A stretch of 64,000 nt of DNA from Phycisphaeraceae bacterium. GTDB taxonomy: Bacteria; Planctomycetota; Phycisphaerae; Phycisphaerales; Zrk34. The position numbers and the translations under genes were made by a program. Location: NCBI GenBank assembly GCA_028282805.1, contig JANQHD010000016.1, positions 1 to 64,000 on the forward strand, given 5' to 3'. Below the pieces are notes generated by a model. That model ran no database searches. It saw only the letters and a list, made by a program, of their open reading frames with translations, and was not told where the DNA came from. This document shows positions 1 through 64,000 of this stretch, one piece after another. Each line of letters begins with the position of its first letter. Position 1 is the first letter of the stretch.

Positions 1-3000
1 CTGCTGCCGAAGTTGGTGCCGATGAAGTTCAAGTCCACCAGCGACACCGTGCCGTCGTAGTTGAAGTCGCCTTCCTGCCACGTCGTGCCCGTGCCGAAGG
101 CCGAGCCCAGCGCGTTGAGGTCGACCAGCGACACCGTGCCGTCGCCGTTGGCGTCGCCGCGGTACGTCGCAAACAAACGCACCTGGTCGGCCACGGTGTC
201 GACGCCGGTGTCTTCGTACAGCACCGCGATCGCCGTGTTGCCATCGGTCAGGTCCGTGCCGCTCACCTGGGCGTTGTCGAAGCTGCCGGCGATGTTCGCC
301 GAGCTGAGCACGACGTACGCATCGCCCAGCGCCGGCTCTTCGGCCGCGTTGATTGCTAATGCGCCGGTGAGGCTCGCCGTGCCGCCGACGGCCAACGTGT
401 CGTGCGTGCCGTCGCCGCGTGTGTCGACCTCGAGGCTCGAGCTCGCGTCCTGCGTGTAGTCGCCGCTGATGCTCAGCGTTGAAACGTCCACGAACGAGCT
501 GCCGTCGACCAGCAAAGCCTGGTAGTTGGTGTTGACGTCGGCCGCATCGAACGCCTGTTCGTAGAAACGCACGATCGCGATCTGGTCGTGGTAGTTGGCG
601 GGCGCGGCGAGACTTTGGTTCGTGCCGTCGGTTGGGTCGAGCGTATTGGCGCCGCCGCCGATGCCCCAGTTGTTGCCGCCGGCCCAGTCGTCCATGTCGA
701 CGGTGTTCAGCGTGCCGACCTGCACGTTGTCCACGTACAGCGTAAATGTGTCGTCGCTGCCGTCCGCCGGGTCGGTGTCGTCGAGAACGATCACCGCGTG
801 GTGCCAGCCGGTGGCCAGCGCCGTGGTGAAACCGGTGGTGACGGCCGCGTCGCCGTTGACGCCGGCCTTGAGCGTGCCGTTGTCGAGCACCAGCGAGACG
901 CCACGCGTCGCACCGATGTCGAGCAACACCTGCTCGGTCCCGGCGGCGGTGTTGGCCACGTTGAACACCACCTCGAACGTGCCGTCGCTCTGGGCGCGCC
1001 CGTCGAGGAACGCGTTGCTTGCGCCGGGGGCCAGCGCCGAGCCGGTCGCGCTGATGTCGTACGCCGCGCTGAGGCCCTGGAACGTGCCGTCGGCCACCGC
1101 GGTGGTCGAGGCGGCCGCGCCGAACAGCAGGTTCACGTCGCCGTTGCCGGTCTGCGCATCGTCCCACGTGCCGTCGCCGGGGGCGTCCAGCGCCGCGTCG
1201 TAGTTCAAGGTCAGGCTCGCCGTGACGATCGGCAGCGGGGCGGTGCCCCCGGCCACCCCACCGACCTTCACCGTCGAGCCGGCCGACGCCTCGAGGCTGC
1301 CGGTCACCGCGCCGCCGGACTTGAACGCCTGGCCCGACAGCGTGAACGAGCCGCCCGTCGTCGCCGACACGTCGAACGTGTTGTCGCCCATGTCGATCGA
1401 GGGCGTGCCGCTCAGCGTCGCGCCGCCGGTCAGCGCCAGCGTGCCGAGCTCGACCACGGTGTTGCCGGTGTACGTGTTGTTGCCGGCCAGCTCGAGCGTG
1501 CCGTTGTTGTTCACCTTGTTCAGGCCGCCGTCGTGGGTGATGTCGCCGGTGACGCGGAGCGTGGAGTTCGTACCGACCTGGAAGTTGACGTCGTTGCCGC
1601 CGGCCCCGCCGATGTTGCCGGAGACGGTCAGCGCGGGCGTGCCGACCGAACCGCTGTCGCCGTCGGTGCGGATCGTCGCCGAGGCGCTGCCGATCGTGAC
1701 GTTGCCGGCCTGGTCGACCGCCGCGCCGGCGCCGCCGCCCACGCGGTACTCGCCGCCGTTGAGCGTCACCGCGTTGGCCACCGCGCCCGTCTTGCCGTTG
1801 ACCTGGAACGCCGCGCCGTTCACGGTGACCGCGCCGGCACCGGCCGAGCCCTCGCCCTGCAGGCGCAGCGTGCCGCCGTTGACCGTCGCGCCGCCCGAGA
1901 AGGTGTTGCCGCTGTTGTTCAGCTGCAACGCGCCGCTCTCGACGCGGAGCGAGCCGCTGCCGCTGAGCACGCCGACGATGTTCTCGCCGCCGGCCGACTC
2001 GTTGAGCACGATCTCGCCGTCGTTGGCGATGTTGTAGCCGCCGCCGTCGGTCAGCGTGTTGATGTCGAGCGTGCCGTCGCCGAGTTGGAGCGTGCCGCCG
2101 GCGTCGATGGTGACCGACTGGGTGGTCGACCCGCCGATCGGGCCGTTGATCACGAGCGTGGCGCCATTGGCGACGTGCCAGTCGCCGTTGAGCCCGCTGA
2201 ACGACGTGTGCGCGAACGTGAGCGTGCCGGCGTTGACGTTCAGGTCGCCGCCGAACGTGCTGCCGTTGTTGGTGATCGTCGCGTTGCCGCTGCCGTTCTT
2301 GGTCAGGTCGCCCGTGGTCGAGATCGCCGCGCCGCCGAGGGTGTAGTCGTTGAGCGTGTTGTCGACGGTCACGCCGCCCGGCGCCACGGCGTTGGCGACG
2401 TTGACGTTGAACACCGAGGCGGTGTCGTCGAACGTGACGGTGTCGAGGTCGAAGAACTGCTCGCTGTCGCCGTTGAAGTCGGCGCCGGCGGCCACGTCCC
2501 ACGAGCCCGTGCTGCCGCCGGACCACGTCAGGGCCATGCTGCCCGCGTCGATCACCACGTTCACCTGCCCGGCCACGTCGAGGTCGACCGTCGGCGTGGC
2601 GCGCGTGTTCAGCGCGTTGCCGCCCGCGTCCACGACGCTGACCGCGAAGTTGCTCTCGGTGGCGTTGATCAGGTTCAGGCTCCCGCCGTACTGCATGACC
2701 GTGTAGCTGCCGGTCGCCAGCGTGCCTTGGGCGGCGGTGACGTTCACGTCCCACGTGTCGGTCGCGGGCGTGGCGCCGTTCATGTTGATCGTCAGGTTGC
2801 CGGTGATGTCGACCAGGTCGCTCTCGGCGCCGCCGATCGTGGCGGTGCTGTCGCCGAGCTCGAAGTTGAGCGTGCCGGTGTTGCTCACGACCGATTCGTC
2901 CGAATCGAAGTAGAGCATGTTCAGGCCGCCGGCGAGGTCCAGCGTGCCGACCGAGTCACCGGGGCTCAGCGAGCTGCCCTCGAGGAAGCCGACGGTCTGT

Positions 3001-5063
3001 GCCGTGATCGCGCCCGCGCCGGAGAGGGTCTGCCCCTCCTGGATGAAGTACGTGCCGAAGTCGGAGACGTCGAACGTCGCGCCGGCGTTGACCTGGATCA
3101 CGGGGCTGGCCGACAGCTCGCCCTTGTCGCCCGCGTCGCCGGTCACGGCCAGCGTGCCCGCCTCGATGGTCGTGTTGCCGAACCAGAAGTCGTTGACGTC
3201 GTCGGTCTCGGTGGAGATCGTCAGCGTGCCCGAGCCGCGCTTGACCACGGCGACGTTCGCGTGGGCGCTGGTCGTCACGCCGCCCGTCGCGTCGACGTCG
3301 GCGTCGGTGATCTTGTTCACCGTAACGTCGCCCGCGCCGTCGAAGATGTACACGAAGGTCTCGCCCGCCAGGTCCGGCGCCGAGAGCGTACCGCTCATCG
3401 TCAGGGAGCCCGTCGTGGATTCGATCAGGTACTGGCCGCCGTTGGAGCCCTGGCCGTCGATGTGGCCGCCGAGCGTGTTGTTGCCGCTGACGTTGACGAT
3501 GTGGGCCTCGGTGTCGGGGTCGCGGTCGACCGGGGCGATGCGTTCGGTGGCGATGTTGACGTTGTTGGCCAGCTCGAGCGTGCCGCCGCCGAAGCTGATG
3601 GCGGTGTTGGACGTGTCGTCGTCGCCGCCGGCGCCCAGCGCCGCGGAGTTGGTGACGCGCAGCGTGCCGCCGTTGAGCGTGGTCTTGCCGGTGTAGGTGT
3701 TCGCGCCGCTGAGCGTCACCACCTCGCTCGTCAGCGTGTTCGAGGTCACCACGTTGCCCGCGCCGCCGATGGTGTTGGCGAACGTGCCGTCGAACCCGCC
3801 GCCGAGGCCGTCGCCGTTGAAGATCAGCTGGCCGCCGGCGTTGACGGTCACCGCGCTGGCCGCGGGGATCGCGCCGGCGCCCTGCACGCGCAGGTTGCCG
3901 TCGTTGATCGTCGTCGCGCCGCTGTACGTGTTCGTGCCCGTGAGCACCAGGTCGCCGTTGCCGTCCTTGTTCAGGCCCGCCGACCCGCCGATGGCCGCCG
4001 CGATGGTGTGCGTGCCGTTGACGACGTTCAGCGACGCGTCGTTGGCCAGCGTCAGCGTGCTGGCACCCGCGATCGTGTAACCGATCGAGCTGTCAAAGTA
4101 CACGGTGCTGGCGGTGATCGCCGCGTCGAGGTTGACGGTCCGGCTTTCGGTCACCGCGCCGCCGGTGAACGCGAGCTTCGCGGTCGGGCTGTTGGGCGCC
4201 ACGCCCGCCTTCCAGTTCGCCGCGTCGTTCCAATCCTCGTCGGCGTCCGTCCCCCAGAAATTGAAGTTGGTGATAAAGTCGTGGTTCGCCGCGATCTGCG
4301 CATCGCTCAGCAGGCTGTTGTAGTGGCGCATGATCGCCACCGACCCGTCGAACGGCAGCTCGCGCGAAACCGTCGTGTCGGCCGACAACTGCCCGCCGGT
4401 CGCGAAGTTGCTGCCGTCGCCCAGCAGGCCCGACGGGTTGCCGCCGGTAAAGTCGTCGATCTCGATCGGCGTCGCCGAGGTGTCGCCGATCTTCACACCG
4501 TCGAGGTACAGCGAGATAAAGTCGTCGGCGGTGTTGTCGTTGGAGATGTTGTGCAGCGTGCCGACGACCTGGTGCCAACCGGTGTCGCTCAGCGTGGTCG
4601 ACAGCAGCGCGTTGTTGTCGCCGTTGGCGAGGAACTCGAGGTTCGCGTTGTTCAACGAGAACACGATGCCGCGCCCCGCGCCGCCCGCTTCGAACAGCAC
4701 CTGCTGCCCGCCGGTCAGGCTGTTGGCCTGGAACCAGATCTCGAACGTGCTTTCGCTGCGGCTGCGGTTGGGCGTGCCCTGGTCGTATTGGTTCGACACG
4801 CCCACGCCCGACACCCCGCCGTACGCCGCGAAGATGCCCGGCACGCTGGCGTCGTTGACCGCCGCCGGTGTCGCGGCGGACTCGAACGTGAAACGTTCGC
4901 CCGTCGCGCCGAGGCCCACGCGGGTCCACACGGTGTCCCCCACACCGTTGCCATCCTGCGCAGCGTCGAAGTTGTAGTCGATCCCCGGCGTGGTCTGCGC
5001 CGTCGCCGTGGCAACCAGGCACGTCGATGCGACCAAACCCATGAGCCAATGTCGTGCGTTCAT
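1..5063 (-). CDS. Giant secreted LamG / autotransporter-associated beta-strand repeat / dockerin protein (3' end outside window)
   Basis: The reading frame is open from the ATG at 5063 to the window edge (about 1687 codons), so the C-terminus is missing. The start has a GGAGGA ribosome site 8 nt upstream, and the first 22 or so residues are a signal peptide ending in ATATAQ. Residues 25-240 resemble a LamG/concanavalin-like domain. Residues 250-1280 contain many autotransporter-associated beta-strand (PATR) repeats of the form NTYTGKTTLNGGTLRV. A second LamG-like region lies at about 1290-1510. Two dockerin-type calcium loops (GDANGDGTVSLVDLNALG and GDFNYDGTVSLVDLN) are the last residues visible. 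By analogy with the neighbouring gene a PEP-CTERM tail probably follows. It is likely a cell-surface or extracellular glycan-binding protein; the ligand cannot be read. It sits 46 bp behind the sulfatase gene, probably in the same operon. Confidence 0.85.
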   Translation of the reverse strand, partial: MNARHWLMGLVASTCLVATATAQTTPGIDYNFDAAQDGNGVGDTVWTRVGLGATGERFTFESAATPAAVNDASVPGIFAAYGGVSGVGVSNQYDQGTPNRSRSESTFEIWFQANSLTGGQQVLFEAGGAGRGIVFSLNNANLEFLANGDNNALLSTTLSDTGWHQVVGTLHNISNDNTADDFISLYLDGVKIGDTSATPIEIDDFTGGNPSGLLGDGSNFATGGQLSADTTVSRELPFDGSVAIMRHYNSLLSDAQIAANHDFITNFNFWGTDADEDWNDAANWKAGVAPNSPTAKLAFTGGAVTESRTVNLDAAITASTVYFDSSIGYTIAGASTLTLANDASLNVVNGTHTIAAAIGGSAGLNKDGNGDLVLTGTNTYSGATTINDGNLRVQGAGAIPAASAVTVNAGGQLIFNGDGLGGGFDGTFANTIGGAGNVVTSNTLTSEVVTLSGANTYTGKTTLNGGTLRVTNSAALGAGGDDDTSNTAISFGGGTLELANNVNIATERIAPVDRDPDTEAHIVNVSGNNTLGGHIDGQGSNGGQYLIESTTGSLTMSGTLSAPDLAGETFVYIFDGAGDVTVNKITDADVDATGGVTTSAHANVAVVKRGSGTLTISTETDDVNDFWFGNTTIEAGTLAVTGDAGDKGELSASPVIQVNAGATFDVSDFGTYFIQEGQTLSGAGAITAQTVGFLEGSSLSPGDSVGTLDLAGGLNMLYFDSDESVVSNTGTLNFELGDSTATIGGAESDLVDITGNLTINMNGATPATDTWDVNVTAAQGTLATGSYTVMQYGGSLNLINATESNFAVSVVDAGGNALNTRATPTVDLDVAGQVNVVIDAGSMALTWSGGSTGSWDVAAGADFNGDSEQFFDLDTVTFDDTASVFNVNVANAVAPGGVTVDNTLNDYTLGGAAISTTGDLTKNGSGNATITNNGSTFGGDLNVNAGTLTFAHTSFSGLNGDWHVANGATLVINGPIGGSTTQSVTIDAGGTLQLGDGTLDINTLTDGGGYNIANDGEIVLNESAGGENIVGVLSGSGSLRVESGALQLNNSGNTFSGGATVNGGTLRLQGEGSAGAGAVTVNGAAFQVNGKTGAVANAVTLNGGEYRVGGGAGAAVDQAGNVTIGSASATIRTDGDSGSVGTPALTVSGNIGGAGGNDVNFQVGTNSTLRVTGDITHDGGLNKVNNNGTLELAGNNTYTGNTVVELGTLALTGGATLSGTPSIDMGDNTFDVSATTGGSFTLSGQAFKSGGAVTGSLEASAGSTVKVGGVAGGTAPLPIVTASLTLNYDAALDAPGDGTWDDAQTGNGDVNLLFGAAASTTAVADGTFQGLSAAYDISATGSALAPGASNAFLDGRAQSDGTFEVVFNVANTAAGTEQVLLDIGATRGVSLVLDNGTLKAGVNGDAAVTTGFTTALATGWHHAVIVLDDTDPADGSDDTFTLYVDNVQVGTLNTVDMDDWAGGNNWGIGGGANTLDPTDGTNQSLAAPANYHDQIAIVRFYEQAFDAADVNTNYQALLVDGSSFVDVSTLSISGDYTQDASSSLEVDTRGDGTHDTLAVGGTASLTGALAINAAEEPALGDAYVVLSSANIAGSFDNAQVSGTDLTDGNTAIAVLYEDTGVDTVADQVRLFATYRGDANGDGTVSLVDLNALGSAFGTGTTWQEGDFNYDGTVSLVDLNFIGTNFGS

Positions 5064-5109
5064 CTGACGATTCCTCCAGCGTTGTGTGAGCTGTGTCAAA
5101 TACCCTTAA

Positions 5110-8100
5110 TTAACTGTAAACGGCGCGCCGCCGCTTGCGGCTTAGCGCCAACGCCCCGAGCCCCAACAGAAACAGGCTCGCCGGCTCGGGCACGGCCGGG
5201 CTCGTCGGCACCGACCGGCCGAAGTTCGTGCCCAGCGCGTTGAGGTCGGCCAACGACACGGCGCCGTCGTAGTTGAAGTCGCCGGTCTGCCACGTGCCGG
5301 CCAAGCCGAAGCCCGCGCCCAGCGCGTTGAGGTCGACCAGCGACACGGCGCCGTCGCCGTTGGCATCGCCGCGGTACGTCGCCATCAGCCGCACGCGGTC
5401 GACAACGGTGTCGGCGTCCGAGTCTTCGTACAGCAGCGCCAGCGCCGTGTCCGCGTCGGTCAGGTCCACGCCGGTGACCTGCGTCTGATCGAACGCGCCG
5501 CTCACGGTCGACGAACCGGTGGTCATGATCACGAACGCGTCGCCCAGCACCGGCTCGGCCAGCTGGCCGATCGCCAGCCCGCCGTCGAGCGACGCGGCGC
5601 CGCTGACCGCAACCTTGTCGAACGTCACCTCGTCCTGCAGGTCGAGCTCGAGCGTCGCGCCGGCCATCTGCGTGTAGTCGCCGTCGATGTCGAGCGTCGT
5701 GGCGACGGTTTCCACGATGACCGTGTCACCGCTCAGCAGCGACTGGTAGTTCTGGTTCACCTCGGTCACGCCGAAGGCCAGGTCGTGGTAGTAACGCCAC
5801 AGCGCAACCTCGCCGTGAAAATCGATCGGCGAGCCCAGCGAACCCGACGCCAGGCTCGGGTCGAGCACGGTCGAAGCCGCGCCGCCCACGCCCCACGCGT
5901 TGCCGCCGGCCCAGTCGTCGATGAGCAGGTTGCTCAGCGTGCCGACCAGCGCGTTGTCGACGTACAGCGAGAAGCTGTCGTTGGCCGCGCCGTCGTCGGT
6001 CGTCACCAGCGACACCACCGCGTGGTGCCAGCCGACGGCCAGCGTCGTGTTGAGGTCGAACGTGTCGGCGTCGCCGTTCACGCCCGCCTGCAGCTGGTCG
6101 CCGTCGAGCACCAGCGACACGCCGCGCGTCGCGCCGATGTCCAGCAACACCTGGTTGTTGCCCTCGGCGGTGTTCGTCACGTTGAAAACGATTTCAAACG
6201 TGCCGTCGTTTCGGCTTCGGTTCGGGCTGCCGCCCTCGAAGTACGTGTTCTGGCTGCCCGGCGACGCCGCGCCGCCGACGCTGCCGGTGTCGTACGCCGC
6301 GGTCAGCGCCTGGAACGTCGGATCGCTGACCGCGACGGTCGAAGCGTTGCCGTCGAAGTTCAGGTTGACGGTGTCGCTGCCGTTGCTTGTCGAACCCCAT
6401 GTCGCGTCACCCGACCCGTCGAGCGCCGCGTCGTACTCGAGCGCCAGGTTTGTCAGCACCGGTTGCGGGCCGGGGATGACCGTCACGTTCGACTCGGCGA
6501 ACCCGTCGCCGCCGACGCTGATGGTCGTGCCGGCTTGCGCGATCACGTTGTTGGCCTTGATCGTTTCGCTGCCGAACTCGGCCGTGCCGCCCGCGACGGT
6601 CAGGTCGCCGCCGATGTCCGTGCCGCCGCCGATCCACAGCGTGCTCGCGCCGGTCTTGGTCACGTTCCGGCCGGCCTTGAACTCGCGGACCTGCCCGGTG
6701 ACCTTGAAGTTCTGGTTGCCGTCGCCGCCGATCTCCAGGTCGTCGTACAGCTCGACGTCGACCGCCACGTCGAACGTGAAGCGGCCCGCCGTGGCGTCGG
6801 TCGCGTCCAGCGCAATCTTCGGCGCCGCGCCCGACAGGCCCTTGCTGAACATGACCGCGTTGCCGTCGATCGTGCCGGTGTGCTCCGCGCCGAGCGCCGC
6901 GGTGGCGCTGGCCAGGTTCAGGCGGTTCATCAAGAACGGCAACCCGCTGAAGTGGTTCAGGTTGTTCGTCGCGGTGTAATCGCCGGTCGCCTTGGCGCGG
7001 AAGGTGATCCGCATGTTCGCGTAGCTGTCGCGGTAGTTCATGGTGGCGTTGCCACCGCCGCCGTCGGCGTCGACGAACGCGTTGCCCGAGCCCCACGTCG
7101 CCGCGCTGAACGAGCCCTCGCGGAAGCGGAAGTGGTCGAACTGGTTGGTGTCGTCGGCCTGGTTGTCGAGGCGGGGCTTGTCCATCTGCACGTTGAAGTC
7201 GGCCATGACCTCCTTCAGCTGCGCAGCCAACGCGGGCAAGTCGTTGATGCGGTTGTTCGACTCATCCTTGTCGTTGACCACGTCGTAGAGCTGGAACGCG
7301 CCGCCCTGGTACATCAGCTTCCAGTCGCCCACGCGCACCGCCGACTGCCGGTTGTTGTGGCGGGGGATGTACAGCGCATCGTGCGGGACGCCCGTGGCCG
7401 TGCCGTTGATGTAGGGCAGCAGGTCCACGCCGTCGATCGTCTCGCCCGGCCCGAACGAACCGCCGGCCGCGGCCAGCGCGGTCGGCACCACGTCGATCGA
7501 GTGGACCGGGTCGTGGAACATCGTGCCCTCGGCCGACGGGTCCACGCCCGCGCCGGCGATGACCATCGGCACGCGCAACCCGCCTTCCCACTGCGAGCCC
7601 TTGCCGTTGCGCAGCGGGTTGTTGCTGCTGGAGTTCGGGCTCGAGTCACAGCAGTCGCCGCCGTTGTCGTTGAGGAAGATGATCAGCGTGTCGTCGAAGA
7701 TCGAGTCCGACATGTCGCCGTTGCCGTCGGGGTCTTCGAGCTTCTCGACGATCTTGCCGACGTTGCGGTCCAACGCGTACTGCATCGCCGCGTAGGTCCG
7801 GCGGTTGCCGCTGAAGCCCAGGCCCAGCGAATCGATGTGCGCCAGGTCCGACGCGGTCGCCTGCATCGGCGTGTGCGGCGCGGTGAACGAGGTGTACAAG
7901 AAGAACGGGTCGGCGTCCTGGTAGTTCGCGTCGATGTAGTCGACCGAAAGGTCGCCGAACACGTCGGTCACGTACGCCCCGCCGAACGTGCCCTCGGTGA
8001 TGGTGTCGGACGACACCCCGCCCGCGCCGTTAGACACGGTCAGACGCAACCGCTGGTCGCCGCTGGCGGTGCCGGTGAAATAACCACGCGAACCCTCGAG

Positions 8101-8619
8101 CAGGCCGTGAAACGTCTCCACCCCCTGGTGCTGCGGGCGGTTGCCGAGCGTGGCGCCGTTGGACACGTTCTTGCCGATGTGCCACTTGCCGATCGCGGCG
8201 GTGTGATAGCTCTCGCCCCGCATCCGCTCCCAGACCGTGACCTGGTCGGAGTGCAGGCCCTGCGTGGCGGTCGGCGTGCTGCCGATCGGGGCGGTCGAAC
8301 CGTTGATGTTCGAGTAGTACCCGAAGCGCCCGCTGTACTGACCGGTTGTGATCATGGCGCGAGAGACACTGCACACGGCGCCGGTGTACGCGTTGGTCAA
8401 GCTCACGCCGCGCGCCGCCAGCGCGTCGAGGTTCGGCGTGGGGATGCCCGTCGGGTTGCCCGTGAACGGGTCCATGAACCCGAAGTCACGAAAGCCCGCG
8501 TCGTCGGAGACGATCACGATCACGTTCGGGTTCTGGGCGTAGCCCCGGTTCGAGCCCAAGGCCACCGCAAGCACCGCGGCCGCACACACGCACACGCCTG
8601 ACAACTTCGTGCAGATCAT
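5110..8619 (-). CDS. Secreted sulfatase fused to LamG, dockerin and PEP-CTERM domains
   Basis: This 1169-residue protein hydrolyses sulfate esters if active. The ATG at 8619 was preferred because AAGGA lies 6 nt upstream and a signal peptide (cut after GYAQ) follows at once. The sulfatase domain spans about residues 30-500, with metal-binding DD at 39-40, the nucleophile region C83-S-V-S-R87, GKWHIGK, TAPHTP and NDNGGD. A LamG-like domain lies near 780-960, dockerin loops (GDANGDGAVSLVDLNALG, GDFNYDGAVSLADLNALG) near 1080-1140, and a PEP-CTERM tail (VPEPASLFLLGLGALALSRKRRR) ends the protein. The family's formylglycine motif is C/S-x-P/A-x-R; here valine replaces proline, so maturation is uncertain. 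The modular tail suggests surface anchoring after export. No formylglycine-generating enzyme or exosortase is in the window. Confidence 0.92.
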   Translation of the reverse strand: MICTKLSGVCVCAAAVLAVALGSNRGYAQNPNVIVIVSDDAGFRDFGFMDPFTGNPTGIPTPNLDALAARGVSLTNAYTGAVCSVSRAMITTGQYSGRFGYYSNINGSTAPIGSTPTATQGLHSDQVTVWERMRGESYHTAAIGKWHIGKNVSNGATLGNRPQHQGVETFHGLLEGSRGYFTGTASGDQRLRLTVSNGAGGVSSDTITEGTFGGAYVTDVFGDLSVDYIDANYQDADPFFLYTSFTAPHTPMQATASDLAHIDSLGLGFSGNRRTYAAMQYALDRNVGKIVEKLEDPDGNGDMSDSIFDDTLIIFLNDNGGDCCDSSPNSSSNNPLRNGKGSQWEGGLRVPMVIAGAGVDPSAEGTMFHDPVHSIDVVPTALAAAGGSFGPGETIDGVDLLPYINGTATGVPHDALYIPRHNNRQSAVRVGDWKLMYQGGAFQLYDVVNDKDESNNRINDLPALAAQLKEVMADFNVQMDKPRLDNQADDTNQFDHFRFREGSFSAATWGSGNAFVDADGGGGNATMNYRDSYANMRITFRAKATGDYTATNNLNHFSGLPFLMNRLNLASATAALGAEHTGTIDGNAVMFSKGLSGAAPKIALDATDATAGRFTFDVAVDVELYDDLEIGGDGNQNFKVTGQVREFKAGRNVTKTGASTLWIGGGTDIGGDLTVAGGTAEFGSETIKANNVIAQAGTTISVGGDGFAESNVTVIPGPQPVLTNLALEYDAALDGSGDATWGSTSNGSDTVNLNFDGNASTVAVSDPTFQALTAAYDTGSVGGAASPGSQNTYFEGGSPNRSRNDGTFEIVFNVTNTAEGNNQVLLDIGATRGVSLVLDGDQLQAGVNGDADTFDLNTTLAVGWHHAVVSLVTTDDGAANDSFSLYVDNALVGTLSNLLIDDWAGGNAWGVGGAASTVLDPSLASGSLGSPIDFHGEVALWRYYHDLAFGVTEVNQNYQSLLSGDTVIVETVATTLDIDGDYTQMAGATLELDLQDEVTFDKVAVSGAASLDGGLAIGQLAEPVLGDAFVIMTTGSSTVSGAFDQTQVTGVDLTDADTALALLYEDSDADTVVDRVRLMATYRGDANGDGAVSLVDLNALGAGFGLAGTWQTGDFNYDGAVSLADLNALGTNFGRSVPTSPAVPEPASLFLLGLGALALSRKRRRAVYS

Positions 8620-8725
8620 CGCCCGTCCTTGTTCAAAGCCCTGTCCGCGCCAAACGGTTTGGCGCCAAAAGCGTCGGTCGGCTCTCACCGGCCGACGCCG
8701 GGGGTTCTCTTGTAGCGCAGCGCAC

Positions 8726-9355
8726 TCAGCGCCGGCGCAGCAACATCAGGCCGCCCACGCCGAGCATCGCGAAGCTGGCCGGTTCGGGGATCGGGACGGA
8801 CGTGCCGGCGACGGAGAGCTTGATGCCGATGCCGGTTGCGCTCTTGAACCGCAGCGAGCCGTTGCCCGCGCCGTTGCTCGGGGTGATGTTGATGCGGAAC
8901 TTCGTGCCCAGCCCGTCGATGTTGGCGACCAGCGGGGTGTCGAAGGCCCACACGACCTCACCGGCGCCCGGGTGGGGCTGCGGGTAGGCGTCGGTCACGC
9001 TGCCGATCACCACGTCGTCGCCCCCGCCGAACGTCCCGCCGGCGCCGAGGTAGGTGATGGTCGTGGTCACCGACGTCGCGTCGTTGGCGATCGTGCTGGC
9101 CGAGCTGGCCCAGCCGATGCCGGTGATCGTGACCTGCGTGCCACCGGGCCCGACGTTCAGCACGAAGTCGCGCTGCGGGTTGGCGGCGCTCGGTTCGTTG
9201 ATCGTCACGTCGTTGCCACCGGTCGACGCGTCGTCGAGCAGGAAGCTCGGCCCAAGGGTCGCGGTCACGTCCGTCTGCGGCTGGATCATCGCCGCGTTCG
9301 CAGTCCCGGCGAGCATCAAGCCCGCCAAAAACAGGATTGAAACACACCATCTCAT
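8726..9355 (-). CDS. PEP-CTERM surface protein of unknown function
   Basis: This 209-residue protein has a signal peptide (cleavage after AGTANA, near residue 21) and a beta-rich body of about 160 residues. It ends in a textbook PEP-CTERM sorting signal: IPEPASFAMLGVGGLMLLRRR. The motif directs exosortase-dependent processing and placement in or outside the envelope. I do not recognise the central domain; it carries no catalytic motif I can name. It lies 30 bp after the LacI-family gene and 106 bp before the sulfatase gene, so it is probably co-transcribed with both and may be part of the same glycan-facing surface machinery. Confidence 0.85.
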   Translation of the reverse strand: MRWCVSILFLAGLMLAGTANAAMIQPQTDVTATLGPSFLLDDASTGGNDVTINEPSAANPQRDFVLNVGPGGTQVTITGIGWASSASTIANDATSVTTTITYLGAGGTFGGGDDVVIGSVTDAYPQPHPGAGEVVWAFDTPLVANIDGLGTKFRINITPSNGAGNGSLRFKSATGIGIKLSVAGTSVPIPEPASFAMLGVGGLMLLRRR

Positions 9356-9385
9356 AAGCCATTCCTCCTTCGAAGAGAGTGAAGA

Positions 9386-10465
9386 TCAAGTTCTCCAGCG
9401 TCCGTTGCCTTGCCGCTTCTCTCTCTTGCCCACGGAAGACGGGTCGGTCGACCCGCGCACGATCAGCTGCGTGTCCACCCGGGTGGACCGCGGCTTGCCG
9501 CCGACCCGGTTCATCTTTCTCAGCAGCATGTTCACCAACAGGCCGGCGACCTCTTCGTAGGGCTCGCACACGACCGTGATGCCCGGCCCCAGCCACTCGG
9601 CCTGCGGCGCGTCGTCGCTCGAGGCCAGCGCGATGTCGCGCCCCAGCGCCCGCCCGCAGTCGGCCATCGCGCGCAGCACGGGCGGCACGGCGATCACGTT
9701 GTGCACGAACAGCGTATCGATGTCCGGCTGCGCCTTGAGCAGGTCGACGGCCTGCGCGTACCACTCGGCGGGCGATGAAGCCTCGGCCACGCCCCGCCAG
9801 TAGCGCGGGTGCACGTCGAAGCCGCCGTCGCTGAACTGCTTGATCAAACCCTGCGTGCGGTAGCGCGGGCCGACCTTCGTGGGCACCTGGCCCGGCACGA
9901 CGAGGAAGCCGGCCTGCCTGCGGCCGGTCGCGACCAAGTGCGCGATCAACTGCTGGTGGGCCGGGTCGTAATCGACGTAGACGTGGTCGAGCCCGAGCGA
10001 TTCGTCGAGCGGCCAGAGCTGTCGGAAGATCACCGGCACGTGCGTGCCGTGCATTTCGTAGACGTGCTGGTTGGCGCCCATGAAGCCCTGCAGGTCGATC
10101 ATCGCGTCGACGGCGCGTTGCGGCAGCCAGTCGAGCCACTGGCCGGTCTGCACTTCCTGGCCCTGGGTTTCCAGCGGGATCGCGGTCAGGCCGTGCTTGA
10201 CCAGCTCGGCCTGGATCAGCGACGCGTAGCGCCCGAAGAACGGGTTGGCCAGGTCGTTGAGGATGACGGCGATGTGGTTGGTCCGACCGGTGGCGAGTGT
10301 TTGCGCGGCGCGTCGGGGGCGGTAGCCCATCTCCTTGGCGATGCGGATCACGCGCTCGCGGGTTTCCACGGCGAACAGGTGCGCCTTGCGGCCGTTGAGG
10401 ATCAGCGAGGCCGTCGACTCGGAGATGTTCGCCCTGGCTGAGATGTCGCGTAAGGTCGGTGGCAT
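9386..10465 (-). CDS. LacI-family transcriptional regulator
   Basis: The 359-residue product begins with a LacI helix-turn-helix (LRDISARANISESTASLILN, residues 5-24). A hinge helix follows (AAQTLATGRTN, about 53-63) with the leucine that LacI-type repressors insert into a central CpG step. The rest is a periplasmic-binding-protein-like ligand domain. Upstream in-frame codons exist, but the ATG at 10465 places the DNA-binding helix at the family's normal position. The gene lies 84 bp behind the prepilin-like gene and 30 bp before a PEP-CTERM gene, so it is probably the second gene of the operon. The likely targets are the AAGCGCTT-centred palindromes at 11416-11429 and 11493-11508, giving autoregulation. 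The inducer is unknown; LacI proteins usually sense sugars. Confidence 0.93.
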   Translation of the reverse strand: MPPTLRDISARANISESTASLILNGRKAHLFAVETRERVIRIAKEMGYRPRRAAQTLATGRTNHIAVILNDLANPFFGRYASLIQAELVKHGLTAIPLETQGQEVQTGQWLDWLPQRAVDAMIDLQGFMGANQHVYEMHGTHVPVIFRQLWPLDESLGLDHVYVDYDPAHQQLIAHLVATGRRQAGFLVVPGQVPTKVGPRYRTQGLIKQFSDGGFDVHPRYWRGVAEASSPAEWYAQAVDLLKAQPDIDTLFVHNVIAVPPVLRAMADCGRALGRDIALASSDDAPQAEWLGPGITVVCEPYEEVAGLLVNMLLRKMNRVGGKPRSTRVDTQLIVRGSTDPSSVGKREKRQGNGRWRT

Positions 10466-10549
10466 TGCGTTCTCACACTTCTCTGCGCTCTTCAACCACC
10501 ACGTACGCCCGCGCCGCATCATCACCAGCGGCGGGGCGTGGGGATCGGG

Positions 10550-11443
10550 TCAAAAGACCGTGCCGGGCCCGGGGCCTCCGCCGGTGTCGCTGCCGCCGGT
10601 GCCGTAGCTGCCTTGGCCGGTGTCGACCTCCCGGGACCAGAAGCCGTAGATGTCGCTCTCCTTCTCGGTCGAGTTGTAGATGAGCATGTCGCGCACCTTG
10701 GCAAAGACGACCGAGCCGTCGTTGAGCCCGAGGTTGCCGCCCGCCGCGTCGGTGTCCCACATCTCGTCTTCCGGGCCGGCCGCGACGAAACCGGAAGGCC
10801 CGTGCGGGTAGGTCGAGCCCGAGCCGGTGACCCCGGCGATCTGCTGGTGGGTGCCCATCTCGTTGACGTCGGCGACGAGGGGCAGGTTGCCGTCCTGGCT
10901 GGTGCGCGTCGCCACTTCCCAACTGCCGCCGCGGTTGTCGAACCCCGACACCGGCTTCATGCGGTTGGTCTTGTCGCGGTTGATGGGGCGGCCGGCCATG
11001 ATGTAGTAGCCGACGCGCACGTCGAGCTTCTGGTAGCGGACGTGCGAGTCGTCGCCCTTGCGGTTGGGGCAGTTGAACTTCTCGGGGTCGAAGTCGCTGT
11101 CGACCAGGCTGTCGCGCAGCGGGTAGTTGATCCAGCTGAGGTTGTCGCCGGTGGGGGCGGTCTTGTTGCCGGGCACGGTGTACCGTCGGCGGATGTCCTC
11201 CTCGGTCAGCGCGCGGTGCGAGGGGAAGTACCGGCCGTCGCGATCGGCGGCGAGGATGACCGAGTTCTGGATCAGGCTCCGGCAGTTGGCCCCGCACACC
11301 GAGCGCGCGGCGAGTTCCTTGGCCTTGCTGATCGCTGGCAGGAGGATGCTCAGCAGCAGCGCGATGATCGCGATGACCACGAGCAACTCGACCAGCGTGA
11401 ATCCGCGGCCACCTCTTAAAGCGCTTGAAGTTTTCGGCGACAT
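10550..11443 (-). CDS. Prepilin-leader surface protein (planctomycete H-X9-DG-like type)
   Basis: This 297-residue protein starts at the ATG with GGAGG 8 nt upstream. A type IV prepilin leader ends at RGGRG, and mature Phe1 is followed by [20 protein letters not shown] with Glu at +5. The hydrophobic helix is followed by a globular domain ending near [13 protein letters not shown], which resembles the H-X9-DG C-terminal motif common in large planctomycete pseudopilin-like families, though the histidine is not evident. The tail is rich in glycine and serine. It is the first gene of the minus-strand operon that also holds the LacI regulator and the sulfatase. Prepilin peptidase processing and transit through a type II system such as the one at 26748-37448 is plausible but inferred. 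Confidence 0.85.
11416..11429. promoter_or_regulatory. Second LacI-type operator, inside the start of the prepilin-like gene
   Basis: The sequence TTAAAGCGCTTGAA differs by one base from the perfect palindrome TTCAAGCGCTTGAA found 78 bp away (centre to centre). It lies within the first codons of the gene at 10550-11443. The AAGCGCTT core with a central CpG is typical of LacI-family operators. Two sites separated by about seven helical turns could support looping. That it is bound by the LacI protein encoded at 9386-10465 is inferred. Confidence 0.6.
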
Positions 11444-11482
11444 GTTTGACCTCCGAATGAATACGGGGCGTTCATGCACTTT

Positions 11483-11510
11483 ACCATACTTGGTTCAAGC
11501 GCTTGAACAA
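11483..11510 (-). promoter_or_regulatory. Promoter with embedded LacI-type operator for the sulfatase operon
   Basis: On the minus strand a -35 TTGTTC (11505-11510) and a -10 TATGGT (11483-11488) are separated by 16 bp, about 40 bp upstream of the start codon at 11443. The 16-bp perfect palindrome GTTCAAGCGCTTGAAC (11493-11508) fills the spacer and overlaps the -35. A repressor bound there would exclude RNA polymerase. The palindrome is plain in the sequence; the promoter assignment is inference, since the -10 matches only four of six consensus bases. Confidence 0.65.
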
Positions 11511-12060
11511 GTCATTTTTTCCGAATTGCGCAATTTGTGTGGAGCTTTTGGCATTTTCCATCGCGACGGGCACGTGCGTATCGGCCGATACCCCTTTTTC
11601 GGGCGTCGCAAGCCTGCGAGCCGGCCAGCGCGACCGTTCGGTTCGCGACCGCCTCGACGACGCTGCGCGATGCACGCGCGAGCGGAGTGAGGGTGATCAA
11701 CACAAAGCCCGGGCAATATTTCTGCGGCGCACGCGCGGTTCTCCCGGTCTTGCCGCCTTCGTGTATCCGTTGTCAGCGCAAGCGCATCGACACGCCGGCG
11801 TCACGCCACCGCGCACGCGGTGTGGTGGAACCCGTTGAAACCCATGCGCGTGTGAGCAAGCACTTTTAAGCAACTCTTGATCGCAGGCAAACCGTAACAA
11901 AATCCACCGGCGTTAGTTTTTCTGCGTTCGCGGCGAGTTGCTGCGGACCCTGCAAAAGATGGGCTCGGAGCCCACCAGACGTTGACGCTGTTCCCCGTGT
12001 CGGTCCCGCGCTTACAGGGATCGACCATGATCAGGTCGCCACACTAATCGAGCACAAACA
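11511..12060. other. Long intergenic stretch between divergent transcription units
   Basis: No convincing gene is present. Open frames here are short, arginine-rich and lack ribosome sites. There is a poly-T run at 11514-11520 just upstream of the minus-strand promoter. The promoter for the plus-strand unit beginning at 12247 presumably lies here, but I cannot choose a -35/-10 pair with confidence. Confidence 0.5.
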
Positions 12061-12246
12061 AAGGAGGAGGAATGAGCTAACGGGAACCCCATAAAGCAGC
12101 CCTCAATCGGTTCAATCGCTTTTGGGGCAGGGGCTGCCGTGAGGAGAAAGGCTCCATCGAAGTCCGCCACGCATGACACGAGGTCAAGCCGTGCGGAGCC
12201 ACCACGAACAACCATCATCGTATAAGAAACGTGTAAGGGGAAATCT
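12061..12246 (+). promoter_or_regulatory. Structured 5' leader with a two-codon ORF and perfect Shine-Dalgarno
   Basis: AAGGAGGAGG (12061-12070) is followed at once by ATG AGC TAA (12072-12080), a complete two-codon reading frame with an ideal ribosome site. Downstream, GCAGCCC (12096-12102) can pair with GGGCTGC (12131-12137), or the shorter hairpin GGCAG-GGG-CTGCC (12125-12137) can form. GGCTCC (12150-12155) can pair with GGAGCC (12195-12200), enclosing an inner CCGC/GCGG stem. The true gene start with its own AAGGGG site comes only at 12247. It does not match any riboswitch consensus I can recall. A cis-regulatory RNA or leader-peptide function is speculative. Confidence 0.4.
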
Positions 12247-13272
12247 ATGAAAATCAAGACATCCATCGCCACGGCGGTCACGCTGCTCGCCGTGGGCGTG
12301 CACGCGGCGAACGCCGAGGTCGCGGGTTACAACGGCACCGCAGTGCCCACGGGTTCGGACGCTTTCGTTTCCGTGCCGTTCACCATCGAGTGCGAAGCCT
12401 CGCTGACGGTCAACGCCGTCGTCGGGGGTTCCGGCGTCACGGTGAACGAAACGCTGGTCGACAGCAAGTACAACACCGGCCTCTACTACGTGCGTGTGAC
12501 CAGCGGCGTCGCCGACGGAAAGTGGAGCACCATCACCAGCAACACCACCGGCGAACTGGTGCTGACCGACACCTCGATCCTGACCGGCATCGTCAACGGC
12601 GACAGCCTGAAGGTCTACCCGCACCAGACGTTGGAGACCGTGTTCTTCGACGGCCTGGAAGGTACCAGCTACCTCGCTTCGACGAGCACTTTCTTCCGTA
12701 ACGGCACGGAGGTTCTGGTGCCCTCGAGCGACCCCGGCACCGACAAGGGCGCCGCGGCGATCTACTACTACTTCGACGGCCAATGGCGTGACGCCAACGT
12801 GTTCGGCGGCGGCGACGCGGACGACGTGATCCTCGCGCCCCAGTCGCAGGTCATCGTCCGCAACACCAGCTCGACCGCGACGCTGAACGTCTACACATTC
12901 GGCGATGTGGAGACCCACACCCAGGTCGCCGCGATCCCGGTGCTTGGCGTGGCCAACGACGTGGCGGCGGCGACCGGTCAACCGATCGCGCGCACGCTCA
13001 GCCAGCTGCAACTGGGCGGCAGCGCGGCGTTCGCTTCGTCGAGCGCGGTCGACGCGGTCGACGGCGACCAGCTGTTGGTCTTTGACAACGCCGCCAGCGG
13101 CATCAACAAGGGCCCCAGCGCCACCTACTACTACGCCGACGGTCAGTGGCTCAACGTGGTTGGCGACGCCAACTCAGACGCCGTCGAACTGCCCGCCGGT
13201 GCGGCGGTGCTCATCCGTAAGGTCAGCGGCGCCGTCAGCACGGTCAGCTGGAAGCAGTCTTCGCCCTTCTGA
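12247..13272 (+). CDS. TIGR02597-like secreted protein of unknown function
   Basis: The 341-residue product has a signal peptide cut after HAANA (near residue 23) and an all-beta, threonine- and valine-rich body. Two similar halves each contain a YYY-x-DGQW segment (IYYYFDGQW near 175 and TYYYADGQW near 290) followed by a PP/Q-x-x-V-I-R-like strand, as if two copies of one domain were joined. This layout matches the TIGR02597 family, which has no known biochemical function and which I know from Verrucomicrobia and relatives, often beside TonB receptors. AAGGGG precedes the ATG by 6 nt. It heads the plus-strand set with the dockerin/PEP-CTERM and beta-helix proteins. Confidence 0.75.
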   Translation: MKIKTSIATAVTLLAVGVHAANAEVAGYNGTAVPTGSDAFVSVPFTIECEASLTVNAVVGGSGVTVNETLVDSKYNTGLYYVRVTSGVADGKWSTITSNTTGELVLTDTSILTGIVNGDSLKVYPHQTLETVFFDGLEGTSYLASTSTFFRNGTEVLVPSSDPGTDKGAAAIYYYFDGQWRDANVFGGGDADDVILAPQSQVIVRNTSSTATLNVYTFGDVETHTQVAAIPVLGVANDVAAATGQPIARTLSQLQLGGSAAFASSSAVDAVDGDQLLVFDNAASGINKGPSATYYYADGQWLNVVGDANSDAVELPAGAAVLIRKVSGAVSTVSWKQSSPF

Positions 13273-13302
13273 GTTTCGGCGAAGGCATCGTTGTGAAATC
13301 CC

Positions 13303-13318
13303 GCGTGACCCGTCACGC
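13303..13318 (+). other. Intergenic hairpin between the first two genes of the plus-strand unit
   Basis: GCGTGAC (13303-13309) and GTCACGC (13312-13318) form a perfect inverted repeat 18 bp before the next start codon. No T-run follows, so it is more likely an mRNA-stabilising or attenuating hairpin than a terminator. Confidence 0.4.
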
Positions 13319-13335
13319 ACAAATGGAAAGATAAG

Positions 13336-14337
13336 ATGAAAAAAGCAATCATTACTATCGCGGCCCTGGCACTGTTCCCGGCCGTCTCGCAGGCGAGCAT
13401 TACGCTCAACGTGATTGCCGGCATCCTGAGCGACTCCGGCGGCACGCCGCTGCCGGCGAACAGCACGCTGACGATCATCGAGGACACCAACGCCAACGGC
13501 TTCGGTGACCTGACCAACCCCGCCAGCCTGCTCGGCGACGCGGCGGACAACCTCGTCCTGCACGCGGCGACGAACGGCTTGGGCGGCATCCAGAGCGTCT
13601 TCAACATCGACTTCGCCGGCCTGACCCAGGGCAACCCCCTGTTGATGGTCTGGTACAACAAGGCCTTCAACGCCAGCGACGCGGCCAACGGTGTCGGCGT
13701 CGGCGTTGAGTTCAACACGTACCGCAACGACAACCCGGTCGGCCCCTCCGCCGGCTTCTTCGTGCCCGCCGACGGCGACACGATCACGCTCGCGTTCGTC
13801 ACCGCCTCCGCCGGCAACCCCGGCACGCCCGACACCGACGGCCGCACGACCCTGCTGACCGTCGCCGGCCTGCCCGGTGACTTCGACAGCGACGGCGACG
13901 AGGACGACGTGGACATCGACCAGTACATCGGCAAGCTCGGCACCGCCGTGCCCCCGACCGATGACAAGTTCGACCTGATCGACGACGACACGATCGATAT
14001 CAACGACTACAACGAGTACGCCAACAACCGCCTCGAGTGGGCCAACGCCGGCAACGGCCAGAGCGGCAACGGCACCTTGACCGGTGACTTCAACCGTGAC
14101 GGCACCGTGACGCTCGTCGACCTCAACACGCTCGGCACGAACTTCGGTGCGTCCGGCGGCTGGGCCTCGGGCGACACCAACGGCGACGGCACCGTCACGC
14201 TCGTCGACCTCAACGCGCTGGGCTCGAACTTTGGCCAGAACGTGTTCGCCGCCCCTTCGGCGCCCAACGTCCCCGAGCCGGCCAGCCTGGTGCTGCTCGG
14301 CCTCGGCGGCCTGGCGCTGGCGCGTCGTCGCAAGTGA
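13336..14337 (+). CDS. Dockerin-repeat PEP-CTERM surface protein
   Basis: This 333-residue protein has a signal peptide (cut after AVSQA, near residue 20) and a roughly 150-residue beta-rich domain that I do not recognise. Two calcium-binding regions follow: an unusual acidic pair (GDFDSDGDEDDVDIDQY and an IDDDTIDINDYNEY loop, about 176-225) and a standard dockerin pair (GDFNRDGTVTLVDLNTLG, GDTNGDGTVTLVDLNALG, about 252-300). The C-terminus is a PEP-CTERM sorting signal, VPEPASLVLLGLGGLALARRRK. GGAAAG precedes the ATG. It lies between the TIGR02597-like and beta-helix genes, suggesting a shared surface role; no cohesin partner is visible. Confidence 0.87.
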   Translation: MKKAIITIAALALFPAVSQASITLNVIAGILSDSGGTPLPANSTLTIIEDTNANGFGDLTNPASLLGDAADNLVLHAATNGLGGIQSVFNIDFAGLTQGNPLLMVWYNKAFNASDAANGVGVGVEFNTYRNDNPVGPSAGFFVPADGDTITLAFVTASAGNPGTPDTDGRTTLLTVAGLPGDFDSDGDEDDVDIDQYIGKLGTAVPPTDDKFDLIDDDTIDINDYNEYANNRLEWANAGNGQSGNGTLTGDFNRDGTVTLVDLNTLGTNFGASGGWASGDTNGDGTVTLVDLNALGSNFGQNVFAAPSAPNVPEPASLVLLGLGGLALARRRK

Positions 14338-14415
14338 ACGAAAACGGAAACTAAACTCAACGTTAACCGTATACGCATTAAAACTAACAAAACACAAATA
14401 CAGGAATTGTCTACC

Positions 14416-16224
14416 ATGAAACTTATGAAGAAGATCGCATTGCTGGGTATGGCGATGGGCATCACCACCGGCGCGGCCAACGCGGCCGTGGTCAACGTGC
14501 CCGGCGGTGACATCACCACCTCGCAAACCTGGACCGCCGACAACACCTACAACCTGCAGGGGCAGGTCTACATCACCAACGGCGCGACGCTGACCATCGA
14601 GGCCGGCACGCTCGTCGCCTCCACCCCGACCGCCAACGGCTCGGGCAGCCTCGCCGTCACGCAGGGCTCGAAGATCTTCGTGTGCGGCACGGAGGCCGAC
14701 CCGGTCATCATGACCTCCACCAACGACGACTTTAGCACCTGGCGCGCGGCGGCCAACGAGTGGGGCAACCTGACCATCATGGGCAAGGCCTACATCTCCC
14801 GCTCCTACGACACCAGCAACACCGCCACCTTCGGCAACAACATCGCGGCGATGGAAGGCCTGGTCGCCTCCAACCCCGCCGACCCCACCTCCGACCCCAA
14901 CGTGATCTACGGCGGCACCGATGACGACGACGACTCCGGCAGCATCTCGTACCTCTCGCTCCGCTACGGCGGTCGCGTGGTCGGCCTGACCAACGAGCTC
15001 AACGGCCTGTCGCTCGGCGGCATCGGTCGCGCCACCGACATCTGCTTCGTCGAGATCATGAACAACGTCGACGACGGCATCGAGATCTGGGGCGGCACCG
15101 TCGAGATCAAGAACGCCTCGATCTGGAACATCGGCGACGACAGCTTCGACGTCGACCAGGGTTGGCGCGGCAAGGCCCAGAACATCTTCATCGTTCAGGG
15201 CTACAGCCTGCTGGCCAAGCAGGGCTCGGGCGTCGGCGACAACTGCTTCGAGACCGACGGCGCCGAAGATTCGGACGCCCAGCCCGTAACCACCGCCGTG
15301 GTGTACAACGCCACCGTGGTCGGCAACCCGCTCGACGGCGACAACGGCACCGCCTGGCGCGACAACGCTTCGCTCCAGTACCGCAACAGCATCTTCATGG
15401 ACCTCGGCGACAAGCTGATCAAGAACGACGGCGACGACGGCGATGGCGCTTCGGGCTACGGCTTCAACGGCACGCTCGACTTCGCCACCCGCTGGCAGAC
15501 CGCGGCCGGCACCCACTCGACCGTCAACGCCGGCGGCCTGACCCCCGCTCAACTCGACACGCTCTACGCTGCACAGGTCGACGGATTCCTCAGCGAGATC
15601 AGCGGCAGCGTGTTCTTCCGTAACCTCAAGAGCGGCGCCTACTCCGTGTCCGACACCGTCGGCCCGAACCCCGGCAGCGGCAACACCGTCACCGTCGCCG
15701 GTGGCAGCAACGCCGCCCTCGACAACATCGTCGCTCCGTTCGTGCTCGCCACGCCTGACGCGAACATGCCGATCGTGTCGCTGACCCGCGGCGCGCCCGT
15801 GGACAACGGCTTGGCCGGCTCCGACCAGAAGGACATCCTGCCCGTCGCGACCATCGACCCCCGCGCAGCCAACGCCGCGACCTCGCTGGTCTCCGCTTCA
15901 CCCGCGCCGCTCGACGGTTTCTTCAGCCCTCAGAACTACCGCGGCGCGTTCAGCCCGAAGGTCAACTGGCTGCTCGGCTGGTCCGCCGCCGATGAGTACG
16001 GCTTCCTCGCCAGCCCCGCCAACCCCGCCGACCCGACGGTCACGCTGAAGCTGACCGCCACCACCTGCTTCCAGACGCAGGTCGGTTGCACCTACGAGGT
16101 CCAGTGCCTCGAAGGCAAGAAGTGGGTCACCGTGGCGGTCATCGAAGGTGACGGCGCCGTGGTCAACTACACCGACCTCGACGGCCTGACCGCCGGCAAG
16201 ATTTACCGCGCGGTCGTCCAGTAA
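14416..16224 (+). CDS. Secreted right-handed beta-helix-like surface protein
   Basis: The 602-residue product starts at the ATG 11 nt after AGGA; an upstream in-frame TTG at 14407 is less likely. A signal peptide ends at AANA. The sequence then has short repeating beta-strand turns (ITNGATLTIEAGT, GTLV-x-S, SAWxNI-like) typical of parallel beta-helix proteins. A GGTDDDDDSG acidic loop lies near 160, and a separate C-terminal module of about 70 residues follows. I know similar proteins beside TonB-dependent receptors in marine Bacteroidota and Verrucomicrobia-type loci, but no enzymatic motif is visible. A strong terminator follows. It could be a surface receptor accessory or a type II secretion substrate; this is inference. 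Confidence 0.8.
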   Translation: MKLMKKIALLGMAMGITTGAANAAVVNVPGGDITTSQTWTADNTYNLQGQVYITNGATLTIEAGTLVASTPTANGSGSLAVTQGSKIFVCGTEADPVIMTSTNDDFSTWRAAANEWGNLTIMGKAYISRSYDTSNTATFGNNIAAMEGLVASNPADPTSDPNVIYGGTDDDDDSGSISYLSLRYGGRVVGLTNELNGLSLGGIGRATDICFVEIMNNVDDGIEIWGGTVEIKNASIWNIGDDSFDVDQGWRGKAQNIFIVQGYSLLAKQGSGVGDNCFETDGAEDSDAQPVTTAVVYNATVVGNPLDGDNGTAWRDNASLQYRNSIFMDLGDKLIKNDGDDGDGASGYGFNGTLDFATRWQTAAGTHSTVNAGGLTPAQLDTLYAAQVDGFLSEISGSVFFRNLKSGAYSVSDTVGPNPGSGNTVTVAGGSNAALDNIVAPFVLATPDANMPIVSLTRGAPVDNGLAGSDQKDILPVATIDPRAANAATSLVSASPAPLDGFFSPQNYRGAFSPKVNWLLGWSAADEYGFLASPANPADPTVTLKLTATTCFQTQVGCTYEVQCLEGKKWVTVAVIEGDGAVVNYTDLDGLTAGKIYRAVVQ

Positions 16225-16275
16225 GTTCGCCACGCCGCTCGCGGCGTAGAACAACCTGGTTTGAGACATCACGAT

Positions 16276-16306
16276 CTGATGGCGGGGCACGGTGCCCCGC
16301 CATCAG
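16276..16306 (+). terminator. Rho-independent terminator after the beta-helix gene
   Basis: CTGATGGCGGGGCA (16276-16289) pairs perfectly with TGCCCCGCCATCAG (16293-16306) around a three-base loop. GTCTATTTTAA follows. The 14-bp GC-rich stem is the strongest terminator seen in the window and separates the surface-protein unit from the receptor and secretion genes. Confidence 0.8.
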
Positions 16307-16339
16307 GTCTATTTTAACCCAAAGAAGTATGAGCGTGGG

Positions 16340-17590
16340 ATGATGCAAGTACGTTCGAGTATCCACCTCCTGACCGGCGTGTTGCTCTTCTTGACCGTCG
16401 CCGGTTGCAAAGAGACCAACGGCAACCCCGCCGCGGAAGGCAAGTCCGGCGCGCCGGACACGCTGGTCGACCGGCCGATCGAGCCCTATCGGGCCGAGTT
16501 GGTTGATGTCGCGTTCCAGGCGGCTTCCGAGATGCCGGTCCACCCGTTTATCAAGGACCGGTCGCGGTGGCAGGAGAAGGTGGTTGGGGTTTGCCTCGAA
16601 CTGGATCAGCCCAAGCTTGCGTTGAAGTACGCCGACCGGATCAAGAACTGGCGGCGGGGCGCGGCTTACGCCGACATCGCCTACCACCTGGCCAAGCACG
16701 GCATGAAGGAGGACTTGGCGGTTTACCTCGAACGCGCCGAGCAGATCGCCAACGCGGTAAACCTCGAACAATGGCGCAGCGATCGTATTAAGATCAAGGT
16801 GGCCAGGGTCCATACCCTGCGGGGGCAGATGCTAAGAGCGGAAGAGATCGAGAAAGGCATTCAAGAGGGTGGGGAGACGGGCAAGCTCGCCAGCGAACGC
16901 GCCGCCGCCGACGGTGAGCGGTCGTTCGAGCAAGCCGTCAAAGAGCTGGATGCGCTGGTCGCCTCGGGCCAGTTCGACCAGATCCGCAACGCACAACTCG
17001 GGTACATCGCGCTCTACGACCGCCATTACGGCGAGCGCGAACGCCGGGACACGGTCGAGCAGAAGGCCCGCGACTCGTGGCACAAGATGGCGGTCTCGAT
17101 CAAGATCGACCTGCTGTTGAGCCTGGCGCATTGCTCGATCGCTCACGAAGACCACGCCAAGGCGCTGGGGCTGATCGACGAAGCGCAGGGCCTGAAAGAC
17201 GGCGCCGAATGGATGTTGCTCGACCGCATCCCCGTGACGGCCCGGCTGGCCGAGGCGCGGTTCGGTGCGGGGGACAAGGCGCGCGCGGTGTCGGATGCCG
17301 AAGTGGCCTTGGCGTCGTTCAAGTCCGACCACGAGAAGATCAGGAACTTCGAGCGCGCCGATGCGTTGATCCCGCTGGCCGAGGCTTTCGCCGCGATGGG
17401 CGAGTCGACGGAGGCGCTTGCCACCTACCGCCTGGCGGTGGAGCAGGGGACCATCAACCCCAACGCGCGCACGCGGGCTGAAGACCTGGCTGCGAATTGC
17501 CTGTCGATGGCGGTGCACGGCGTCGAGCCCGACGCCGAGTTGTGGGCGCTGATCCGGCAAATCAGAGAGGGATTGGTTGCACCGTGGTAA
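16340..17590 (+). CDS. TPR-like lipoprotein upstream of the TonB receptor
   Basis: A lipoprotein signal peptide with lipobox TVAGC (Cys near residue 25) is followed by about 390 residues of alpha-helical repeats. These are typical of tetratricopeptide-like solenoids (for example ALKYADRIKNWRRGAAYADIAYHLAKHG). The ATG pair at 16340/16343 was chosen because the lipoprotein signal begins there; an earlier GTG lies inside the terminator stem. The stop codon overlaps the GTG start of the TonB-dependent receptor, so the two are probably translationally coupled. It may assist the receptor in the periplasm; the exact role is unknown. Confidence 0.82.
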   Translation: MMQVRSSIHLLTGVLLFLTVAGCKETNGNPAAEGKSGAPDTLVDRPIEPYRAELVDVAFQAASEMPVHPFIKDRSRWQEKVVGVCLELDQPKLALKYADRIKNWRRGAAYADIAYHLAKHGMKEDLAVYLERAEQIANAVNLEQWRSDRIKIKVARVHTLRGQMLRAEEIEKGIQEGGETGKLASERAAADGERSFEQAVKELDALVASGQFDQIRNAQLGYIALYDRHYGERERRDTVEQKARDSWHKMAVSIKIDLLLSLAHCSIAHEDHAKALGLIDEAQGLKDGAEWMLLDRIPVTARLAEARFGAGDKARAVSDAEVALASFKSDHEKIRNFERADALIPLAEAFAAMGESTEALATYRLAVEQGTINPNARTRAEDLAANCLSMAVHGVEPDAELWALIRQIREGLVAPW

Positions 17591-20500
17591 GACGGCGTCC
17601 GTTCGTTTGGATTGCTTTGGCCGCCTTGTTGTTCGTGTACGCCCCGGCATCCGCCCAACCGATGGGCTCGATCCGAGGGGTCGTGATCGACAAGGATTTT
17701 GACGTGCCGTTGTCCGGCGCGACGGTGTTGATCGTGGAAACGGGTCAGAAGGTCACCACGACCGATCAGGGCAACTACAGCTTCGGCGAGGTGCCCGCCG
17801 GCAACTACACGCTGGTGTTCTCGAAGGACGGTTACACGCGGCAGGTGAAGTCCGAGGTCGTGGTGTCGCCGGGCCAGCTGACGGACCTGAACATCGACAT
17901 GCTCGGCGACTTCACCGACATGGAAGAGTTCGTCGTCGAGGACGTGCGGTTCGACGGGACCTCGGAAGAGGCGTTGCAGCAGATCCGCATCGAGAGCCCG
18001 GCGTTGCTGGACTCGATCGGCGCCGACATGATGAGCAAGGCCGGCGCCAGCGACGCGGCCGGGGCTCTGCGGCTGGTGGCGGGGGCGACGGTGCAGGACG
18101 GCAAGTTCGCCGTGGTGCGCGGCCTGCCCGACCGCTACGTCAACTCGCAGTTGAACGGCGTGCGCCTGCCGACCTCCGACGAGGACAAACGCGCGGTGCA
18201 GCTGGACCAGTTTCCCTCGGCGGTGATCGAGAGCGTGCGCGTGACCAAGACGTTCACGCCCGACCAGCAGGGCGACGCGTCCGGCGGCGCGGTCAACGTC
18301 GTGCTCAAGGGCATCCCCGAAGAGAACGTCCTCAAGTTCAGCAGCCAGGTCAGCTACAACACGCAGGTGCGCAACCGCGACGACTTCCTCACGTACAAGG
18401 GCGGGGGGGTGAACTTCTGGGGCAACGACCGGGGCAAGCGCGACATCCAGTTCCGGAACATCGGCGACGACTGGACGGGTGCGGTGGGTGTCAGCCGGGA
18501 CCAGGCGCCGGTGGACTACAAGTTCTCGCTCGCGGCGGGCGGCAAGGAAGAGTTCGCCAACGGGATCACCGTGGGTGGTTTCGCGAGCTTCTTCTACGAG
18601 CGCGACAGCTCGTTTTACGACAACGGCATCGACGACGCGCGCTGGGTGGAGAACCCCGGCGACCCGATGACGCCGAAGTTCGAGCAGGGCACGCCGGGGC
18701 AGGGGGAGTTTGTGACCTCGCTGTTCGACGTGACCAAGGGCGTCGAGGAGGTGCGTTGGGGTGGGTTGGGGACGTTGGGGGTCGAGAGCGAGAACCACTC
18801 GCTGAACCTGATCTACCTGTACACGCGGATCGCGGAGGACGAGGCGGTGCTCGCCGAGGACACGCGCGGCAAGCGGTTCTACTTCCCCGGTTACGACCCG
18901 GACGGCGACCCGTTCACCGACCCGCTGCTGACCGACAACGACCGCGGCGCGGCGCCGTACCTGCGCACCGAGACGCTGAAATACACCGAGCGCACCACCG
19001 AGAGCCTTCAGCTCAACGGCGAGCACAAGCTGCCCGACCTGGACCTCGGCGTGGAAGACGTGATCAAGTTCCGCCAGCCCGTGCTGGATTGGACGCTGGC
19101 GCGGAGCGAGGCGCACCTGTACGAGCCGGACAAACGCCAGTTCGGTTCGACGTGGGCGCCGGAGACGTTGGACCCGGGCTTCCCGCCGTTCGTGCCGCCG
19201 TCGATCACGCCGCGGGGTCACGGCCCGTTCAAGCCCGCCGAGGTGTTTACGCTCGGCAACCTGCAACGCACGTGGAAGGACATCCGCGAAGACAGCAAGC
19301 AGTACTTCATGAACCTCAAGTTCCCGTTCGAGCAGTGGAGCGGCGACGAGGGTTACGTGAAGGTCGGCTTCTTCCACGACGAGGTCACCCGCAAGTACGA
19401 TCAGGAATCGTTCAGCAACTTCAACGACAACACGGGCGGGCCGAACACGCCGTTCGAGGAGCTGTGGAGCGATGTCTTCCCCGACGAGACGCACCCGGTG
19501 ACCGACGGGCCGCCGTTCGTGGACGTGGATTACACGGGCGAGCAAGATTTGAAGGCTTTTTATTGGATGACGGACCTGCCGGTGACCTCGCGGTTCAAGC
19601 TGATCGGCGGGATGCGTTTCGAGAACACCGAGCTGAGCATCATCAACACGCCCGAGGCGGACGCGACGTGGTTCCCGCCGGGCGCGTTGACGGTGACGGC
19701 GCTGAACCCGGGCGACGCGGACGTGGCGTTCGAGCAGCGGGACGTGCTGCCCTCGATCGGTTTCGTGTACGACCCGACCGAGAAGATCACGTTCCGCGGC
19801 GCGTACAGCGAGACCGTGGCGCGGCAGACGTTCAAGGAGCTGTCGCCGATCCAGCAGCAGGAGTTCCTGGGCGGCGACGTGTTCATCGGCAACCCGAACC
19901 TGCAGATGAGCGCGTTGAAGAATTACGACCTTCGGTTGGACTATCGGCCGTACGAGGGCGGGCTGGTCTCGGTGTCGTACTTCAAGAAGGACGTCACCGA
20001 CCCGATCGAGTACGTGCAACGGGTGGCGACGTTCACCTACACGACGCCGTTGAACTTCCCCGAGGGTGAGATCGAGGGCTGGGAGTTCGAGGTGCGCCAG
20101 GACCTGGGGCACTTCTGGGCGGAGTTGCAGGGGCTGTCGGTCGGCGCGAACGCGACGCTGATCGACTCGCAGGTCACGCTGCCGGCCACCGAAGCGGCGA
20201 TGTTCTCCGCGGCGAACGTGCTCGCCCCGCAGACCACGCGCGATATGACCAACGCGCCCGAGCACCTGTACAACCTGTACCTGACCTACGAGTCGGAAGA
20301 GACCGGCACGCAGGTCGGCCTGTTCTACACGGTGCGCGGCGACACGCTCGTGGCGGGGGCGGGCGTTTCTGACGGCAACTTCGTGCCCAGCGTCTACGAA
20401 AAAGAGTTCGACACGCTCAACCTCAGCATCACGCAGAAGATCGGCGAGCACGTCAAGGTCAAGTTCCAGGCCAAGAACCTGACCGACCCCGACATCCAGG

Positions 20501-20601
20501 AGGTCTACCGCTCCCGCTTCATCGGCGACGACGTGCTGAAGACCTCGTTTACCAAGGGCATCGATTTTTCGCTGAGCATCAGCGCTGAATTTACGTTTTA
20601 A
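17584..20601 (+). CDS. TonB-dependent outer-membrane receptor
   Basis: The 1005-residue product starts at a GTG overlapping the preceding stop codon, with GAGAGGGA about 10 nt upstream. A signal peptide ends at APASAQ. Residues 28-110 form a carboxypeptidase-regulatory-like beta-sandwich (GSIRGVVIDKDFDVPLSGATV), and about 125-270 form the plug (GASDAAGALRLVAGATV, VVRGLPDRYVNSQLNG, GGAVNVVLKG). The remainder is a 22-strand-type barrel ending in the beta-signal SISAEFTF. Such receptors import large or scarce ligands with proton-motive energy from ExbB/ExbD/TonB, all of which are encoded just downstream (21478-25198). The adjacent beta-helix and TIGR02597-like proteins could bind the same ligand, which is not identifiable. 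Confidence 0.95.
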   Translation: MVRRRPFVWIALAALLFVYAPASAQPMGSIRGVVIDKDFDVPLSGATVLIVETGQKVTTTDQGNYSFGEVPAGNYTLVFSKDGYTRQVKSEVVVSPGQLTDLNIDMLGDFTDMEEFVVEDVRFDGTSEEALQQIRIESPALLDSIGADMMSKAGASDAAGALRLVAGATVQDGKFAVVRGLPDRYVNSQLNGVRLPTSDEDKRAVQLDQFPSAVIESVRVTKTFTPDQQGDASGGAVNVVLKGIPEENVLKFSSQVSYNTQVRNRDDFLTYKGGGVNFWGNDRGKRDIQFRNIGDDWTGAVGVSRDQAPVDYKFSLAAGGKEEFANGITVGGFASFFYERDSSFYDNGIDDARWVENPGDPMTPKFEQGTPGQGEFVTSLFDVTKGVEEVRWGGLGTLGVESENHSLNLIYLYTRIAEDEAVLAEDTRGKRFYFPGYDPDGDPFTDPLLTDNDRGAAPYLRTETLKYTERTTESLQLNGEHKLPDLDLGVEDVIKFRQPVLDWTLARSEAHLYEPDKRQFGSTWAPETLDPGFPPFVPPSITPRGHGPFKPAEVFTLGNLQRTWKDIREDSKQYFMNLKFPFEQWSGDEGYVKVGFFHDEVTRKYDQESFSNFNDNTGGPNTPFEELWSDVFPDETHPVTDGPPFVDVDYTGEQDLKAFYWMTDLPVTSRFKLIGGMRFENTELSIINTPEADATWFPPGALTVTALNPGDADVAFEQRDVLPSIGFVYDPTEKITFRGAYSETVARQTFKELSPIQQQEFLGGDVFIGNPNLQMSALKNYDLRLDYRPYEGGLVSVSYFKKDVTDPIEYVQRVATFTYTTPLNFPEGEIEGWEFEVRQDLGHFWAELQGLSVGANATLIDSQVTLPATEAAMFSAANVLAPQTTRDMTNAPEHLYNLYLTYESEETGTQVGLFYTVRGDTLVAGAGVSDGNFVPSVYEKEFDTLNLSITQKIGEHVKVKFQAKNLTDPDIQEVYRSRFIGDDVLKTSFTKGIDFSLSISAEFTF

Positions 20602-20640
20602 AACAATCCATTAACCAAGGCTTAACCAGACCGAGTTCAA

Positions 20641-21462
20641 ATGCACACCATGGATAACAGACCCATGAATGGACGGAAGCGTAGGCCTTGGCTGAACGGT
20701 GGTTTGGCGGCGGTCGCCTTGGCGGTGCTGGCGCTGTCGGCCGCCACGCATGGCCAGGAGCAAGACGCCGCCGGGATCGACGACACCCGCGCCGCGCTGG
20801 AGCAGTGGGTGGAAACCCGCCGGATCATCTCCAAGGAGAAGCGTGACTGGGCGCTGGGCAAGGAGGTCCTCAACGATCGCATCGAGATCGTCGAAACCGA
20901 AGTTAAATCTTTGCGCGACAAGATCAACACCGCCGAGCAGAGCATCGCCGAAGCCGAGGGCAAGCGTGCCGCGCTCGAACAGGACAACAACAAGCTGAAA
21001 CAGGCCTCCAGCTCGCTGGGCAGCACGATCCTCGCCTTGGAAAAGCGCACCAAGGAGCTGCTGCCCCGGCTACCCGAGCCGGTCCGCCTGCGCGTCAAGC
21101 CCCTCAGCCAGCGGATCCCCGAGAACCCGCAGGAGACCAAGCAATCCCTGGCCGAGCGGTTCCAGAACGTCGTCGGCGTCCTCAACGAGGTCAACAAGTT
21201 CAACAGCCAGATCACGATCAACACCGAGATCCGCGAGTTGCCCAACGGGACCTCGTCGGAGGTGACCACGCTCTACGTCGGCCTCGGCCACGCCTACTAC
21301 GCCAACGCCAACGCGACCCTCGCCGGCATCGGCACCGCCACGGCGTCGGGCTGGGTGTGGACGCCCGCCAACGAACACGCGGAGAAGATCGCCAAGGCCA
21401 TCGCCATCTGGAACAACGACGAGATCGCCGAGTACGTGCAGCTCTCGGTTGAAGTGGAATAA
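20641..21462 (+). CDS. DUF3450 family periplasmic coiled-coil protein of a TonB2-type system
   Basis: This 273-residue protein has an N-terminal signal segment (LAAVALAVLALSAATHG, about 22-38) and a long coiled coil (about 50-140, rich in Glu, Lys and Ala). A conserved C-terminal part contains TLYVGLGHAYYAN and ASGWVWTPAN. These features match DUF3450, whose genes stand directly before ttpC-exbB-exbD-tonB clusters in Vibrio-type TonB2 systems. It lies 16 bp before the TtpC-like gene. A role in coupling TonB energy to the envelope is likely but not proven for the family. Alternative starts at 20650 and 20665 are possible. Confidence 0.85.
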   Translation: MHTMDNRPMNGRKRRPWLNGGLAAVALAVLALSAATHGQEQDAAGIDDTRAALEQWVETRRIISKEKRDWALGKEVLNDRIEIVETEVKSLRDKINTAEQSIAEAEGKRAALEQDNNKLKQASSSLGSTILALEKRTKELLPRLPEPVRLRVKPLSQRIPENPQETKQSLAERFQNVVGVLNEVNKFNSQITINTEIRELPNGTSSEVTTLYVGLGHAYYANANATLAGIGTATASGWVWTPANEHAEKIAKAIAIWNNDEIAEYVQLSVEVE

Positions 21463-21477
21463 GCGACCCGGATCATC

Positions 21478-22974
21478 ATGAAGAACATCTACCAAGCCAG
21501 CGTCTGTCTGTTCGCCCTCGCTTTCGCGGCCGCCGCCCAGGCGCAAAAGCCTGAGCAAACGCCCGAAGCGACCCCGCCCGCGGGAGCCGCCGAACCTGCG
21601 CAGGCCGAGAAGAAGGAAGAAACCTTCAGCGACGCCGCCAGCGACGTGCAGCAGCAACTGAAGGACAGCCTCGCGGAGCTGGACGCCCTGCGTGAGCAGA
21701 TCGCCGCCGAGAAGATCCCGTTGAGCGTCAAGCTCAGCGAGCAGGAGAACGAGCTCGTCGACGTGCGTGCCGAGTTCCAGCGGAAGACGCGCGTGCTCGA
21801 CACGCGGACGCTGGACCTGAGCAACCTGCGCACGGAGATCCGGGCGCGTGAGAAGGAAGCGAAGTATTTGTCGAACCTGCTGGGCGACTTTGCCCGCAAC
21901 TTCGAGAAAGACCTGCACATCGCCGAACTCCAGCGGTACCGCGACACGATCGACGCGGCGCGCCTCGCCCCGGAAAACAGCAACCTCTCCGAGCAGGAGG
22001 TCTACGAGGTCCAGGCGGCGCTGGTCACCGCTTCGCTCGAACGCCTGCACGACGCCCTCGGCGGTACGAGCTACAAGGGCAACGCCGTCGACCCGACCGG
22101 CATCATCCAGGAAGACGGCACGTTCGTGCTCGTCGGTCCCGCGGCCCTGTTCCGGTCGCCCGACGGCAAGCACGTGGGTATCGCCGATCAACGCCCCAAC
22201 TCGCTCGACCCCGTGATCGTCCCGTTCCGCAACCCCGCCGACGCCAAGGCGGCTTCGCAGCTCGTCGCGTCCGGCAAGGGCGCGTTCCCCCTCGACCCGA
22301 CGCTCGGCAATGCGCAGGTGATCGAGGCCACCCAGGAAACCTTCTTCGAGCACGTGAAGAAGGGCGGCCCCGTCATGGTGCCGATCTTCGCGCTCGCCGG
22401 CGCAGCCCTGCTCGTGGCGATCTACAAGTGGTTCCGCCTCGCGTTCCTGCGGCCGCCGTCGGCCAAGCGGCTCGGCGACCTGCTCGACGCCGTGGCCAAG
22501 CACGACCAGCCCGCCGCCGCCAAGAAGGCCAAGGCCATCCGCGGCCCGATCGGCGCCATGCTCGCCGTGGGCGTCGAGCACCTCAAGGAACCGCGCGAGC
22601 TGATCGAAGAGGTCATGTATGAGAAGGTCCTCTCGACCCGCCTCAAGCTGCAGGGCATGCTGCCGTTCATCGCCATCTGCGCCGCGTCGGCGCCGCTGCT
22701 CGGCCTGCTGGGCACCGTGACCGGCATCATCAACACCTTCAAGCTCATCACCCTGTTCGGGTCGAGCGACGTCAAGTCCCTCTCCGGCGGCATCTCCGAG
22801 GCGCTGATCACGACCAAGTTCGGCTTGGTCGTCGCGATCCCCTCGCTGTTGATGCACGCGTTCCTCGCCCGCAAGGCGAAGGGCGTGGTGGACGAGATGG
22901 AGAAAGCCGCGGTCGCCTTCACCAACCAGGTGATGAAGACCCCGTACCAGCAACCGACCGACAAGGCCGCCTGA
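21478..22974 (+). CDS. TtpC-like MotA/TolQ/ExbB protein with periplasmic coiled-coil extension
   Basis: The 498-residue protein has a signal peptide (AQAQ, about 1-22) and a periplasmic coiled coil at about 45-145. A first membrane helix lies near 300-325 (VMVPIFALAGAALLVAIYKW). The MotA/TolQ/ExbB core follows, with helices near 395-425 (MLPFIAICAASAPLLGLLGT) and 440-470 (ALITTKFGLVVAIPSLLMHAF). Ordinary ExbB is about 240 residues; the long N-terminal extension is the hallmark of TtpC, an extra energising component of Vibrio TonB2 systems. It probably joins the ExbB/ExbD motor and contacts TonB across the periplasm. The cluster order agrees with this reading. Confidence 0.9.
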   Translation: MKNIYQASVCLFALAFAAAAQAQKPEQTPEATPPAGAAEPAQAEKKEETFSDAASDVQQQLKDSLAELDALREQIAAEKIPLSVKLSEQENELVDVRAEFQRKTRVLDTRTLDLSNLRTEIRAREKEAKYLSNLLGDFARNFEKDLHIAELQRYRDTIDAARLAPENSNLSEQEVYEVQAALVTASLERLHDALGGTSYKGNAVDPTGIIQEDGTFVLVGPAALFRSPDGKHVGIADQRPNSLDPVIVPFRNPADAKAASQLVASGKGAFPLDPTLGNAQVIEATQETFFEHVKKGGPVMVPIFALAGAALLVAIYKWFRLAFLRPPSAKRLGDLLDAVAKHDQPAAAKKAKAIRGPIGAMLAVGVEHLKEPRELIEEVMYEKVLSTRLKLQGMLPFIAICAASAPLLGLLGTVTGIINTFKLITLFGSSDVKSLSGGISEALITTKFGLVVAIPSLLMHAFLARKAKGVVDEMEKAAVAFTNQVMKTPYQQPTDKAA

Positions 22975-23005
22975 CCCGCGGGCGATTTGCCGAGAGCGAA
23001 AACCG

Positions 23006-23641
23006 ATGGACGCGATGGTTGAACAGTTGGGCGCGGTTTGGCGGCAAGCCGTTTCGATCTGGCTCTCCGGCGGGTGGGCCATGATCGCGATCGCGATCAA
23101 CGCGGTCTTCCTGTTCGCGATCGGCACCCGGGTCATGCTGCGGCTGCGCGAGAAGGGCTTCGGCAAGGTCTCCGAGAAGCGGTGGCGGCGCTGGATCGAC
23201 CACCCCGAGCAGCGCAGGGGGCCGATCGGCCAGATGCTCGACTTCGTGACCGGCGCCCACTCGCTGCACGAGCTCGGCGTGATGTTCGAGGAGCTGCGCG
23301 CGACCCAGATCGTGCCCTTCCAGCGCGACCTGAAGGTGATGAAGATCTGCGTCAGCGCCGCGCCCCTGTTCGGGCTGCTGGGCACGGTCACCGGGATGCT
23401 CGTGACCTTCGGCGCGATGGCGACCGGCACCGGCGGCGACAAGACCATGAACGAGATCGCCGGCGGCATCTCCGAGGCCTTGATCACGACCGAGACGGGG
23501 CTGGTCGTGGCGATCCCCGGGCTGTTCTTCCAGTACCAGATGACCCGGCAGCTCGAACGCTACAAGGCCTTCCTCGCGCACCTGCAGACGGTGTGCACGC
23601 AGGACCTGTACCGCAAGATGAACCGCAAGAAGGCGGCGTAA
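23006..23641 (+). CDS. exbB: ExbB proton-channel subunit
   Basis: This 211-residue MotA/TolQ/ExbB protein has a first helix at about 22-42 (GGWAMIAIAINAVFLFAIGT) and a cytoplasmic loop. Two further helices bear the family core (ISAAPLFGLLGTVTGMLVTF-like and ALITTETGLVVAIPGLFFQY). With ExbD it forms the inner-membrane motor that uses proton flow to move TonB. It follows the TtpC-like gene by 31 bp and precedes two exbD genes, so the cluster encodes two ExbB-like and two ExbD subunits. Confidence 0.94.
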   Translation: MDAMVEQLGAVWRQAVSIWLSGGWAMIAIAINAVFLFAIGTRVMLRLREKGFGKVSEKRWRRWIDHPEQRRGPIGQMLDFVTGAHSLHELGVMFEELRATQIVPFQRDLKVMKICVSAAPLFGLLGTVTGMLVTFGAMATGTGGDKTMNEIAGGISEALITTETGLVVAIPGLFFQYQMTRQLERYKAFLAHLQTVCTQDLYRKMNRKKAA

Positions 23642-23672
23642 GCCGGCTCGGCCACCAACCGACGGAACACCC

Positions 23673-24080
23673 ATGGCACGGTTTCGAGAATCAACCTACG
23701 AAGAGGAGTCGGATAACGCGATCGACATCTCGCCGTTGATCGACTGCGTGTTCATCCTGCTGATCTTCTTCATCGTCACCGCCCGTTTCGTCGAGGAGCC
23801 CGGCATCGAGGTGCAGCGCCCGGTCGCCGCGTCCGCGCAGTCCCTGGCCAAGACCTGCATCCTCATCGCCGTCACCGAGAACGGCGAGGTGGTCTACGGC
23901 GGGCGGGAGATCGGCGTCAACGGCGTGGCGCCGCTGGTCGAACGGATGCTCAAGAAAGACAACGTCCCGGTGATCGTCCAGGCCGACGCCACCGCCAAGT
24001 CGGGCACGTACCTGAAGGTCGTCAAGGAAGCCGAGCTGGCCGGCGCGCTGGTGTACAACGCGACCGACGCCCCGGGCTGA
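23673..24080 (+). CDS. exbD: ExbD biopolymer transport protein (first copy)
   Basis: The 135-residue product has a short cytoplasmic N-terminus, then a single membrane helix containing the essential aspartate in the motif IDISPLIDCVFILLIFFIV (near residue 27), and a periplasmic domain of about 85 residues. It works with ExbB to convert proton flow into motion of TonB. The next gene encodes a second ExbD with an almost identical helix but a different periplasmic domain, so the pair may form a heteromeric ExbD dimer. Confidence 0.94.
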   Translation: MARFRESTYEEESDNAIDISPLIDCVFILLIFFIVTARFVEEPGIEVQRPVAASAQSLAKTCILIAVTENGEVVYGGREIGVNGVAPLVERMLKKDNVPVIVQADATAKSGTYLKVVKEAELAGALVYNATDAPG

Positions 24081-24106
24081 CGGGTTAAACAGAGGCAAGC
24101 AAACGC

Positions 24107-24526
24107 ATGGCACGTTTTCGCCGCACATCCGACGACTCAGGTGAAGAGACGATCGACATCTCGCCGTTGATCGACTGCGTGTTTATCCTGCTGATCTTCT
24201 TCATTGTCACCACGACCTTTGTGGACGAGTCGGGCATCCCGACCAGCACATCGCAATCGAGCGCGCCGGCGAACGACGAGGAAAAGACGGTCATCACGAT
24301 CTCGCTCAACGCCAAGGGCCAGGTCAAGGTCGACGGCGAGGACGTCGGCCTCAGCGGCATCCGGCCCCGGATCAGAACCGTGCTGCGCGAGGAAGACGCG
24401 CCGGTGATCATCCAGTCGCACATCAACACACCCGTCGATGCGCTGGTGCGGGCCCGCGACGAATCGGTCCTCGCCGGCGCCACCAAGGTGTCGTACGCCA
24501 ACCCCGTAAGCGGGAGTGAATCCTGA
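24107..24526 (+). CDS. exbD: ExbD biopolymer transport protein (second copy)
   Basis: The 139-residue product shares the transmembrane motif IDISPLIDCVFILLIFFIV with the preceding gene. Its periplasmic part differs (VKVDGEDVGLSGIRPRIRTV, PVIIQSHINTPVDALV). A GAGG ribosome site lies upstream of the ATG. Tandem exbD genes suggest a specialised or heterodimeric peptidoglycan-binding stator subunit. The gene is followed after 6 bp by tonB. Confidence 0.94.
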   Translation: MARFRRTSDDSGEETIDISPLIDCVFILLIFFIVTTTFVDESGIPTSTSQSSAPANDEEKTVITISLNAKGQVKVDGEDVGLSGIRPRIRTVLREEDAPVIIQSHINTPVDALVRARDESVLAGATKVSYANPVSGSES

Positions 24527-24532
24527 CCGCCG

Positions 24533-25198
24533 ATGAGCGCCCCCGCCAAGGCCAACCCGATCAAGGCTTTGCTCCAACGCTTGCTGGTGCTCGTGATGGC
24601 GTTCGCCATGACGCTGGCCTTCTTCCTGGTGTTGCCGTTGATGCAGACGATCGGGCAGAAAGCGGACGACCAGTTGCAGGTGCGGTCGGTCGACGTCGTG
24701 ACGCCGCCGCCCCCGCCGCCGCCCCCGGAAGAAGAGCCCGAGGAAGAGCCCGAAGAGGAACCGCCGCCGCCCGAGCTGGCGGAGGAGACGCCGCCGCTGG
24801 ACCTGAGCCAGCTCGAGTTGGTGCTCGGCGACGGCGTGGGCGACGGCTGGGCGCCCGGCGCCGCGGCCTTCCAGCTCAACAGCGTGGTGGCCAAGGGCAA
24901 CAGCCTCGACGAGCTGTTCTCGATGGCCGACCTCGACCAGAAGCCGCGCGTCGTGTCCCAGCCCGGGCCCATCATCGACAAGAAGATGCGCAAGCGCACC
25001 CCCGGGACGGTGTACGTGATCTTCGTCGTCAACCAGCGCGGGCGGGTCGACAGCCCGAAAGTACAGAAATCCACCGACCCGGTGTTCAACCGTGCCGCGC
25101 TCGCCGCGGTCAAGAAATGGCGGTTCGAGCCCGGCAAGAAGAGCGGCAAGCCCGTGCGTTTCCGCATGCGCGTGCCCATCACTTTCCCGAAAGGGTAG
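24533..25198 (+). CDS. tonB: TonB energy-transducing protein
   Basis: The 221-residue protein has an N-terminal anchor (about 15-40, LVLVMAFAMTLAFFLVLPLM) and a proline- and glutamate-rich periplasmic spacer (a run of eight prolines, then EEEPEE repeats, about 58-85). The C-terminal TonB fold is at about 155-221 (GTVYVIFVVNQRGRVDSPKV, FNRAALAAVKKWRFEPGKK). It transmits motor energy to outer-membrane receptors, most obviously the one encoded at 17584-20601. The spacer is short, which is compatible with a TtpC-assisted TonB2-type complex. Confidence 0.93.
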   Translation: MSAPAKANPIKALLQRLLVLVMAFAMTLAFFLVLPLMQTIGQKADDQLQVRSVDVVTPPPPPPPPEEEPEEEPEEEPPPPELAEETPPLDLSQLELVLGDGVGDGWAPGAAAFQLNSVVAKGNSLDELFSMADLDQKPRVVSQPGPIIDKKMRKRTPGTVYVIFVVNQRGRVDSPKVQKSTDPVFNRAALAAVKKWRFEPGKKSGKPVRFRMRVPITFPKG

Positions 25199-25203
25199 AT
25201 GCT

Positions 25204-26631
25204 ATGAATAAGGTCCTGCTGTTGACGGCCGCGGCGTCCCTGTTGGTGTGCGGTTGCACCCCCGCCAAGAAGTCTTCGCTCTACGACAACACGCCCGCCG
25301 CGCCCGCGCCGAGCGACAACACCGCCCACGCGGACCACGGCGGGGCGAACCTGGAGCTCTGGAAAGACCCGGACTTTCAAAGGAACTACGCCCAGAGCTA
25401 CATCGCCGAGACCGAGATCGAACCCCGCGTGACCGTCGTCGAGCGGGACCAGATGCAGAAGGTGCTGGAGCTGATCTCTGCCGAGAAGATGGACGAAGCG
25501 GCGGTGTTGCTGGAAAAGAGCCGCAACGACGCATCGAGCGCGGTGCTCGACTACACGCTCGCCAACATCTACTTCGAGCAGGACAAGCACGGCCAGGCGT
25601 TGGCCGCCTACGAGGTGGCGGTCAAGAAGCACCCCAAGTTCCGCCGGGCGTGGCGCAACCTGGGCATGATCTACGTCCGCCGGGGCGATTACGAAAAGGC
25701 GCTGCCCGCGTTCCGGCGCGTGGTCGAGCTCGGCGGGGGGGACGCGGCCACCTACGGCCTGATGGGCTTCGCGTATTCCTCGATCGGCAACGAGGTCTCC
25801 GCCGAATCCGCCTACCGCATGGCGATCCTGCTCGACCCCGAGACGCTCGATTGGAAGATGGGCATGGCGCGCAGCTTCTTCAAGCAGCAGCGCTACGCCG
25901 ACGCGATCTCGTTGACCAGCAACCTGATCGCCAAGGACCCGAGCCGCGGCGACCTGTGGCTGCTCCAGGCGAACGCCTACGTCGGTTTGAACAAGCCGCA
26001 GAAAGCCGCGGAAAACCTGGAACTCGTCGACCGTCTCGGCCAGTCGACCTTCGCCAGCCTGAACATGCTCGGCAATATCTACATCAACGAAGAGCTCTAC
26101 GAGCTGGCGGTTTCTTCTTACATCCGCGCGATGCAGCTGGACCCGAAGGGCGACCCCACAAGCGGCTTGCGTGCCGCGAAGGTGCTGACCGCGCGTGGCG
26201 CACAATCCGAATCGGAGCTGTTGCTCGACGAGATCGACCGTGTGCATGGCGAACGGCTCGACGTCGCGCAGCGCAAGGACATCCTCAAGCTCCGCGCCCG
26301 TCACGCGGTGGCCGACGGGGCGGACGAGCAAGAGGCGCGCATCCTCGAGGAGATCGTCGCCCTCGACCCGCTGGACGGCGAGGCGCTGATCCTGCTGGGC
26401 CAGCACAGCAGCCGAGGCGGCGAGTTAGAGAAGGCCGCGTTCTATTACGAGCGGGCGGCGAGCATCGAAGCTTACGAGGCCGACGCCAACGTGCGCCACG
26501 CCCAACTCCTGGTGAGCAAGGGCAAGTACGCCGACGCGCTGCCGCTGCTGCGGCGGGCCCAGCAGATCAAGCCGCGCGAGAGCATCCAGAAGTACCTCGA
26601 CCAGGTCGAGCGCGTGGCAAAGGGGCGATAA
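25204..26631 (+). CDS. TPR lipoprotein closing the TonB module
   Basis: The 475-residue product starts at the ATG 5 bp after the tonB stop codon, because a lipoprotein signal peptide (SLLVCGC, Cys near residue 18) begins there. At least eight tetratricopeptide repeats follow (for example AWRNLGMIYVRRGDYEKALPAF and AATYGLMGFAYSSIGNEVSAE). A TPR protein also ends the Vibrio TonB2 cluster in the same position. The likely role is a periplasmic scaffold for the TonB-receptor assembly. The next gene, the secretin, begins 116 bp later with its own putative promoter region. Confidence 0.85.
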   Translation: MNKVLLLTAAASLLVCGCTPAKKSSLYDNTPAAPAPSDNTAHADHGGANLELWKDPDFQRNYAQSYIAETEIEPRVTVVERDQMQKVLELISAEKMDEAAVLLEKSRNDASSAVLDYTLANIYFEQDKHGQALAAYEVAVKKHPKFRRAWRNLGMIYVRRGDYEKALPAFRRVVELGGGDAATYGLMGFAYSSIGNEVSAESAYRMAILLDPETLDWKMGMARSFFKQQRYADAISLTSNLIAKDPSRGDLWLLQANAYVGLNKPQKAAENLELVDRLGQSTFASLNMLGNIYINEELYELAVSSYIRAMQLDPKGDPTSGLRAAKVLTARGAQSESELLLDEIDRVHGERLDVAQRKDILKLRARHAVADGADEQEARILEEIVALDPLDGEALILLGQHSSRGGELEKAAFYYERAASIEAYEADANVRHAQLLVSKGKYADALPLLRRAQQIKPRESIQKYLDQVERVAKGR

Positions 26632-26747
26632 CCACAGATTATGGCCAACCGTTGACTTTTCACACATTCTCGTAATCGACGACTAATCGATCCTTAACCG
26701 GCGAGAATTATGATGTCGGGCTACGAGCATGGAGAAAAGTGATCGAC

Positions 26748-28979
26748 ATGAACCGCGTCTTTGGCCTCGTGATCGTGTTGAGTGTCTGTCTGTGTAGCAC
26801 CGGTCTACGCGGGCAGGACACGGCGTCGCCGCAGCCCGAACCGGGCATGATCGCCCTGAACTTCCCCGAGAACCTCGAGCTCAAGGCGTTGATCGATTAC
26901 GTCGGCCAACGCCGAGGCATCAACTTCATCTACGACCAGTCTATCGTCAACAAACGCGTCACGATCAAGGCGCCCAAGTCGATCCCCGCCGACTCGCTGA
27001 TGACGCTGCTCGACAGCACGCTGAAGATGAACGGCCTGGCCATGACCGAGACCGAGGTCGAGGGCATGCTGCGGATCGACACCGCCAAGGCGTCGCTGCT
27101 CGCCGATTCGGTCGGCCCCCACGCCGGCGCCGACGCCATGCCCGCCGCCCGCCCGACGCTCGCCGTCACGCGCGTTTTCGAGCTGGAACACGGCAAACCC
27201 TCGGAAGTCAACGCTGTGGTCGCCCCGTTCCTTTCCAGCACCACCGCCGCCAACGTCACCCCCCTCGATGAGCATCGCCTGCTGATCATCACCGATTACG
27301 CGACCAACATGAAGCGCATCGAATCGATGATCTCGCTCATCGACCGCCCGAAACGCGAGGTGCGGATCAAGTTCGTCAGCGTGATCCACCTCGACGCCAA
27401 CGAGCTGGTCGAGCAGGCCAACACGCTGCTGAAGAGCAAGAACCAGGCGCCCACCCTGCCCGCCGCGAAGGCCGCCGGCGGGGCGCGCCTCGCCGCGATC
27501 GAACGCACCAACCAGGTCGCCATCATCGGCACCGACAGCGAGGTCGCCGAAGCCGGCAAGCTGGTCGCCTCGCTCGACGTGCCGCTCGGCCTCGAAACCA
27601 AGGTCTACGCGTTCAAGGTCGTTTCGCCCGAGCAGGTCGACCGCCTGGTCAACGAGCTGATCGGCGAGGGCGCCGCCAAGCGCTTATACAAGTCGGCCGT
27701 CGACACCCAGTCCAACCTGCTCATCGCCACCACGACGCCCCAAACACACGAACAGATCGAATCGCTCCGCCGGTCGCTCGATAAACCGCTCGAAGATTCG
27801 CAGAGCCCGATCCGTTTCTACAAGCTCGAGAACGCCAAGGCGACCGACGTGCTGCTGACCCTGCAAAACATCGAGGGCGACACCGGGCTGACCGACGTCA
27901 CCATCGACGGCGTGTCGACCGAGCAGGAGCCTTCCGAACCCGCCGAGCTGCCCATCACCGGGCCGACGGAAGACGAGGTCAACAACCGCCGCGCCCCCGG
28001 CGCCTTTGGCGACGAGGTCCTCGCGGGCTTGTCGGGCGACGTCGTCGAACTCCGCAACGCGCGGGTGCTGGCCGACGAACCGACCAACACCATCATCGTC
28101 GTGGCCCAGCCCTCCATGCACCCGATCTACGAGAAGTTGATTAAACGCCTCGACGTCCGCCGGCCGCAGGTGCTCGTCGAGGCCACGGTCGTAGCGATCG
28201 ACACCAGCGACGGCTTCTCGCTGGGCGTGGAGTTCAACAGCCGCGAGGGTGCCGACGGCGGCACGCTCTTCAACTTCACCCAGTTCGGCCTGAGCACGCG
28301 CGACCCGTCGACCGGCGAGCTGACGCTCGTGCCCGGCCTGGGGTTCACCGGCGCGTTGCTCGACGCCGACATCGCCGAGGTGATCATCCGCGCCCTCGAA
28401 ACCGACGTGCGGGCCAAGGTCGTCTCTCGCCCCAGCGTGCTGATCAACGACAACGCGACCGGCCAATTGGAGAGCGCCAGCGAAGAACCCTTCGAGAGCG
28501 TCAACGCCAACGCCCAGGTCGCGACGACCAGCTTCGGCGGCTTCGCCTCGGCCGGCACGAACATTATCGTCACCCCGCAGATCAGCGAGGGCGACTACCT
28601 CAGGCTCGAGTACGACATCACCCTCAGCAGCTTCGGCGACGACGGCACCGACAGCCTCCCGCCCTCGCGGCAGACCAACCGCCTGACCAGCGAGGCGACC
28701 ATCCCCGACGGCCACACCATCGTCGTCGGCGGGCTGACCCGTGAGAACTTCATGGAATCCGTCGACCGCGTGCCCATCCTCGGCAGCATCCCCGTGTTGG
28801 ACCTGGCCTTCTCCAACCGCAAGAAGAACAGGTCGCAAGTCACGCTGTTTGTGTTTATCCGCGCCGTCGTGTTGCGCGACGACAAGTTCAAGGACCTGAA
28901 GATCCTCTCCGGCGACGCCGCGGCCCTGGCGGGGCTGGCGGGCGACTACCCGATCAGCCAACCGCTCGTGATCGAGTAA
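26748..28979 (+). CDS. gspD: Type II secretion secretin GspD
   Basis: The 743-residue protein has a signal peptide (about 1-23), then an N0 domain (ALNFPENLELKALIDYVGQR) and three N-domains (about 130-440). The secretin domain is at about 480-730 (IIRALETDVRAKVVSRPSVL, LNDNATG-like turn, VGGLTRENFMESVDRVPILG). It forms the outer-membrane channel of the type II system. The ATG at 26748 follows GGAG by 13 nt; a GTG at 26739 is an alternative start. It leads a run of T2SS genes with overlapping or closely spaced ends. A C-terminal pilotin-binding tail is not obvious. Confidence 0.94.
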   Translation: MNRVFGLVIVLSVCLCSTGLRGQDTASPQPEPGMIALNFPENLELKALIDYVGQRRGINFIYDQSIVNKRVTIKAPKSIPADSLMTLLDSTLKMNGLAMTETEVEGMLRIDTAKASLLADSVGPHAGADAMPAARPTLAVTRVFELEHGKPSEVNAVVAPFLSSTTAANVTPLDEHRLLIITDYATNMKRIESMISLIDRPKREVRIKFVSVIHLDANELVEQANTLLKSKNQAPTLPAAKAAGGARLAAIERTNQVAIIGTDSEVAEAGKLVASLDVPLGLETKVYAFKVVSPEQVDRLVNELIGEGAAKRLYKSAVDTQSNLLIATTTPQTHEQIESLRRSLDKPLEDSQSPIRFYKLENAKATDVLLTLQNIEGDTGLTDVTIDGVSTEQEPSEPAELPITGPTEDEVNNRRAPGAFGDEVLAGLSGDVVELRNARVLADEPTNTIIVVAQPSMHPIYEKLIKRLDVRRPQVLVEATVVAIDTSDGFSLGVEFNSREGADGGTLFNFTQFGLSTRDPSTGELTLVPGLGFTGALLDADIAEVIIRALETDVRAKVVSRPSVLINDNATGQLESASEEPFESVNANAQVATTSFGGFASAGTNIIVTPQISEGDYLRLEYDITLSSFGDDGTDSLPPSRQTNRLTSEATIPDGHTIVVGGLTRENFMESVDRVPILGSIPVLDLAFSNRKKNRSQVTLFVFIRAVVLRDDKFKDLKILSGDAAALAGLAGDYPISQPLVIE

Positions 28980-29018
28980 GCGATCACACCACGCCGCCGC
29001 ACGCCCGGGAGCACGAAG

Positions 29019-30656
29019 ATGATCACGTCAACCGACGCCATCTCGCAGGACACGCTCAAGCCGGCCCAACCGGTCGAAGCCGACGGTGCGCCCGCGACGA
29101 ACGCCGACGAACAGAACACACGCCCGCCCGCGCACCGCACGATCGACCTGGCCGGCGAACACCCCTCGGCGCTGTTCACCAAGCGTGTGCCGATCGGCTT
29201 TGCGCGTGCGAAGAGCGTGCTCGGTCTGGCGACCGAACAGGGTCCGCTGCGCATCGCGATGGCCGAGCCCGGCGACCGCCAGACGCGGGACGTGCTGCGG
29301 CGCTGGCTGGGCGGCGCGCTCGAGGTCTTCGCCGCCGACCCCAAGCAGTTGGGCGTCGCCATCAACCACGCCTACGGCCAACAGACCGGCGCGGCGCAGG
29401 AGTTCGTCGAGAACCTCGACCGCGACGCGGTGATCGACCAGGTCAACCAGCTCGAGGGCCGCGAGGACCTGCTCAACGTCTCCGACCGCTCGCCGGTGAT
29501 CAAGCTGGTCAACCTGGTGCTGTTCGAAGCGGTGCAGCAGGAAGCGTCCGACGTGCACATCCAGCCGTACGAAGACCAATTGGTCGTGCGGATGCGGATC
29601 GACGGCGTGCTGTTCGACACGTTCAACCTGCCCATCGGCGTGCTCGACGAGGTGGTCAGCCGGATCAAGGTCATGGGCAAGATGAACATCGCCGAGAAAC
29701 GCCTGCCGCAGGACGGCCGGGCCACCGTGCAGGTCGGCGACCGCGTGATCGACCTGCGCGTGTCGACCGTGCCGGCCAGCCACGGCGAGCGCGTCGTCAT
29801 CCGCCTGCTCGACAAGAGCGCCCGGCTGTACACCCTCAACGAGCTGGGCATGGAGCAGAACTCGCTCGCACGCTTCAAGCAACTGATCGGTGTCGAGCAC
29901 GGGCTCATCCTCGTCACCGGCCCGACCGGTTCCGGGAAGAGCACGACGCTCTACGCGGCGCTCGGCGAGATCAACTCGACCCAGCGCAACATCATCACCC
30001 TCGAAGACCCGATCGAGTACCAGCTCGACGGCATCAGCCAGATCCAGATCTCGGACAAGAAGGGCATGACCTTCGCCGGCGGCTTGCGCAGCGTGCTGCG
30101 GCAGGACCCGGACATCGTGATGATCGGCGAGATCCGCGACCACGAGACCGCCGTGCTCGCCATCCAGGCGGCGCTGACCGGCCACCTCGTGTTCTCCACG
30201 CTGCACACCAACGACGCGGCCAGCGCCGTCACGCGCCTGCTCGACCTCGGCATCGAGCCGTACCTCGTGAGCAGCTCGCTGGTCGGCGTGTTGGCCCAGC
30301 GCCTGGTCCGCCGGGTCTGCGCCGAGTGCGGCCAGCCTTACACGCCCAAGCCGCAGGAACTGCAATCCCTCCACTACGCGCCGAGCGCGGAAGTGCGTTC
30401 GCGTTTCCGCAAGGGCGCGGGCTGCGAAGCCTGCCGCGGCACCGGGTACCACGGGCGCGTCGGTTGTTTTGAACTGCTCACCGTCGACGACGAGACGCGC
30501 CTGCTGATCCACGAGCGCGAGACGGCCTCAGCGATCAACAACGCCGCGATCCGCGCGGGCATGCACAGCCTGTGCGACGACGGCCTGGCCAAGGTCGAAC
30601 TCGGCACCACCACGCTCGACGAGGTGATGCGCGTCTCCATGCGGAGTGGTTTCTGA
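29019..30656 (+). CDS. gspE: Type II secretion ATPase GspE
   Basis: The 545-residue cytoplasmic ATPase has an N-terminal N1/N2 region (about 45-150) and a core with Walker A (LVTGPTGSGKSTTLY, about 297-311), an Asp box (ITLEDPIEYQ), Walker B (DPDIVMIGEIRD) and a His box (HLVFSTLHTND). It also has the zinc-binding pair CAEC and CEAC-R-GTGY near 430-475. It powers pseudopilus assembly. GGGAG precedes the ATG. Its stop codon overlaps the start of gspF by one base. Confidence 0.96.
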   Translation: MITSTDAISQDTLKPAQPVEADGAPATNADEQNTRPPAHRTIDLAGEHPSALFTKRVPIGFARAKSVLGLATEQGPLRIAMAEPGDRQTRDVLRRWLGGALEVFAADPKQLGVAINHAYGQQTGAAQEFVENLDRDAVIDQVNQLEGREDLLNVSDRSPVIKLVNLVLFEAVQQEASDVHIQPYEDQLVVRMRIDGVLFDTFNLPIGVLDEVVSRIKVMGKMNIAEKRLPQDGRATVQVGDRVIDLRVSTVPASHGERVVIRLLDKSARLYTLNELGMEQNSLARFKQLIGVEHGLILVTGPTGSGKSTTLYAALGEINSTQRNIITLEDPIEYQLDGISQIQISDKKGMTFAGGLRSVLRQDPDIVMIGEIRDHETAVLAIQAALTGHLVFSTLHTNDAASAVTRLLDLGIEPYLVSSSLVGVLAQRLVRRVCAECGQPYTPKPQELQSLHYAPSAEVRSRFRKGAGCEACRGTGYHGRVGCFELLTVDDETRLLIHERETASAINNAAIRAGMHSLCDDGLAKVELGTTTLDEVMRVSMRSGF

Positions 30657-31870
30657 TGCCGGTCTACGCCTACACCGCCACCAGCGCCGCCGGCGGCACG
30701 GTCACGCCCGACCGCGGCACGATCACCGCGGACTCCCCGCGCCAGGCGCGCGACCAGCTGCGCGACCGCGGCCTGTCGATCCGCGACCTGATCGAACAGA
30801 AGGCCGGCCGGGGTCAAAACCTGTTCAACCGCTACCTCGCGGGCCGACAGTCCGCCAAGGTCACCGGGTTGTTGCAGGAGATGGCGACGCTGCTGGGCGC
30901 GGGCATCCCGCTGATCGAAACGCTCGACACCATCACCCGCCAGCACGAAGGGCGGTTCCAGCAGTCGATCATGCTGCTGCGCGACCGCGTCGCGGCGGGC
31001 GGTTCGCTGGCCGAGGCGATGGGCGAGCAGGCGGTGCTGTTCGACCCGCTGTGCGTCAACATCGTGGAGGTCGGTGAGAACGCCGGCACGCTCGACGCGT
31101 CGCTGGCGCGCCTGGTCGAGTTCCGTCGGCAGGCCTCGTCGATGAAAAACCGCGTGGCGTCGGCGCTGATGTACCCCGGCATCGTTTTGTCGGTGGGCGT
31201 CGGCATCAGTGTTTTTCTCATGACTTTTGTGATGCCGCAGGTGCTCGAAGTGCTCGAAGGCACCGGCCAGCAGCTGCCTTTCGTCACGGTCGTGGTCAAG
31301 GCGATCAGCGACTTCTTGCTCGGCTGGTGGTGGCTGTTGCTTATGGCCACGGCCGGGCTGGTTTCCGGCGCCACGGCCTTGCTGCGCACGGAGCGCGGCA
31401 CGCTGGGGCTTCACCGGTTGTTGCTGCGGCTGCCGGTGCTCGGCGACCTGCTCCGCAAGCAGGCGATCGCGCGCATGGCGACGGTGATGGCGACGCTGCT
31501 CAAGAGCGACCTGCCGTTTGTGCGCGCCGTGCGGATCGCGCAGCGCACCGTGCGCAACGGGGTGTTGCAAGGGGCGCTGGTGGTGTGCGAGCAGGCGGTG
31601 GTCGCGGGGCGGGACATCTCCGACGCCCTGGAGAAGACGGGCGCCTTCCCGCCGATGGTGATCCAGGTGTTCGCGGTGGGCCAGGCGTCCGGGCGGCTGG
31701 AGGAGATGCTCGAGAACCTCGCCGCCGACTACGACACGCAAGTCGACATCGCTTCGAGTCGGCTGACCGTGTTGCTCGAACCGATCATGATGATCTTTCT
31801 GGCGATCGTGGTGGGGTTCATCGCGTTCGCCGTGATCCTGCCCATATTGGAGGCCGGCAATGTGCTCTAA
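30656..31870 (+). CDS. gspF: Type II secretion inner-membrane platform protein GspF
   Basis: This 404-residue protein starts at the ATG overlapping the gspE stop codon (TGATG). Two T2SF domains are each followed by membrane helices; the clearest helices are near 170-200 (YPGIVLSVGVGISVFLMTFV), 220-245 and 375-400 (IMMIFLAIVVGFIAFAVILP). It is the polytopic platform that couples the GspE ATPase to pseudopilus growth. It overlaps the next gene, gspG, by 11 bp, consistent with one polycistronic message. Confidence 0.95.
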   Translation: MPVYAYTATSAAGGTVTPDRGTITADSPRQARDQLRDRGLSIRDLIEQKAGRGQNLFNRYLAGRQSAKVTGLLQEMATLLGAGIPLIETLDTITRQHEGRFQQSIMLLRDRVAAGGSLAEAMGEQAVLFDPLCVNIVEVGENAGTLDASLARLVEFRRQASSMKNRVASALMYPGIVLSVGVGISVFLMTFVMPQVLEVLEGTGQQLPFVTVVVKAISDFLLGWWWLLLMATAGLVSGATALLRTERGTLGLHRLLLRLPVLGDLLRKQAIARMATVMATLLKSDLPFVRAVRIAQRTVRNGVLQGALVVCEQAVVAGRDISDALEKTGAFPPMVIQVFAVGQASGRLEEMLENLAADYDTQVDIASSRLTVLLEPIMMIFLAIVVGFIAFAVILPILEAGNVL

Positions 31871-32291
31871 ACAGACCCGCGGGCGGCGCTGCGCGCGGCG
31901 CCGCACGGACAAGCCCGGGTTTTCGTTCATCGAGATCATGGTGGTGGTGGTGATCATCGGCATGCTCGCCGGGGCCGTGGCGATGCGTTTCGGCGGCGTG
32001 GTGGACAAGGCCAAGGTCGAACGCGCACGCAACGACATCGGCACGATCGTCAATGCCATCGAGTTGCATTACACGCAGCACAACCGCTACCCCGACAACG
32101 ACGAGGGCTTGAGCGGTTTGCCGTTGAAGAGCACCAAGGACCCGTGGGGCAGCCCTTACGGTTACAACAGCCCGGGGCAGGGCGAGCCGTACGAGGTGTT
32201 CTCGCTGGGCGCCGACAAGCGGGTCGGCGGCGAAGGGCAGGACGCCGACATCTACTCGTGGCAGCTCGGCGATGTGGTGGAGGACGGTTAA
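31860..32291 (+). CDS. gspG: Major pseudopilin GspG
   Basis: The 143-residue product has a prepilin leader ending KPG, mature Phe1, Glu5 and the hydrophobic stretch FSFIEIMVVVVIIGMLAGAV. The C-terminal half has the family's calcium-site region (DPWGSPYGYNSPGQGEPYEVF, SLGADKRVGGEGQDADI). GspG polymerises into the pseudopilus that pushes substrates through the secretin. The leader of about 20 residues is arginine-rich. The start overlaps gspF. Confidence 0.96.
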   Translation: MCSKQTRGRRCARRRTDKPGFSFIEIMVVVVIIGMLAGAVAMRFGGVVDKAKVERARNDIGTIVNAIELHYTQHNRYPDNDEGLSGLPLKSTKDPWGSPYGYNSPGQGEPYEVFSLGADKRVGGEGQDADIYSWQLGDVVEDG

Positions 32292-32293
32292 GC

Positions 32294-32833
32294 GTGAGGC
32301 GGCGCGCGTTCACGCTGATGGAGGTCGTGCTCGTCGTGGCGCTGCTGGGGCTCATGGCCGGCGCGACGACGTGGTCGCTGGCGGCGTCGGCCCAACGTGG
32401 CTCGCGGGAACACGCGTTCGGTCAACTGGCCGGCTTGGACCGGGCGGCCCGGCTGACCGCCGAGCGTTTGGGGGAACCGGTCGTGCTGCGGTTCGACCTC
32501 GACAAGCAGCGCGTGCGCCGGTTTGTGGTAAGCGAGCGTGATCGGCACGCCGCCTCGCACACGCTGACGATGCCGCGGGGCGTGAAGATCGATCGGGTCG
32601 TCACCGCGGGATCGGACGGGCGGGGCGGGGCGGACGCCGACACGTTCGACGTCGCGTTTTCGACTGGCGGGCGCAGCGTGAGCTACGCCTTGAAACTCGT
32701 GGCGGACGACCCGCGCACCGCGCAATGGATGGTGGTTGGCGGGTTGACCGGCCAGGTAACGATGGGATTCGATGAAGACGAAGTCGACAATCTGTTTGCC
32801 ACGCTCGCGGCGGGCCGGCCTGACGCTGATTGA
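32294..32833 (+). CDS. gspH: Minor pseudopilin GspH-like
   Basis: The 179-residue product starts at a GTG 2 bp after the gspG stop codon. The prepilin signal is RRRA / FTLMEVVLVVALLGLMAGAT, with Glu5 present. The residue before the cleavage site is alanine instead of the nearly invariant glycine. Position in the operon and length fit GspH. The 3' end overlaps gspI by about 60 bp if the first ATG of gspI is used. Confidence 0.85.
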   Translation: MRRRAFTLMEVVLVVALLGLMAGATTWSLAASAQRGSREHAFGQLAGLDRAARLTAERLGEPVVLRFDLDKQRVRRFVVSERDRHAASHTLTMPRGVKIDRVVTAGSDGRGGADADTFDVAFSTGGRSVSYALKLVADDPRTAQWMVVGGLTGQVTMGFDEDEVDNLFATLAAGRPDAD

Positions 32834-33224
32834 GGTCGTCGCGGCGATCGCGATACTCGGCACGGTGCTCGTGGGCGTGGTGATGGCCAAGGCCCGGCAC
32901 ACGCACCAGTTGGCGCTGACCGAGAGGCGAAACGATGCGTTGCGCGCCGCTGACGAGTTGCTCGCGTCGTGGTGGACCGAGCCGCAGGGCGTGCCCGTCG
33001 CGCAGTCGGGCGAGTTTGAGGCCGGTGTGCCGTTGGCGTGGGAGACGCGCTGGGTGCCGAACCGCGCCGTTGAAGAGTTGGGCGCGCGTGTGCTGCGCGT
33101 GGAGATTCGCGAATCGCCCGATGGCGCGATCGAGCCGATCGACGGCGGGGAGGCGCTGGTCGTGGTCGACCTGGTGATGCCAAACCCGGACGCGGACGGC
33201 GAGAAGGGAGGGGGTCGGCCGTGA
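32772..33224 (+). CDS. gspI: Minor pseudopilin GspI-like
   Basis: The 150-residue product has the prepilin signal RRAG / LTLIEVVAAIAILGTVLVG with Glu5, and a short C-terminal domain ending in charged residues. Starting at the ATG at 32772 causes a 62-bp overlap with gspH. A TTG at 32796 would give a shorter leader and a smaller overlap, and I cannot decide between them. GspI forms the tip complex with H, J and K. The stop overlaps the GTG of gspJ. Confidence 0.85.
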   Translation: MKTKSTICLPRSRRAGLTLIEVVAAIAILGTVLVGVVMAKARHTHQLALTERRNDALRAADELLASWWTEPQGVPVAQSGEFEAGVPLAWETRWVPNRAVEELGARVLRVEIRESPDGAIEPIDGGEALVVVDLVMPNPDADGEKGGGRP

Positions 33225-34078
33225 ATCGGGCGCGTGGGTTTACGCTTGTGGAGTTGCTGTTGGCGACGGCGCTTTCGACGCTGTTGCTGTTGGGGGTGAC
33301 GGCGGTGATCGCATCGCTCGGCTCGGCGGCGCAGCGTGAGGGGCGCGGGCAACAAGCTGCACATGCGATCGGACCCGCCGCGGTCGACGCGTGGGTGCGG
33401 CTGCTGCGAGAAGACATGGCCAACGCGAGTGAGGTCGAGGTGTCGGGCGACAACGAGTTGACGCTGATCGGTCACGCGGCGCTGGACCCGCGGAGCGGCG
33501 AGCGCACCCATCGGCCGGCCCGCGTGGTGTACGCGGTTGAGCGCATCGGGGCCCGCGACTGGCTGGTGCGCCGGCAGCATGCGCTGGACGAGTTGAACAG
33601 CCGGAACGTGAGCCGGCGGCTGGTGTTGTGTGGTGTGGCGGGTTTCGAGTTGGACAGCCGTGGTGCGGATACCGTTGCCGATGAAGGCACAGATGCCCGG
33701 CGCCCGCAGGCGTCAGTAAGCACAGCGGCGCCCGGCGAACGGCAACCCGCCGCCCGCCGGCCCGGCGCATCGCACACGGGGCTGAAGGACGGGACGAACG
33801 TGTACCTCGCGGGGTTGGCGTACTACGTGGAGAACCTGCCCGAAGATATCCGCCGCAACCTCGTTGAGGAAGCGGATGGCACGTACTCGATCGCGACGAC
33901 CAAGGCGGGCATCGACGTCAGCGCCGCGGGTCAGGCGTCGGCGAGCGGTGCCGGGCCCGGCTCGGTCGATCGTGGGCAAGATGAACCCGCGGCGCACGCC
34001 TCGGCGGTTGCGTGGCGGTTGCGCCTTTGGGTGGGCGACCAACAGCCCGCCGTGGAAAGGCTGGTGGGGGTGCGATGA
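33221..34078 (+). CDS. gspJ: Minor pseudopilin GspJ-like
   Basis: The 285-residue product begins at a GTG overlapping the gspI stop codon (GTGA). The prepilin signal RARG / FTLVELLLATALSTLLLLG is clear, with Glu5. The protein is longer than most GspJ (about 200 residues). The extra length is a low-complexity Arg/Pro/Ala region near 165-185 and a C-terminal stretch with a cluster of Ala, Ser and Gly, so the assignment relies on order as well as the leader. Confidence 0.8.
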   Translation: MNRARGFTLVELLLATALSTLLLLGVTAVIASLGSAAQREGRGQQAAHAIGPAAVDAWVRLLREDMANASEVEVSGDNELTLIGHAALDPRSGERTHRPARVVYAVERIGARDWLVRRQHALDELNSRNVSRRLVLCGVAGFELDSRGADTVADEGTDARRPQASVSTAAPGERQPAARRPGASHTGLKDGTNVYLAGLAYYVENLPEDIRRNLVEEADGTYSIATTKAGIDVSAAGQASASGAGPGSVDRGQDEPAAHASAVAWRLRLWVGDQQPAVERLVGVR

Positions 34079-34998
34079 GGCGCAACGCACACACATGCCG
34101 ACCGCGGCGCAGCGGTTTCGTGCTGCTGATGACGCTGGTGCTGGTGCTGTTGGCGGGCGTGTCGCTGGCGGGCGTGGCGCGGCGGAGCGCGCTGGGCGCG
34201 GTGGAAACCCGGACCGGTGTCGAGGCGTTGCAACGGCGGTGGGCGATCACGAGCTTGCACGCGACGCTGGCGGGGCGCGCCGAAGCGTTGCTGGACGAAG
34301 CCGAACAGCGAGCGCATAGATCGGTTGCGCACGAGCGCCGGCCGATCGCCAGCGGGCGTGTGGTGTTCGAACTGGCGGGGCACGCGTACGAACTGGTCGT
34401 GACCGACGAGCAGTCGAAGCTCAACGTGAACCAACTGGTCGCGAGCGAGGGCCGGGCGGCGGCGCAAGAGGCGGTTGGGCGTTTGGTTGGCGCCGGCCGA
34501 GCGCCGGACAGCAAGGTGAAGGTGAGCTTGCGTCAGCGATCGTCAAGCGTCGCGGGTTCGGTAGACGGTTCAACGCTGCCCGCGGTGGTGGGTTACGGCC
34601 AGTTGTTTGAAGCGGTGCCACCCGATGCGTTGATCGGCGACGGTGCGGGTTCGGGCCTGGCGGCGGGGGTCACGTTGTGGGGCGACGGGCGGGTGAATGT
34701 TCGGCGTGCTTCTGACGAGGTGATTCGCCGGGCGTGCACCAAGCCCTTGGGGCCGGTGGTCGTGGCGAAGCTTATCGCGGCGCGGAACGAAAACCCGAAG
34801 CGTGACCTGGCGGATTTGCTCAAGGGCATCAGCGGGCTCGATCGCGCGTTGCGTGTGAAGATCGACCGGCACGTGACCGACCGCTCGCGTTGCCACGGCT
34901 TGTGGGTGATCGCTCGCGACGGCCAGCGTGCCTGGCACTCGCTGTTGATCGTCGAGGGTGAACCGAACGACTTACAGGAGCACCGGTACACGTGGTGA
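34075..34998 (+). CDS. gspK: Minor pseudopilin GspK-like
   Basis: The 307-residue product starts at the ATG overlapping the gspJ stop codon. The leader ends RRSG / FVLLMTLVLVLLAGVSLAG and lacks Glu5, which is a known peculiarity of GspK, the tip pseudopilin. A helix-hairpin-like segment (RDLADLLKGISGLD) near 265-280 fits the GspK C-terminal region. The order after GspJ supports the call. Sequence similarity beyond these features is low. Confidence 0.8.
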   Translation: MRRNAHTCRPRRSGFVLLMTLVLVLLAGVSLAGVARRSALGAVETRTGVEALQRRWAITSLHATLAGRAEALLDEAEQRAHRSVAHERRPIASGRVVFELAGHAYELVVTDEQSKLNVNQLVASEGRAAAQEAVGRLVGAGRAPDSKVKVSLRQRSSSVAGSVDGSTLPAVVGYGQLFEAVPPDALIGDGAGSGLAAGVTLWGDGRVNVRRASDEVIRRACTKPLGPVVVAKLIAARNENPKRDLADLLKGISGLDRALRVKIDRHVTDRSRCHGLWVIARDGQRAWHSLLIVEGEPNDLQEHRYTW

Positions 34999-35002
34999 AA
35001 CG

Positions 35003-35548
35003 ATGAATGTACGCCAACGGAAACGAATGATCGTGGGGTCGGCGAGCGTGGTGGCGCTGGGCGCGGCGGCGTTGCTGGCCTGGGGTTTGGGCGTGCCCGT
35101 GTGGGTGGCGCCGGCGGTTGCGGGCGTGACGCCGAACGCCGGCGCAACGAACGAGGCTTCGGGGGGCGCCGATGATGATCAGGCGCCCGCCCAAGCGCCG
35201 GCGCTCGATCTGGCGGAACTGAAACGGCTGTGCGCGACGGACCTGCGGCGACCGTTGTTCGACCCAACGCCCGTCAAGCCGAAAGCGACCGCGGCGGCGC
35301 CCGCGCTGAGCGCCCTGCGTGTGCGGTTGATCGGCACGGCGAACGAACCGGGGCACGCAATGGCCATGCTAGAAAAGAGCGACCGCACCATCGCGTGGTG
35401 CGCCGAGGGCCAGAGCATCACCGACGGCGGGGGCGTGTTGACGCTGGCCAAGGTTGAGAACGAAAAGGTCAAGGTGTTGTACGGCGGCAAGGAGTACGAG
35501 CTGGTGATGCCGAAGAGGCCGCCGCTGCTGGGGGGAGGCAAGCCGTGA
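35003..35548 (+). CDS. GspC-like inner-membrane protein of the type II system
   Basis: The 181-residue product has one N-terminal membrane helix (about 10-30, VGSASVVALGAAALLAWGLG) and a proline/alanine-rich linker. A small beta domain of about 65 residues (RVRLIGTANEPGHAMAMLEK, WCAEGQSITDGGGVLTLAKV) resembles the homology-region domain of GspC/PilP. GspC links the platform to the secretin. There is no PDZ domain. Being placed between gspK and gspL, rather than first in the operon as in proteobacteria, makes the name tentative. Confidence 0.7.
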   Translation: MNVRQRKRMIVGSASVVALGAAALLAWGLGVPVWVAPAVAGVTPNAGATNEASGGADDDQAPAQAPALDLAELKRLCATDLRRPLFDPTPVKPKATAAAPALSALRVRLIGTANEPGHAMAMLEKSDRTIAWCAEGQSITDGGGVLTLAKVENEKVKVLYGGKEYELVMPKRPPLLGGGKP

Positions 35549-36918
35549 GTGAGGCGTTTGTGGTTGTGCTCGGCGACGACGCGTGGCGCGTGGGTCGGAT
35601 TGCCGACGGCGAGGTCGAACTGGTTGATTTGCCGCACGAGGCCGGGTCGCCGGTGGAAGCGCGTGTCGATCGTGCGGCGGAGCAACTCGAAGCGTTGGGC
35701 CACGCGGGTCAACCGGTTGTGCTGGCGCTGCCGAGCGCGTGGTGCTTGAGCGCCGTGATCGCGATGGACGACCTGGAGCGCAGCGGCCGGCGGCGAGCGA
35801 TGGGGTACCGGCTTGAAGAGTGCCTGCCGATTTCGTGCGAAGACGTGGTGGCGGATTACGTCGAGTTTGATAAGGGTGAAGCGCTTGGCGTGTGTGCCGA
35901 GTACGCGCCGTTGGCCGCTTGCGTCAACGCCTTCGAGGCCCGTGGCGTGCCCGTGGGGCACCTCTGCCCGGCGGCGGTGCTGGTTGCGGCGCACGAGGCC
36001 GAGCGGTGCGCGGATATCGACGGCGTGCTGATCGGCCACGCGCACGAACCGCATGCCGAATACGACTTGATCGAGTTTCGCAACGGCAAACCTTCGCGGT
36101 GGTGGTGGATCACGCGGGACGACCACGCGGTGCGCGAACACGTCGCGGCGTGGGCGTCGGCCGACGAACGGCCGTTACGGTTGTCGACGGTCGGGGGCGA
36201 TCGGTCGGTCGGTGAGTATGTGAGCGCGATAGCGCAGGTATCGCTTGAATCGGGGGATGCCGATGCCACGCAGGCCGCGGCGCGGCAGGCGGCGAGGCTG
36301 TTGGATCACGCGGCGGCGCCGTGGGTCGACCTGCGACGCGATGCGCTGGCGGCGCCGGGGCGGTTTCGGGCTTACCACAAGCCGGTCGGCCTGCTCGCCG
36401 TGGCGGTCGTGTTGTTGCTGGTCAGCCTGTCGGTCGTGGCACAGTGGCGCGGCCGGCAGTACCGGGCGCTGGCCGCGCAGCACAAGCACGACCAGCGGCT
36501 CGTGTTTCAGCAGGCGATGCCCGACGCGAAGCGTGTGCCCGTCGAGTTCATGGCCCGCCGCCTGGACAGCGAACGCCGCAAGCTCGCCGGCGTCGGCGGG
36601 AAGGCGACGGAAGACGTCGACCCGGCGGAGTTGCACCCGACCTCGGCCTTAGCGCACCTTCGTGGTGTGCTGGCGCACCTGCCGGGCGACGTGCGTTACC
36701 GCGTGTTGGACCTGCAGATCCGGCCCGACCTGGTGCGCGTGGACGGCGAGGCGCAGAGCCACGTGGAGGCCGAGCGCGTGGCCGTGGCGCTGCGCCAGTC
36801 GGGCGCGTACACCGTCGAACAGCCCAAGACCGAGCGGCTCAAGGGCCGGGGTGTAAGCTTCTTGTTCCACGCCCGCCCGGCCGAAGCCTCGCTCGCCGCG
36901 AAGGGGGATACGCGATGA
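35545..36918 (+). CDS. gspL: GspL-like assembly platform protein
   Basis: The 457-residue protein has a cytoplasmic actin-like region (about 1-270: FVVVLGDDAWRVGRIADGEVEL, VVLALPSAWCLSAVIAMDDL) and a single membrane helix near 282-300 (GLLAVAVVLLLVSLSVVAQW). A periplasmic ferredoxin-like domain of about 120 residues follows. This is the GspL architecture that recruits GspE. It starts at a GTG overlapping the preceding stop codon and ends overlapping gspM. Overall similarity to proteobacterial GspL is weak, so the call rests mainly on architecture and order. Confidence 0.75.
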   Translation: MSEAFVVVLGDDAWRVGRIADGEVELVDLPHEAGSPVEARVDRAAEQLEALGHAGQPVVLALPSAWCLSAVIAMDDLERSGRRRAMGYRLEECLPISCEDVVADYVEFDKGEALGVCAEYAPLAACVNAFEARGVPVGHLCPAAVLVAAHEAERCADIDGVLIGHAHEPHAEYDLIEFRNGKPSRWWWITRDDHAVREHVAAWASADERPLRLSTVGGDRSVGEYVSAIAQVSLESGDADATQAAARQAARLLDHAAAPWVDLRRDALAAPGRFRAYHKPVGLLAVAVVLLLVSLSVVAQWRGRQYRALAAQHKHDQRLVFQQAMPDAKRVPVEFMARRLDSERRKLAGVGGKATEDVDPAELHPTSALAHLRGVLAHLPGDVRYRVLDLQIRPDLVRVDGEAQSHVEAERVAVALRQSGAYTVEQPKTERLKGRGVSFLFHARPAEASLAAKGDTR

Positions 36919-37448
36919 TTCAGCTCAAACGCTCGGCGAGGATGATCGCGTTGGTGGTGGTGGCGCTGGCGGTCGCGGCGGGCCTGAACCTGGAATGGAT
37001 GATCGCGCAGCGCGCCGAAGCGCGGGGCGCGTTGGAAGACCTTGAACGCTGCCGGCAGCTCGTGGGGCAGATCGCGTCGTTGCGCGACATACCCACCGTG
37101 GCTTCGACCGAAACCATGGGCGTGCAGGAGCTGGGCGACCGGATCCAGCGGGCCCTGCGGTTGGCGCAGCTCGAGGCCTCGGCGATCGAGGGCATCTACC
37201 CGCAGTCGGCCCGGCGCGTGGGCGACTCGCCTTACCTTTTGAAGCCGACGCAGATCGTGTTCCGCGGCGTGACCCTGCCGCAGCTGACCACGTTCCTGTA
37301 CCACATGAACGACGACACCGGCATGAACGTCAGCCACCTGAACCTCAGCACGCCGCGCAGCGACGCGACCGACGCGCGGTGGGACGCCGACGCCACGCTG
37401 ACCTACCTGATCTTTTCGCCGCCCAAGAACAAGCGAGCCAAACTGTGA
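36915..37448 (+). CDS. gspM: GspM-like inner-membrane protein
   Basis: The 177-residue protein begins at an ATG overlapping the gspL stop. It has one membrane helix at about 10-27 (MIALVVVALAVAAGLNLEWM), a short coiled coil (about 28-55) and a periplasmic alpha/beta domain (about 85-170). This matches GspM/PilO topology, the partner that binds GspL. The gene ends at a stop codon that overlaps the GTG of the following lipoprotein gene. Confidence 0.72.
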   Translation: MIQLKRSARMIALVVVALAVAAGLNLEWMIAQRAEARGALEDLERCRQLVGQIASLRDIPTVASTETMGVQELGDRIQRALRLAQLEASAIEGIYPQSARRVGDSPYLLKPTQIVFRGVTLPQLTTFLYHMNDDTGMNVSHLNLSTPRSDATDARWDADATLTYLIFSPPKNKRAKL

Positions 37449-38065
37449 GCGCGATGATGTGTCACCGAGCGATGAAACACCTTTGCCTTGCCCTGATGCT
37501 GATGGCCGCGTGCGGTTGCAACCCCAACCGCGTCGCGGACGCGCCGATCGGCAACTACCGAACCATCACCGCCGAGCCGCGGCGCGACACCGAGGCGGCC
37601 AAGCGCTTGAACCGCGTCGGCCTCGAGCACCTCGCGGCGGGTGAGTACGACGAGGCGGTCGACGCGTTCGTGCGCGCGTTGACCGAAGACGTCGAGTTCG
37701 GCCCGGCCCACAACAACCTCGGCAAGGTCTATTACATCCAGAAGAACTGGTACAAGGCCGCGTGGGAGTTCGAGTACGCCGGCAAGCTGCTGCCGCGCCA
37801 CGCCGAGCCGCGCAACAACCTCGGGCTCGTGCTGGAACAGGCCGGCGAGCTCGACCGCGCCGTCGACCAGTACCGCCAGGCGGTGGGCCTCGAGCCCGGC
37901 GTCATCGCCTACCGCGGCAACCTCGCGCGTGCGCTGATCCGTCGGGGCGACCGCACGGACGAGGTGCGCAAGCTGCTGGAGTTGATCGTCGAAAACGACA
38001 CGCGCCCCGAGTGGGTGCTGTGGGCACGCCAGCAACAGGCGGGTTCCGGCGTCCGGTTCGAGTGA
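37445..38065 (+). CDS. TPR lipoprotein at the end of the type II secretion operon (possible pilotin)
   Basis: The product has a lipoprotein signal with MAACGC. Three or four tetratricopeptide repeats follow (HNNLGKVYYIQKNWYKAAWE, PRNNLGLVLEQAGELDRAVDQY). The GTG start overlapping gspM by GTGA follows the pattern of this operon; ATGs at 37454 and 37472 are alternatives. Small TPR lipoproteins such as PilF/PilW act as pilotins that place secretins in the outer membrane, so this could serve GspD. That function is inferred from location and fold only. Confidence 0.78.
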   Translation: MSAMMCHRAMKHLCLALMLMAACGCNPNRVADAPIGNYRTITAEPRRDTEAAKRLNRVGLEHLAAGEYDEAVDAFVRALTEDVEFGPAHNNLGKVYYIQKNWYKAAWEFEYAGKLLPRHAEPRNNLGLVLEQAGELDRAVDQYRQAVGLEPGVIAYRGNLARALIRRGDRTDEVRKLLELIVENDTRPEWVLWARQQQAGSGVRFE

Positions 38066-38092
38066 TCGCACGCGGGCGCATCGCTGCGCGAA

Positions 38093-39709
38093 TCAGTCGT
38101 TCACCACTTCGTTTGTCGCGCCGGCGACGTGCGCCGTCTGGCCGTTGCGCCGGTCCAGCCACGCCTGTGTGAACCGCTGCGATTGTTCGATCTGCTCCGG
38201 CGTCAGCCGTTGGGCGAGCGCATCGCGTAGCGCGGCGGCGTCTTCGTGGCCCGCGGCGGCGGCGAGCGAGTACCAGTGGTGCGCGGTGGTTTCGTTTTGG
38301 TTCACACCCCGGCCGTGGGCGTACATCACGCCCAAGCGGTGCTGCGCGTGCGCGTCGCCCTGTTCCGCGGCGCGCTTGAACCAGTTGGCCGCTTGCGCGT
38401 AATCACGCGGCACGCCCCGGCCCTTGGCGTACATGAGCGCCAGGTTGTTTTGCGCCAGGCCGTGGCCCTGTTCCGCCGCGAGCGTGAGGTAGCGCAGCGC
38501 GACTTGGTCGTCTTGCGCCACGCCCTCGCCTTTGAGGTGCATCAGGCCGAGCTTGGTCTGGGCCAGCACGAAACCGCGATCCGCGGCCCGGCCGAACCAT
38601 TGCGCGGCTCTTTGCTGATCCGCTTCGACGCCCCGGCCCTTGTGGTACAGCCAGCCCAGCGAATACTCGGCCTGCGGCGTCTGTTGCTCGGCCGCCTTGC
38701 GCAGCCACTTACGCGCTTCGTCTTCGTCCTGTGGTACGCCCTCACCCTGAAGGTACATCAGCCCGAGGTTGGTCTGGGCCATGGCCAAGCCCTGCTCGGC
38801 GGCCCGGCGGTACCACTCGGCCGCTTGGGTGTCATCCTGCGCCACGCCCCGGCCGTCGTAGTACATCGCGCCCAGCGAGAACTGCGCCTCGGCGGCGCCC
38901 TGTTCGGCGGCCCGGCTGGCCCACGCGTAGGCCTGTTTGTCGTCCTGCACCACACCCCGACCGGTGATGTACAACAGCGACAGGTTGTTTTGCGCCGCGA
39001 CGTCGCCTTGCTCGGCGGCCCGGCGGTACCACTCGGCCGCCTCGCCGGGGTCCTGCCGCACCGCGTCGCCGCGGTCGTACATCAGGCCCAGCGTGTTCTG
39101 CGCCGCGACGTTGTTCCGCTCGGCCGACCGCTCGAGCCAGGGCTCGGCTTGGGCGTGTCGGCCTTCCTCATAATAGAACCTGCCCAGCGCCAGCTGCGCG
39201 CCGGCGTCGCCCTGTTTGGCGGCGCGCTTGAGCAGGTGCTCGGCTCGGCCGGCATCTTGCGCCACGCCGTGCCCGTAGTAGTGCAGCAGGCCCAGGTTGG
39301 CCCGCGCCGGCGCGTAACCCTTGTCCGCCGCGCGGCGGTACAGGTCGGCCGCTTTCGGGTAGTCTTGCTCGACGCCCTGGCCGGTGTAATACAGCAGGCC
39401 GAGGTTGTTTTGTGCCGCGGGGTGGTTCTGCTCCGCGGCCTTGGCGTACCAGTCGGCCGCCGACGCGTGGTCGGGTTCGACGCCCTGGCCTTGCTCGTGC
39501 ATGTAGCCGACCAGGTACTGGGCACGCCGGTCGCCCTTGTCGGCCAGCGGTTGCAGGTGGGCGTGCGCCGATTCGTAGTCGCCCTGTTGATAGGCGGTCA
39601 TGCCCATCTGGAACGGCGTGCAACCGGGCAGCGCGCCCCACGCCATCGCCGCCAGCACCACGGCGCAGCCGACCAAGCTCTTGCGATCAAACGGGAATGA
39701 ACGAACCAT
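38093..39709 (-). CDS. Sel1-repeat lipoprotein
   Basis: The 538-residue product starts at an ATG preceded by GAGGGAG and has a lipoprotein signal ending GALPGC. It is then built of about 12-13 Sel1-like repeats of 36 residues with the form A-x-x-WYRRAAEQG-x-x-x-AQxNLGLMYxxGxGVxQD. Such solenoids mediate protein-protein contacts in the envelope or signalling; the partner is unknown. It is convergent with the type II operon and divergent from pyruvate formate-lyase. Frequent repeat identity at DNA level makes the gene prone to recombination. Confidence 0.92.
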   Translation of the reverse strand: MVRSFPFDRKSLVGCAVVLAAMAWGALPGCTPFQMGMTAYQQGDYESAHAHLQPLADKGDRRAQYLVGYMHEQGQGVEPDHASAADWYAKAAEQNHPAAQNNLGLLYYTGQGVEQDYPKAADLYRRAADKGYAPARANLGLLHYYGHGVAQDAGRAEHLLKRAAKQGDAGAQLALGRFYYEEGRHAQAEPWLERSAERNNVAAQNTLGLMYDRGDAVRQDPGEAAEWYRRAAEQGDVAAQNNLSLLYITGRGVVQDDKQAYAWASRAAEQGAAEAQFSLGAMYYDGRGVAQDDTQAAEWYRRAAEQGLAMAQTNLGLMYLQGEGVPQDEDEARKWLRKAAEQQTPQAEYSLGWLYHKGRGVEADQQRAAQWFGRAADRGFVLAQTKLGLMHLKGEGVAQDDQVALRYLTLAAEQGHGLAQNNLALMYAKGRGVPRDYAQAANWFKRAAEQGDAHAQHRLGVMYAHGRGVNQNETTAHHWYSLAAAAGHEDAAALRDALAQRLTPEQIEQSQRFTQAWLDRRNGQTAHVAGATNEVVND

Positions 39710-40031
39710 GACTACTCCCTCGCTTCTTGCCGCCCAACACGGGCCGATAGAAATGACATCGGAACGCCGGCAGGGCGGGTTTAGGTGCGAGGGAGAACGC
39801 GAATTATTAAGGAATTCCAGGCTGAAATCGCCGTTGCGTTCGGGGCGATAGGTGATCGCCGGCACGTGGTCAGTTTGGCAGACGGGCACGCCGGCGCTCG
39901 CACGGGCAACGGTCGCGGGTTAGCAAGAATCAAACGTCGGGTGCACTAAACAACGACTATCATATCTGGTATAAAGCGGTGCTGTGCTTTACTCCCACCC
40001 CGTTGTGCCCCCACCCCCCAGAGGCAAAGAA
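39710..40031. other. Divergent intergenic region upstream of the Sel1 and pflB genes
   Basis: No gene is visible. The pflB-proximal part is AT-richer and contains CTGGTATAAAG (near 39966-39976), a possible -10 element, but no clear -35 or FNR-like TTGAT-N4-ATCAA site was found. Promoters for both flanking genes must lie here. Confidence 0.4.
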
Positions 40032-42341
40032 ATGACGATCGCCGCCAGTCATCCCGCCAGCAACCCGCTTGATCCCCACCCGTCGTTGACGGGCGAACCG
40101 GACGCCCCCGCCAGCGACCACCCCTGGCGGGGTTTCGAGCCGGGCGACTGGCAGGACGAGATCGCCGTCCGCGACTTCATCCAGAAGAACTACACCCCGT
40201 ACGAGGGTGACGACAGCTTCTTGGCCGGCCCGACGGACGCCAGCAAGAAGCTCTGGGATCAGGTCTCGGAGTTGATGCTCCAGGAACGCGACAAGGGCAT
40301 CCTGGATGCCGACACCGGCGTGGTGGGCACGATCACCTCTCACGGCCCGGGCTACATCGACCGCGACCTCGAGAAAATCGCCGGCCTGCAGACCGACAAG
40401 CCGCTCAAACGCGCGATCATGCCCGCCGGCGGCCTGCGCATGGTGGTCAAGGGCTTGGAGGCCTACGGCTACGAGATCGACCCGCGCATCGTGGAGATCT
40501 ACACCAAGTACCGCAAGACGCACAACGAAGGCGTCTTCGCCGCCTACACCGACGACATGCGCGCCGCACGCTCCAGCCACATCATCGCCGGCCTGCCCGA
40601 CGCCTACGGCCGCGGCCGCATCATCGGCGACTACCGCCGCGTGGCGCTCTACGGCGTGGAACACCTGATCCAAGAACGGCACCAGCAGAAGAAGATGCTG
40701 GAGTTCAGCCACATCGACGCCAAGACCACGCGCCTCCGCGAGAACGTCTCGGACCAGACCCAGGCCCTCCGCGACCTGATCGAGCTGGGCGACACCTACG
40801 GCTTCGACCTGCGTCGGCCGGCCCGCACCGCCCAGGAAGCGATCCAGTGGACCTACCTGGCCTACCTCGCGGCGATCAAGGAGCAGAACGGCGCGGCGAT
40901 GAGCCTGGGGCGCGTGAGCACCTTCCTCGACATCTACATCGAGCGCGACCTGGCCGAGGGGCGCATCACCGAACAAGAGGCGCAAGAGCTCATCGACCAC
41001 TTCGTCATGAAGCTGCGCATGGTGCGCTTCCTGCGCACGCCCGATTACGATGCGCTGTTCTCCGGCGACCCGGTCTGGGTGACCGAGGCGATCGCCGGCA
41101 TGGGCCTGGACGGCCGGCCGCTGGTGTCGCGCACCAGCTACCGCTTCCTGCACACGCTGCGGAACCTGGGCCCGGCGCCGGAGCCGAACATGACGGTGCT
41201 GTGGTCGGAGTCGCTGCCGCGCGCCTTCCGTGAGTACTGCGCGAAGCTCTCGATCGACACGTGTGCGATCCAGTACGAGTCGGACTCGAAGATGCGGCCG
41301 ATCTACGGCGACGACTACGGCATCGCCTGCTGCGTCTCGGCGATGCGTATCGGCAAGCAGATGCAGTTCTTCGGCGCACGGGCCAACCTGGCCAAGGCCC
41401 TGCTCTACGCCATCAACGGCGGCCGCGACGAGATCAGCGGCAAACAGGTCGCCCCACGCTTCGACCCGATCGACGGCGAAGTCCTCAATTACGACGAGGT
41501 CATGGACCGCTTCGACCAGGTGCTCGACTGGCTGGCGAACCTCTACATCAACACCCTCAACATCATCCACCGCATGCACGACAAGTACGCTTACGAAGCG
41601 CTGCAGATGTCCCTGCACGACGTGAACGTCGAGCGCACTTCCGCAACCGGCATCGCCGGCCTCTCCGTGGTGGTCGACAGCCTCTCGGCGATCAAGAACG
41701 CCAAGGTGCGCGTGGTCCGCAACGACGACGGCCTGGCGGTGGACTACGCCATCGAGGGCGACTTCCCGACCTACGGCAACAACGACCCCGCTGTCGACGG
41801 CATGGCCCGGCACATCGTGCGCCTGTTCATGAACAAGCTGCGCATGCACCGCACCTACCGCGACTCCACCCCGACGATGTCGATCCTCACCATCACCTCG
41901 AACGTCGTCTACGGCAAGGCCACCGGCAGCACGCCCGACGGCCGCAAGCAGGGCGAACCCTTCGCCCCGGGCGCCAACCCGATGCACGGCCGCGACACGA
42001 AGGGCGCCATCGCCTCGATGTCGTCGGTGGCGCAGCTGCCCTACGAGCACGCCCGCGACGGCATCAGCTACACCTTCTCCATCGTGCCCTCGGCGCTGGG
42101 CGCCAGCGACGAAGACCGCGTGAACAACCTCGTCGGCCTGCTCGACGGCTACTTCCGTCAGGGCGGCCACCACATCAACGTCAACGTCTTTGATCGGCAG
42201 CTGCTGGAAGACGCGATGGAACACCCCGAGCTGTACCCGCAGCTGACGGTGCGCGTCTCGGGTTACGCGGTGAACTTCGTGAAACTGACCCGGGAGCAAC
42301 AGCTCGACGTGATCAAGCGGACCTTCCATCAGAGCGTATGA
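40032..42341 (+). CDS. pflB: Pyruvate formate-lyase (formate C-acetyltransferase)
   Basis: The 769-residue enzyme converts pyruvate and CoA to acetyl-CoA and formate in anaerobic metabolism. The family's catalytic Cys-Cys pair lies in [12 protein letters not shown] (about residues 434-445), and the glycyl-radical motif is [12 protein letters not shown] near 738-750. The length matches E. coli PflB (760). GAGG precedes the ATG at 40032, which was preferred over an upstream in-frame ATG with proline-rich leader. It overlaps the activase gene by 4 bp, so they are co-expressed. It implies a fermentative or facultatively anaerobic lifestyle. Confidence 0.97.
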
Positions 42342-43108
42342 GCAGGCCCGACCTCACCCGCGTACCGCTGGCGCGACGGCAGATCACAGGCAGGCTCCAC
42401 GCGATCGAGAGTTGCGGCACGGTCGATGGCCCCGGGATCCGCACCGTGATCTTCCTGCAGGGCTGTCGTCTGGCCTGCCGGTTCTGCCACAACCCCGACA
42501 CCTGGAACCTCAAGGGCGGCAGGCCGGTCAGCGTGGAAGACCTGCTGCGCGAGGTCATGGCCTACCACACCTACCACCAGGTGTCGGACGGCGGCGTGAC
42601 GCTCTCGGGCGGCGACCCGCTGGCCCAGCCCGAGTTCGCCCGCCAGGTGTTGCTAGCGCTGCGCGACGCGGGCATCCACTCGGCCCTGGACACCTCCGGG
42701 GGCCGGCCGTTGGAGATCACCCGCCCGGTCGTGGACGCGGCGGACATGGTCCTGCTGGACATCAAGCACACCGACCCCGATCGGCACCAGTGGCTGACGG
42801 GTGTGCCGATGGATCACAGCCTGGCCACCGGCGATCACCTGGCCGCCGCCGGCAAGCGCGTCTGGGTCCGCCACGTGGTGATCCCGGGCATCACCGACGA
42901 CGACGCACACTTCGAGCGGCTCGCCGCGGTCGTCGCGCGCTGGCCCAACGTCGAGCGGGTCGACCTGCTCGCCTATCACACGATGCACCTGGAAAAGTGG
43001 GCGGCGCTGGGCAAGTGTAACCCGCTTGAGGGCACGCCCCCGGCCGACCCGGCGACCATGGACCGTGGCCGGCAGGTCCTGCGCGACCACGGGCTGCCGG
43101 TGGTGTAA
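42338..43108 (+). CDS. pflA: Pyruvate formate-lyase-activating radical SAM enzyme
   Basis: The 256-residue product has the radical-SAM iron-sulfur motif GCRLACRFC (C-x3-C-x2-C) near residues 45-53, and the glycine-rich [13 protein letters not shown] motif near 84-96. The activase uses S-adenosylmethionine and a reduced 4Fe-4S cluster to install the glycyl radical on PflB. The ATG overlaps the pflB stop (ATGA). Length agrees with E. coli PflA (246). Confidence 0.96.
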
Positions 43109-43121
43109 ACCAACCCACCAA

Positions 43122-43135
43122 CCGCAGGCCTGCGG
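43122..43135. other. Palindrome after pflA
   Basis: CCGCAGGCCTGCGG is a perfect 14-bp palindrome 14 bp after the pflA stop codon. It could form a five-bp stem with a GGCC loop in the transcript. The lack of a T-run makes simple intrinsic termination doubtful. Confidence 0.4.
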
Positions 43136-43365
43136 ATTCCAACGGGTGGCATCGTCTCGTGGGCGTGCTGTCGCTGCACGGTTTTTATCGTCTTGCGACG
43201 GAGATCGAGGGCAATTTGGCAACCTGGTGCTGGGTTGGCTGGAGAGGTTCGTATCCGCGCAGCGAGCCAACGATGGCGGGGCGCAAGAACGGTCGCTTGC
43301 GGCTAAGCGCGATTGGCTATGCGATTGGGCGATTTGTGGTCGAACGAAAAAAACCTAGTTAGCAA

Positions 43366-43392
43366 CTTCTTCTTCTTCTTCTTCTTCTTCTT
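43366..43392. repeat. (CTT)9 trinucleotide microsatellite
   Basis: Nine uninterrupted CTT units lie between pflA and a decayed reading frame. Perfect repeats of this length are rare in GC-rich bacterial DNA and are slippage-prone. The unit is three bases long, so changes in copy number would not shift a reading frame that crosses it. No intact gene that uses the repeat is visible. Confidence 0.9.
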
Positions 43393-43541
43393 GCGGCTGC
43401 ATCAACTGCATAATTACACAGTGTTTTGCCATCATGGAAGAGGGCCGGGCTTCGCAGTTCGACAGCCGCGTCCTGGACGCGTTCTTCAGCCGGGTCGAAG
43501 CGGTGACCGGTGTGCAGCTCGAATACGCGGAAGACGATTGA
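43393..43541 (+). pseudogene. Remnant of an HD-GYP-type C-terminus
   Basis: The frame directly after the microsatellite reads FAIMEEGRASQFDSRVLDAF followed by about 17 residues to a TGA at 43539-43541. An ATG at 43434 could start a 35-residue peptide. The pattern EEGRxSQFDxxVxDAF is that of the last helix of HD-GYP phosphodiesterases (usually EGRGxxFDPxVVxAF). No upstream catalytic part is present, so this looks like a truncated or eroded gene end. It sits next to other cyclic-di-GMP-related genes. Confidence 0.55.
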
Positions 43542-43550
43542 GCACCGCCC

Positions 43551-43985
43551 TCAAGCGGGCGGCTGGTTCCAGACCGACCAGTAATATTTCAGGTCCTGGA
43601 TCATCTGGTGGAACCGGTCGAAATCCAACGGCTTGGTGAGGTAGCTGTTGGCGTGGCTGAAGTAGGCCTTGGCGCGATCCGTCTCGGCTTCGGAACTGGT
43701 CAGCACGACCACGGGGATCGTTCGCAGTTGCTCGTCCTCTTTGATCTGCGCGAGCACTTCGTGGCCGTCGACCTTGGGCAGCTTCAAGTCGAGCAGGATC
43801 ACGTCCGGCCTGTCCCGGCTTTCGTAGGGGGATTCCTGTCGGAGGTAAGACAGGGCATCGGCGCCGTCCGTGACGTGGTCGACGGTGTTGGCCACGCGGT
43901 TTTCCGCCAGCGCCATCTGGACGAGGTTGGCGTGGTCGTCGTCGTCTTCAACCAGCAGGAAGTGCAGGGGTTTGGTGGGGGGCAT
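43551..43985 (-). CDS. Single-domain response regulator (Rcp1/CheY type)
   Basis: The 144-residue receiver domain has acidic residues at the start (LLVEDDDDHANL), the phospho-acceptor aspartate in DVILLDLKLPKVDG (near 63), T/S in VVVLTSSEAE and K in SYLTKPLDFD. No output domain is present. The fold resembles the response regulators that partner multi-sensor kinases of bacteriophytochrome type. It is 28 bp downstream of the histidine kinase gene in the same direction, so it is very likely its partner. Confidence 0.93.
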   Translation of the reverse strand: MPPTKPLHFLLVEDDDDHANLVQMALAENRVANTVDHVTDGADALSYLRQESPYESRDRPDVILLDLKLPKVDGHEVLAQIKEDEQLRTIPVVVLTSSEAETDRAKAYFSHANSYLTKPLDFDRFHQMIQDLKYYWSVWNQPPA

Positions 43986-44013
43986 GTCTCTGTGTCCTTT
44001 CTCTCGGCGTGTG

Positions 44014-46665
44014 TTACGCCGCGTGGGATGCCAATCGGTCTTTCGGCAGGGAAAGCCAGAAGGTGGTGCCCCGGCCCGATTCGGATTCGACCCAGACACG
44101 GCCGCCGTGCCACTCGATGGCGCGGCGGACGATCGTCAAGCCGACGCCCGTGCCTTTGCTCGAACCTTCCAGTTTCTGGAACAGGCCGAAGATCTTGTCG
44201 TGGTATTCCGCGGGGATGCCCGGCCCCTCGTCACGGACGAAGAAGCGGGCCTCGCCATCCACGCGTTGTGAGCCGACATGGATTGAACCGCCATTGTCGC
44301 CGCGGCCGTACTTGATGGCGTTGGACAGCAGGTTCTGCAACACCTGCCGGATGCGGACCTTGTCCGCCACGATGACGGGCATCGAATCTTCCACGCGGAT
44401 ATCGATTCTCGATTCCGCGAGCAAGACGGCCGAGTCGTCGGCAAACTCACGGGCCAACTCGCCGACGTCCACGGGCTCGGGTTCGCTCACAACCCGGCCG
44501 ATCCGGCTGAGCTCGAGCAGGTCGTCGATCAACTCACGCATGTGGTCCGCGGCGCGCTGCATGCGGGCGATCGAATCCGTGACCCCTTCCTTGTTGTCCG
44601 CTTCGACCTGCTTGCCGAGTTGTTTGAGGTAGCCGAGGAACGTGATCAGCGGCGTCTTCAGGTCGTGGGAGGCGGCGTAGGCAAACTGCTCCAACTCCTC
44701 GTTGGATCGTTTCAGGTTTAAGATCGATTGCGCCAGGTCCAGCCTGGATTGATGCAGGTCGGCGGTCCGTTCTGTGGCTTCCTGTTCGAGCCGCGTGTTG
44801 ACCCCGGACAGGGCCTCCTCGGCCCGCTTGAGCGGTGTGATGTTGGTGTGCGTGCCGACCATCCGGTAGAACGCGCCGTTTTCGTCTTTCAGCGCCTGCC
44901 CACGACAGAGCACCCAGACCGTCGTTCCGTCCTTGTGTCGATATCGAACAGGGATGTCAAAGGGCTTGCCCTCTTCGGTGTGTTCCTTGTACGCCCGCAG
45001 CGCCAGCTCGAGGTCTTCGGGGAAGATCATCGACTGCCACGTGTCGGCGTGGTTGGCCAGTTCGTGGTCTTCGTAACCGAACATCGCTTTCCATTGCGGG
45101 CTGAGGTATTCTTCGCCGGTACTCAGGTCCCGGTCCCACACCCCATCCGTGGCCAGCTCCTCCATCAGGCGCAAACGCGCTTCGTTTTCGAGCAGAGACT
45201 GGCTGGCGCGTCGGGCGACTTGACCAAACCTGACCACCATCATCAGCAGGATCGATCCCACCATCCCGCCGATCAGGATGGTCGAGGGCAGGAAATGGCT
45301 GATCGCCGCCACCTTGTCCTCACTGGGCGCCACGCGCAGCCGCCAGGTCGCGTTGCGGATCGCCACGTCGGTCTCCTCGAGCCAGTCGGTGGCGGATGAA
45401 CCGTCCGTGGGTTCGTGAACGTGGAACACCTCGTCGCCCTCGGCCAGCGTGACCGAATACGCCGCTTCTTTTTCGAGGATCGGACCGAGCAGCGTGTCAA
45501 ACCGAACCGCGCCCACGATGAAGCCGACCGGCTCGTCGTTCACCAACACGGGGACATCGATCATCAGACCCCTGTGACCCGCCCCCAAATCGATGGGTCG
45601 GGTGACGGACGTGATGCGTTGATTCAGGGCTTGCTCCAGTGCCTCCCTGCGGCGCGGCTCGGACGCCAGGTTCGGGTTCCAGGCCCGCTCACCCCCCGCC
45701 CGCCCGACGGTCCACCGCGTGCGGTAATCGGGCCCGACCCAAGCGATCGCCCCGAAGCCCAGCCGGTCTCGCAGGTGCGTTGCCGCTTCTTGCACCCATC
45801 GCTCTGCGAAGGGGCCGTCGTGGTGCGCCCGGTTTTGTGCCACCCATTCCAGAGACGCGACGTGGGATTCGACCGCTTCCTGGATGTCATGAGCCAACAA
45901 CTCGGCTTCGCGCGCGGTCGTCTGTTCGATATGCCGCTGCTCCTGGCTGAGCATCGCCTGCCAGAGGACCAAGGTGATGATGACGCAGGTCACCCCGACG
46001 TGGACGGGCAGCCAGCGTTTGAGTTGGCGCTGATGATCCGCTTGCCCCACCCGCCAGGCGAGGGCTTGCAGGCCGATGCCCAGGCCGAGGAACCCCGCCG
46101 AGGTGTGCACCGCCATCCGCGTCAGCCTGCCCCAGCCGTACGCGGTTTCCAGGCCGACGACGTAGCCGAAGAACGCGGTGGCGCCCAGGGCCGTGGCCCC
46201 CAACCCCAGCAAGCCCACGATCAACGACCGCTTGGGCGCCGGCGCCGCGGCGACGATCAACGCCGCGCCGGTCAAGGCGAAACACAAGGCGGTGTTCGGC
46301 GCCATCCGGCCGGGGTGCGACGTCTGGACGGTGATGTAGTGTTCCATGAACAGCTGGTCGATCCCCAGGTCAACCCCGCCGACATATTGGACCAGCGTGA
46401 GCCAGCCGATGGCCGAGGTGACGGCGCCGCAGATCCGCGTCGCGTGGCGCCGGTGACCGCAAGCCAGCAACAACCCCACCCCGAAGCACAGGAAACCGAG
46501 CGCGGTGTTGAACTGCATGGGGACAAAGGAACGGTGGACCTGAACGAGCGCCTGCTGATGCGTCAGCCAGCCGATCATCACCACGGCACCGAGGGCCGCG
46601 CTGAGCCCTCCGGCGAGGAGCGGGATCAGGCCCAAGTAGCGTTCGAATGATCGGTGGCGCGGCAT
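44014..46665 (-). CDS. Membrane sensor histidine kinase with CHASE and PAS domains
   Basis: The 883-residue protein has about six to seven N-terminal membrane helices (about 10-225), then a CHASE-like extracytoplasmic domain (about 250-430), another membrane helix (about 455-480), and a PAS/PAC domain (about 495-620, MFGYEDHELANHADTWQSMI). A coiled coil leads to the HisKA domain, with phosphorylated His in YAASHDLKTPLITFLGYL near 680, and a HATPase domain (DEGPGIP, GLFQKLEG, GTGVGLTIV) ends it. An upstream ATG at 46752 is a possible longer start. The ligand is unknown. The partner response regulator follows. Confidence 0.93.
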   Translation of the reverse strand: MPRHRSFERYLGLIPLLAGGLSAALGAVVMIGWLTHQQALVQVHRSFVPMQFNTALGFLCFGVGLLLACGHRRHATRICGAVTSAIGWLTLVQYVGGVDLGIDQLFMEHYITVQTSHPGRMAPNTALCFALTGAALIVAAAPAPKRSLIVGLLGLGATALGATAFFGYVVGLETAYGWGRLTRMAVHTSAGFLGLGIGLQALAWRVGQADHQRQLKRWLPVHVGVTCVIITLVLWQAMLSQEQRHIEQTTAREAELLAHDIQEAVESHVASLEWVAQNRAHHDGPFAERWVQEAATHLRDRLGFGAIAWVGPDYRTRWTVGRAGGERAWNPNLASEPRRREALEQALNQRITSVTRPIDLGAGHRGLMIDVPVLVNDEPVGFIVGAVRFDTLLGPILEKEAAYSVTLAEGDEVFHVHEPTDGSSATDWLEETDVAIRNATWRLRVAPSEDKVAAISHFLPSTILIGGMVGSILLMMVVRFGQVARRASQSLLENEARLRLMEELATDGVWDRDLSTGEEYLSPQWKAMFGYEDHELANHADTWQSMIFPEDLELALRAYKEHTEEGKPFDIPVRYRHKDGTTVWVLCRGQALKDENGAFYRMVGTHTNITPLKRAEEALSGVNTRLEQEATERTADLHQSRLDLAQSILNLKRSNEELEQFAYAASHDLKTPLITFLGYLKQLGKQVEADNKEGVTDSIARMQRAADHMRELIDDLLELSRIGRVVSEPEPVDVGELAREFADDSAVLLAESRIDIRVEDSMPVIVADKVRIRQVLQNLLSNAIKYGRGDNGGSIHVGSQRVDGEARFFVRDEGPGIPAEYHDKIFGLFQKLEGSSKGTGVGLTIVRRAIEWHGGRVWVESESGRGTTFWLSLPKDRLASHAA

Positions 46666-46999
46666 AACCCGGCCCCTGTTTAACGACAGGCGGTGAAGGG
46701 CGTATCCGGCTGGAGCGAACGGTTTGAGCGGCCCGGCACGGTGGTCCTCCATGACCTGTCTTGAGCTGACCCCGATAACAGGTTAATCGACCGCTGGACC
46801 GATTGAAACAAGAAAACTTGAAAGCCGGTGCCGATCCCCCCCCTCACACACGGTCGTTCTGTGCGACAAGTTCGGTCTGTAGCGAGTATTCTGCCCCGGA
46901 TCGGGATGAATCTCTCGAGATTGCTTGACACCGTTCATCCCCCCCAAAGGTCTGCCCGATGGGGACGTTGGTCGGGCGGATTACCTGGGGGCCGCCAAC
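46666..46999. other. Divergent promoter region between the kinase and the GGDEF gene
   Basis: No gene is supported. The stretch contains ACAAGTTCGGTCTGTAGCGA and similar unremarkable DNA. It must carry the promoters of the flanking divergent genes, but no confident -35/-10 pair can be chosen. If the kinase starts at 46752, the region is shorter by 87 bp. Confidence 0.35.
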
Positions 47000-48571
<1,572 letters not shown>

Positions 48572-48591
48572 CGGAATAAAATCAAGATCAA

Positions 48592-48609
48592 GGGCGTGAG
48601 GTCACGCCC
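48592..48609 (+). terminator. Terminator-like hairpin after the GGDEF-HD gene
   Basis: GGGCGTGA (48592-48599) pairs with TCACGCCC (48602-48609) 20 bp after the stop codon, followed by C-rich rather than T-rich DNA. It may act as a Rho-dependent or weak intrinsic terminator, separating the gene from the PilZ gene. Confidence 0.5.
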
Positions 48610-48715
48610 TCCCCCCGCGAACGATCCTCCGTTCGCCATGGCCGCCCGGCCGGACGTTCTGTCCAAAGACCCGTTTTCTTATCACATCGTTTGGTAGTAC
48701 AGAAAGGATTTTTCC

Positions 48716-49099
48716 ATGTCCAAGCATTCGGCTTATCCCAATTTGCGGAAGGCTGCCCGTTGGCAGTGCGATTATATCCCCGTTACGTGGGAAATTGATG
48801 GCAAGAGTCGTCGCAAACCGGGCTCGCTAAGCGATATCTCTGAGATCGGCTTGGCGTACCTGACAGCTCGTTCAAGCGTACCCAATCCCGGCGACTCGGT
48901 GACGGTCACGCCCAAAGGGACTGCCAGCAGGCTCAACTGCCGCGTTGTTCGCGTCAGCCAATTTAGCGACGGCTTATTCATGGTCGGCTGTGAACGGATG
49001 AATGGGGTTGATTCCGCGGCTCAAATCGAGCCCACCCCCAAGCGCGACCGCACGCGCATCCGCCCCAGGCCCCGGCAGCGCATGGTCATCGCCGCCTAG
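48716..49099 (+). CDS. PilZ-domain cyclic-di-GMP receptor
   Basis: The 127-residue product has the two PilZ signatures: RKAAR (RxxxR, residues 11-15) and SDISEIG (DxSxxG, about 38-44), followed by the beta-barrel (GDSVTVTPKG, RVVRVSQFSDGLFMVG). The C-terminus is a basic arginine-rich tail, which could bind nucleic acid or an envelope partner. It lies 144 bp after the GGDEF-HD gene, past the hairpin, and probably reports the cyclic-di-GMP made there. The output pathway is unknown. Confidence 0.85.
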   Translation: MSKHSAYPNLRKAARWQCDYIPVTWEIDGKSRRKPGSLSDISEIGLAYLTARSSVPNPGDSVTVTPKGTASRLNCRVVRVSQFSDGLFMVGCERMNGVDSAAQIEPTPKRDRTRIRPRPRQRMVIAA

Positions 49100-49277
49100 C
49101 CGTCTTCCTCATCACCATTTGATCCTGCTCATCGTGATCGTGGGGCTAGGGTGGCAAGGTTGTTGATTTGTCCCCCCTTGCCCGCCCAGCCCTCGGTCGC
49201 GTTTATCCCGCGTATTAAAACCCACGACCTGATCGCGGGTGTCCGATCCATTAACCGATCAACCGGAAGGCAAACCA

Positions 49278-49409
49278 ATGTCAAGACACGCTTATGGACT
49301 AAACGTTCAACTTGTCACGGCAAAGCTGTGCGATCTCCTGCAATCCCCATGGGCTTGGCTGGCGATCGGCACCCTCATCGGCTGCCTGTTCAGCAGCACG
49401 GTAGAGTGA
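49278..49409 (+). CDS. Possible small membrane peptide (43 residues)
   Basis: GGAAGG stands 7 nt before an ATG that opens a 43-codon frame. The product has a polar start (MSRHAYGLNVQLVTAKLCD) and a hydrophobic end (PWAWLAIGTLIGCLFSS), as in small single-span peptides. It lies in low-GC intergenic DNA. Nothing else supports expression, and chance is a real alternative. Confidence 0.35.
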   Translation: MSRHAYGLNVQLVTAKLCDLLQSPWAWLAIGTLIGCLFSSTVE

Positions 49410-49419
49410 TACACCCAGA

Positions 49420-49641
49420 TCATGTCAGCCGAAGATACTTGTGAATGCTTGGCTGCTCCCAGTACTTCATGATGTCTTCGAGTGTTTTCTCTCGCGCCAA
49501 GCCATGACCCACATCGGTGGTGATCTTCAGCGTTAAACCGACGGAAGTGTTGGCCCGGCGGGGAGGGTTGCCTCGCCCACCGTCCCCAAGTCCAATGAAA
49601 CGATTGAAGCGATCTCGCTCTTGGTATAAAATTGGACAACC
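49420..49641 (-). pseudogene. Orphan reading frame without a start codon, possible gene remnant
   Basis: A 73-codon frame on the minus strand reads like natural protein: segments include ILYQERDRFNRFIGLGDGG, NTSVGLTLKITTDVGHGLAR and EKTLEDIMKYWEQPSIHKYL, ending in TGA. It is bounded upstream by an in-frame TAG and has no proper start, so it is probably a 5'-truncated or decayed fragment of a gene I cannot identify. Other frames across the same DNA are poorer in composition. Confidence 0.35.
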
Positions 49642-49704
49642 CTAGACGAATCCATGAAGGGGGCGCCGGTGTAGTTGCGGCGTAATCGTGTTCGGTGCTT
49701 CAGC

Positions 49705-50817
49705 ATGCGAAGCGAAACGTACAACCACATCCCCGAACGCGTGTTGATGGGGCCCGGCCCCAGCGATGTGCCGGCGCGCGTGCTCGAAGCGATGGGCCGA
49801 CCGACGATCGGCCACCTCGACCCGTTTTTCCTCTCGCTGATGGACCAGGTCGCCCAGCGCCTGCGCGCGGTGTTCTGCACGACCAACGCCATGACGCTTG
49901 CGGTCAGCGGCACCGGTTCGGCGGGGATGGAGACACTGGCGGCCAACCTGTTGGAGCCCGCAGACCGCGCGCTGATCTGCATCAACGGGGTGTTCGGCGG
50001 TCGGATGCGCGATGTGGCCGAGCGCTGCGGGGCGCAGGTGGAGACGATCGAAAAGCCCTGGGGGTCGGTGTTCGATCAGGACGAGGTGATCGACGCGATG
50101 CGGCGCGTCGGGCCGAAGCTGGTCGGCATCGTGCACGCCGAGACCTCCACCGGGGCGCACCAGCCGATCGACCGTCTCGGGGCGGCGGCACGCGATTGTG
50201 GTGCGTTGCTGATGGTGGATTGTGTCACATCGCTGGGCGGTGCGCCGGTGCGGGTGGACCAGTGGCAGATCGACGCGGCGTACAGCGGCACACAGAAATG
50301 CCTGAGCTGCCCGCCGGGCCTGTCTCCGATCACGCTTGGCGATCGCGCGGTCGAGGCGATCGACGCTCGCCGATCACGCGTTCAGAGCTGGTACCTCGAC
50401 CTGACGATGGTGCGCCATTACTGGGGCGCCGATCGGGCCTACCACCACACCGCGCCGATCAACATGCTTTACGCGCTGCACGAGGCGTTGGGCATCGTGC
50501 TTGAGGAAGGGCTGGAGGCGCGCTGGGCGAGGCACGTCGAGATGCACGAACGGCTGAAAGCCGGCCTCGCGCCGATGGGCATCGACTACGTCAGCGACCC
50601 GGCGCATTCGCTGCCGATGCTGAACGCGGTGGGGGTGCCGAAGGGCGTCGACGACGCGGCCGCGCGGCGGCGGTTGCTCGAGGAATACGGCCTTGAGATC
50701 GGCGGCGGCCTCGGCGCATTCAAGGGCTCGGCTTGGCGCATCGGGTTGATGGGCCACGCCGCCACACACCGCAACGTCGACCTGTTGCTGGCCGCGTTGT
50801 CTCGCGTGCTGGGCTGA
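49705..50817 (+). CDS. Class V aminotransferase of the serine/alanine-glyoxylate type
   Basis: The 370-residue PLP enzyme begins near GPGPSDV and has the cofactor-binding lysine in [15 protein letters not shown] (about residue 198). It also has [10 protein letters not shown] and [13 protein letters not shown] motifs typical of alanine-glyoxylate or serine-glyoxylate aminotransferase. These enzymes convert glyoxylate to glycine. Its convergent neighbour, 17 bp away, is the isocitrate lyase/malate synthase fusion that makes and consumes glyoxylate, so the two are linked by metabolite. The precise amino donor cannot be told from sequence alone. Confidence 0.92.
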
Positions 50818-50834
50818 TCCGCCGGGGCGACGCC

Positions 50835-53800
50835 CTAGGCCAGGGCGTGGTCGCGGTGCGGTTCGTCGATGAGCTTCTCCAATTCAACGCGATCGGGTTC
50901 GAGCAGCGCCGCGACGCGATCGGCGTTGACCGCGGCCACGATGATGTGCCCGACCTCGGCGTTCACCTCTTTGAAGATGCCGTGCGATTCCATGCCCGCC
51001 GCTTGCCTCTCGTTGTCTTCCGTCGGGCTGACGTAGTGCACCGACGCGATCTTGTAGCGGTGGATGAGGAACAGGTGCATCAGCGTCTGCAGCCGCATGC
51101 GGCGCAGCGACTCGTCGTACGTCTCTTGGTACCGGACGGAGAGGATGTTCTGCTCCCGCCGGTCCTGGATCGGGGCGAAGATGACGCCGGCCTTCTTGAC
51201 CCCCACGGCGTCGAGCACGTTGAGGGCGAGCAGTTCCGACCCGGCGGTGTGCGGCCGGAGTTCCGCGTGCAGGGGGCCGGCCACGTCGTGCTTGGCCGCC
51301 CACACCGACAGCCACTCGTCCAGCAGCCGCACGGGCACCTCGGTCTGCACCAGGTGCTGGACCTGTGTGGACCCCTTGCCCATCGCCGCGGTCGTCGCGG
51401 TGCGCCCGGACGAGGCCATCAAGGCGCCGTCCAACCGCGGCCCGCCGACCAGGCTCTGGGGCGTCTTGTAAGGCGATTCGATCAGGCGCAGCCGGCGTTG
51501 CAGCCGGGCCAGCGACAGCATGCCGTCGTGCTTCAGCGCCGTGGCGAACTCCTCGGCCGCCATCCCGTCGACCTGGTGCCCGCCGTAGGTGATGAAGTTG
51601 AACACGTACCCGAGCCTGCCGAGCTCCTCGGGGAAGGCGCGCATCTCGTCATCGGTCATGCCCGTCGTGTCCCAGTTGAACGACGGCGAAAGGTTGTAGG
51701 CCAGCATCTTCTCGGGGTACACCGCGTGGATCGCCTCGGCGAACCGCTTGGCGTACGGCAGGTTGGCGGTCTTGGTTTCCATCCAGATCAGGTCGCAGAA
51801 CGGCGCGACGGCCAACGACTTGGCGATGGCGTACTCGATCCCGCCCTTGATCGGGTAGAAGCCCTCGGGCGTCCGCGTCAGCTCGCAGTCCCACACCACG
51901 TTCAGGCCCATCGCCCGGCTGCGGCTGCGCGCCTCGCGGTGGCCGACGGTGGCCGACCAGCGGTTCCATTCGTCCAACGTGATGTCAAACTGCTGGCCTT
52001 CGTCGATGTGGAAGTCCATCGCATCGGCGACCGCTTGGCCGAACGTCTTCAAGCCCGCCTGCGACTCCCACAGGTCGACAAACTGGCTGGACACTTCGCC
52101 GAGGGCCGTGTCGATCGGCAGCGAGCCGTTCTGCTTGTGCGTCTCCAGCAGCCGTTTGATCGTGGCAAACACGCCGTTGCGTTCCAGCCACGAGTCGGCC
52201 GTGTCGTAATCGCGATTGCTGATCGCGTAGAGCCGGTGCCCGCACACATCGCTCACGCCCAGCTCGTTGAACTTCTTGAGGATCGCCAGGTAAACCGACC
52301 GCCAACTGGGCACGTTGACGTTGGTCACGCCCAGCACGAACGGCTGGTCGCGCTCGTCACCCCGGCCGTCCAGCAGCGTCGCGGCCTCGGCGTCCGTCCG
52401 CCCCACGATGAGGCCCGGCACCCCCATCACGTCCAACTGGAAACGCGCCGTGTTGAGCCGCTTGATCTGTTCGTCCACCGGGACCAGCACCTTGCCGCCC
52501 TGGTGCCCGCACTTCTTGCAGCCCGGCTTCTGGTCCTCGATGTGGTAGCCCGGCACCCCCACCTCGACGAAGCGGCGGATCAGGTTGCGCACGTGCGCGT
52601 CGCCGCCGTGGCCCGTGTCGGCGTCGGCGATGATGAACGGCCGGTAGTCGTACTTCGGGGATGCGGCGCGCTGACCCTCGGTCATCCGCGAACGGTTGTA
52701 CCGCTGGTTGCGGTCGGCCGTCAGCAGCGCGCGGACGATCGGCGCTGCCTCGTCGGGCACCTGGCTCAGCGGGTAGCTGGCCAAATCGGCCCCGGGGTCC
52801 TCCTTGGCCGATCCCTTGGCCGACGTCGCCCAGCCGCCCAGGTAGAGCCCCTCGATCCCCACGCGTTTCATCACCACCGCCTGACCGGGCGAGTAAGGCC
52901 CGAACGTGGTGATCGATCGGCGGGCGCGGAACAGCTCGCGCAGGCGCCCGTACATCGCCTCGGCGGCGTCCCGCGCGACGGGGTGTTCCTGCCGGATCGT
53001 GCCGCGCTGCTCCACCACCTGGCGCGGGCCGTACAGCCGCACCGTTTCCTCGAAGCGGGGCTGATTCATCCACCGGCGTGTCTCGGCGACCTCATCCTCA
53101 AACACGCCCGCCTCGCCGGAGAGCGTGTGCGCCGTGTCCACGTTCTCGATCACGCGCACGCCCAGGCGCTGGAACCGATCGAAGTACAGCGCGACCCGCT
53201 CCTGTGCGGTCCGCAGGTCGTGATTGTTCAGGTTCAGGTTGAGCAGGTCGATGTACCACGGCGCCTTGGTCTCGTTGAGCACGTACCGCTCGACGATCTC
53301 GCGCGCGATCGGCAGTGTCGTCCTTTTCGAGTCGGCGTGCACGTCCTTCGGGTTCGCCTCGAGCAGCTTCTCGTACTCCTCGGCCAACAGCCGGCGGAAC
53401 ATCTCGCCCGTGAAGACCTTGCCCGCGCGGGCGCCCGTCTCCGCGTCCGCCTCGGTCAGGCGCGCCCCCTTGTGCACCCACTCCCACAGGATGCTCAGGC
53501 GGATCTCGCCGGTTGCGGCGTCCTCCATCAAGTACAAAATGTCGTCGTTGCCGAAGAAGTCGGCCGGCTTCAGCGCCGCGGCCTGGTAGCCTTGGCCGAA
53601 AGCGTTGCCGTACTGCAACCCAACGCTCAGCAGGTCGCGCGCCCCGCGGATCGTGCGCGGGGCGTCCTCGAGTTCGATCAGGCCCGCCGCGTCTTCGTCC
53701 GTGTACGTCAGCGGGGGGAACTCGCGGCCGAGTTGGTTGTCTTGCCCAACTTGCTCCCACACCGGCCGGACGATGTGCACCATCTTCCAGTGCGCCACCC

Positions 53801-55055
53801 ACTTGCCGCTGGCGCCTTCCTGTTGTTCACGCTCGGCGCCCGCGACCGCTTTCTTCATGCTGGCCGCCACGCCGGCTTCCGACCCGACGGGGATGTTCGG
53901 TTCCATCCCGCCCTGCCAAAGGGCGCAACGCCCCTCGCTGTCGGGTGTGTTCACGGCCCGGCGCACGCGGTCCTCGTAGCACCGCATGTAGCCGTACGTC
54001 ATCGTGATCGCGTCGATGTTCGGGTTGAGGAACGACTCGTCCCACGCCATCGCGTCGGCGACGCTGTTGATGTAGTCCCACCGCCCGGTGTTGTAGCCGA
54101 CGAAGTGCGTGCCCAGCGCCGCGCGGATCTCCATCAACTGAAAGGTCGCCTCCAGTTGTTCGATCAGCACGTACACCTTCACCGTGCCTTGACGCAAGCC
54201 GAGGTGACTTTCCAGCGCGTCGAGCACCTCGCGCCAGAACGAGGCCTCCTCGGCGGTCTGGATCTTCGGCAGGTACAGCACCAGCGACGAGCCATCCATC
54301 GTCAGCCGTTCGTGGTTGTTCACCAGGTAAAGCACCACGTCGACGATCGACGCGGAGAACGGCTCACCGGCTGCGCCCCGCACGTGACGATCCGCCAGGT
54401 GAAGCCCTCGGGCGCGGAAGATCTTGGTGGTGAAGCCCAGTTGCTCCCGCCAGTCGCCGATGATCTTCCGGCCGTGGAAGTTCTCGGCCCAGGTGTTCAT
54501 CTCGCCGGCCACCTGCTGCGCGGCGTTCAGGAACACGTCATCGCCATGGATCGCCAACTTCAGATTCCGTTGGTTGTCCAGGGACATGCACTTGACCTGT
54601 CCCAACGCGTCCTCGCCGTCGAACATCCACCCGTCGGCTCCCGAGAGCAGCGCATAGGCGACGTTGCGGATGCTCCGCTCGAGCGGGGCGCCGGGCTTGG
54701 CCGCCGGGCCCGTACCCTGGATCCACTGACGCCGCAGGTCCGCGGGGATGTCGGCCCCTTCGAACTTGCCGTCGCGCGCATCCTGAACCTTGATCCCCGT
54801 GCGGGAGATCAGGGCGTCGGGGTCGAGGAAGGTGATCCGCTGTTTTTCGCGGAAGCGTTGCAGGCGTCGCTCGTTTCGCACCGCCATCAACTCCGCTTGC
54901 GGCGCGTTGAACACCGACAGCTCGTGCAACGCCGAAAACACAGCCGGCGTGAACACGTCGGCAAAGTCGGCTTGGATTTCATCGGGAATCTTCAGCCCTC
55001 GGGAGGATGAGACGGCGGTCGATGTGCGGCCCTGTCCGTTACCGTTCGGACTCAT
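50835..55055 (-). CDS. Malate synthase-isocitrate lyase fusion (bifunctional glyoxylate bypass enzyme)
   Basis: This 1406-residue single frame carries both glyoxylate-bypass activities. The ATG at 55055 has AAAGGA 9 nt upstream. Residues 1 to about 590 are malate synthase A: catalytic Arg in [12 protein letters not shown] (213-224), GRWDYI (324-329) and catalytic Asp in [11 protein letters not shown] (509-519). Residues about 600-1406 are a long AceA2-type isocitrate lyase: [17 protein letters not shown] (808-824), the active-site KKCGH (847-851), and [18 protein letters not shown] further on. All expected catalytic residues are present, so both halves look functional. The enzyme would channel or co-regulate glyoxylate. 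AceK, which controls flux into this bypass, is divergent at 55505. Confidence 0.95.
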
Positions 55056-55504
55056 TGCCAGTTTCCTTTCTGCAAAGGATGCGACGTCGTGCGGACCGCG
55101 CGTACAGGAATCGTGCGACCCAAGGGCATGGGGTGCTGCGATGGGCCTGCGGCCGTTGTACTTCTGTGGAACAGCGAACGCGATTTGCGAGCAAGCACAG
55201 CGGCCCATCGGGCTCGGCTGGGAAGTCCGCCACCAGCTCAAAACCCGATAAATATATAATGACATCCAATTTTTACGGATCAAGAACAAAATGACACCGG
55301 CCTCAGGTTTCTTGGCCTTGGGTGTCACTTGCAGTGGCCGGATGTGTCGGATGGCTCGTGGGAATACCCGTGCGCTAGCGGGGCAGCAGCGCCCGATTTT
55401 GCATTGACCGGGAAGGGGCGAGGTGTCATATTGGCTTCGGTGGCCCGGGATGGGTCTCGGGCCTCGCACGCCTTTCAACGACGTCACCGTCATGCACTAG
55501 GTTC
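55056..55504. other. Divergent promoter region between the fused bypass enzyme and aceK
   Basis: No gene is supported. An AT-rich core around 55245-55310 contains ATAAATATATAATG, which could supply a -10 (TATAAT on plus, TATATT on minus), and the minus strand has TTGTTC/TTGATC further upstream as possible -35 elements. A shared control region for both genes is likely but no operator was identified. Confidence 0.45.
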
Positions 55505-57247
55505 GTGATCACCCAGGCATCCACCAGCCAACTGGCCAACGAAATCGCCCGTTCCATCTGCGACTCCTTTGACCGCTTTCAGGCGAGGTTCCGCGAGATC
55601 ACAGGTCGGGCCCCGGGTCGGTTTGTGCAACGGGATTGGCACGGCATGCAGGCCGACAGCCGTGAGCGGCTCGACATCTACACCGAGTCCGTGGTGCAAC
55701 TGCTGGCCCAGGTCCGGTCGATCCTGGGTGAGCGGATCCACACCCGTCTGATGTGGGGCAGCATCAAGGCGGTTTATTCCGGGCTGATCCATGACCGGGA
55801 TGACTGGGAGATCGCCGAGACCTACTTCAACTCGGTCACGCGGCAGGTCCACACCACGATCGGTGTCGATAACGACATCGAGTTCGTGCACACCGATTAC
55901 GCCAGCCCACCCACGCCCTCACCCCACCCGGTCTTTCGCGTCTACGAGGCCGGTGACCTGGCCACACTGATCCGCAACATCCTGCTGAAACACCCGGAAC
56001 TGAATCTCCATGAAAGCGCCATCGAGCACGGTTCCCACGCCGCCGCCGCTCGCCTCGGCGGGCTGCTCCCGCAGCGTGGGAAGACGGGATCGTTCCGCGC
56101 AGAATGCATGACGGCTGCGTTCTACCGTGGAGAGCACGCTTACCTCATCGGTCGCCTGGTCGGCGTCAACTCCGCGTTACCGCTGGTGCTCTGCTTCCGG
56201 CACGACGAGGCGGGTATCTACCTCGATGCGCTGCTGTGGCGCCACGACGACATCAGCATGCTGTTCAGCTTCACGCGCTCCTACTTCCATGTGCAAGTCG
56301 ATCGCCCACACGACATGGTGGCGTTCATCCGGTCGATCCTGCCGAAGAAGAACATCGCCGAGACCTACATCTCTCTTGGGTACAACAAGCACGGTAAGAC
56401 GGAACTCTACCGCCATGCGCTGCGCCAACTGGCACGGTCGGATGACAAGTACCACCGCGCCGAGGGGCAACGCGGGATGGTCATGATCGTGTTCACGATG
56501 CCCTCGTATCCCGTCGTGTTCAAGGTCATCAAGGACCAGTTCGACTACCCGAAGGAATGCTCGCGGCAGAACGTCGTCGACCGGTACCAGATGGTCTTCA
56601 ATCACGATCGGGCCGGGCGGCTGGTCGACGCCCAGCAGTACCAATACCTCGTGCTCGACCGCCGTCGGTTCACCGACTCCCTCCTCACCGAGTTGCTCGA
56701 CGTGGCAAGCCAGACCGTCTCGGTGGACGGCGACCGGGTGGTGATCAAGCACTGTTACGCCGAGCGGCGTGTCACTCCGCTGGACGTCTACGTGCGGGAA
56801 AACGCCGAACCCGCCGCGCGGCGGGCGGTCATCGACTACGGTCAGGCGATCAAGGATCTGGCGGCGACCAACCTGTTCCCGGGCGACCTGTTGATGAAGA
56901 ACTTCGGTCTCACGCGGCGCGGCCGGGTCGTGTTCTACGACTACGACGAGGTGTGCTTGCTGACGGACTGCAACTTCCGGCAGTTCCCGCAAACGGGCTA
57001 CGACGAGGACGACCTGGCCGCCGAGCCTTGGTACGGGGTCAGCCCCAACGACATCTTCCCGGAGGAGTTTGTCCGTTTCCTCGGTATGCCGCCTCGCCTG
57101 AAAGAGGTGTTCATCGACCACCACGCCGACCTGCTCGCGGTCGATTTCTGGCGCCGCCTTCAGGCGAGACTTCAGGCCGGTGAACTTTTCCACGTCGCCC
57201 CTTACCCCGCAAACCGGCGGTTTCTCGATCACCCGATCACGCCGTGA
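55505..57247 (+). CDS. aceK: Isocitrate dehydrogenase kinase/phosphatase
   Basis: The 580-residue product matches AceK in length (E. coli 578) and motifs. It has the ATP-binding region GMVMIVFTMPSYPVVFKVIKD (about 320-340), the catalytic loop TNLFPGDLLMKNFGLTRRG (about 458-476) and FYDYDEVC after it. AceK phosphorylates isocitrate dehydrogenase to push isocitrate into the glyoxylate bypass, and removes the phosphate when energy is low. It starts at a GTG with a weak ribosome site. It is divergent from the fused malate synthase/isocitrate lyase gene, the same functional grouping as the proteobacterial aceBAK operon. Confidence 0.97.
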   Translation: MITQASTSQLANEIARSICDSFDRFQARFREITGRAPGRFVQRDWHGMQADSRERLDIYTESVVQLLAQVRSILGERIHTRLMWGSIKAVYSGLIHDRDDWEIAETYFNSVTRQVHTTIGVDNDIEFVHTDYASPPTPSPHPVFRVYEAGDLATLIRNILLKHPELNLHESAIEHGSHAAAARLGGLLPQRGKTGSFRAECMTAAFYRGEHAYLIGRLVGVNSALPLVLCFRHDEAGIYLDALLWRHDDISMLFSFTRSYFHVQVDRPHDMVAFIRSILPKKNIAETYISLGYNKHGKTELYRHALRQLARSDDKYHRAEGQRGMVMIVFTMPSYPVVFKVIKDQFDYPKECSRQNVVDRYQMVFNHDRAGRLVDAQQYQYLVLDRRRFTDSLLTELLDVASQTVSVDGDRVVIKHCYAERRVTPLDVYVRENAEPAARRAVIDYGQAIKDLAATNLFPGDLLMKNFGLTRRGRVVFYDYDEVCLLTDCNFRQFPQTGYDEDDLAAEPWYGVSPNDIFPEEFVRFLGMPPRLKEVFIDHHADLLAVDFWRRLQARLQAGELFHVAPYPANRRFLDHPITP

Positions 57248-57463
57248 TGCCTGTCCCGGATCGTACACACCCGGGTACTACCTCCCTTGGGTTGACGATG
57301 CCTACCAAGTGCCGTGTGTATAGCCACACCATGCAATGGCGGCATGTTTAAGTTCGCGCTGATCTGCGCCACCCTCATGCAATTTCGTATAAATATTTAA
57401 TTAAAAGCAAGATATGATTGCGACGCGCAGCCATTGATGGTGCTGAAGGGGGCAAACTTCTGT

Positions 57464-57492
57464 TTGACAATATGATTAAGGTGCTATACTAT
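57464..57492 (+). promoter_or_regulatory. Promoter of the MarR gene (possibly leaderless)
   Basis: A perfect -35 TTGACA (57464-57469) and a -10 TACTAT (57487-57492) are separated by 17 bp; the alternative TATACT (57485-57490) gives 15 bp. Transcription would begin near 57499, exactly at an in-frame GTG. The AT-rich stretch upstream includes the palindrome TTTAATTAAA (57396-57405), a possible regulator site. Confidence 0.6.
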
Positions 57493-57498
57493 TTTGGC

Positions 57499-57966
57499 GT
57501 GGAAACGAACGAAGACTTCATCAAGGCCACGATCCAGCAGCTCCTGCGGTTTGCGAACAAGTATTCGCGCATCGAGAAGCTGCCCATACCCGTCGATGAC
57601 GACCTGGAGATCACCACCAGAGAAGCTCACACGATCCAGGCGATCGGCGAGCGCAAGCGGATGAGCGTGACCGATGTGGCGAACCACTTCGGCGTCACCA
57701 AGAGCGCAGCCTCTCAAATGATAAAAAGGCTTGAAAATAAAGGATTTTTAAGCAAGGCCCAGGCCCCGCACAGCAACAAGGAGCTTCACCTGTCCCTGAC
57801 GGACTTGGGCTGGCTGGCGTTCCGTGCCCACGAGCGGTGCCATGGCGAGGACATGGCGGGCCTCGTCAAACGCCTGGAGGCGTACCCGCTGCAACAGGTT
57901 GCGATCCTGTCCGTGTTGCTGGAATCCATCGACGCGGTGATGGACGAGCGCCTTGGTAGGCACTGA
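57499..57966 (+). CDS. MarR-family transcriptional regulator
   Basis: The product is 155 residues if translation begins at the GTG at 57499 just after the promoter; a longer version from the ATG at 57472 adds nine residues. The winged helix-turn-helix includes RMSVTDVANHFGVTKSAASQ (about 53-72), MIKRLENKGFL and the wing HSNKELHLSLTDLG. MarR proteins typically bind as dimers and lose DNA affinity on binding small aromatic compounds. It lies 59 bp before a tripartite efflux operon, so it probably controls it. The ligand is unknown. Confidence 0.9.
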   Translation: METNEDFIKATIQQLLRFANKYSRIEKLPIPVDDDLEITTREAHTIQAIGERKRMSVTDVANHFGVTKSAASQMIKRLENKGFLSKAQAPHSNKELHLSLTDLGWLAFRAHERCHGEDMAGLVKRLEAYPLQQVAILSVLLESIDAVMDERLGRH

Positions 57967-58025
57967 TTTTTTTGCCCTTATGATTCAGTAGCTTAACTAT
58001 TTTTCGTGCACTGGAGACCGAATCA

Positions 58026-59165
58026 ATGAGACCTGCGGCGAAAAACAGATCACGCCTCGTGATCGGGTTGAGCGGCGGCGCGGCCCTTGTGCTGGCGGCC
58101 TGCGCCCTCGTGCTGTTCGGTAAAGACACGCAAGCCGCCGAAGCACCGCCGTCGCAAGCCGTTGTGGCGCGCCCGATACCCACCGCCGTGGTGCAAGCCG
58201 CGCCCGCCGGTTACGAACGGGTCTTCCCGGGAAACGTCAGGGCAAACAGGCGGGTTGAGTTGGCCTTTTCGGTCCCCGGCTTGTTGGATCGACTGAACGC
58301 CGAGGAAGGGCGCCGCATCCGGCAAGGCGAGGTGATCGCCGGGTTGGATGAGCGCGATTACCGGTACGCCCTGGACGCCGCCGCGGCTCGGTGCGCGAAC
58401 GCGAAGCGGGAATTGGCCCGACACCGCAATCTCCGTCGGCAGGGCGTCGTGACCGAATCCGAATACGAAGACGCGCAGACCGCGCACGACATCGCGGTGG
58501 CGGAGTTGCGCACTTGCGAAAAAGCCTTGGAAGACACCGTGCTGCGCGCCCCGTTTGATGGGGTTGTTGTTGAGCGATACGCGGAGAACCACGAGCACGT
58601 TCAGGCAAAGCGGGCGATCGTTGCGTTTCAGGACATCTCGCTTGTCGAAGTGGTCGTCCCGGTGCCGGAGCGACTGTTTGCGCGCGGCGGGGCAGGAGCG
58701 CTTCGGTCGCCGAGAGTACGATTTGATGCGGACGGCGAGCGTTGGTTCGACGCCACGGTCCGTGAGCACAGCGCCCGGTCGGACCGCGTCACGCAGACCT
58801 ACGACTTGGTCGTCGCCTTGGCGCCGCCGCCGGACCTGAACGTGTTGCCCGGCATGACCGCCACGGTGAAGGTGCGGATCGCCGGTTCATCGGATGCGGC
58901 GTCGCCGACCGGGCACGCCACGCAGGTGCCGGCCGAAGCGCTTTGGCTTGGCCGGGACGGCGGATCGTATGTGTGGGTGATCGACCCAGCGGGCGCAGAT
59001 CCATCTAAAAGGCGCGTCGAAACCGTAAACATGCGCGACGGTTGCGTCGAGGTCCGCTCCGGCCTGCGCCCCGGGGAGCACGTCGCGATCGCGGGCTTAC
59101 ACACGCTGCGGGAAGGCCTTCGGGTGCGTCCCATGGTCGCCGGCAAGGAGGGGCTTGACGGATGA
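58026..59165 (+). CDS. RND efflux periplasmic adaptor (membrane fusion protein)
   Basis: The 379-residue product has an N-terminal membrane/signal segment (about 11-30) and a lipoyl-like half (VPGLLDRLNAEEGRRIRQGE, about 80-105). A short alpha-hairpin (about 115-165), a second lipoyl half (DTVLRAPFDGVVVERYAENH) and beta-barrel and membrane-proximal domains follow. It bridges the RND pump and the TolC-like channel. Its stop overlaps the RND start (ATGA), so the two are co-translated. The substrate cannot be read. Confidence 0.93.
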   Translation: MRPAAKNRSRLVIGLSGGAALVLAACALVLFGKDTQAAEAPPSQAVVARPIPTAVVQAAPAGYERVFPGNVRANRRVELAFSVPGLLDRLNAEEGRRIRQGEVIAGLDERDYRYALDAAAARCANAKRELARHRNLRRQGVVTESEYEDAQTAHDIAVAELRTCEKALEDTVLRAPFDGVVVERYAENHEHVQAKRAIVAFQDISLVEVVVPVPERLFARGGAGALRSPRVRFDADGERWFDATVREHSARSDRVTQTYDLVVALAPPPDLNVLPGMTATVKVRIAGSSDAASPTGHATQVPAEALWLGRDGGSYVWVIDPAGADPSKRRVETVNMRDGCVEVRSGLRPGEHVAIAGLHTLREGLRVRPMVAGKEGLDG

Positions 59166-62100
59166 ACCTCGCCGGTTATGCCATTCGACACAAGGCCATC
59201 ATGCTCGTGCTTGTGATCCTGGTGGCGCTGGGGGGGGTGTTCGCCTACGGAAAGCTCGGGCGCCTGGAAGACCCCGAGTTCACGATCAAGGAAGCGGTGA
59301 TCTTCACGCACTACCCCGGCGCGACCGCCGAGCAGGTCGAGCTGGAGGTGACCGAACCGATCGAGACGGCCGTCCAGCAGCTCAAGCAATTGAAGGAGGT
59401 GCGGTCGATCTCGCGTGCGGGGCTGTCGATCGTCTTCGCGGAGATCCAGGAGGTCTACGACAAGCAGACGCTGCCGCAGGTCTGGGATGAGTTGCGGCGC
59501 AAGGTCGGCCTGGCCGGGCAGGCGCTGCCGCCCGGTTGCCACGCGCCCGTGGTCAACGACGACTTCGGCGACGTGTACGGCGTTCTGTTCGCGCTGACCG
59601 GCGACGGCTATTCGGCGCACGATCTGCGCGAGGTGGCGAAAGACCTGCGCCGCGAGCTGCTGCTTTGCCGGGACGTCGGCCGGATCGATTTCTGGGGCTT
59701 GCAGACCGAGGTTGTGTACATCGAGATCGATCGCGCCAAGCTCGCGCAACTCGACATCGACCCGTCGGCGATCGTCCGCACCATCCGTCAGCAGAACACG
59801 ATCACCGAGACCGGCAAGGTCGCCGTGGGATCGGAAGATGTCCGCTTGCGTGTGACCGGCGACTACACCGACGTGACGGGGTTGGCCGAGCAACTCGTGG
59901 CGGGCGGCCCGGGGGGGCGGATGATCCGCCTGAAAGATATCGCCCGGGTCGAGCGGGGGTACCTCGACCCGCCCGGCGAACTGCTGCAATGGAACGGGCT
60001 GCCGGCCGTCGGGATCGGCATCTCCACCGTCTCCGGCGGCGACGTGATCGCCATGGGCGACGCCATCACCGAACGGCTGGCGCAGCTGCAACCCCGCCTG
60101 CCCGTCGGGATCGAGGTCCACGCGATCGCGCACCAGTCCGAGACGGTCAAGCGGGCCACCGACGGCTTCGTCGTCAACCTCGTCGCGGCGGTGGCCATCG
60201 TCGTGCTGCTGTTGGTCCTGTTCATGGGGCTGCGCGAGGGGTTCGTCATCGGCGTGGTGCTGTTGCTGACCATCCTGTCGACGTTCCTGTGCATGCACGC
60301 GATGGACATCACGCTCCAGCGCATCTCGCTGGGGGCGTTGATCATCGCGTTGGGCATGCTCGTGGACAACGCCATCGTGGTGGCCGAGGGCATCGTCATC
60401 AAGTCCCATCAGGGCGTGGACCGGACCCGGGCGGCGGAGCAGACCGTGCGCGAGACGCAGTGGCCGTTGCTCGGCGCGACCGGCATCGCGATCCTGGCGT
60501 TCGCGGCCATCACGCTGTCCAAGGACATGACCGGCGAATGGCTCAAGAGCCTGTTCCAGGTCATCTGCATCTCGCTGGGGCTGAGTTGGGTGTTCGCCAT
60601 CACGGTCACGCCTTACCTGTGCGTCGCGATCCTCCCGGCCGACACCGGTCACAAGACCGGCCCGCACGACAACCTGTTCTATCGCGCCTACCGGCGGTTC
60701 GTCGGGGTGTGCATCGACCGTCGTTGGCTGTCGCTGGCGGCGATCGTGGCCTTGCTGATGGTCGCGATGTGGGGCTTCGGGTTCGTCAAGCAGGACTTCA
60801 TGCCCGACATGAACCGCCCGCAGATCACGTTGGACGTGTGGATGCCCGAAGGCACGCACATCGAACGCACCGCCGACGAGGTGGCGGCCATCAGTGATTA
60901 CGTGCGCAGCCTCGATGGCGTGGAGGACGTGGCGAGCTTTGTCGGCCGCGGCCCGCTGCGGTTCCTGCTGACCTACGAACCCGAAATGCCCAACGGCGCC
61001 TACGGCCAGCTGTTGGTCAGCCTGGATGATTACCGGAAAATCCCGACGCTCCGCTCGCACCTGACCAATTACTTGAACGAGCGCCACCCGAAAGCGATCA
61101 CGAGCGTCGACGCCTTCAAGCTCGGCCCCGGCGGCGGCGCGGTGGTCGCCCGGCTCAGCGGCCCGGACGCCGATGTCCTGCGCGCACTCGCGGAGAAGGT
61201 CAAGGCGGTCATGTGGGCCCACGACAACACCCGCAGCATCCGCACCGACTGGGGCCAGCCGGTCAAGGTCCAGGCGGTTCACCTGGCCGACGCGCGAGCG
61301 CGCGAGGTCGGCGTCACCCGGCCGGAGCTGTCGCGGTCGCTGGCGATGAACTTCTCCGGGACCGCGGTCGGCGTGTACCGCCACGAGGACGACCTGTTGC
61401 CCATCATGCTCCGCATGCCCGAAGCGCAACGGCAAGGGATACAGAACGTCGCCAACGTCAACGTCTGGAGCGGGGCGCGGCGCGACTGGGTCCCCATCGA
61501 GCAGGTCACCGACGGTCAAACCGTTCGATGGGAGACCCCGGTGATCCACCGCCTCGATCGCATGCGGGTCCTGCGTGTGTCGTGCAAGCAGGTCCACGGC
61601 ACGACCGACGGCCTGCTGCGGCAACTGCGCCAACCGATCGAAGACATCGACCTGCCCGACGGCTACACCCTGGCGTGGGGCGGCGAACACGAAGAGCAGG
61701 TCGAAGCCAACACGAAACTCATGTCGAACGTCCCGATCGCGTTCACCGCGATGTTCCTGATCACGGTCCTGCTGTTCAACACGCTGCGCCACCCGCTGAT
61801 CGTCTTCCTCACGCTGCCGCTGGCGGTGATCGGGGTGACCTGTGGGATGCTCCTGGCCGACAAGCCGTTCGGGTTCATGGCCATGCTGGGTTTCCTGAGC
61901 CTCGCGGGGATGCTGATCAAGAACGTGATCGTGCTGCTCGACCAGATCAACCTGGAGCTGGCCGGCGGCAAACAGCCTTACCGCGCCGTGATCGACTCGG
62001 CGGCCGGGCGTGTGCGGCCGGTGTGCATGGCGGCTTTTACCACGGTGCTCGGCATGACGCCGTTGTTGTGGGACGCCTTCTTCGCCCCGATGGCGGTAAC

Positions 62101-62203
62101 GATCATGGGGGGGCTGACCTTCGCCACGGTGCTCACGCTCGTCGTCGTGCCCGTGCTGTACAGCACCTTTTTCAGGGTGCGCAAGGAGGAGCCGACCTCA
62201 TGA
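59162..62203 (+). CDS. RND efflux pump (AcrB/HAE1 family)
   Basis: The 1013-residue inner-membrane pump has the expected twelve helices and two large periplasmic loops. The proton-relay aspartate region is in GMLVDNAIVVAEG (near residues 400-413). Other family marks are FTHYPGATAEQVELEVTEPI, GFVKQDFMPDMNRPQITLDV and GFLSLAGMLIKNVIVLLDQI. It exports drugs or other small molecules using the proton gradient. It is in one operon with the adaptor and the outer-membrane component, downstream of the MarR gene. The length matches AcrB-type transporters (about 1030). Confidence 0.96.
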   Translation: MNLAGYAIRHKAIMLVLVILVALGGVFAYGKLGRLEDPEFTIKEAVIFTHYPGATAEQVELEVTEPIETAVQQLKQLKEVRSISRAGLSIVFAEIQEVYDKQTLPQVWDELRRKVGLAGQALPPGCHAPVVNDDFGDVYGVLFALTGDGYSAHDLREVAKDLRRELLLCRDVGRIDFWGLQTEVVYIEIDRAKLAQLDIDPSAIVRTIRQQNTITETGKVAVGSEDVRLRVTGDYTDVTGLAEQLVAGGPGGRMIRLKDIARVERGYLDPPGELLQWNGLPAVGIGISTVSGGDVIAMGDAITERLAQLQPRLPVGIEVHAIAHQSETVKRATDGFVVNLVAAVAIVVLLLVLFMGLREGFVIGVVLLLTILSTFLCMHAMDITLQRISLGALIIALGMLVDNAIVVAEGIVIKSHQGVDRTRAAEQTVRETQWPLLGATGIAILAFAAITLSKDMTGEWLKSLFQVICISLGLSWVFAITVTPYLCVAILPADTGHKTGPHDNLFYRAYRRFVGVCIDRRWLSLAAIVALLMVAMWGFGFVKQDFMPDMNRPQITLDVWMPEGTHIERTADEVAAISDYVRSLDGVEDVASFVGRGPLRFLLTYEPEMPNGAYGQLLVSLDDYRKIPTLRSHLTNYLNERHPKAITSVDAFKLGPGGGAVVARLSGPDADVLRALAEKVKAVMWAHDNTRSIRTDWGQPVKVQAVHLADARAREVGVTRPELSRSLAMNFSGTAVGVYRHEDDLLPIMLRMPEAQRQGIQNVANVNVWSGARRDWVPIEQVTDGQTVRWETPVIHRLDRMRVLRVSCKQVHGTTDGLLRQLRQPIEDIDLPDGYTLAWGGEHEEQVEANTKLMSNVPIAFTAMFLITVLLFNTLRHPLIVFLTLPLAVIGVTCGMLLADKPFGFMAMLGFLSLAGMLIKNVIVLLDQINLELAGGKQPYRAVIDSAAGRVRPVCMAAFTTVLGMTPLLWDAFFAPMAVTIMGGLTFATVLTLVVVPVLYSTFFRVRKEEPTS

Positions 62204-63672
62204 AACGCCGACAGAAAATGGTCGCCTGCGCCCTGGTGGTTTGTCTTGGCCCGATGGGCTGCGTCTCGAAACAGGAGGTGCGGAGGGCCATCAGCTCCGC
62301 GCGCGTGCAGGCTTACCACCAGTGGGAACGGGCCCGGGAGGAACCCGACCAGCAGGAGCCCCGCCTGGACGGCCGGCTGTCGCTCGAGGATGCGCTGAAG
62401 CTGTCGTTGGTGCACAACAAGTCGCTGCAGGCGGTCGTGCAGGAGCGCGACGTCGCGCGTGGGCGCGTCTTGTCATCGCACAGCGGCCTGTTGCCGACCG
62501 TGTCTTTGCTCGGTTCGTACACGCGCCACGACGACGACGCGTACGACAAGCACGCCATGGGCGCGTTGGACGAATACGCCGCGGGCATCAAGGTGACGCA
62601 ACCCATCTTCCGGGGCGGCGCCACCGTGGCCGAGCTCAGGTCGGCCCAGCTGTTCGCTTGCTACAGCGACGAGCGGGTGCGTCGGCAGACCGAAACAACC
62701 CTGTACGATGTCACGTCCGGCTACTACCGCGTCTTGCTCGCGCAGCAACTGCTCGAGGTGACCCGGGACGCCGTGACGTCCGCCGAGGCCTACCTGACCG
62801 AGGTGTCGCGCAAGCGGGAAAGCGGGGCGGCCACCGAATACCACGTGCTCCGCGCCCGCGTGGACGTGTCCTTGTACCAGGCGCAGATGATCCAGCAGCG
62901 CAACGCGCTGAACCTGGCCACCACGCGGCTGCTGAAAGACATGGGCGTTCACCAGGAAAGCGCCATCGAACTGTCGGGCCAGCTCGTGTACCACCCCGTC
63001 CGGCCCGAGTTCCAGCGGTCGGTCGAGTTGGCGTTTTACAACCGCCCGGATTTGGGGCAGGCCCAGGCCAACGTGCACATGAGCGAAGAGGCGATACGCG
63101 TGGCGGCCAGCCGTTACTGGCCACAGGTCAACGCGTTCGCGACCGGCGGCTTGTCTCGCCCCGAGCCGCACGCGTCGATGCATGATGAATGGGATTCACA
63201 CGCCTCGGCCGGGATATCCGTTGAACTGCCGTTGTTCGACGGCCTCCAACGGGAAGGCCAGCTGGTCGAAAGTAAGGCGCTGCTGCGCAAACGGCAGTTC
63301 GAGTTGCTCGACGTCCAAGAGCAGGCCGTGTTGCAGGTCCGCCAGGCGATCCTGAGCCTGCGCGATGCGGAACAGTTCGTCGAGTCTCAACAGATGAACC
63401 TCCAACTCGCCACGGAAGGGCTTCGCCTGGCGGAGGTCGGGTACCGCAACGGCGTGAACACGGAGATCGATGTCACCGATGCCCGTTCGTCGCTGACCCG
63501 TGCGAAGGGTTTTTATTACCAGGCCATCCACGACCACGCGATCGCCAGGCTGCTGTTGCAGAAGTCGACCGGCGTGTTGGCCCCGACCGACTCACTTGAG
63601 GTGAGCTTGACCGGGGGTTTGTCCCCCGAGCCATCCGCACCCGTTGAGCCCGAACATGAACAACACCCATGA
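62200..63672 (+). CDS. TolC-family outer-membrane efflux lipoprotein
   Basis: The 490-residue product has a lipoprotein-type signal (LGPMGC, Cys near residue 25) and the two-fold TolC repeat with long alpha-helices (about 70-265 and 285-470; SLEDALKLSLVHNKSLQAVV at the start of the first). The ATG overlaps the stop of the RND gene (ATGA). It forms the exit duct of the tripartite pump. The TolC-class assignment is firm; the substrate depends on the RND partner. Confidence 0.93.
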   Translation: MKRRQKMVACALVVCLGPMGCVSKQEVRRAISSARVQAYHQWERAREEPDQQEPRLDGRLSLEDALKLSLVHNKSLQAVVQERDVARGRVLSSHSGLLPTVSLLGSYTRHDDDAYDKHAMGALDEYAAGIKVTQPIFRGGATVAELRSAQLFACYSDERVRRQTETTLYDVTSGYYRVLLAQQLLEVTRDAVTSAEAYLTEVSRKRESGAATEYHVLRARVDVSLYQAQMIQQRNALNLATTRLLKDMGVHQESAIELSGQLVYHPVRPEFQRSVELAFYNRPDLGQAQANVHMSEEAIRVAASRYWPQVNAFATGGLSRPEPHASMHDEWDSHASAGISVELPLFDGLQREGQLVESKALLRKRQFELLDVQEQAVLQVRQAILSLRDAEQFVESQQMNLQLATEGLRLAEVGYRNGVNTEIDVTDARSSLTRAKGFYYQAIHDHAIARLLLQKSTGVLAPTDSLEVSLTGGLSPEPSAPVEPEHEQHP

Positions 63673-63770
63673 ACGCAACTGCCGCAAGCTCCCGCGGGAA
63701 TCGTTGCGGGAGGGTTCGGCTGGCGTCACAACGAACGATCATCGATGCAAGCGAGGTAACCCGAGAATGA
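63669..63770 (+). CDS. Possible 33-residue coupling ORF between tolC-like and permease genes
   Basis: A 33-codon frame starts with ATGA overlapping the TolC-like stop codon and ends with ATGA overlapping the start of the next gene. This arrangement is typical of translational coupling. The product (starts MNATAASSRGNRCGR) has no recognisable motif. A hairpin CTCCCGC/GCGGGAG (63689-63695 and 63706-63712) lies inside it. It may be a real mini-gene or only a ribosome bridge. Confidence 0.35.
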   Translation: MNATAASSRGNRCGRVRLASQRTIIDASEVTRE

Positions 63771-64000
63771 ACCCGATGCTGATCCCCACCCTTGTCATGG
63801 GGGTCGTGGCCGTGGGCCTCGTCCTGTACGCACACCGGCAGGGCGTGCACGTCCAGGGTTTCAAACAGACTTACAAGATGGTCTTGCAGATCCTCCCCGT
63901 GGTGGCCTGCGCGCTCGTCGTGGCGGGCATGCTCCAGGTGCTCATCTCACCGGCGTGGTGCTCGAAGTGGATCGGCACGGCCTCGGGGTTCAGGGGGATT
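63767..64000 (+). CDS. YraQ/ArsP-like permease, N-terminal part only (cut by window edge)
   Basis: The frame is open for 78 codons to the end of the window. The visible part has two membrane helices (MLIPTLVMGVVAVGLVLYAH and VLQILPVVACALVVAGMLQVL) and ends at WIGTASGFRGI. This resembles the start of the YraQ/UPF0718 permease family (ArsP-type transporters). GAGG lies 12 nt upstream of the ATG. It may belong to the efflux operon. The C-terminus is missing, so the assignment is provisional. Confidence 0.65.
   Translation, partial: MNPMLIPTLVMGVVAVGLVLYAHRQGVHVQGFKQTYKMVLQILPVVACALVVAGMLQVLISPAWCSKWIGTASGFRGI

Follow-up and report, generated by a model that had tools for sequence, protein, structure and literature searches.

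The stretch of DNA analyzed here (the window; 64,000 nt, positions 1-64,000 of the forward strand of contig JANQHD010000016.1, assembly GCA_028282805.1, from a Phycisphaeraceae bacterium) raises the question of why genes for three secreted proteins without a known function stand next to a TonB-dependent receptor. A preliminary description had proposed that the three, encoded in one unit closed by a strong terminator, form an unrecognized surface-binding set comparable in role to SusD-like partners. The three ORFs are indeed present at 12247-13272 (a TIGR02597 family protein), 13336-14337 (termed MID), and 14416-16224 (termed BHX), all on the forward strand and with a third-codon-position G+C of 0.89-0.93. 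Our current hypothesis, which we hold at a probability of roughly 55%, is that the locus encodes an ElpS-like TonB system that probably scavenges phosphorus, is energized by a TtpBC-ExbBD-TonB-TtpD set of its own, adjoins a type II secretion system (T2SS), and has recruited a surface pair of the PEP-CTERM type.

Results

Gene content of the BHX cluster

The start of BHX was taken as the ATG at 14416; a TTG lies upstream at 14407. The gene is followed, on the same strand, by a putative TPR-like lipoprotein (TPRa, 16340-17590) with a VAGCKE lipobox identified by eye and with only sub-threshold Pfam and NCBIfam matches, and by the TonB-dependent receptor (17497-20601), which is thus one gene away from BHX and combines CarboxypepD_reg (PF13620), Plug (PF07715), and barrel (PF00593) domains. 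The receptor ORF opens with TTG and its true start is probably further in; its best named model is TIGR01782, at 245 bits under a cut-off of 310. An energizer set follows, consisting of a DUF3450 (TtpB-type) protein (20641-21462; PF11932, 100 bits), a long ExbB of the TtpC type (21478-22974; MotA_ExbB, 100.6 bits), ExbB (23006-23641; PF01618, 77 bits), two ExbD proteins (23673-24080 and 24107-24526; PF02472, 77 and 91 bits), TonB (24533-25198; PF03544, 61.5 bits), and a TPR protein (25117-26631; TPR families) assigned to the TtpD type by its position, which is that of TtpD2 (PMC6957404). Genes for the type II secretion proteins GspD, GspE, and GspF (PF00263, PF00437, PF00482) occupy 26739-31870, and putative pseudopilin-like ORFs lie downstream of them. 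Upstream of the cluster, on the opposite strand, are a LacI-type regulator (profile match) and a sulfatase-like protein (by eye).

The order DUF3450, long ExbB, ExbB, ExbD, TonB, TPR is that of the Vibrio TonB2 system (TtpB2-TtpC2-ExbB2-ExbD2-TonB2-TtpD2), in which TtpB2 is a DUF3450 protein, according to the sections of PMC6957404 consulted. The Vibrio set, as presented there, serves siderophores, whereas the window set goes with a single receptor and BHX and has two ExbD genes.

BHX is the conserved core of an uptake cluster

Across 79 related loci the best-segment identity to BHX is 47-60% (43-63% in set A1), and a TPRa homologue occurs in 74 of them. Thirty-five of these loci have full flanks (at least 9 kb either side of BHX), and TPRa, the TonB receptor, DUF3450, TtpC, and TonB are all present in every one (35/35). 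Outside this core, recurrence in five or more loci is limited to response regulators and to a group of Sel1-like TPR proteins, identified by eye in 14 loci. In the window's phylum, 294 genomes were compared; DUF3450 scores over cut-off in 36 of the 38 that carry BHX versus 28 of the other 256, counts that ignore shared ancestry, and in 34 of the 38 the two genes lie on the same contig, 3.5-7.0 kb apart. The repeated neighborhood with TonB receptors that had been supposed for the three proteins is therefore borne out for BHX, for which random co-occurrence is rejected.

More distant relatives were found in Pseudomonadota and Bacteroidota, and 9 of the 10 plasmid loci opened adjoin a TonB receptor. 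Nine of these relatives score 112-519 bits with the BHX profile and a Bacteroides one scores 69; two alphaproteobacterial members, from Indioceanicola (L147, 279 bits) and Sphingomonas (L148, 188 bits, E 1.1e-58), share the order BHX-receptor-gsp. BHX is thus the conserved core of an outer-membrane uptake cluster across several bacterial phyla. T2SS genes adjoin the cluster in the window and in L015-L018; a check of 20 further genomes, covering up to 12 kb each side of BHX (less than 350 bases upstream in two genomes, and one side only in G054), returned them in G054 alone, which speaks against T2SS adjacency as a general feature of BHX.

A predicted beta-helix exoprotein related to ElpS

BHX has no NCBIfam match and no Pfam match over cut-off, the best being Kelch, at 16.7 bits far below the threshold of 50. 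A sequence search for solved structures gave none at a convincing E-value for BHX, the TIGR02597 protein, or MID. The AF2 model of BHX (pLDDT 86.7) is a right-handed beta-helix that matches beta-helix proteins with Z up to 20.5. BHX resembles SusD in being a putative surface partner encoded alongside a TonB receptor, and to that extent the analogy drawn at the outset is fair. However, the SusD fold is of the helical TPR type, and BHX, a beta-helix with no SusD family match, is not a member of that family.

The predicted fold invites the reading that BHX is an extracellular enzyme, for example a polysaccharide lyase, a hydrolase, or a phosphatase helper, which cuts a polymer whose fragments the receptor imports, rather than a binding partner. 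The model matches pectate lyases, polygalacturonases, and alginate epimerases (Z 16-20), and six acidic residues (D219, D220, E223, D241, D242, and D245) are identical in 15 of 15 aligned modules from nine distant proteins. Their spacing of ~22 residues is reminiscent of the GH28 aspartates. Compared with GH28 and PL beta-helix enzymes, BHX has the predicted fold in common (Z 16-18), carries invariant acids, and gave no family-level sequence match; no enzyme family was matched over cut-off. In addition, beta-helices can also bind without cutting, and in the gammaproteobacterial relatives the BHX module is repeated in tandem. The studied homologues described below would fit a catalytic role as well, and we regard an enzyme as a real contender, at clearly less than even odds.

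The nearest studied homologues are phosphate-starvation proteins. Caulobacter ElpS (CC0170), as described in the sections of PMC2996285 consulted, is a surface lipoprotein made under Pi starvation, encoded beside the TonB receptor CC0171 and T2SS genes, linked to higher alkaline phosphatase activity, and able in C. crescentus to reach the surface without the T2SS. The window agrees with that account in that a secreted protein is encoded alongside a TonB receptor and T2SS genes; it adds the TPR-like lipoprotein, the dedicated TtpB/C-ExbB/D-TonB-TtpD set, and the TIGR02597-MID pair. Homology to ElpS rests on the alphaproteobacterial relatives with ElpS gene order (L147 and L148), not on CC0170 itself. 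A cysteine-bearing leader is found in eight of nine distant relatives (the Marinobacter frame is without one), whereas the signal peptide of BHX contains no Cys and hence no lipobox, and for this reason we call the window protein ElpS-like rather than ElpS. Flavobacterium johnsoniae has PUS loci and the FI/FII/FIII lipoproteins, for which an identity of 31-36% with the Caulobacter protein is reported; TonB-dependent transporters adjoin FI and FII, phoBR adjoins FII, and both were modeled on a polygalacturonase, a beta-helix (PMC8115612, sections consulted). These are Bacteroidota lipoproteins, likened to BHX here by their published description, and the same sections name no dedicated TonB energizer. 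The label "unrecognized" given to the set at the outset is half right: BHX has no Pfam or NCBIfam model, and it is distantly homologous to a family of which Caulobacter ElpS and Flavobacterium FI/FII have been published.

Evidence bearing on the substrate

Within the DNA covered, a specific Pho or Pst gene lies near BHX in 6 of 97 BHX-bearing loci, plus one in genome G863 (L203), a raw count without a chance rate. The arrangements include PBP-PhoU-BHX (L096); PBP, a porin, Ppk, and a PhoB type (L031); Ppx-GppA and a PhoB type (L023); Porin_O_P-PstS-PstC (L203); and phoB-phoR-pstS (L143). Two-component matches to the phoB/phoR queries in L058, L077, L082, L086, L145, L208, and L219 were judged general and were not counted. 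No pst or pho gene was found in the window, and the sole PstS match of its genome is on another contig. Upstream regions of BHX or TIGR02597 genes were scanned for the Escherichia coli Pho-box pattern TGTCA-N6-TGTCA. On the gene strand there was no enrichment (8/86 with at least 8 of 10 matches versus 8.5% of shuffles); on the other strand 14/86 had matches, a count without its own shuffle control.

The substrate could instead be an iron-siderophore, cobalamin, or a carbohydrate, with the nearby phosphate genes incidental. Vibrio TtpB/C/D systems carry iron (PMC6957404, sections consulted), the receptor leans toward TIGR01782, a LacI-type regulator and a sulfatase-like protein lie upstream, and most BHX loci have no Pho gene nearby. 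We nevertheless consider such a substrate quite unlikely, because PstS/PBP, PhoU, PhoB-type, Ppk, Ppx, or porin genes adjoin several distantly related BHX clusters and because of the phosphate-starvation role of the nearest studied homologues. On this genomic evidence a phosphorus-related ligand seems likelier for BHX than the polysaccharide that the preliminary description had in mind.

TIGR02597 and MID form a separate gene pair

The protein at 12247-13272 is of the secreted type and a full member of TIGR02597 (177.4 bits, cut-off 50). It has an N-terminal barrel-like domain plus two YYY-x-DGQW repeats, and its AF2 model has a pLDDT of 91.5. The proposed duplication was upheld by a local score of 103, where none of 1000 shuffles exceeded 57, and by a profile-profile probability of 98.7%. 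The structural matches speak to residues 48-126 and barely cover 127-341; the best is a gene transfer agent tail protein (Z 10.1 over 75 residues), followed by phage tail tips, and no function was read from this resemblance. MID consists of a conserved N-terminal domain, an extra dockerin-like stretch, and a C-terminal PEP-CTERM sorting signal (PF07589, 32 bits, cut-off 20.7; TIGR02595, 24.9 bits). The dockerin match, at 20.9 bits, is just below the Pfam cut-off of 22.9, and MID is not classed as a cellulosomal dockerin protein.

A same-strand ORF lies directly 3' of TIGR02597 in 31 of 31 cases, and 27 of these ORFs have a PEP-CTERM-like end versus 8 of 298 other ORFs; it is from these counts that we describe the family as paired with a gene of mostly PEP-CTERM type. 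The MID profile matches 19 of the 31 (16 of the 19 were in the profile) and leaves 12 unmatched; a profile built without MID recovers its N-terminal domain at 74 bits (E 6.6e-21, Z set to 10000). The two genes are thus a pair of their own. With TIGR02597 present in only 4 of 79 BHX loci, they do not form one set with BHX as had been supposed.

The two may be unrelated to uptake, a PEP-CTERM surface pair of its own, with a role in the envelope or biofilm, that merely stands beside the cluster in one clade. Besides its rarity among BHX loci, this is consistent with the Verrucomicrobiota, where 19 of 20 TIGR02597 regions (L152-L170, up to 19.5 kb) have the pair without BHX or a TonB receptor, the sole exception being G402/L023. 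On the other hand, TIGR02597 scores over cut-off in 9 genomes from the class or family of the window, and in all 9 the gene lies upstream of BHX, separated from it by a single gene; this order recurs in one contig each from Verrucomicrobiota, Omnitrophota, and another member of Planctomycetota (L023, L021, and L028, respectively). We place an unrelated pair only somewhat short of even odds.

A conserved hairpin follows BHX

The strong terminator that had been thought to close the unit corresponds to a hairpin at 16273-16309 on the forward strand, with 17 pairs (11 G-C) followed by TATTTT. The hairpin is strong, but it lies inside the larger same-strand cluster and not at its end. Terminator-like sites are not commoner in the window than chance (6 found versus 5.7 expected), and the BHX hairpin has by far the longest stem among them. 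A strong hairpin follows BHX in 72 of 83 loci versus 2 of 83 shuffles, and the stem motif appears in 21 of 85 loci, a post hoc count since the motif was picked after viewing the hairpins. Four or more T within the next 9 bases accompany only 38 of 73 strong hairpins, so a plain terminator does not account for every case. In its exact form, the palindrome CTGATGGC-N6-26-GCCATCAG was found in 29 of 294 genomes; it follows BHX only in the window and in G007, which makes it clade-limited in this draw, and the broader conservation is drawn from the hairpin counts over the BHX loci. An Rfam search of 12000-21000 gave nothing at the hairpin; two sub-threshold matches, P10 (20 bits) and IRES_Bip (15 bits), both with E 0.37, were judged to be chance.

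Discussion

In the ElpS-like model, BHX would be a secreted protein that cooperates with the large TonB-dependent receptor encoded nearby. At the cell surface it would most likely capture, or trim and present, a phosphorus-bearing anionic substrate. Import would be powered by the dedicated TtpB-TtpC-ExbB-ExbD-TonB-TtpD complex of the same cluster, and the neighboring T2SS would probably serve in the export or release of surface proteins, as for ElpS. The hairpin may act by attenuation, such that the exoprotein is made in excess over receptor and energizer. TIGR02597 and MID would be an independent two-gene surface module recruited upstream of BHX, in which exosortase sorting may retain MID at the envelope, with TIGR02597 possibly bound to MID as an adaptor or scaffold.

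A bolder version would have the BHX family define a single cross-phylum class of TonB phosphorus-scavenging systems, self-contained with a Ttp energizer in Planctomycetota and relatives, with the hairpin as a regulatory site whose stem is kept across phyla and sets expression, and with TIGR02597-MID as a pluggable, exosortase-anchored docking module. As a whole we regard this as tentative and rather unlikely.

The BHX system was not found in our searches of open-licence papers, nor was TIGR02597 as a family name. The consulted part of PMC3422733 counts TonB receptors in Planctomycetes and Verrucomicrobia, lists TonB for four of the Planctomycete genomes it covers, and mentions no partner of these receptors; the consulted parts of PMC12872454 and PMC7029141 contain nothing on an ElpS protein.

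If the ElpS-like model is correct, surface phosphorus capture would become a role for a family called "hypothetical protein" in most annotated records opened, in phyla important to ocean and anammox nutrient cycles, and TIGR02597 would gain a gene partner. The hairpin offers a testable handle on how more exoprotein than receptor could be made from one cluster. The model would also offer an explanation for the presence, in many Planctomycetota, of a large TonB receptor together with a TonB complex of its own.

Gene content of the window cluster

As the preliminary description had stated, three genes for secreted-type proteins are located at 12247-16224 on the plus strand of the window. The first protein (12247-13272) matches the TIGR02597 model at 177 bits against a cut-off of 50. 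The second (13336-14337, annotated here as MID) contains a PEP-CTERM signal and a dockerin match below threshold, and the third (14416-16224, annotated as BHX) is a 602-residue protein with no Pfam or NCBIfam family above cut-off. A 17-pair hairpin (16273-16309, plus strand) lies 3' of BHX and is followed on the same strand by genes for a TPR-like lipoprotein (TPRa), a large TonB-dependent receptor (TBDR, 17497-20601), a DUF3450 protein (TtpB type), a long ExbB (TtpC), an ExbB, two ExbDs, TonB, a TPR protein (TtpD), and GspD/E/F. The set from DUF3450 to the TPR protein matches, in components and order, the Vibrio TonB2 cluster, which is given as TtpB2-TtpC2-ExbB2-ExbD2-TonB2-TtpD2 in the published account (PMC6957404).

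The tandem ExbD pair occupies 23673-24526; two ExbD-type matches also occur in L017/L030, L079, and L082, and at most one in the remaining listed clusters. Contigs C37, C52, C28, and C47 of the same genome encode four more TonB receptors with a Plug domain, their open frames spanning ∼660 to 720 residues. By eye, a sulfatase-like open reading frame at 5110-8688 on the minus strand has a dockerin-like stretch and a PEP-CTERM-like end resembling that of MID.

BHX is tied to a TonB receptor and its energizer

A scan of species genomes returned 110 stretches with a BHX relative, the best 80 of which gave 79 loci. Within this set, identity to BHX is 47 to 60%, and the record titles span Planctomycetota, Verrucomicrobia, Omnitrophota, Sumerlaeota, and others. 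TPRa homologs are present in 74 of the 79 loci and a TBDR in 66. Each of the 13 loci lacking a TBDR has <5.3 kb remaining on at least one side. Two of them (L060 and L069) have DUF3450 directly after TPRa, an arrangement shared with L054 and L072, whose TBDR is located past TtpD. Where both flanks extend to 9 kb or more (35 loci), TPRa, TBDR, DUF3450, TtpC, and TonB are present without exception.

Co-occurrence was measured in 294 genomes drawn evenly from the phylum of the window, 38 of which have a strong BHX match (at least 294 bits). DUF3450 scores above cut-off in 36 of these 38 and in 28 of the 256 other genomes (Fisher p 3e-26, uncorrected for ancestry). For 34 of the 38, the two genes share a contig at a distance of 3.5 to 7.0 kb; the four exceptions are separate contigs (G770 and G643), a weak DUF3450 match (G640), and none found (G742). 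Lower-scoring BHX matches in G719, G748, and G775 are also <1 kb from a DUF3450 match.

The TIGR02597-MID pair

The TIGR02597 family was found above cut-off in 6 of 9 genomes of the window's family and 6 of 397 of its class, nine genomes together, and in all nine the gene is just 5' of BHX with one gene between. In the phylum of G404 (a Pontiellaceae), taken as Verrucomicrobiota, 26 of 194 genomes have a match (13 above cut-off). Regions from 20 of these (12 above cut-off) were fetched, and an iterated profile located the TIGR02597 gene in 19 of the 20 (L171 is without it). None of these 19 regions (L152-L170) contains BHX or a TBDR, with a weak TonB match in L152; G402 (L023), with a TIGR02597-MID-BHX order, is the exception. 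The recurrent TonB-receptor neighborhood proposed earlier for all three proteins is strongly supported for BHX (35/35 full-flank loci), whereas a single set of all three proteins is not supported.

Outside the window, all 31 TIGR02597 reading frames (L017 and L030 are apparently one contig) are directly followed by a same-strand reading frame, including 19/19 in L152-L170, where most of the followers have a PEP-CTERM-like end. A crude signal-peptide pattern is present in 28 of these 31 followers, and a PEP-CTERM-like end in 27, versus 8 of 298 other reading frames at the same loci. A MID N-domain profile from which the window protein was left out gives that protein 74 bits. Its 19 matches elsewhere are all TIGR02597 neighbors, 16 of them in the profile itself. 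Since 12 of the 31 neighbors are unmatched, the position and sorting signal of MID are more constant than its sequence. Taken with the pairing, the profile identifies the "dockerin/PEP-CTERM" protein as the window's MID, with PEP-CTERM upheld and a sub-threshold, dockerin-like insert.

The two-copy internal duplication noted for the TIGR02597 protein is real. Its model is confident (pLDDT 91.5), and its residues 48-126 resemble a small barrel known from proteins of the phage-tail type (Z 10.1 across 75 residues).

A conserved hairpin follows BHX

The best hairpin within 150 nt 3' of BHX was scored, with at least 30 regarded as strong and dinucleotide shuffles as the control. A strong hairpin follows BHX in 72 of 83 loci versus 2 of 83 shuffles. 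The corresponding counts are 7/76 after TPRa, 4/66 after TBDR, 0/65 after DUF3450, 1/59 after TonB, and 9/34 after TtpD. About half of the hairpins (38/73) have a T-run (at least 4 T in 9). Given this enrichment, what had been read as a strong terminator closing the unit is indeed a strong hairpin, but a conserved one inside the cluster. The stem motif YTGRYGGY, picked after viewing, occurs in 21 of 85 BHX hairpins (20/84 without the doubled contig) versus 3 of 296 control hairpins. The hairpin likely would raise the level of BHX above that of the machinery.

The stem CTGATGGC...GCCATCAG is found at 16273-16309 and 3' of BHX in L015, L016, L018, L023, L028, L031, L098, and L099, records of several phyla; this hairpin could be a regulatory site.

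Predicted fold of BHX

The AlphaFold2 model of BHX has a pLDDT of 86.7 and a pTM of 0.86. Foldseek returned no match to it at E 0.001 or better. By VIA-align, the best match is a tailspike (Z 20.5, rmsd 3.6, 269 aligned), with alginate epimerases, pectate lyases, polygalacturonases, and NosD at Z 16 to 20, and because of these matches BHX is predicted to be a right-handed beta-helix. Residues D219, D220, E223, D241, D242, and D245 are invariant in 15/15 aligned modules from nine distant proteins, which suggests a candidate active, metal, or ligand site. Tandem beta-helix modules, two or three per protein, occur in four relatives (L142, L143, L147, and L151): the Indioceanicola protein and three from gammaproteobacteria.

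Distant relatives belong to an ElpS-like family

A plasmid tblastn with BHX matched 21 records, and ten loci were opened. A TBDR adjoins the BHX relative in nine; the Marinobacter locus has none beside it. The Alteromonas order is phoB-phoR-pstS-oxygenase-BHX-TBDR-DUF3450-TtpC-ExbB-ExbD, three Pseudoalteromonas loci have energizer genes 5' of BHX-TBDR, and Indioceanicola and Sphingomonas have a BHX-TBDR-T2SS order. A BHX profile built from 47 proteins scores nine of these relatives at 112 to 519 bits and the Bacteroides one at 69. Hairpins scoring at least 30 follow BHX in 5 of 9 distant relatives, a count with no control run.

The protein-TBDR-T2SS order of Indioceanicola and Sphingomonas is that of CC0170/CC0171/gspC-N in Caulobacter crescentus. 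The CC0170 product, ElpS, is reported to be a surface lipoprotein of phosphate-starved cells, with T2SS-dependent release and a link to alkaline phosphatase activity; the same paper notes homologs in bacteria that include Shewanella, Bacteroides, and Xanthomonas (PMC2996285). In Flavobacterium johnsoniae, proteins FI, FII, and FIII are reported to share 31 to 36% identity with the CC0170 protein, FI and FII adjoin TBDTs, FII is also with phoBR, and FI was the top exoprotein by abundance in low phosphate (PMC8115612). The distant relatives name the BHX family as ElpS-like, the link to CC0170 being through their gene order and not the CC0170 sequence. Whereas ElpS is a lipoprotein, the window BHX is without a lipobox.

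Phosphate genes near BHX

Six of 97 BHX-bearing loci have phosphate genes, including Alteromonas (L143), a raw count, uncorrected for chance, in which one contig is entered twice; the flanking DNA examined at the others has none. Candidatus Anammoxibacter (L096) has a PstS-kind PBP and PhoU directly 5' of BHX. Among Verrucomicrobia contigs, L031 has a PBP, porin, polyphosphate kinase, and PhoB-type regulator 5' of BHX, and L023 has Ppx-GppA and a PhoB-type regulator. The regulators in L019 and L025 have PhoB models as best families, with scores under cut-off. A further set of 20 genomes added G863 (L203), where TtpD is followed by Porin_O_P, PstS (257 bits, cut-off 206.6), and PstC (192, cut-off 196.45). 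Several points speak against a phosphate link: response regulators of the PhoB type are common, most BHX loci show no such gene, the window contains no Pho/Pst gene, and the PstS match of its genome is on a different contig. No Pho box was found.

In L025 (3-2481), an ACR3-type arsenite transporter and an ArsC-type protein (by eye) precede the PhoB-type regulator 5' of BHX. Similar secreted-looking proteins are located between phoB and BHX/TIGR02597 in L031 (8536-9189, no Pfam family) and L023 (2303-2986).

We infer, with a probability of roughly 65 to 70%, that the window system has a role with phosphorus; a capture mechanism would be an even bet. The gene-level claims are firm. The window encodes a TonB system of the ElpS-like kind that has its own Ttp energizer, and the T2SS and the recruited TIGR02597-MID pair are additions in its clade.

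Follow-up and report, generated by a model that had tools for sequence, protein, structure and literature searches.

In Caulobacter, the gene of the surface protein ElpS (cc0170) is followed by a receptor gene (cc0171) and by gspC to gspN, and the same elpS-type order has been given for Xanthomonas campestris, Sphingomonas alaskensis and Hyphomonas neptunium (PMC2996285). ElpS is produced under phosphate starvation and reaches the surface without the type II secretion system (T2SS), which is needed only for release: upon loss of the T2SS, the protein stays on the surface and its release stops, and protease inhibitors act likewise (PMC2996285). The T2SS of the elpS cluster belongs to the PhoB regulon (PMC11208175). 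Another related arrangement is the Vibrio vulnificus TonB2/TonB3 operon, ttpB-ttpC-exbB-exbD-tonB-ttpD, which in the case of TonB3 starts with a receptor (PMC6957404).

Here we consider a locus within a stretch of 64,000 nucleotides from a planctomycete (the whole stretch is called the window). In this locus, a beta-helix and receptor pair stands together with a T2SS, which by gene order matches the Caulobacter arrangement, and also with TonB2 genes, as is the case for such pairs in Alteromonadales. To our knowledge, there is no general rule for the recognition of T2SS cargo, and we know of no established role for ElpS-type surface proteins, although the family spans several phyla.

Organisation of the locus

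The genes were identified using Pfam and NCBIfam (Table 1). A single co-directional run, spanning positions 12247–38065 of the window, comprises genes of secreted proteins, a receptor, a TonB2-type motor and a T2SS; they are closely spaced, and 4-bp overlaps are frequent. The original prediction had described a TonB receptor, a DUF3450-TtpC-ExbB-ExbD-ExbD-TonB-TPR cluster and a T2SS in one direction, with TIGR02597, dockerin/PEP-CTERM and beta-helix proteins upstream, and the family matches, gaps and overlaps bear this out. The TonB part indeed copies the Vibrio TonB2 gene order (TtpB/DUF3450, TtpC, ExbB, ExbD, TonB, TtpD/TPR; PMC6957404), with ExbD doubled. In the T2SS, GspC, D, E, F, G, the minor pseudopilins, K, L and M are clustered, the matches of K and L being weak and the assignment of M positional; the gene earlier called C-like proved to be GspC by its profile matches. 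A gene does begin close to position 16340, where the cluster had been said to start, but it encodes a TPR lipoprotein that had not been named, and the receptor starts near 17584. The beta-helix protein and the receptor had been overlooked as the core of the locus.

A plus-strand open reading frame at 38246–39700 was discarded in favour of an opposite-strand Sel1-repeat gene, and an Rfam scan of the window yielded zero matches at the gathering score.

Table 1. Features of the co-directional run (window positions).
Feature	Position	Strand	Evidence
TIGR02597-family secreted protein, signal peptide	12247..13272	+	NCBIfam TIGR02597 3.8e-52; 6/397 class genomes, always this locus
Secreted protein, PEP-CTERM tail and dockerin-like repeats	13336..14337	+	Pfam PEP-CTERM 1.2e-7, Dockerin_1 4e-4
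Beta-helix surface protein, assigned to ElpS (cc0170) family from gene order	14416..16224	+	conserved class-wide; AlphaFold2 parallel beta-helix; homologues beside receptor
C-terminal domain (CTD) of beta-helix protein	16024..16221	+	family alignment; present in T2SS-type loci
Terminator-like hairpin 3' of beta-helix gene	16273..16309	+	arms carry conserved ATGGC[A/G]G
TPR lipoprotein (TPR0)	16343..17590	+	lipobox TVAGC read in sequence; in most loci between beta-helix and receptor
TonB-dependent receptor, N-terminal carboxypeptidase-regulatory-like domain, TIGR01782-like	17584..20601	+	Pfam barrel 6e-35, plug 1e-9
TtpB-like protein (DUF3450)	20641..21462	+	Pfam PF11932 1.6e-28
TtpC, extended MotA/TolQ/ExbB protein	21478..22974	+	Pfam PF01618 7e-29
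ExbB	23006..23641	+	Pfam PF01618 1.1e-21
ExbD, first copy	23673..24080	+	Pfam PF02472 1.6e-21
ExbD, second copy	24107..24526	+	Pfam PF02472 7.2e-26
TonB	24533..25198	+	Pfam PF03544 (TonB_C) 1.1e-16
TtpD-like TPR lipoprotein (TPR1)	25204..26631	+	TPR families; position matches TtpD2 of Vibrio (PMC6957404)
GspD secretin	26739..28979	+	Pfam Secretin 5e-31, N0 7e-9; TIGR02517 6e-89, under its cut-off
GspE ATPase	29019..30656	+	TIGR02533 643 bits vs cut-off 630
GspF	30656..31870	+	Pfam T2SSF 1.6e-54
GspG major pseudopilin	31860..32291	+	Pfam T2SSG 8.6e-22
GspH-like minor pseudopilin	32294..32833	+	N_methyl motif, position
GspI-like minor pseudopilin	32772..33224	+	N_methyl motif, position
GspJ-like minor pseudopilin	33221..34078	+	N_methyl motif, position
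GspK-like	34075..34998	+	Pfam T2SSK 7e-3 (weak), position, orthologues in right order
GspC	35003..35548	+	family profile vs solved GspC/OutC 2lnv 9e-5, 6hcg 1e-4; NF041515 5e-5
GspL	35545..36918	+	Pfam GspL_C 1e-3 (weak), position, orthologues in right order
GspM-like	36915..37448	+	position and orthologues; without any family match
TPR lipoprotein (TPR2), accompanies T2SS	37472..38065	+	also kept in unlinked T2SS copies

The hairpin behind the beta-helix gene is strong, and 10 of 15 pairs are changed on both sides. Of 14 instances found in 1.28 Mb, 13 stand 3' of a beta-helix gene; a genome-wide repeat or an uptake sequence was ruled out, the window containing a single pair. With such a terminator-like element inside it, the run is probably not transcribed uniformly as a single unit, and the hairpin probably lets the secreted proteins exceed the receptor and the machines in amount. 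A scan for sigma-70 promoters at 11500–27000 found none.

The beta-helix and receptor pair and its linkage to the T2SS

The beta-helix protein is modelled as a parallel beta-helix (AlphaFold2, mean pLDDT 74; VIA-align Z about 16–21). A PDB sequence search with this protein gave matches at chance level only, and Foldseek with the model gave only weak beta-helix matches. The solved beta-helix structure of Rhombotarget A (9cdv) has the parallel beta-helix in common with the window protein (Z 16.5) at about 12% identity; the fold alone is shared, and we do not claim membership. The N terminus, MKLMKKIALLGMAMGITTGAANA, resembles a type I signal peptide, with no cysteine and no lipobox, whereas several proteobacterial homologues have a lipobox. 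For TIGR02597, AlphaFold2 with two sequences as input gave an unusable model (pLDDT 37).

Within the class, the beta-helix protein was found in 35 of 397 genomes, and the receptor accompanies it in all 29 newly found ones (in 27, on the same contig). The pair recurs in Planctomycetota, Verrucomicrobiota, Gamma- and Alphaproteobacteria and Bacteroidota: it is followed by GspC/N, GspD, GspE, GspF and onward genes in Sphingomonas and Indioceanicola, preceded by phoB-phoR and a phosphate-binding protein gene and followed by DUF3450-TtpC-ExbB-ExbD-TonB-TPR in Alteromonas, and preceded by the TonB2 cluster in Pseudoalteromonas, while Parabacteroides and Aureibacter have the receptor-beta-helix order. 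The best plasmid homologues of the window receptor are mostly receptors adjoining beta-helix homologues; a search for TIGR02597 on plasmids returned zero matches. Judging from gene order and the placement of homologues, including the Sphingomonas order, the window proteins very probably represent an ElpS-type receptor pair. On this sequence comparison, the two proteins are the heart of the locus and a near-obligate pair.

The T2SS is a less constant companion, as 29 of the 35 sampled module-bearing genomes are without the linked type. The original prediction had named unlinked clusters in most relatives as an argument against a joint system; class-wide, most relatives indeed are without the T2SS, but where both parts are present, they are attached in 10 of 11 genomes. 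This occurs in two opposite gene orders: seven loci have the T2SS downstream of the module, and three have it upstream. If placed at random, the two parts would come to lie within 20 kb of each other in about 1% of genomes of 4 Mb; thus, the linkage is not due to chance, although the genomes are related.

The accessory proteins follow the T2SS. Of the 397 genomes, 6 have TIGR02597, and the same 6 have strong CTD matches; each of them carries the module as well as the T2SS. For the 35 genomes that have the module, the Fisher p is 6e-7, uncorrected for kinship. The strong CTD matches fall in exactly the module genomes bearing the T2SS. A PEP-CTERM protein occupies the same place in the other T2SS-type loci. 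In one genome (G041) the accessory set is kept though the T2SS stands on another contig; in another locus (L038) the CTD is present and the T2SS was not found, the assembly (2.0 Mb) possibly being incomplete. The window genome itself has a second complete T2SS elsewhere, without TonB genes or secreted partners.

We make no claim that the T2SS was inherited together with the motor genes, as the module trees conflict in part and have weak support.

Possible roles of the T2SS in the locus

The T2SS likely serves the same surface proteins as the uptake module. More specifically, the locus is, in our opinion, probably a planctomycete ElpS/TonB-receptor surface system to which a dedicated T2SS and a separate TonB2-type motor have been added, where the T2SS would deliver or release the ElpS-like proteins and the receptor would import the captured matter. 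The beta-helix, TIGR02597 and PEP-CTERM proteins would be taken by Sec into the periplasm; the T2SS would then carry them, or a factor freeing them, over the outer membrane; at the surface, the beta-helix protein would bind or process a poorly accessible nutrient, whose product would be taken up by the receptor powered by TtpC/ExbB/ExbD/TonB. The nutrient, and hence the ligand, perhaps contains phosphorus, which we suggest tentatively. PstS- or PhoB-like genes neighbour some related loci; a Pho box scan of the window gave one weak match against 2.7 expected, no better than chance.

The combined export-capture-import system of the original prediction is retained in part. The co-travel of beta-helix protein and receptor, the pair beside a T2SS in Alphaproteobacteria, the tracking of the T2SS by TIGR02597 and the CTD, and the altered fate of ElpS upon T2SS loss in Caulobacter all agree with it. 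Since the Caulobacter T2SS frees ElpS rather than places it on the surface (PMC2996285), T2SS export of the beta-helix protein is tentative. Against it also stand most module-bearing relatives, whose beta-helix protein has a signal peptide and which are without such a T2SS; hence, this protein can manage without the T2SS, at least when it has no CTD. It is unlikely that the CTD, TIGR02597 and the PEP-CTERM protein mark dedicated cargo of the linked T2SS, with the CTD as a portable tag for export or surface retention replacing the lipid anchor of ElpS, which would make the locus a one-locus export-capture-import machine.

Alternatively, the T2SS could export a processing enzyme or partner that frees the surface ElpS-like protein, as in Caulobacter, with the receptor acting separately. 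The Caulobacter phenotypes and the existence of the module without a T2SS in most relatives agree with this, yet the absence of a lipobox means that the lipoprotein route to the surface is absent for the window protein, the run contains zero protease genes, and the T2SS is tracked by TIGR02597 and the CTD; we consider this reading rather unlikely.

The genes could also be mere neighbours, a housekeeping T2SS having landed beside the uptake module and then been inherited. In favour of this, the phylogeny, though it hints at two independent origins of the linkage inside planctomycetes, does not reject a single one (AU p 0.41), and the flanking genes vary. Nevertheless, the two opposite gene orders, the separate T2SS lineages adjoining the same pair in Alphaproteobacteria and the exact co-occurrence of accessory proteins make this improbable.

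The original prediction also proposed that the TonB motor helps the secretin. That one machine drives the other in this way, with the secretin or the T2SS itself powered by the TonB2-type motor, is very improbable despite their adjacency and the TPR and DUF3450 proteins of unclear detailed role in between. The motor module is complete without a linked T2SS in most of the class, and complete T2SS copies without TonB genes are present in the same genomes. In Alphaproteobacteria, the T2SS adjoins the pair, and the stretch annotated there contains zero genes of a TonB motor. Moreover, GspE provides the T2SS with an ATPase.

Comparison with known systems

The locus points to a coupling of secretion with TonB-dependent uptake through the arrangement of their genes, in lineages as distant as Planctomycetota and Alphaproteobacteria. 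It also provides a natural experiment, as the T2SS, the CTD and TIGR02597 are present in some relatives and absent from others.

Like the Caulobacter elpS cluster, the window holds a secreted or surface protein, a TonB receptor and a T2SS in one stretch, although in the window TonB2 genes stand between the latter two; homologues of its beta-helix protein and receptor take these places in Sphingomonas and Indioceanicola. What is new relative to this phosphate-starvation cluster is the full TonB2-type motor and the additional proteins, namely the TPR lipoproteins, TIGR02597 and PEP-CTERM proteins. Furthermore, the window beta-helix protein has a CTD and no lipobox, GspC follows GspK, and the T2SS represents a separate lineage.

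The motor matches the Vibrio vulnificus TonB2/TonB3 operon in gene order and domains (PMC6957404). It differs in its two ExbD genes, the beta-helix partner and the attached T2SS; the Vibrio TonB2 system serves iron uptake. Finally, in the large-plasmid clusters of Alteromonas and Pseudoalteromonas, the beta-helix protein, receptor and six-gene TonB2 cluster stand together as in the window, but a T2SS is not beside them; the aligned Pseudoalteromonas beta-helix proteins, unlike the window one, have a lipoprotein signal, and in Alteromonas, unlike the window, phoB-phoR and the phosphate-binding protein gene are adjacent.

Gene content and the conserved module

The gene identities of the original prediction were borne out by Pfam and NCBIfam, with matches in the window for the receptor, DUF3450, TtpC, ExbB, two ExbD, TonB, the TPR lipoprotein and the T2SS genes. 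The T2SS gene described as C-like is gspC, as seen from a profile match to solved GspC/OutC and from NF041515; the gene overlaps recur as 4-bp overlaps at many junctions of the T2SS part, and the secreted TIGR02597 and PEP-CTERM proteins do lie 5' of the receptor/T2SS run. Corrections to that account are listed in the table together with other features.

Coordinates of individual features (window positions unless another locus is named)
Feature	Coordinates	Strand	Remark
Sulfatase with PEP-CTERM tail	5110-8688	-	Near the locus
Sulfatase with PEP-CTERM tail, locus L077	7762-10871		Near the locus
Hairpin, then T-rich sequence	16273-16309		3' of the beta-helix gene; correction
TPR lipoprotein	16343-17590		Ahead of the receptor; correction
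TonB receptor	start near 17584		Corrected start
Pyruvate formate-lyase-type glycyl radical enzyme and its radical SAM activase	39984-43108	+	Behind the T2SS region
1552-aa protein	50835-55493	-	Malate synthase part, then isocitrate lyase part; apparent fusion
AceK (isocitrate dehydrogenase kinase/phosphatase)	55505-57247	+	Adjoins the apparent fusion
Two beta-helix units in a single open frame, locus L111 (genome G190)	17008-19998
Second T2SS, locus L083 (own genome, contig C17)	11277-31276

Two sulfatases are also located downstream of the G039 locus.

Gene neighbourhoods were compared across 12 stretches of DNA of relatives and 28 contigs of other genomes; the tightest unit comprised the beta-helix protein, TPR lipoprotein, receptor, DUF3450, TtpC, ExbB, ExbD, TonB and TPR genes. 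It is present in contigs labelled Phycisphaerae, Sedimentisphaerales, Sumerlaeota and Omnitrophota, and, with a different gene order, in Verrucomicrobiota-labelled ones. Judging by how its closest contigs are labelled, the window probably belongs to the class Phycisphaerae. The beta-helix protein was found in 35 of the 397 genomes of this class; all 29 newly found genomes with it have the receptor as well, 27 of them on the same contig. In three genomes (G041, G216, G377; loci L108, L112, L113) the pair has a shorter motor set next to it, DUF3450-TtpC-ExbD-TonB, where no separate ExbB was detected, and hence the motor can differ between loci.

Attachment of the T2SS

An orthologous GspD, with a best piece scoring above about 340 bits, turned up in 10 of 41 relatives and in just one of the 29 further beta-helix genomes, G041. 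The T2SS is situated downstream of the module in the window, G001, G008, G017, G039, L049 and L062, upstream of TIGR02597 in G005, G006 and G007, and on another contig in G041. Thus, the two parts are adjacent in 10 of the 11 genomes having both, but most module-bearing genomes lack a T2SS of the linked type. Module and T2SS go together among the 41 relatives (Fisher p = 4e-6, uncorrected for relatedness).

In the GspD+E+F tree, downstream- and upstream-linked T2SSs form two clades, each with full support; a single clade uniting them was not rejected by the AU test (p = 0.41). Alphaproteobacterial T2SSs beside the same beta-helix/receptor pair fall outside all planctomycete ones. Several of these genomes, the own genome included, carry a second, unlinked T2SS; the one in L083 belongs to the same clade and is accompanied by a TPR lipoprotein (TPR2) of its own, and no TonB genes were found near it.

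The beta-helix protein and its hairpin

At T2SS-type loci the beta-helix proteins terminate in a domain of ~65 residues (CTD), absent from those of relatives without this T2SS; in G010, G216 and G377 dockerin-like repeats take its place. A CTD profile has strong matches (above 70 bits) in exactly six of the 397 genomes (G000, G005, G006, G017, G039, G041), and these six and no others carry TIGR02597, one copy each, within this locus. Two genomes with the T2SS but without the module, G013 and G033, contain neither. In L038 the CTD is present, and no T2SS was detected (2.0 Mb assembly).

The AlphaFold2 model, with a mean pLDDT of 74, is a parallel beta-helix. Similar structures (Z about 16-21) are those of polysaccharide lyases, epimerases, tailspikes and rhombotarget A, a likeness of fold that says nothing of function. 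The signal peptide of the window protein has no cysteine of the kind carried by several proteobacterial homologues.

The inverted ATGGC[A/G]G hairpin has 14 instances in the 1.28 Mb examined, 13 of them 24-117 nt 3' of a beta-helix gene; besides the window, 12 loci have it there. Both-sided changes are seen in 10 of 15 hairpin pairs, and the stem is conserved in sequence beyond the needs of a plain terminator; in other phyla a hairpin of different sequence occupies the same place. Its probable role is that of a terminator or attenuator separating the secreted proteins from the receptor. Separate regulation also applies to elpS and cc0171 in Caulobacter (PMC2996285).

Proposed role and known systems

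The gene content, pairing and joint occurrence of the parts are direct observations. As a mechanism, we suggest that the T2SS would deliver surface proteins or free them, the beta-helix protein would capture or process a nutrient, and the receptor would import it, powered by TtpC/ExbB/ExbD/TonB. The alternative that the TonB motor drives the secretin found no support. Our best guess for the nutrient is phosphorus, because of Caulobacter, Alteromonas and the PstS-like neighbour genes at L043, L053 and L056; a search of the window for a Pho box was negative, and most flanking genes are uninformative as to the nutrient.

Tblastn against plasmids yielded beta-helix homologues in Pseudoalteromonas, Alteromonas, Marinobacter, Sphingomonas, Indioceanicola and Bacteroidota, adjoined by a TonB receptor in every region inspected except Marinobacter; when the window receptor is itself compared with plasmids, its closest homologues are for the most part these adjoining receptors. 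The pair is followed by a T2SS in Sphingomonas and Indioceanicola, matching the Caulobacter cc0170 (elpS)-cc0171-gspC..N cluster (PMC2996285). The Caulobacter ElpS, a surface lipoprotein, is produced under phosphate starvation; its release depends on the T2SS, its surface display does not (PMC2996285); this T2SS belongs to the PhoB regulon (PMC11208175). In Alteromonadales, the pair has a six-gene TonB2 cluster as its neighbour, accompanied in Alteromonas by phoB, phoR and a phosphate-binding protein. The TonB part of the window is arranged like the TonB2 operon in Vibrio, where iron transport requires the outer genes ttpB and ttpD (PMC6957404).

The TonB2 cluster is already known, as is a beta-helix/receptor pair accompanied by a T2SS; no description of their combination was found in the literature searched. 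The combination, the absent lipid anchor and the co-occurring TIGR02597/PEP-CTERM/CTD set mark the locus as a new variant among these systems.
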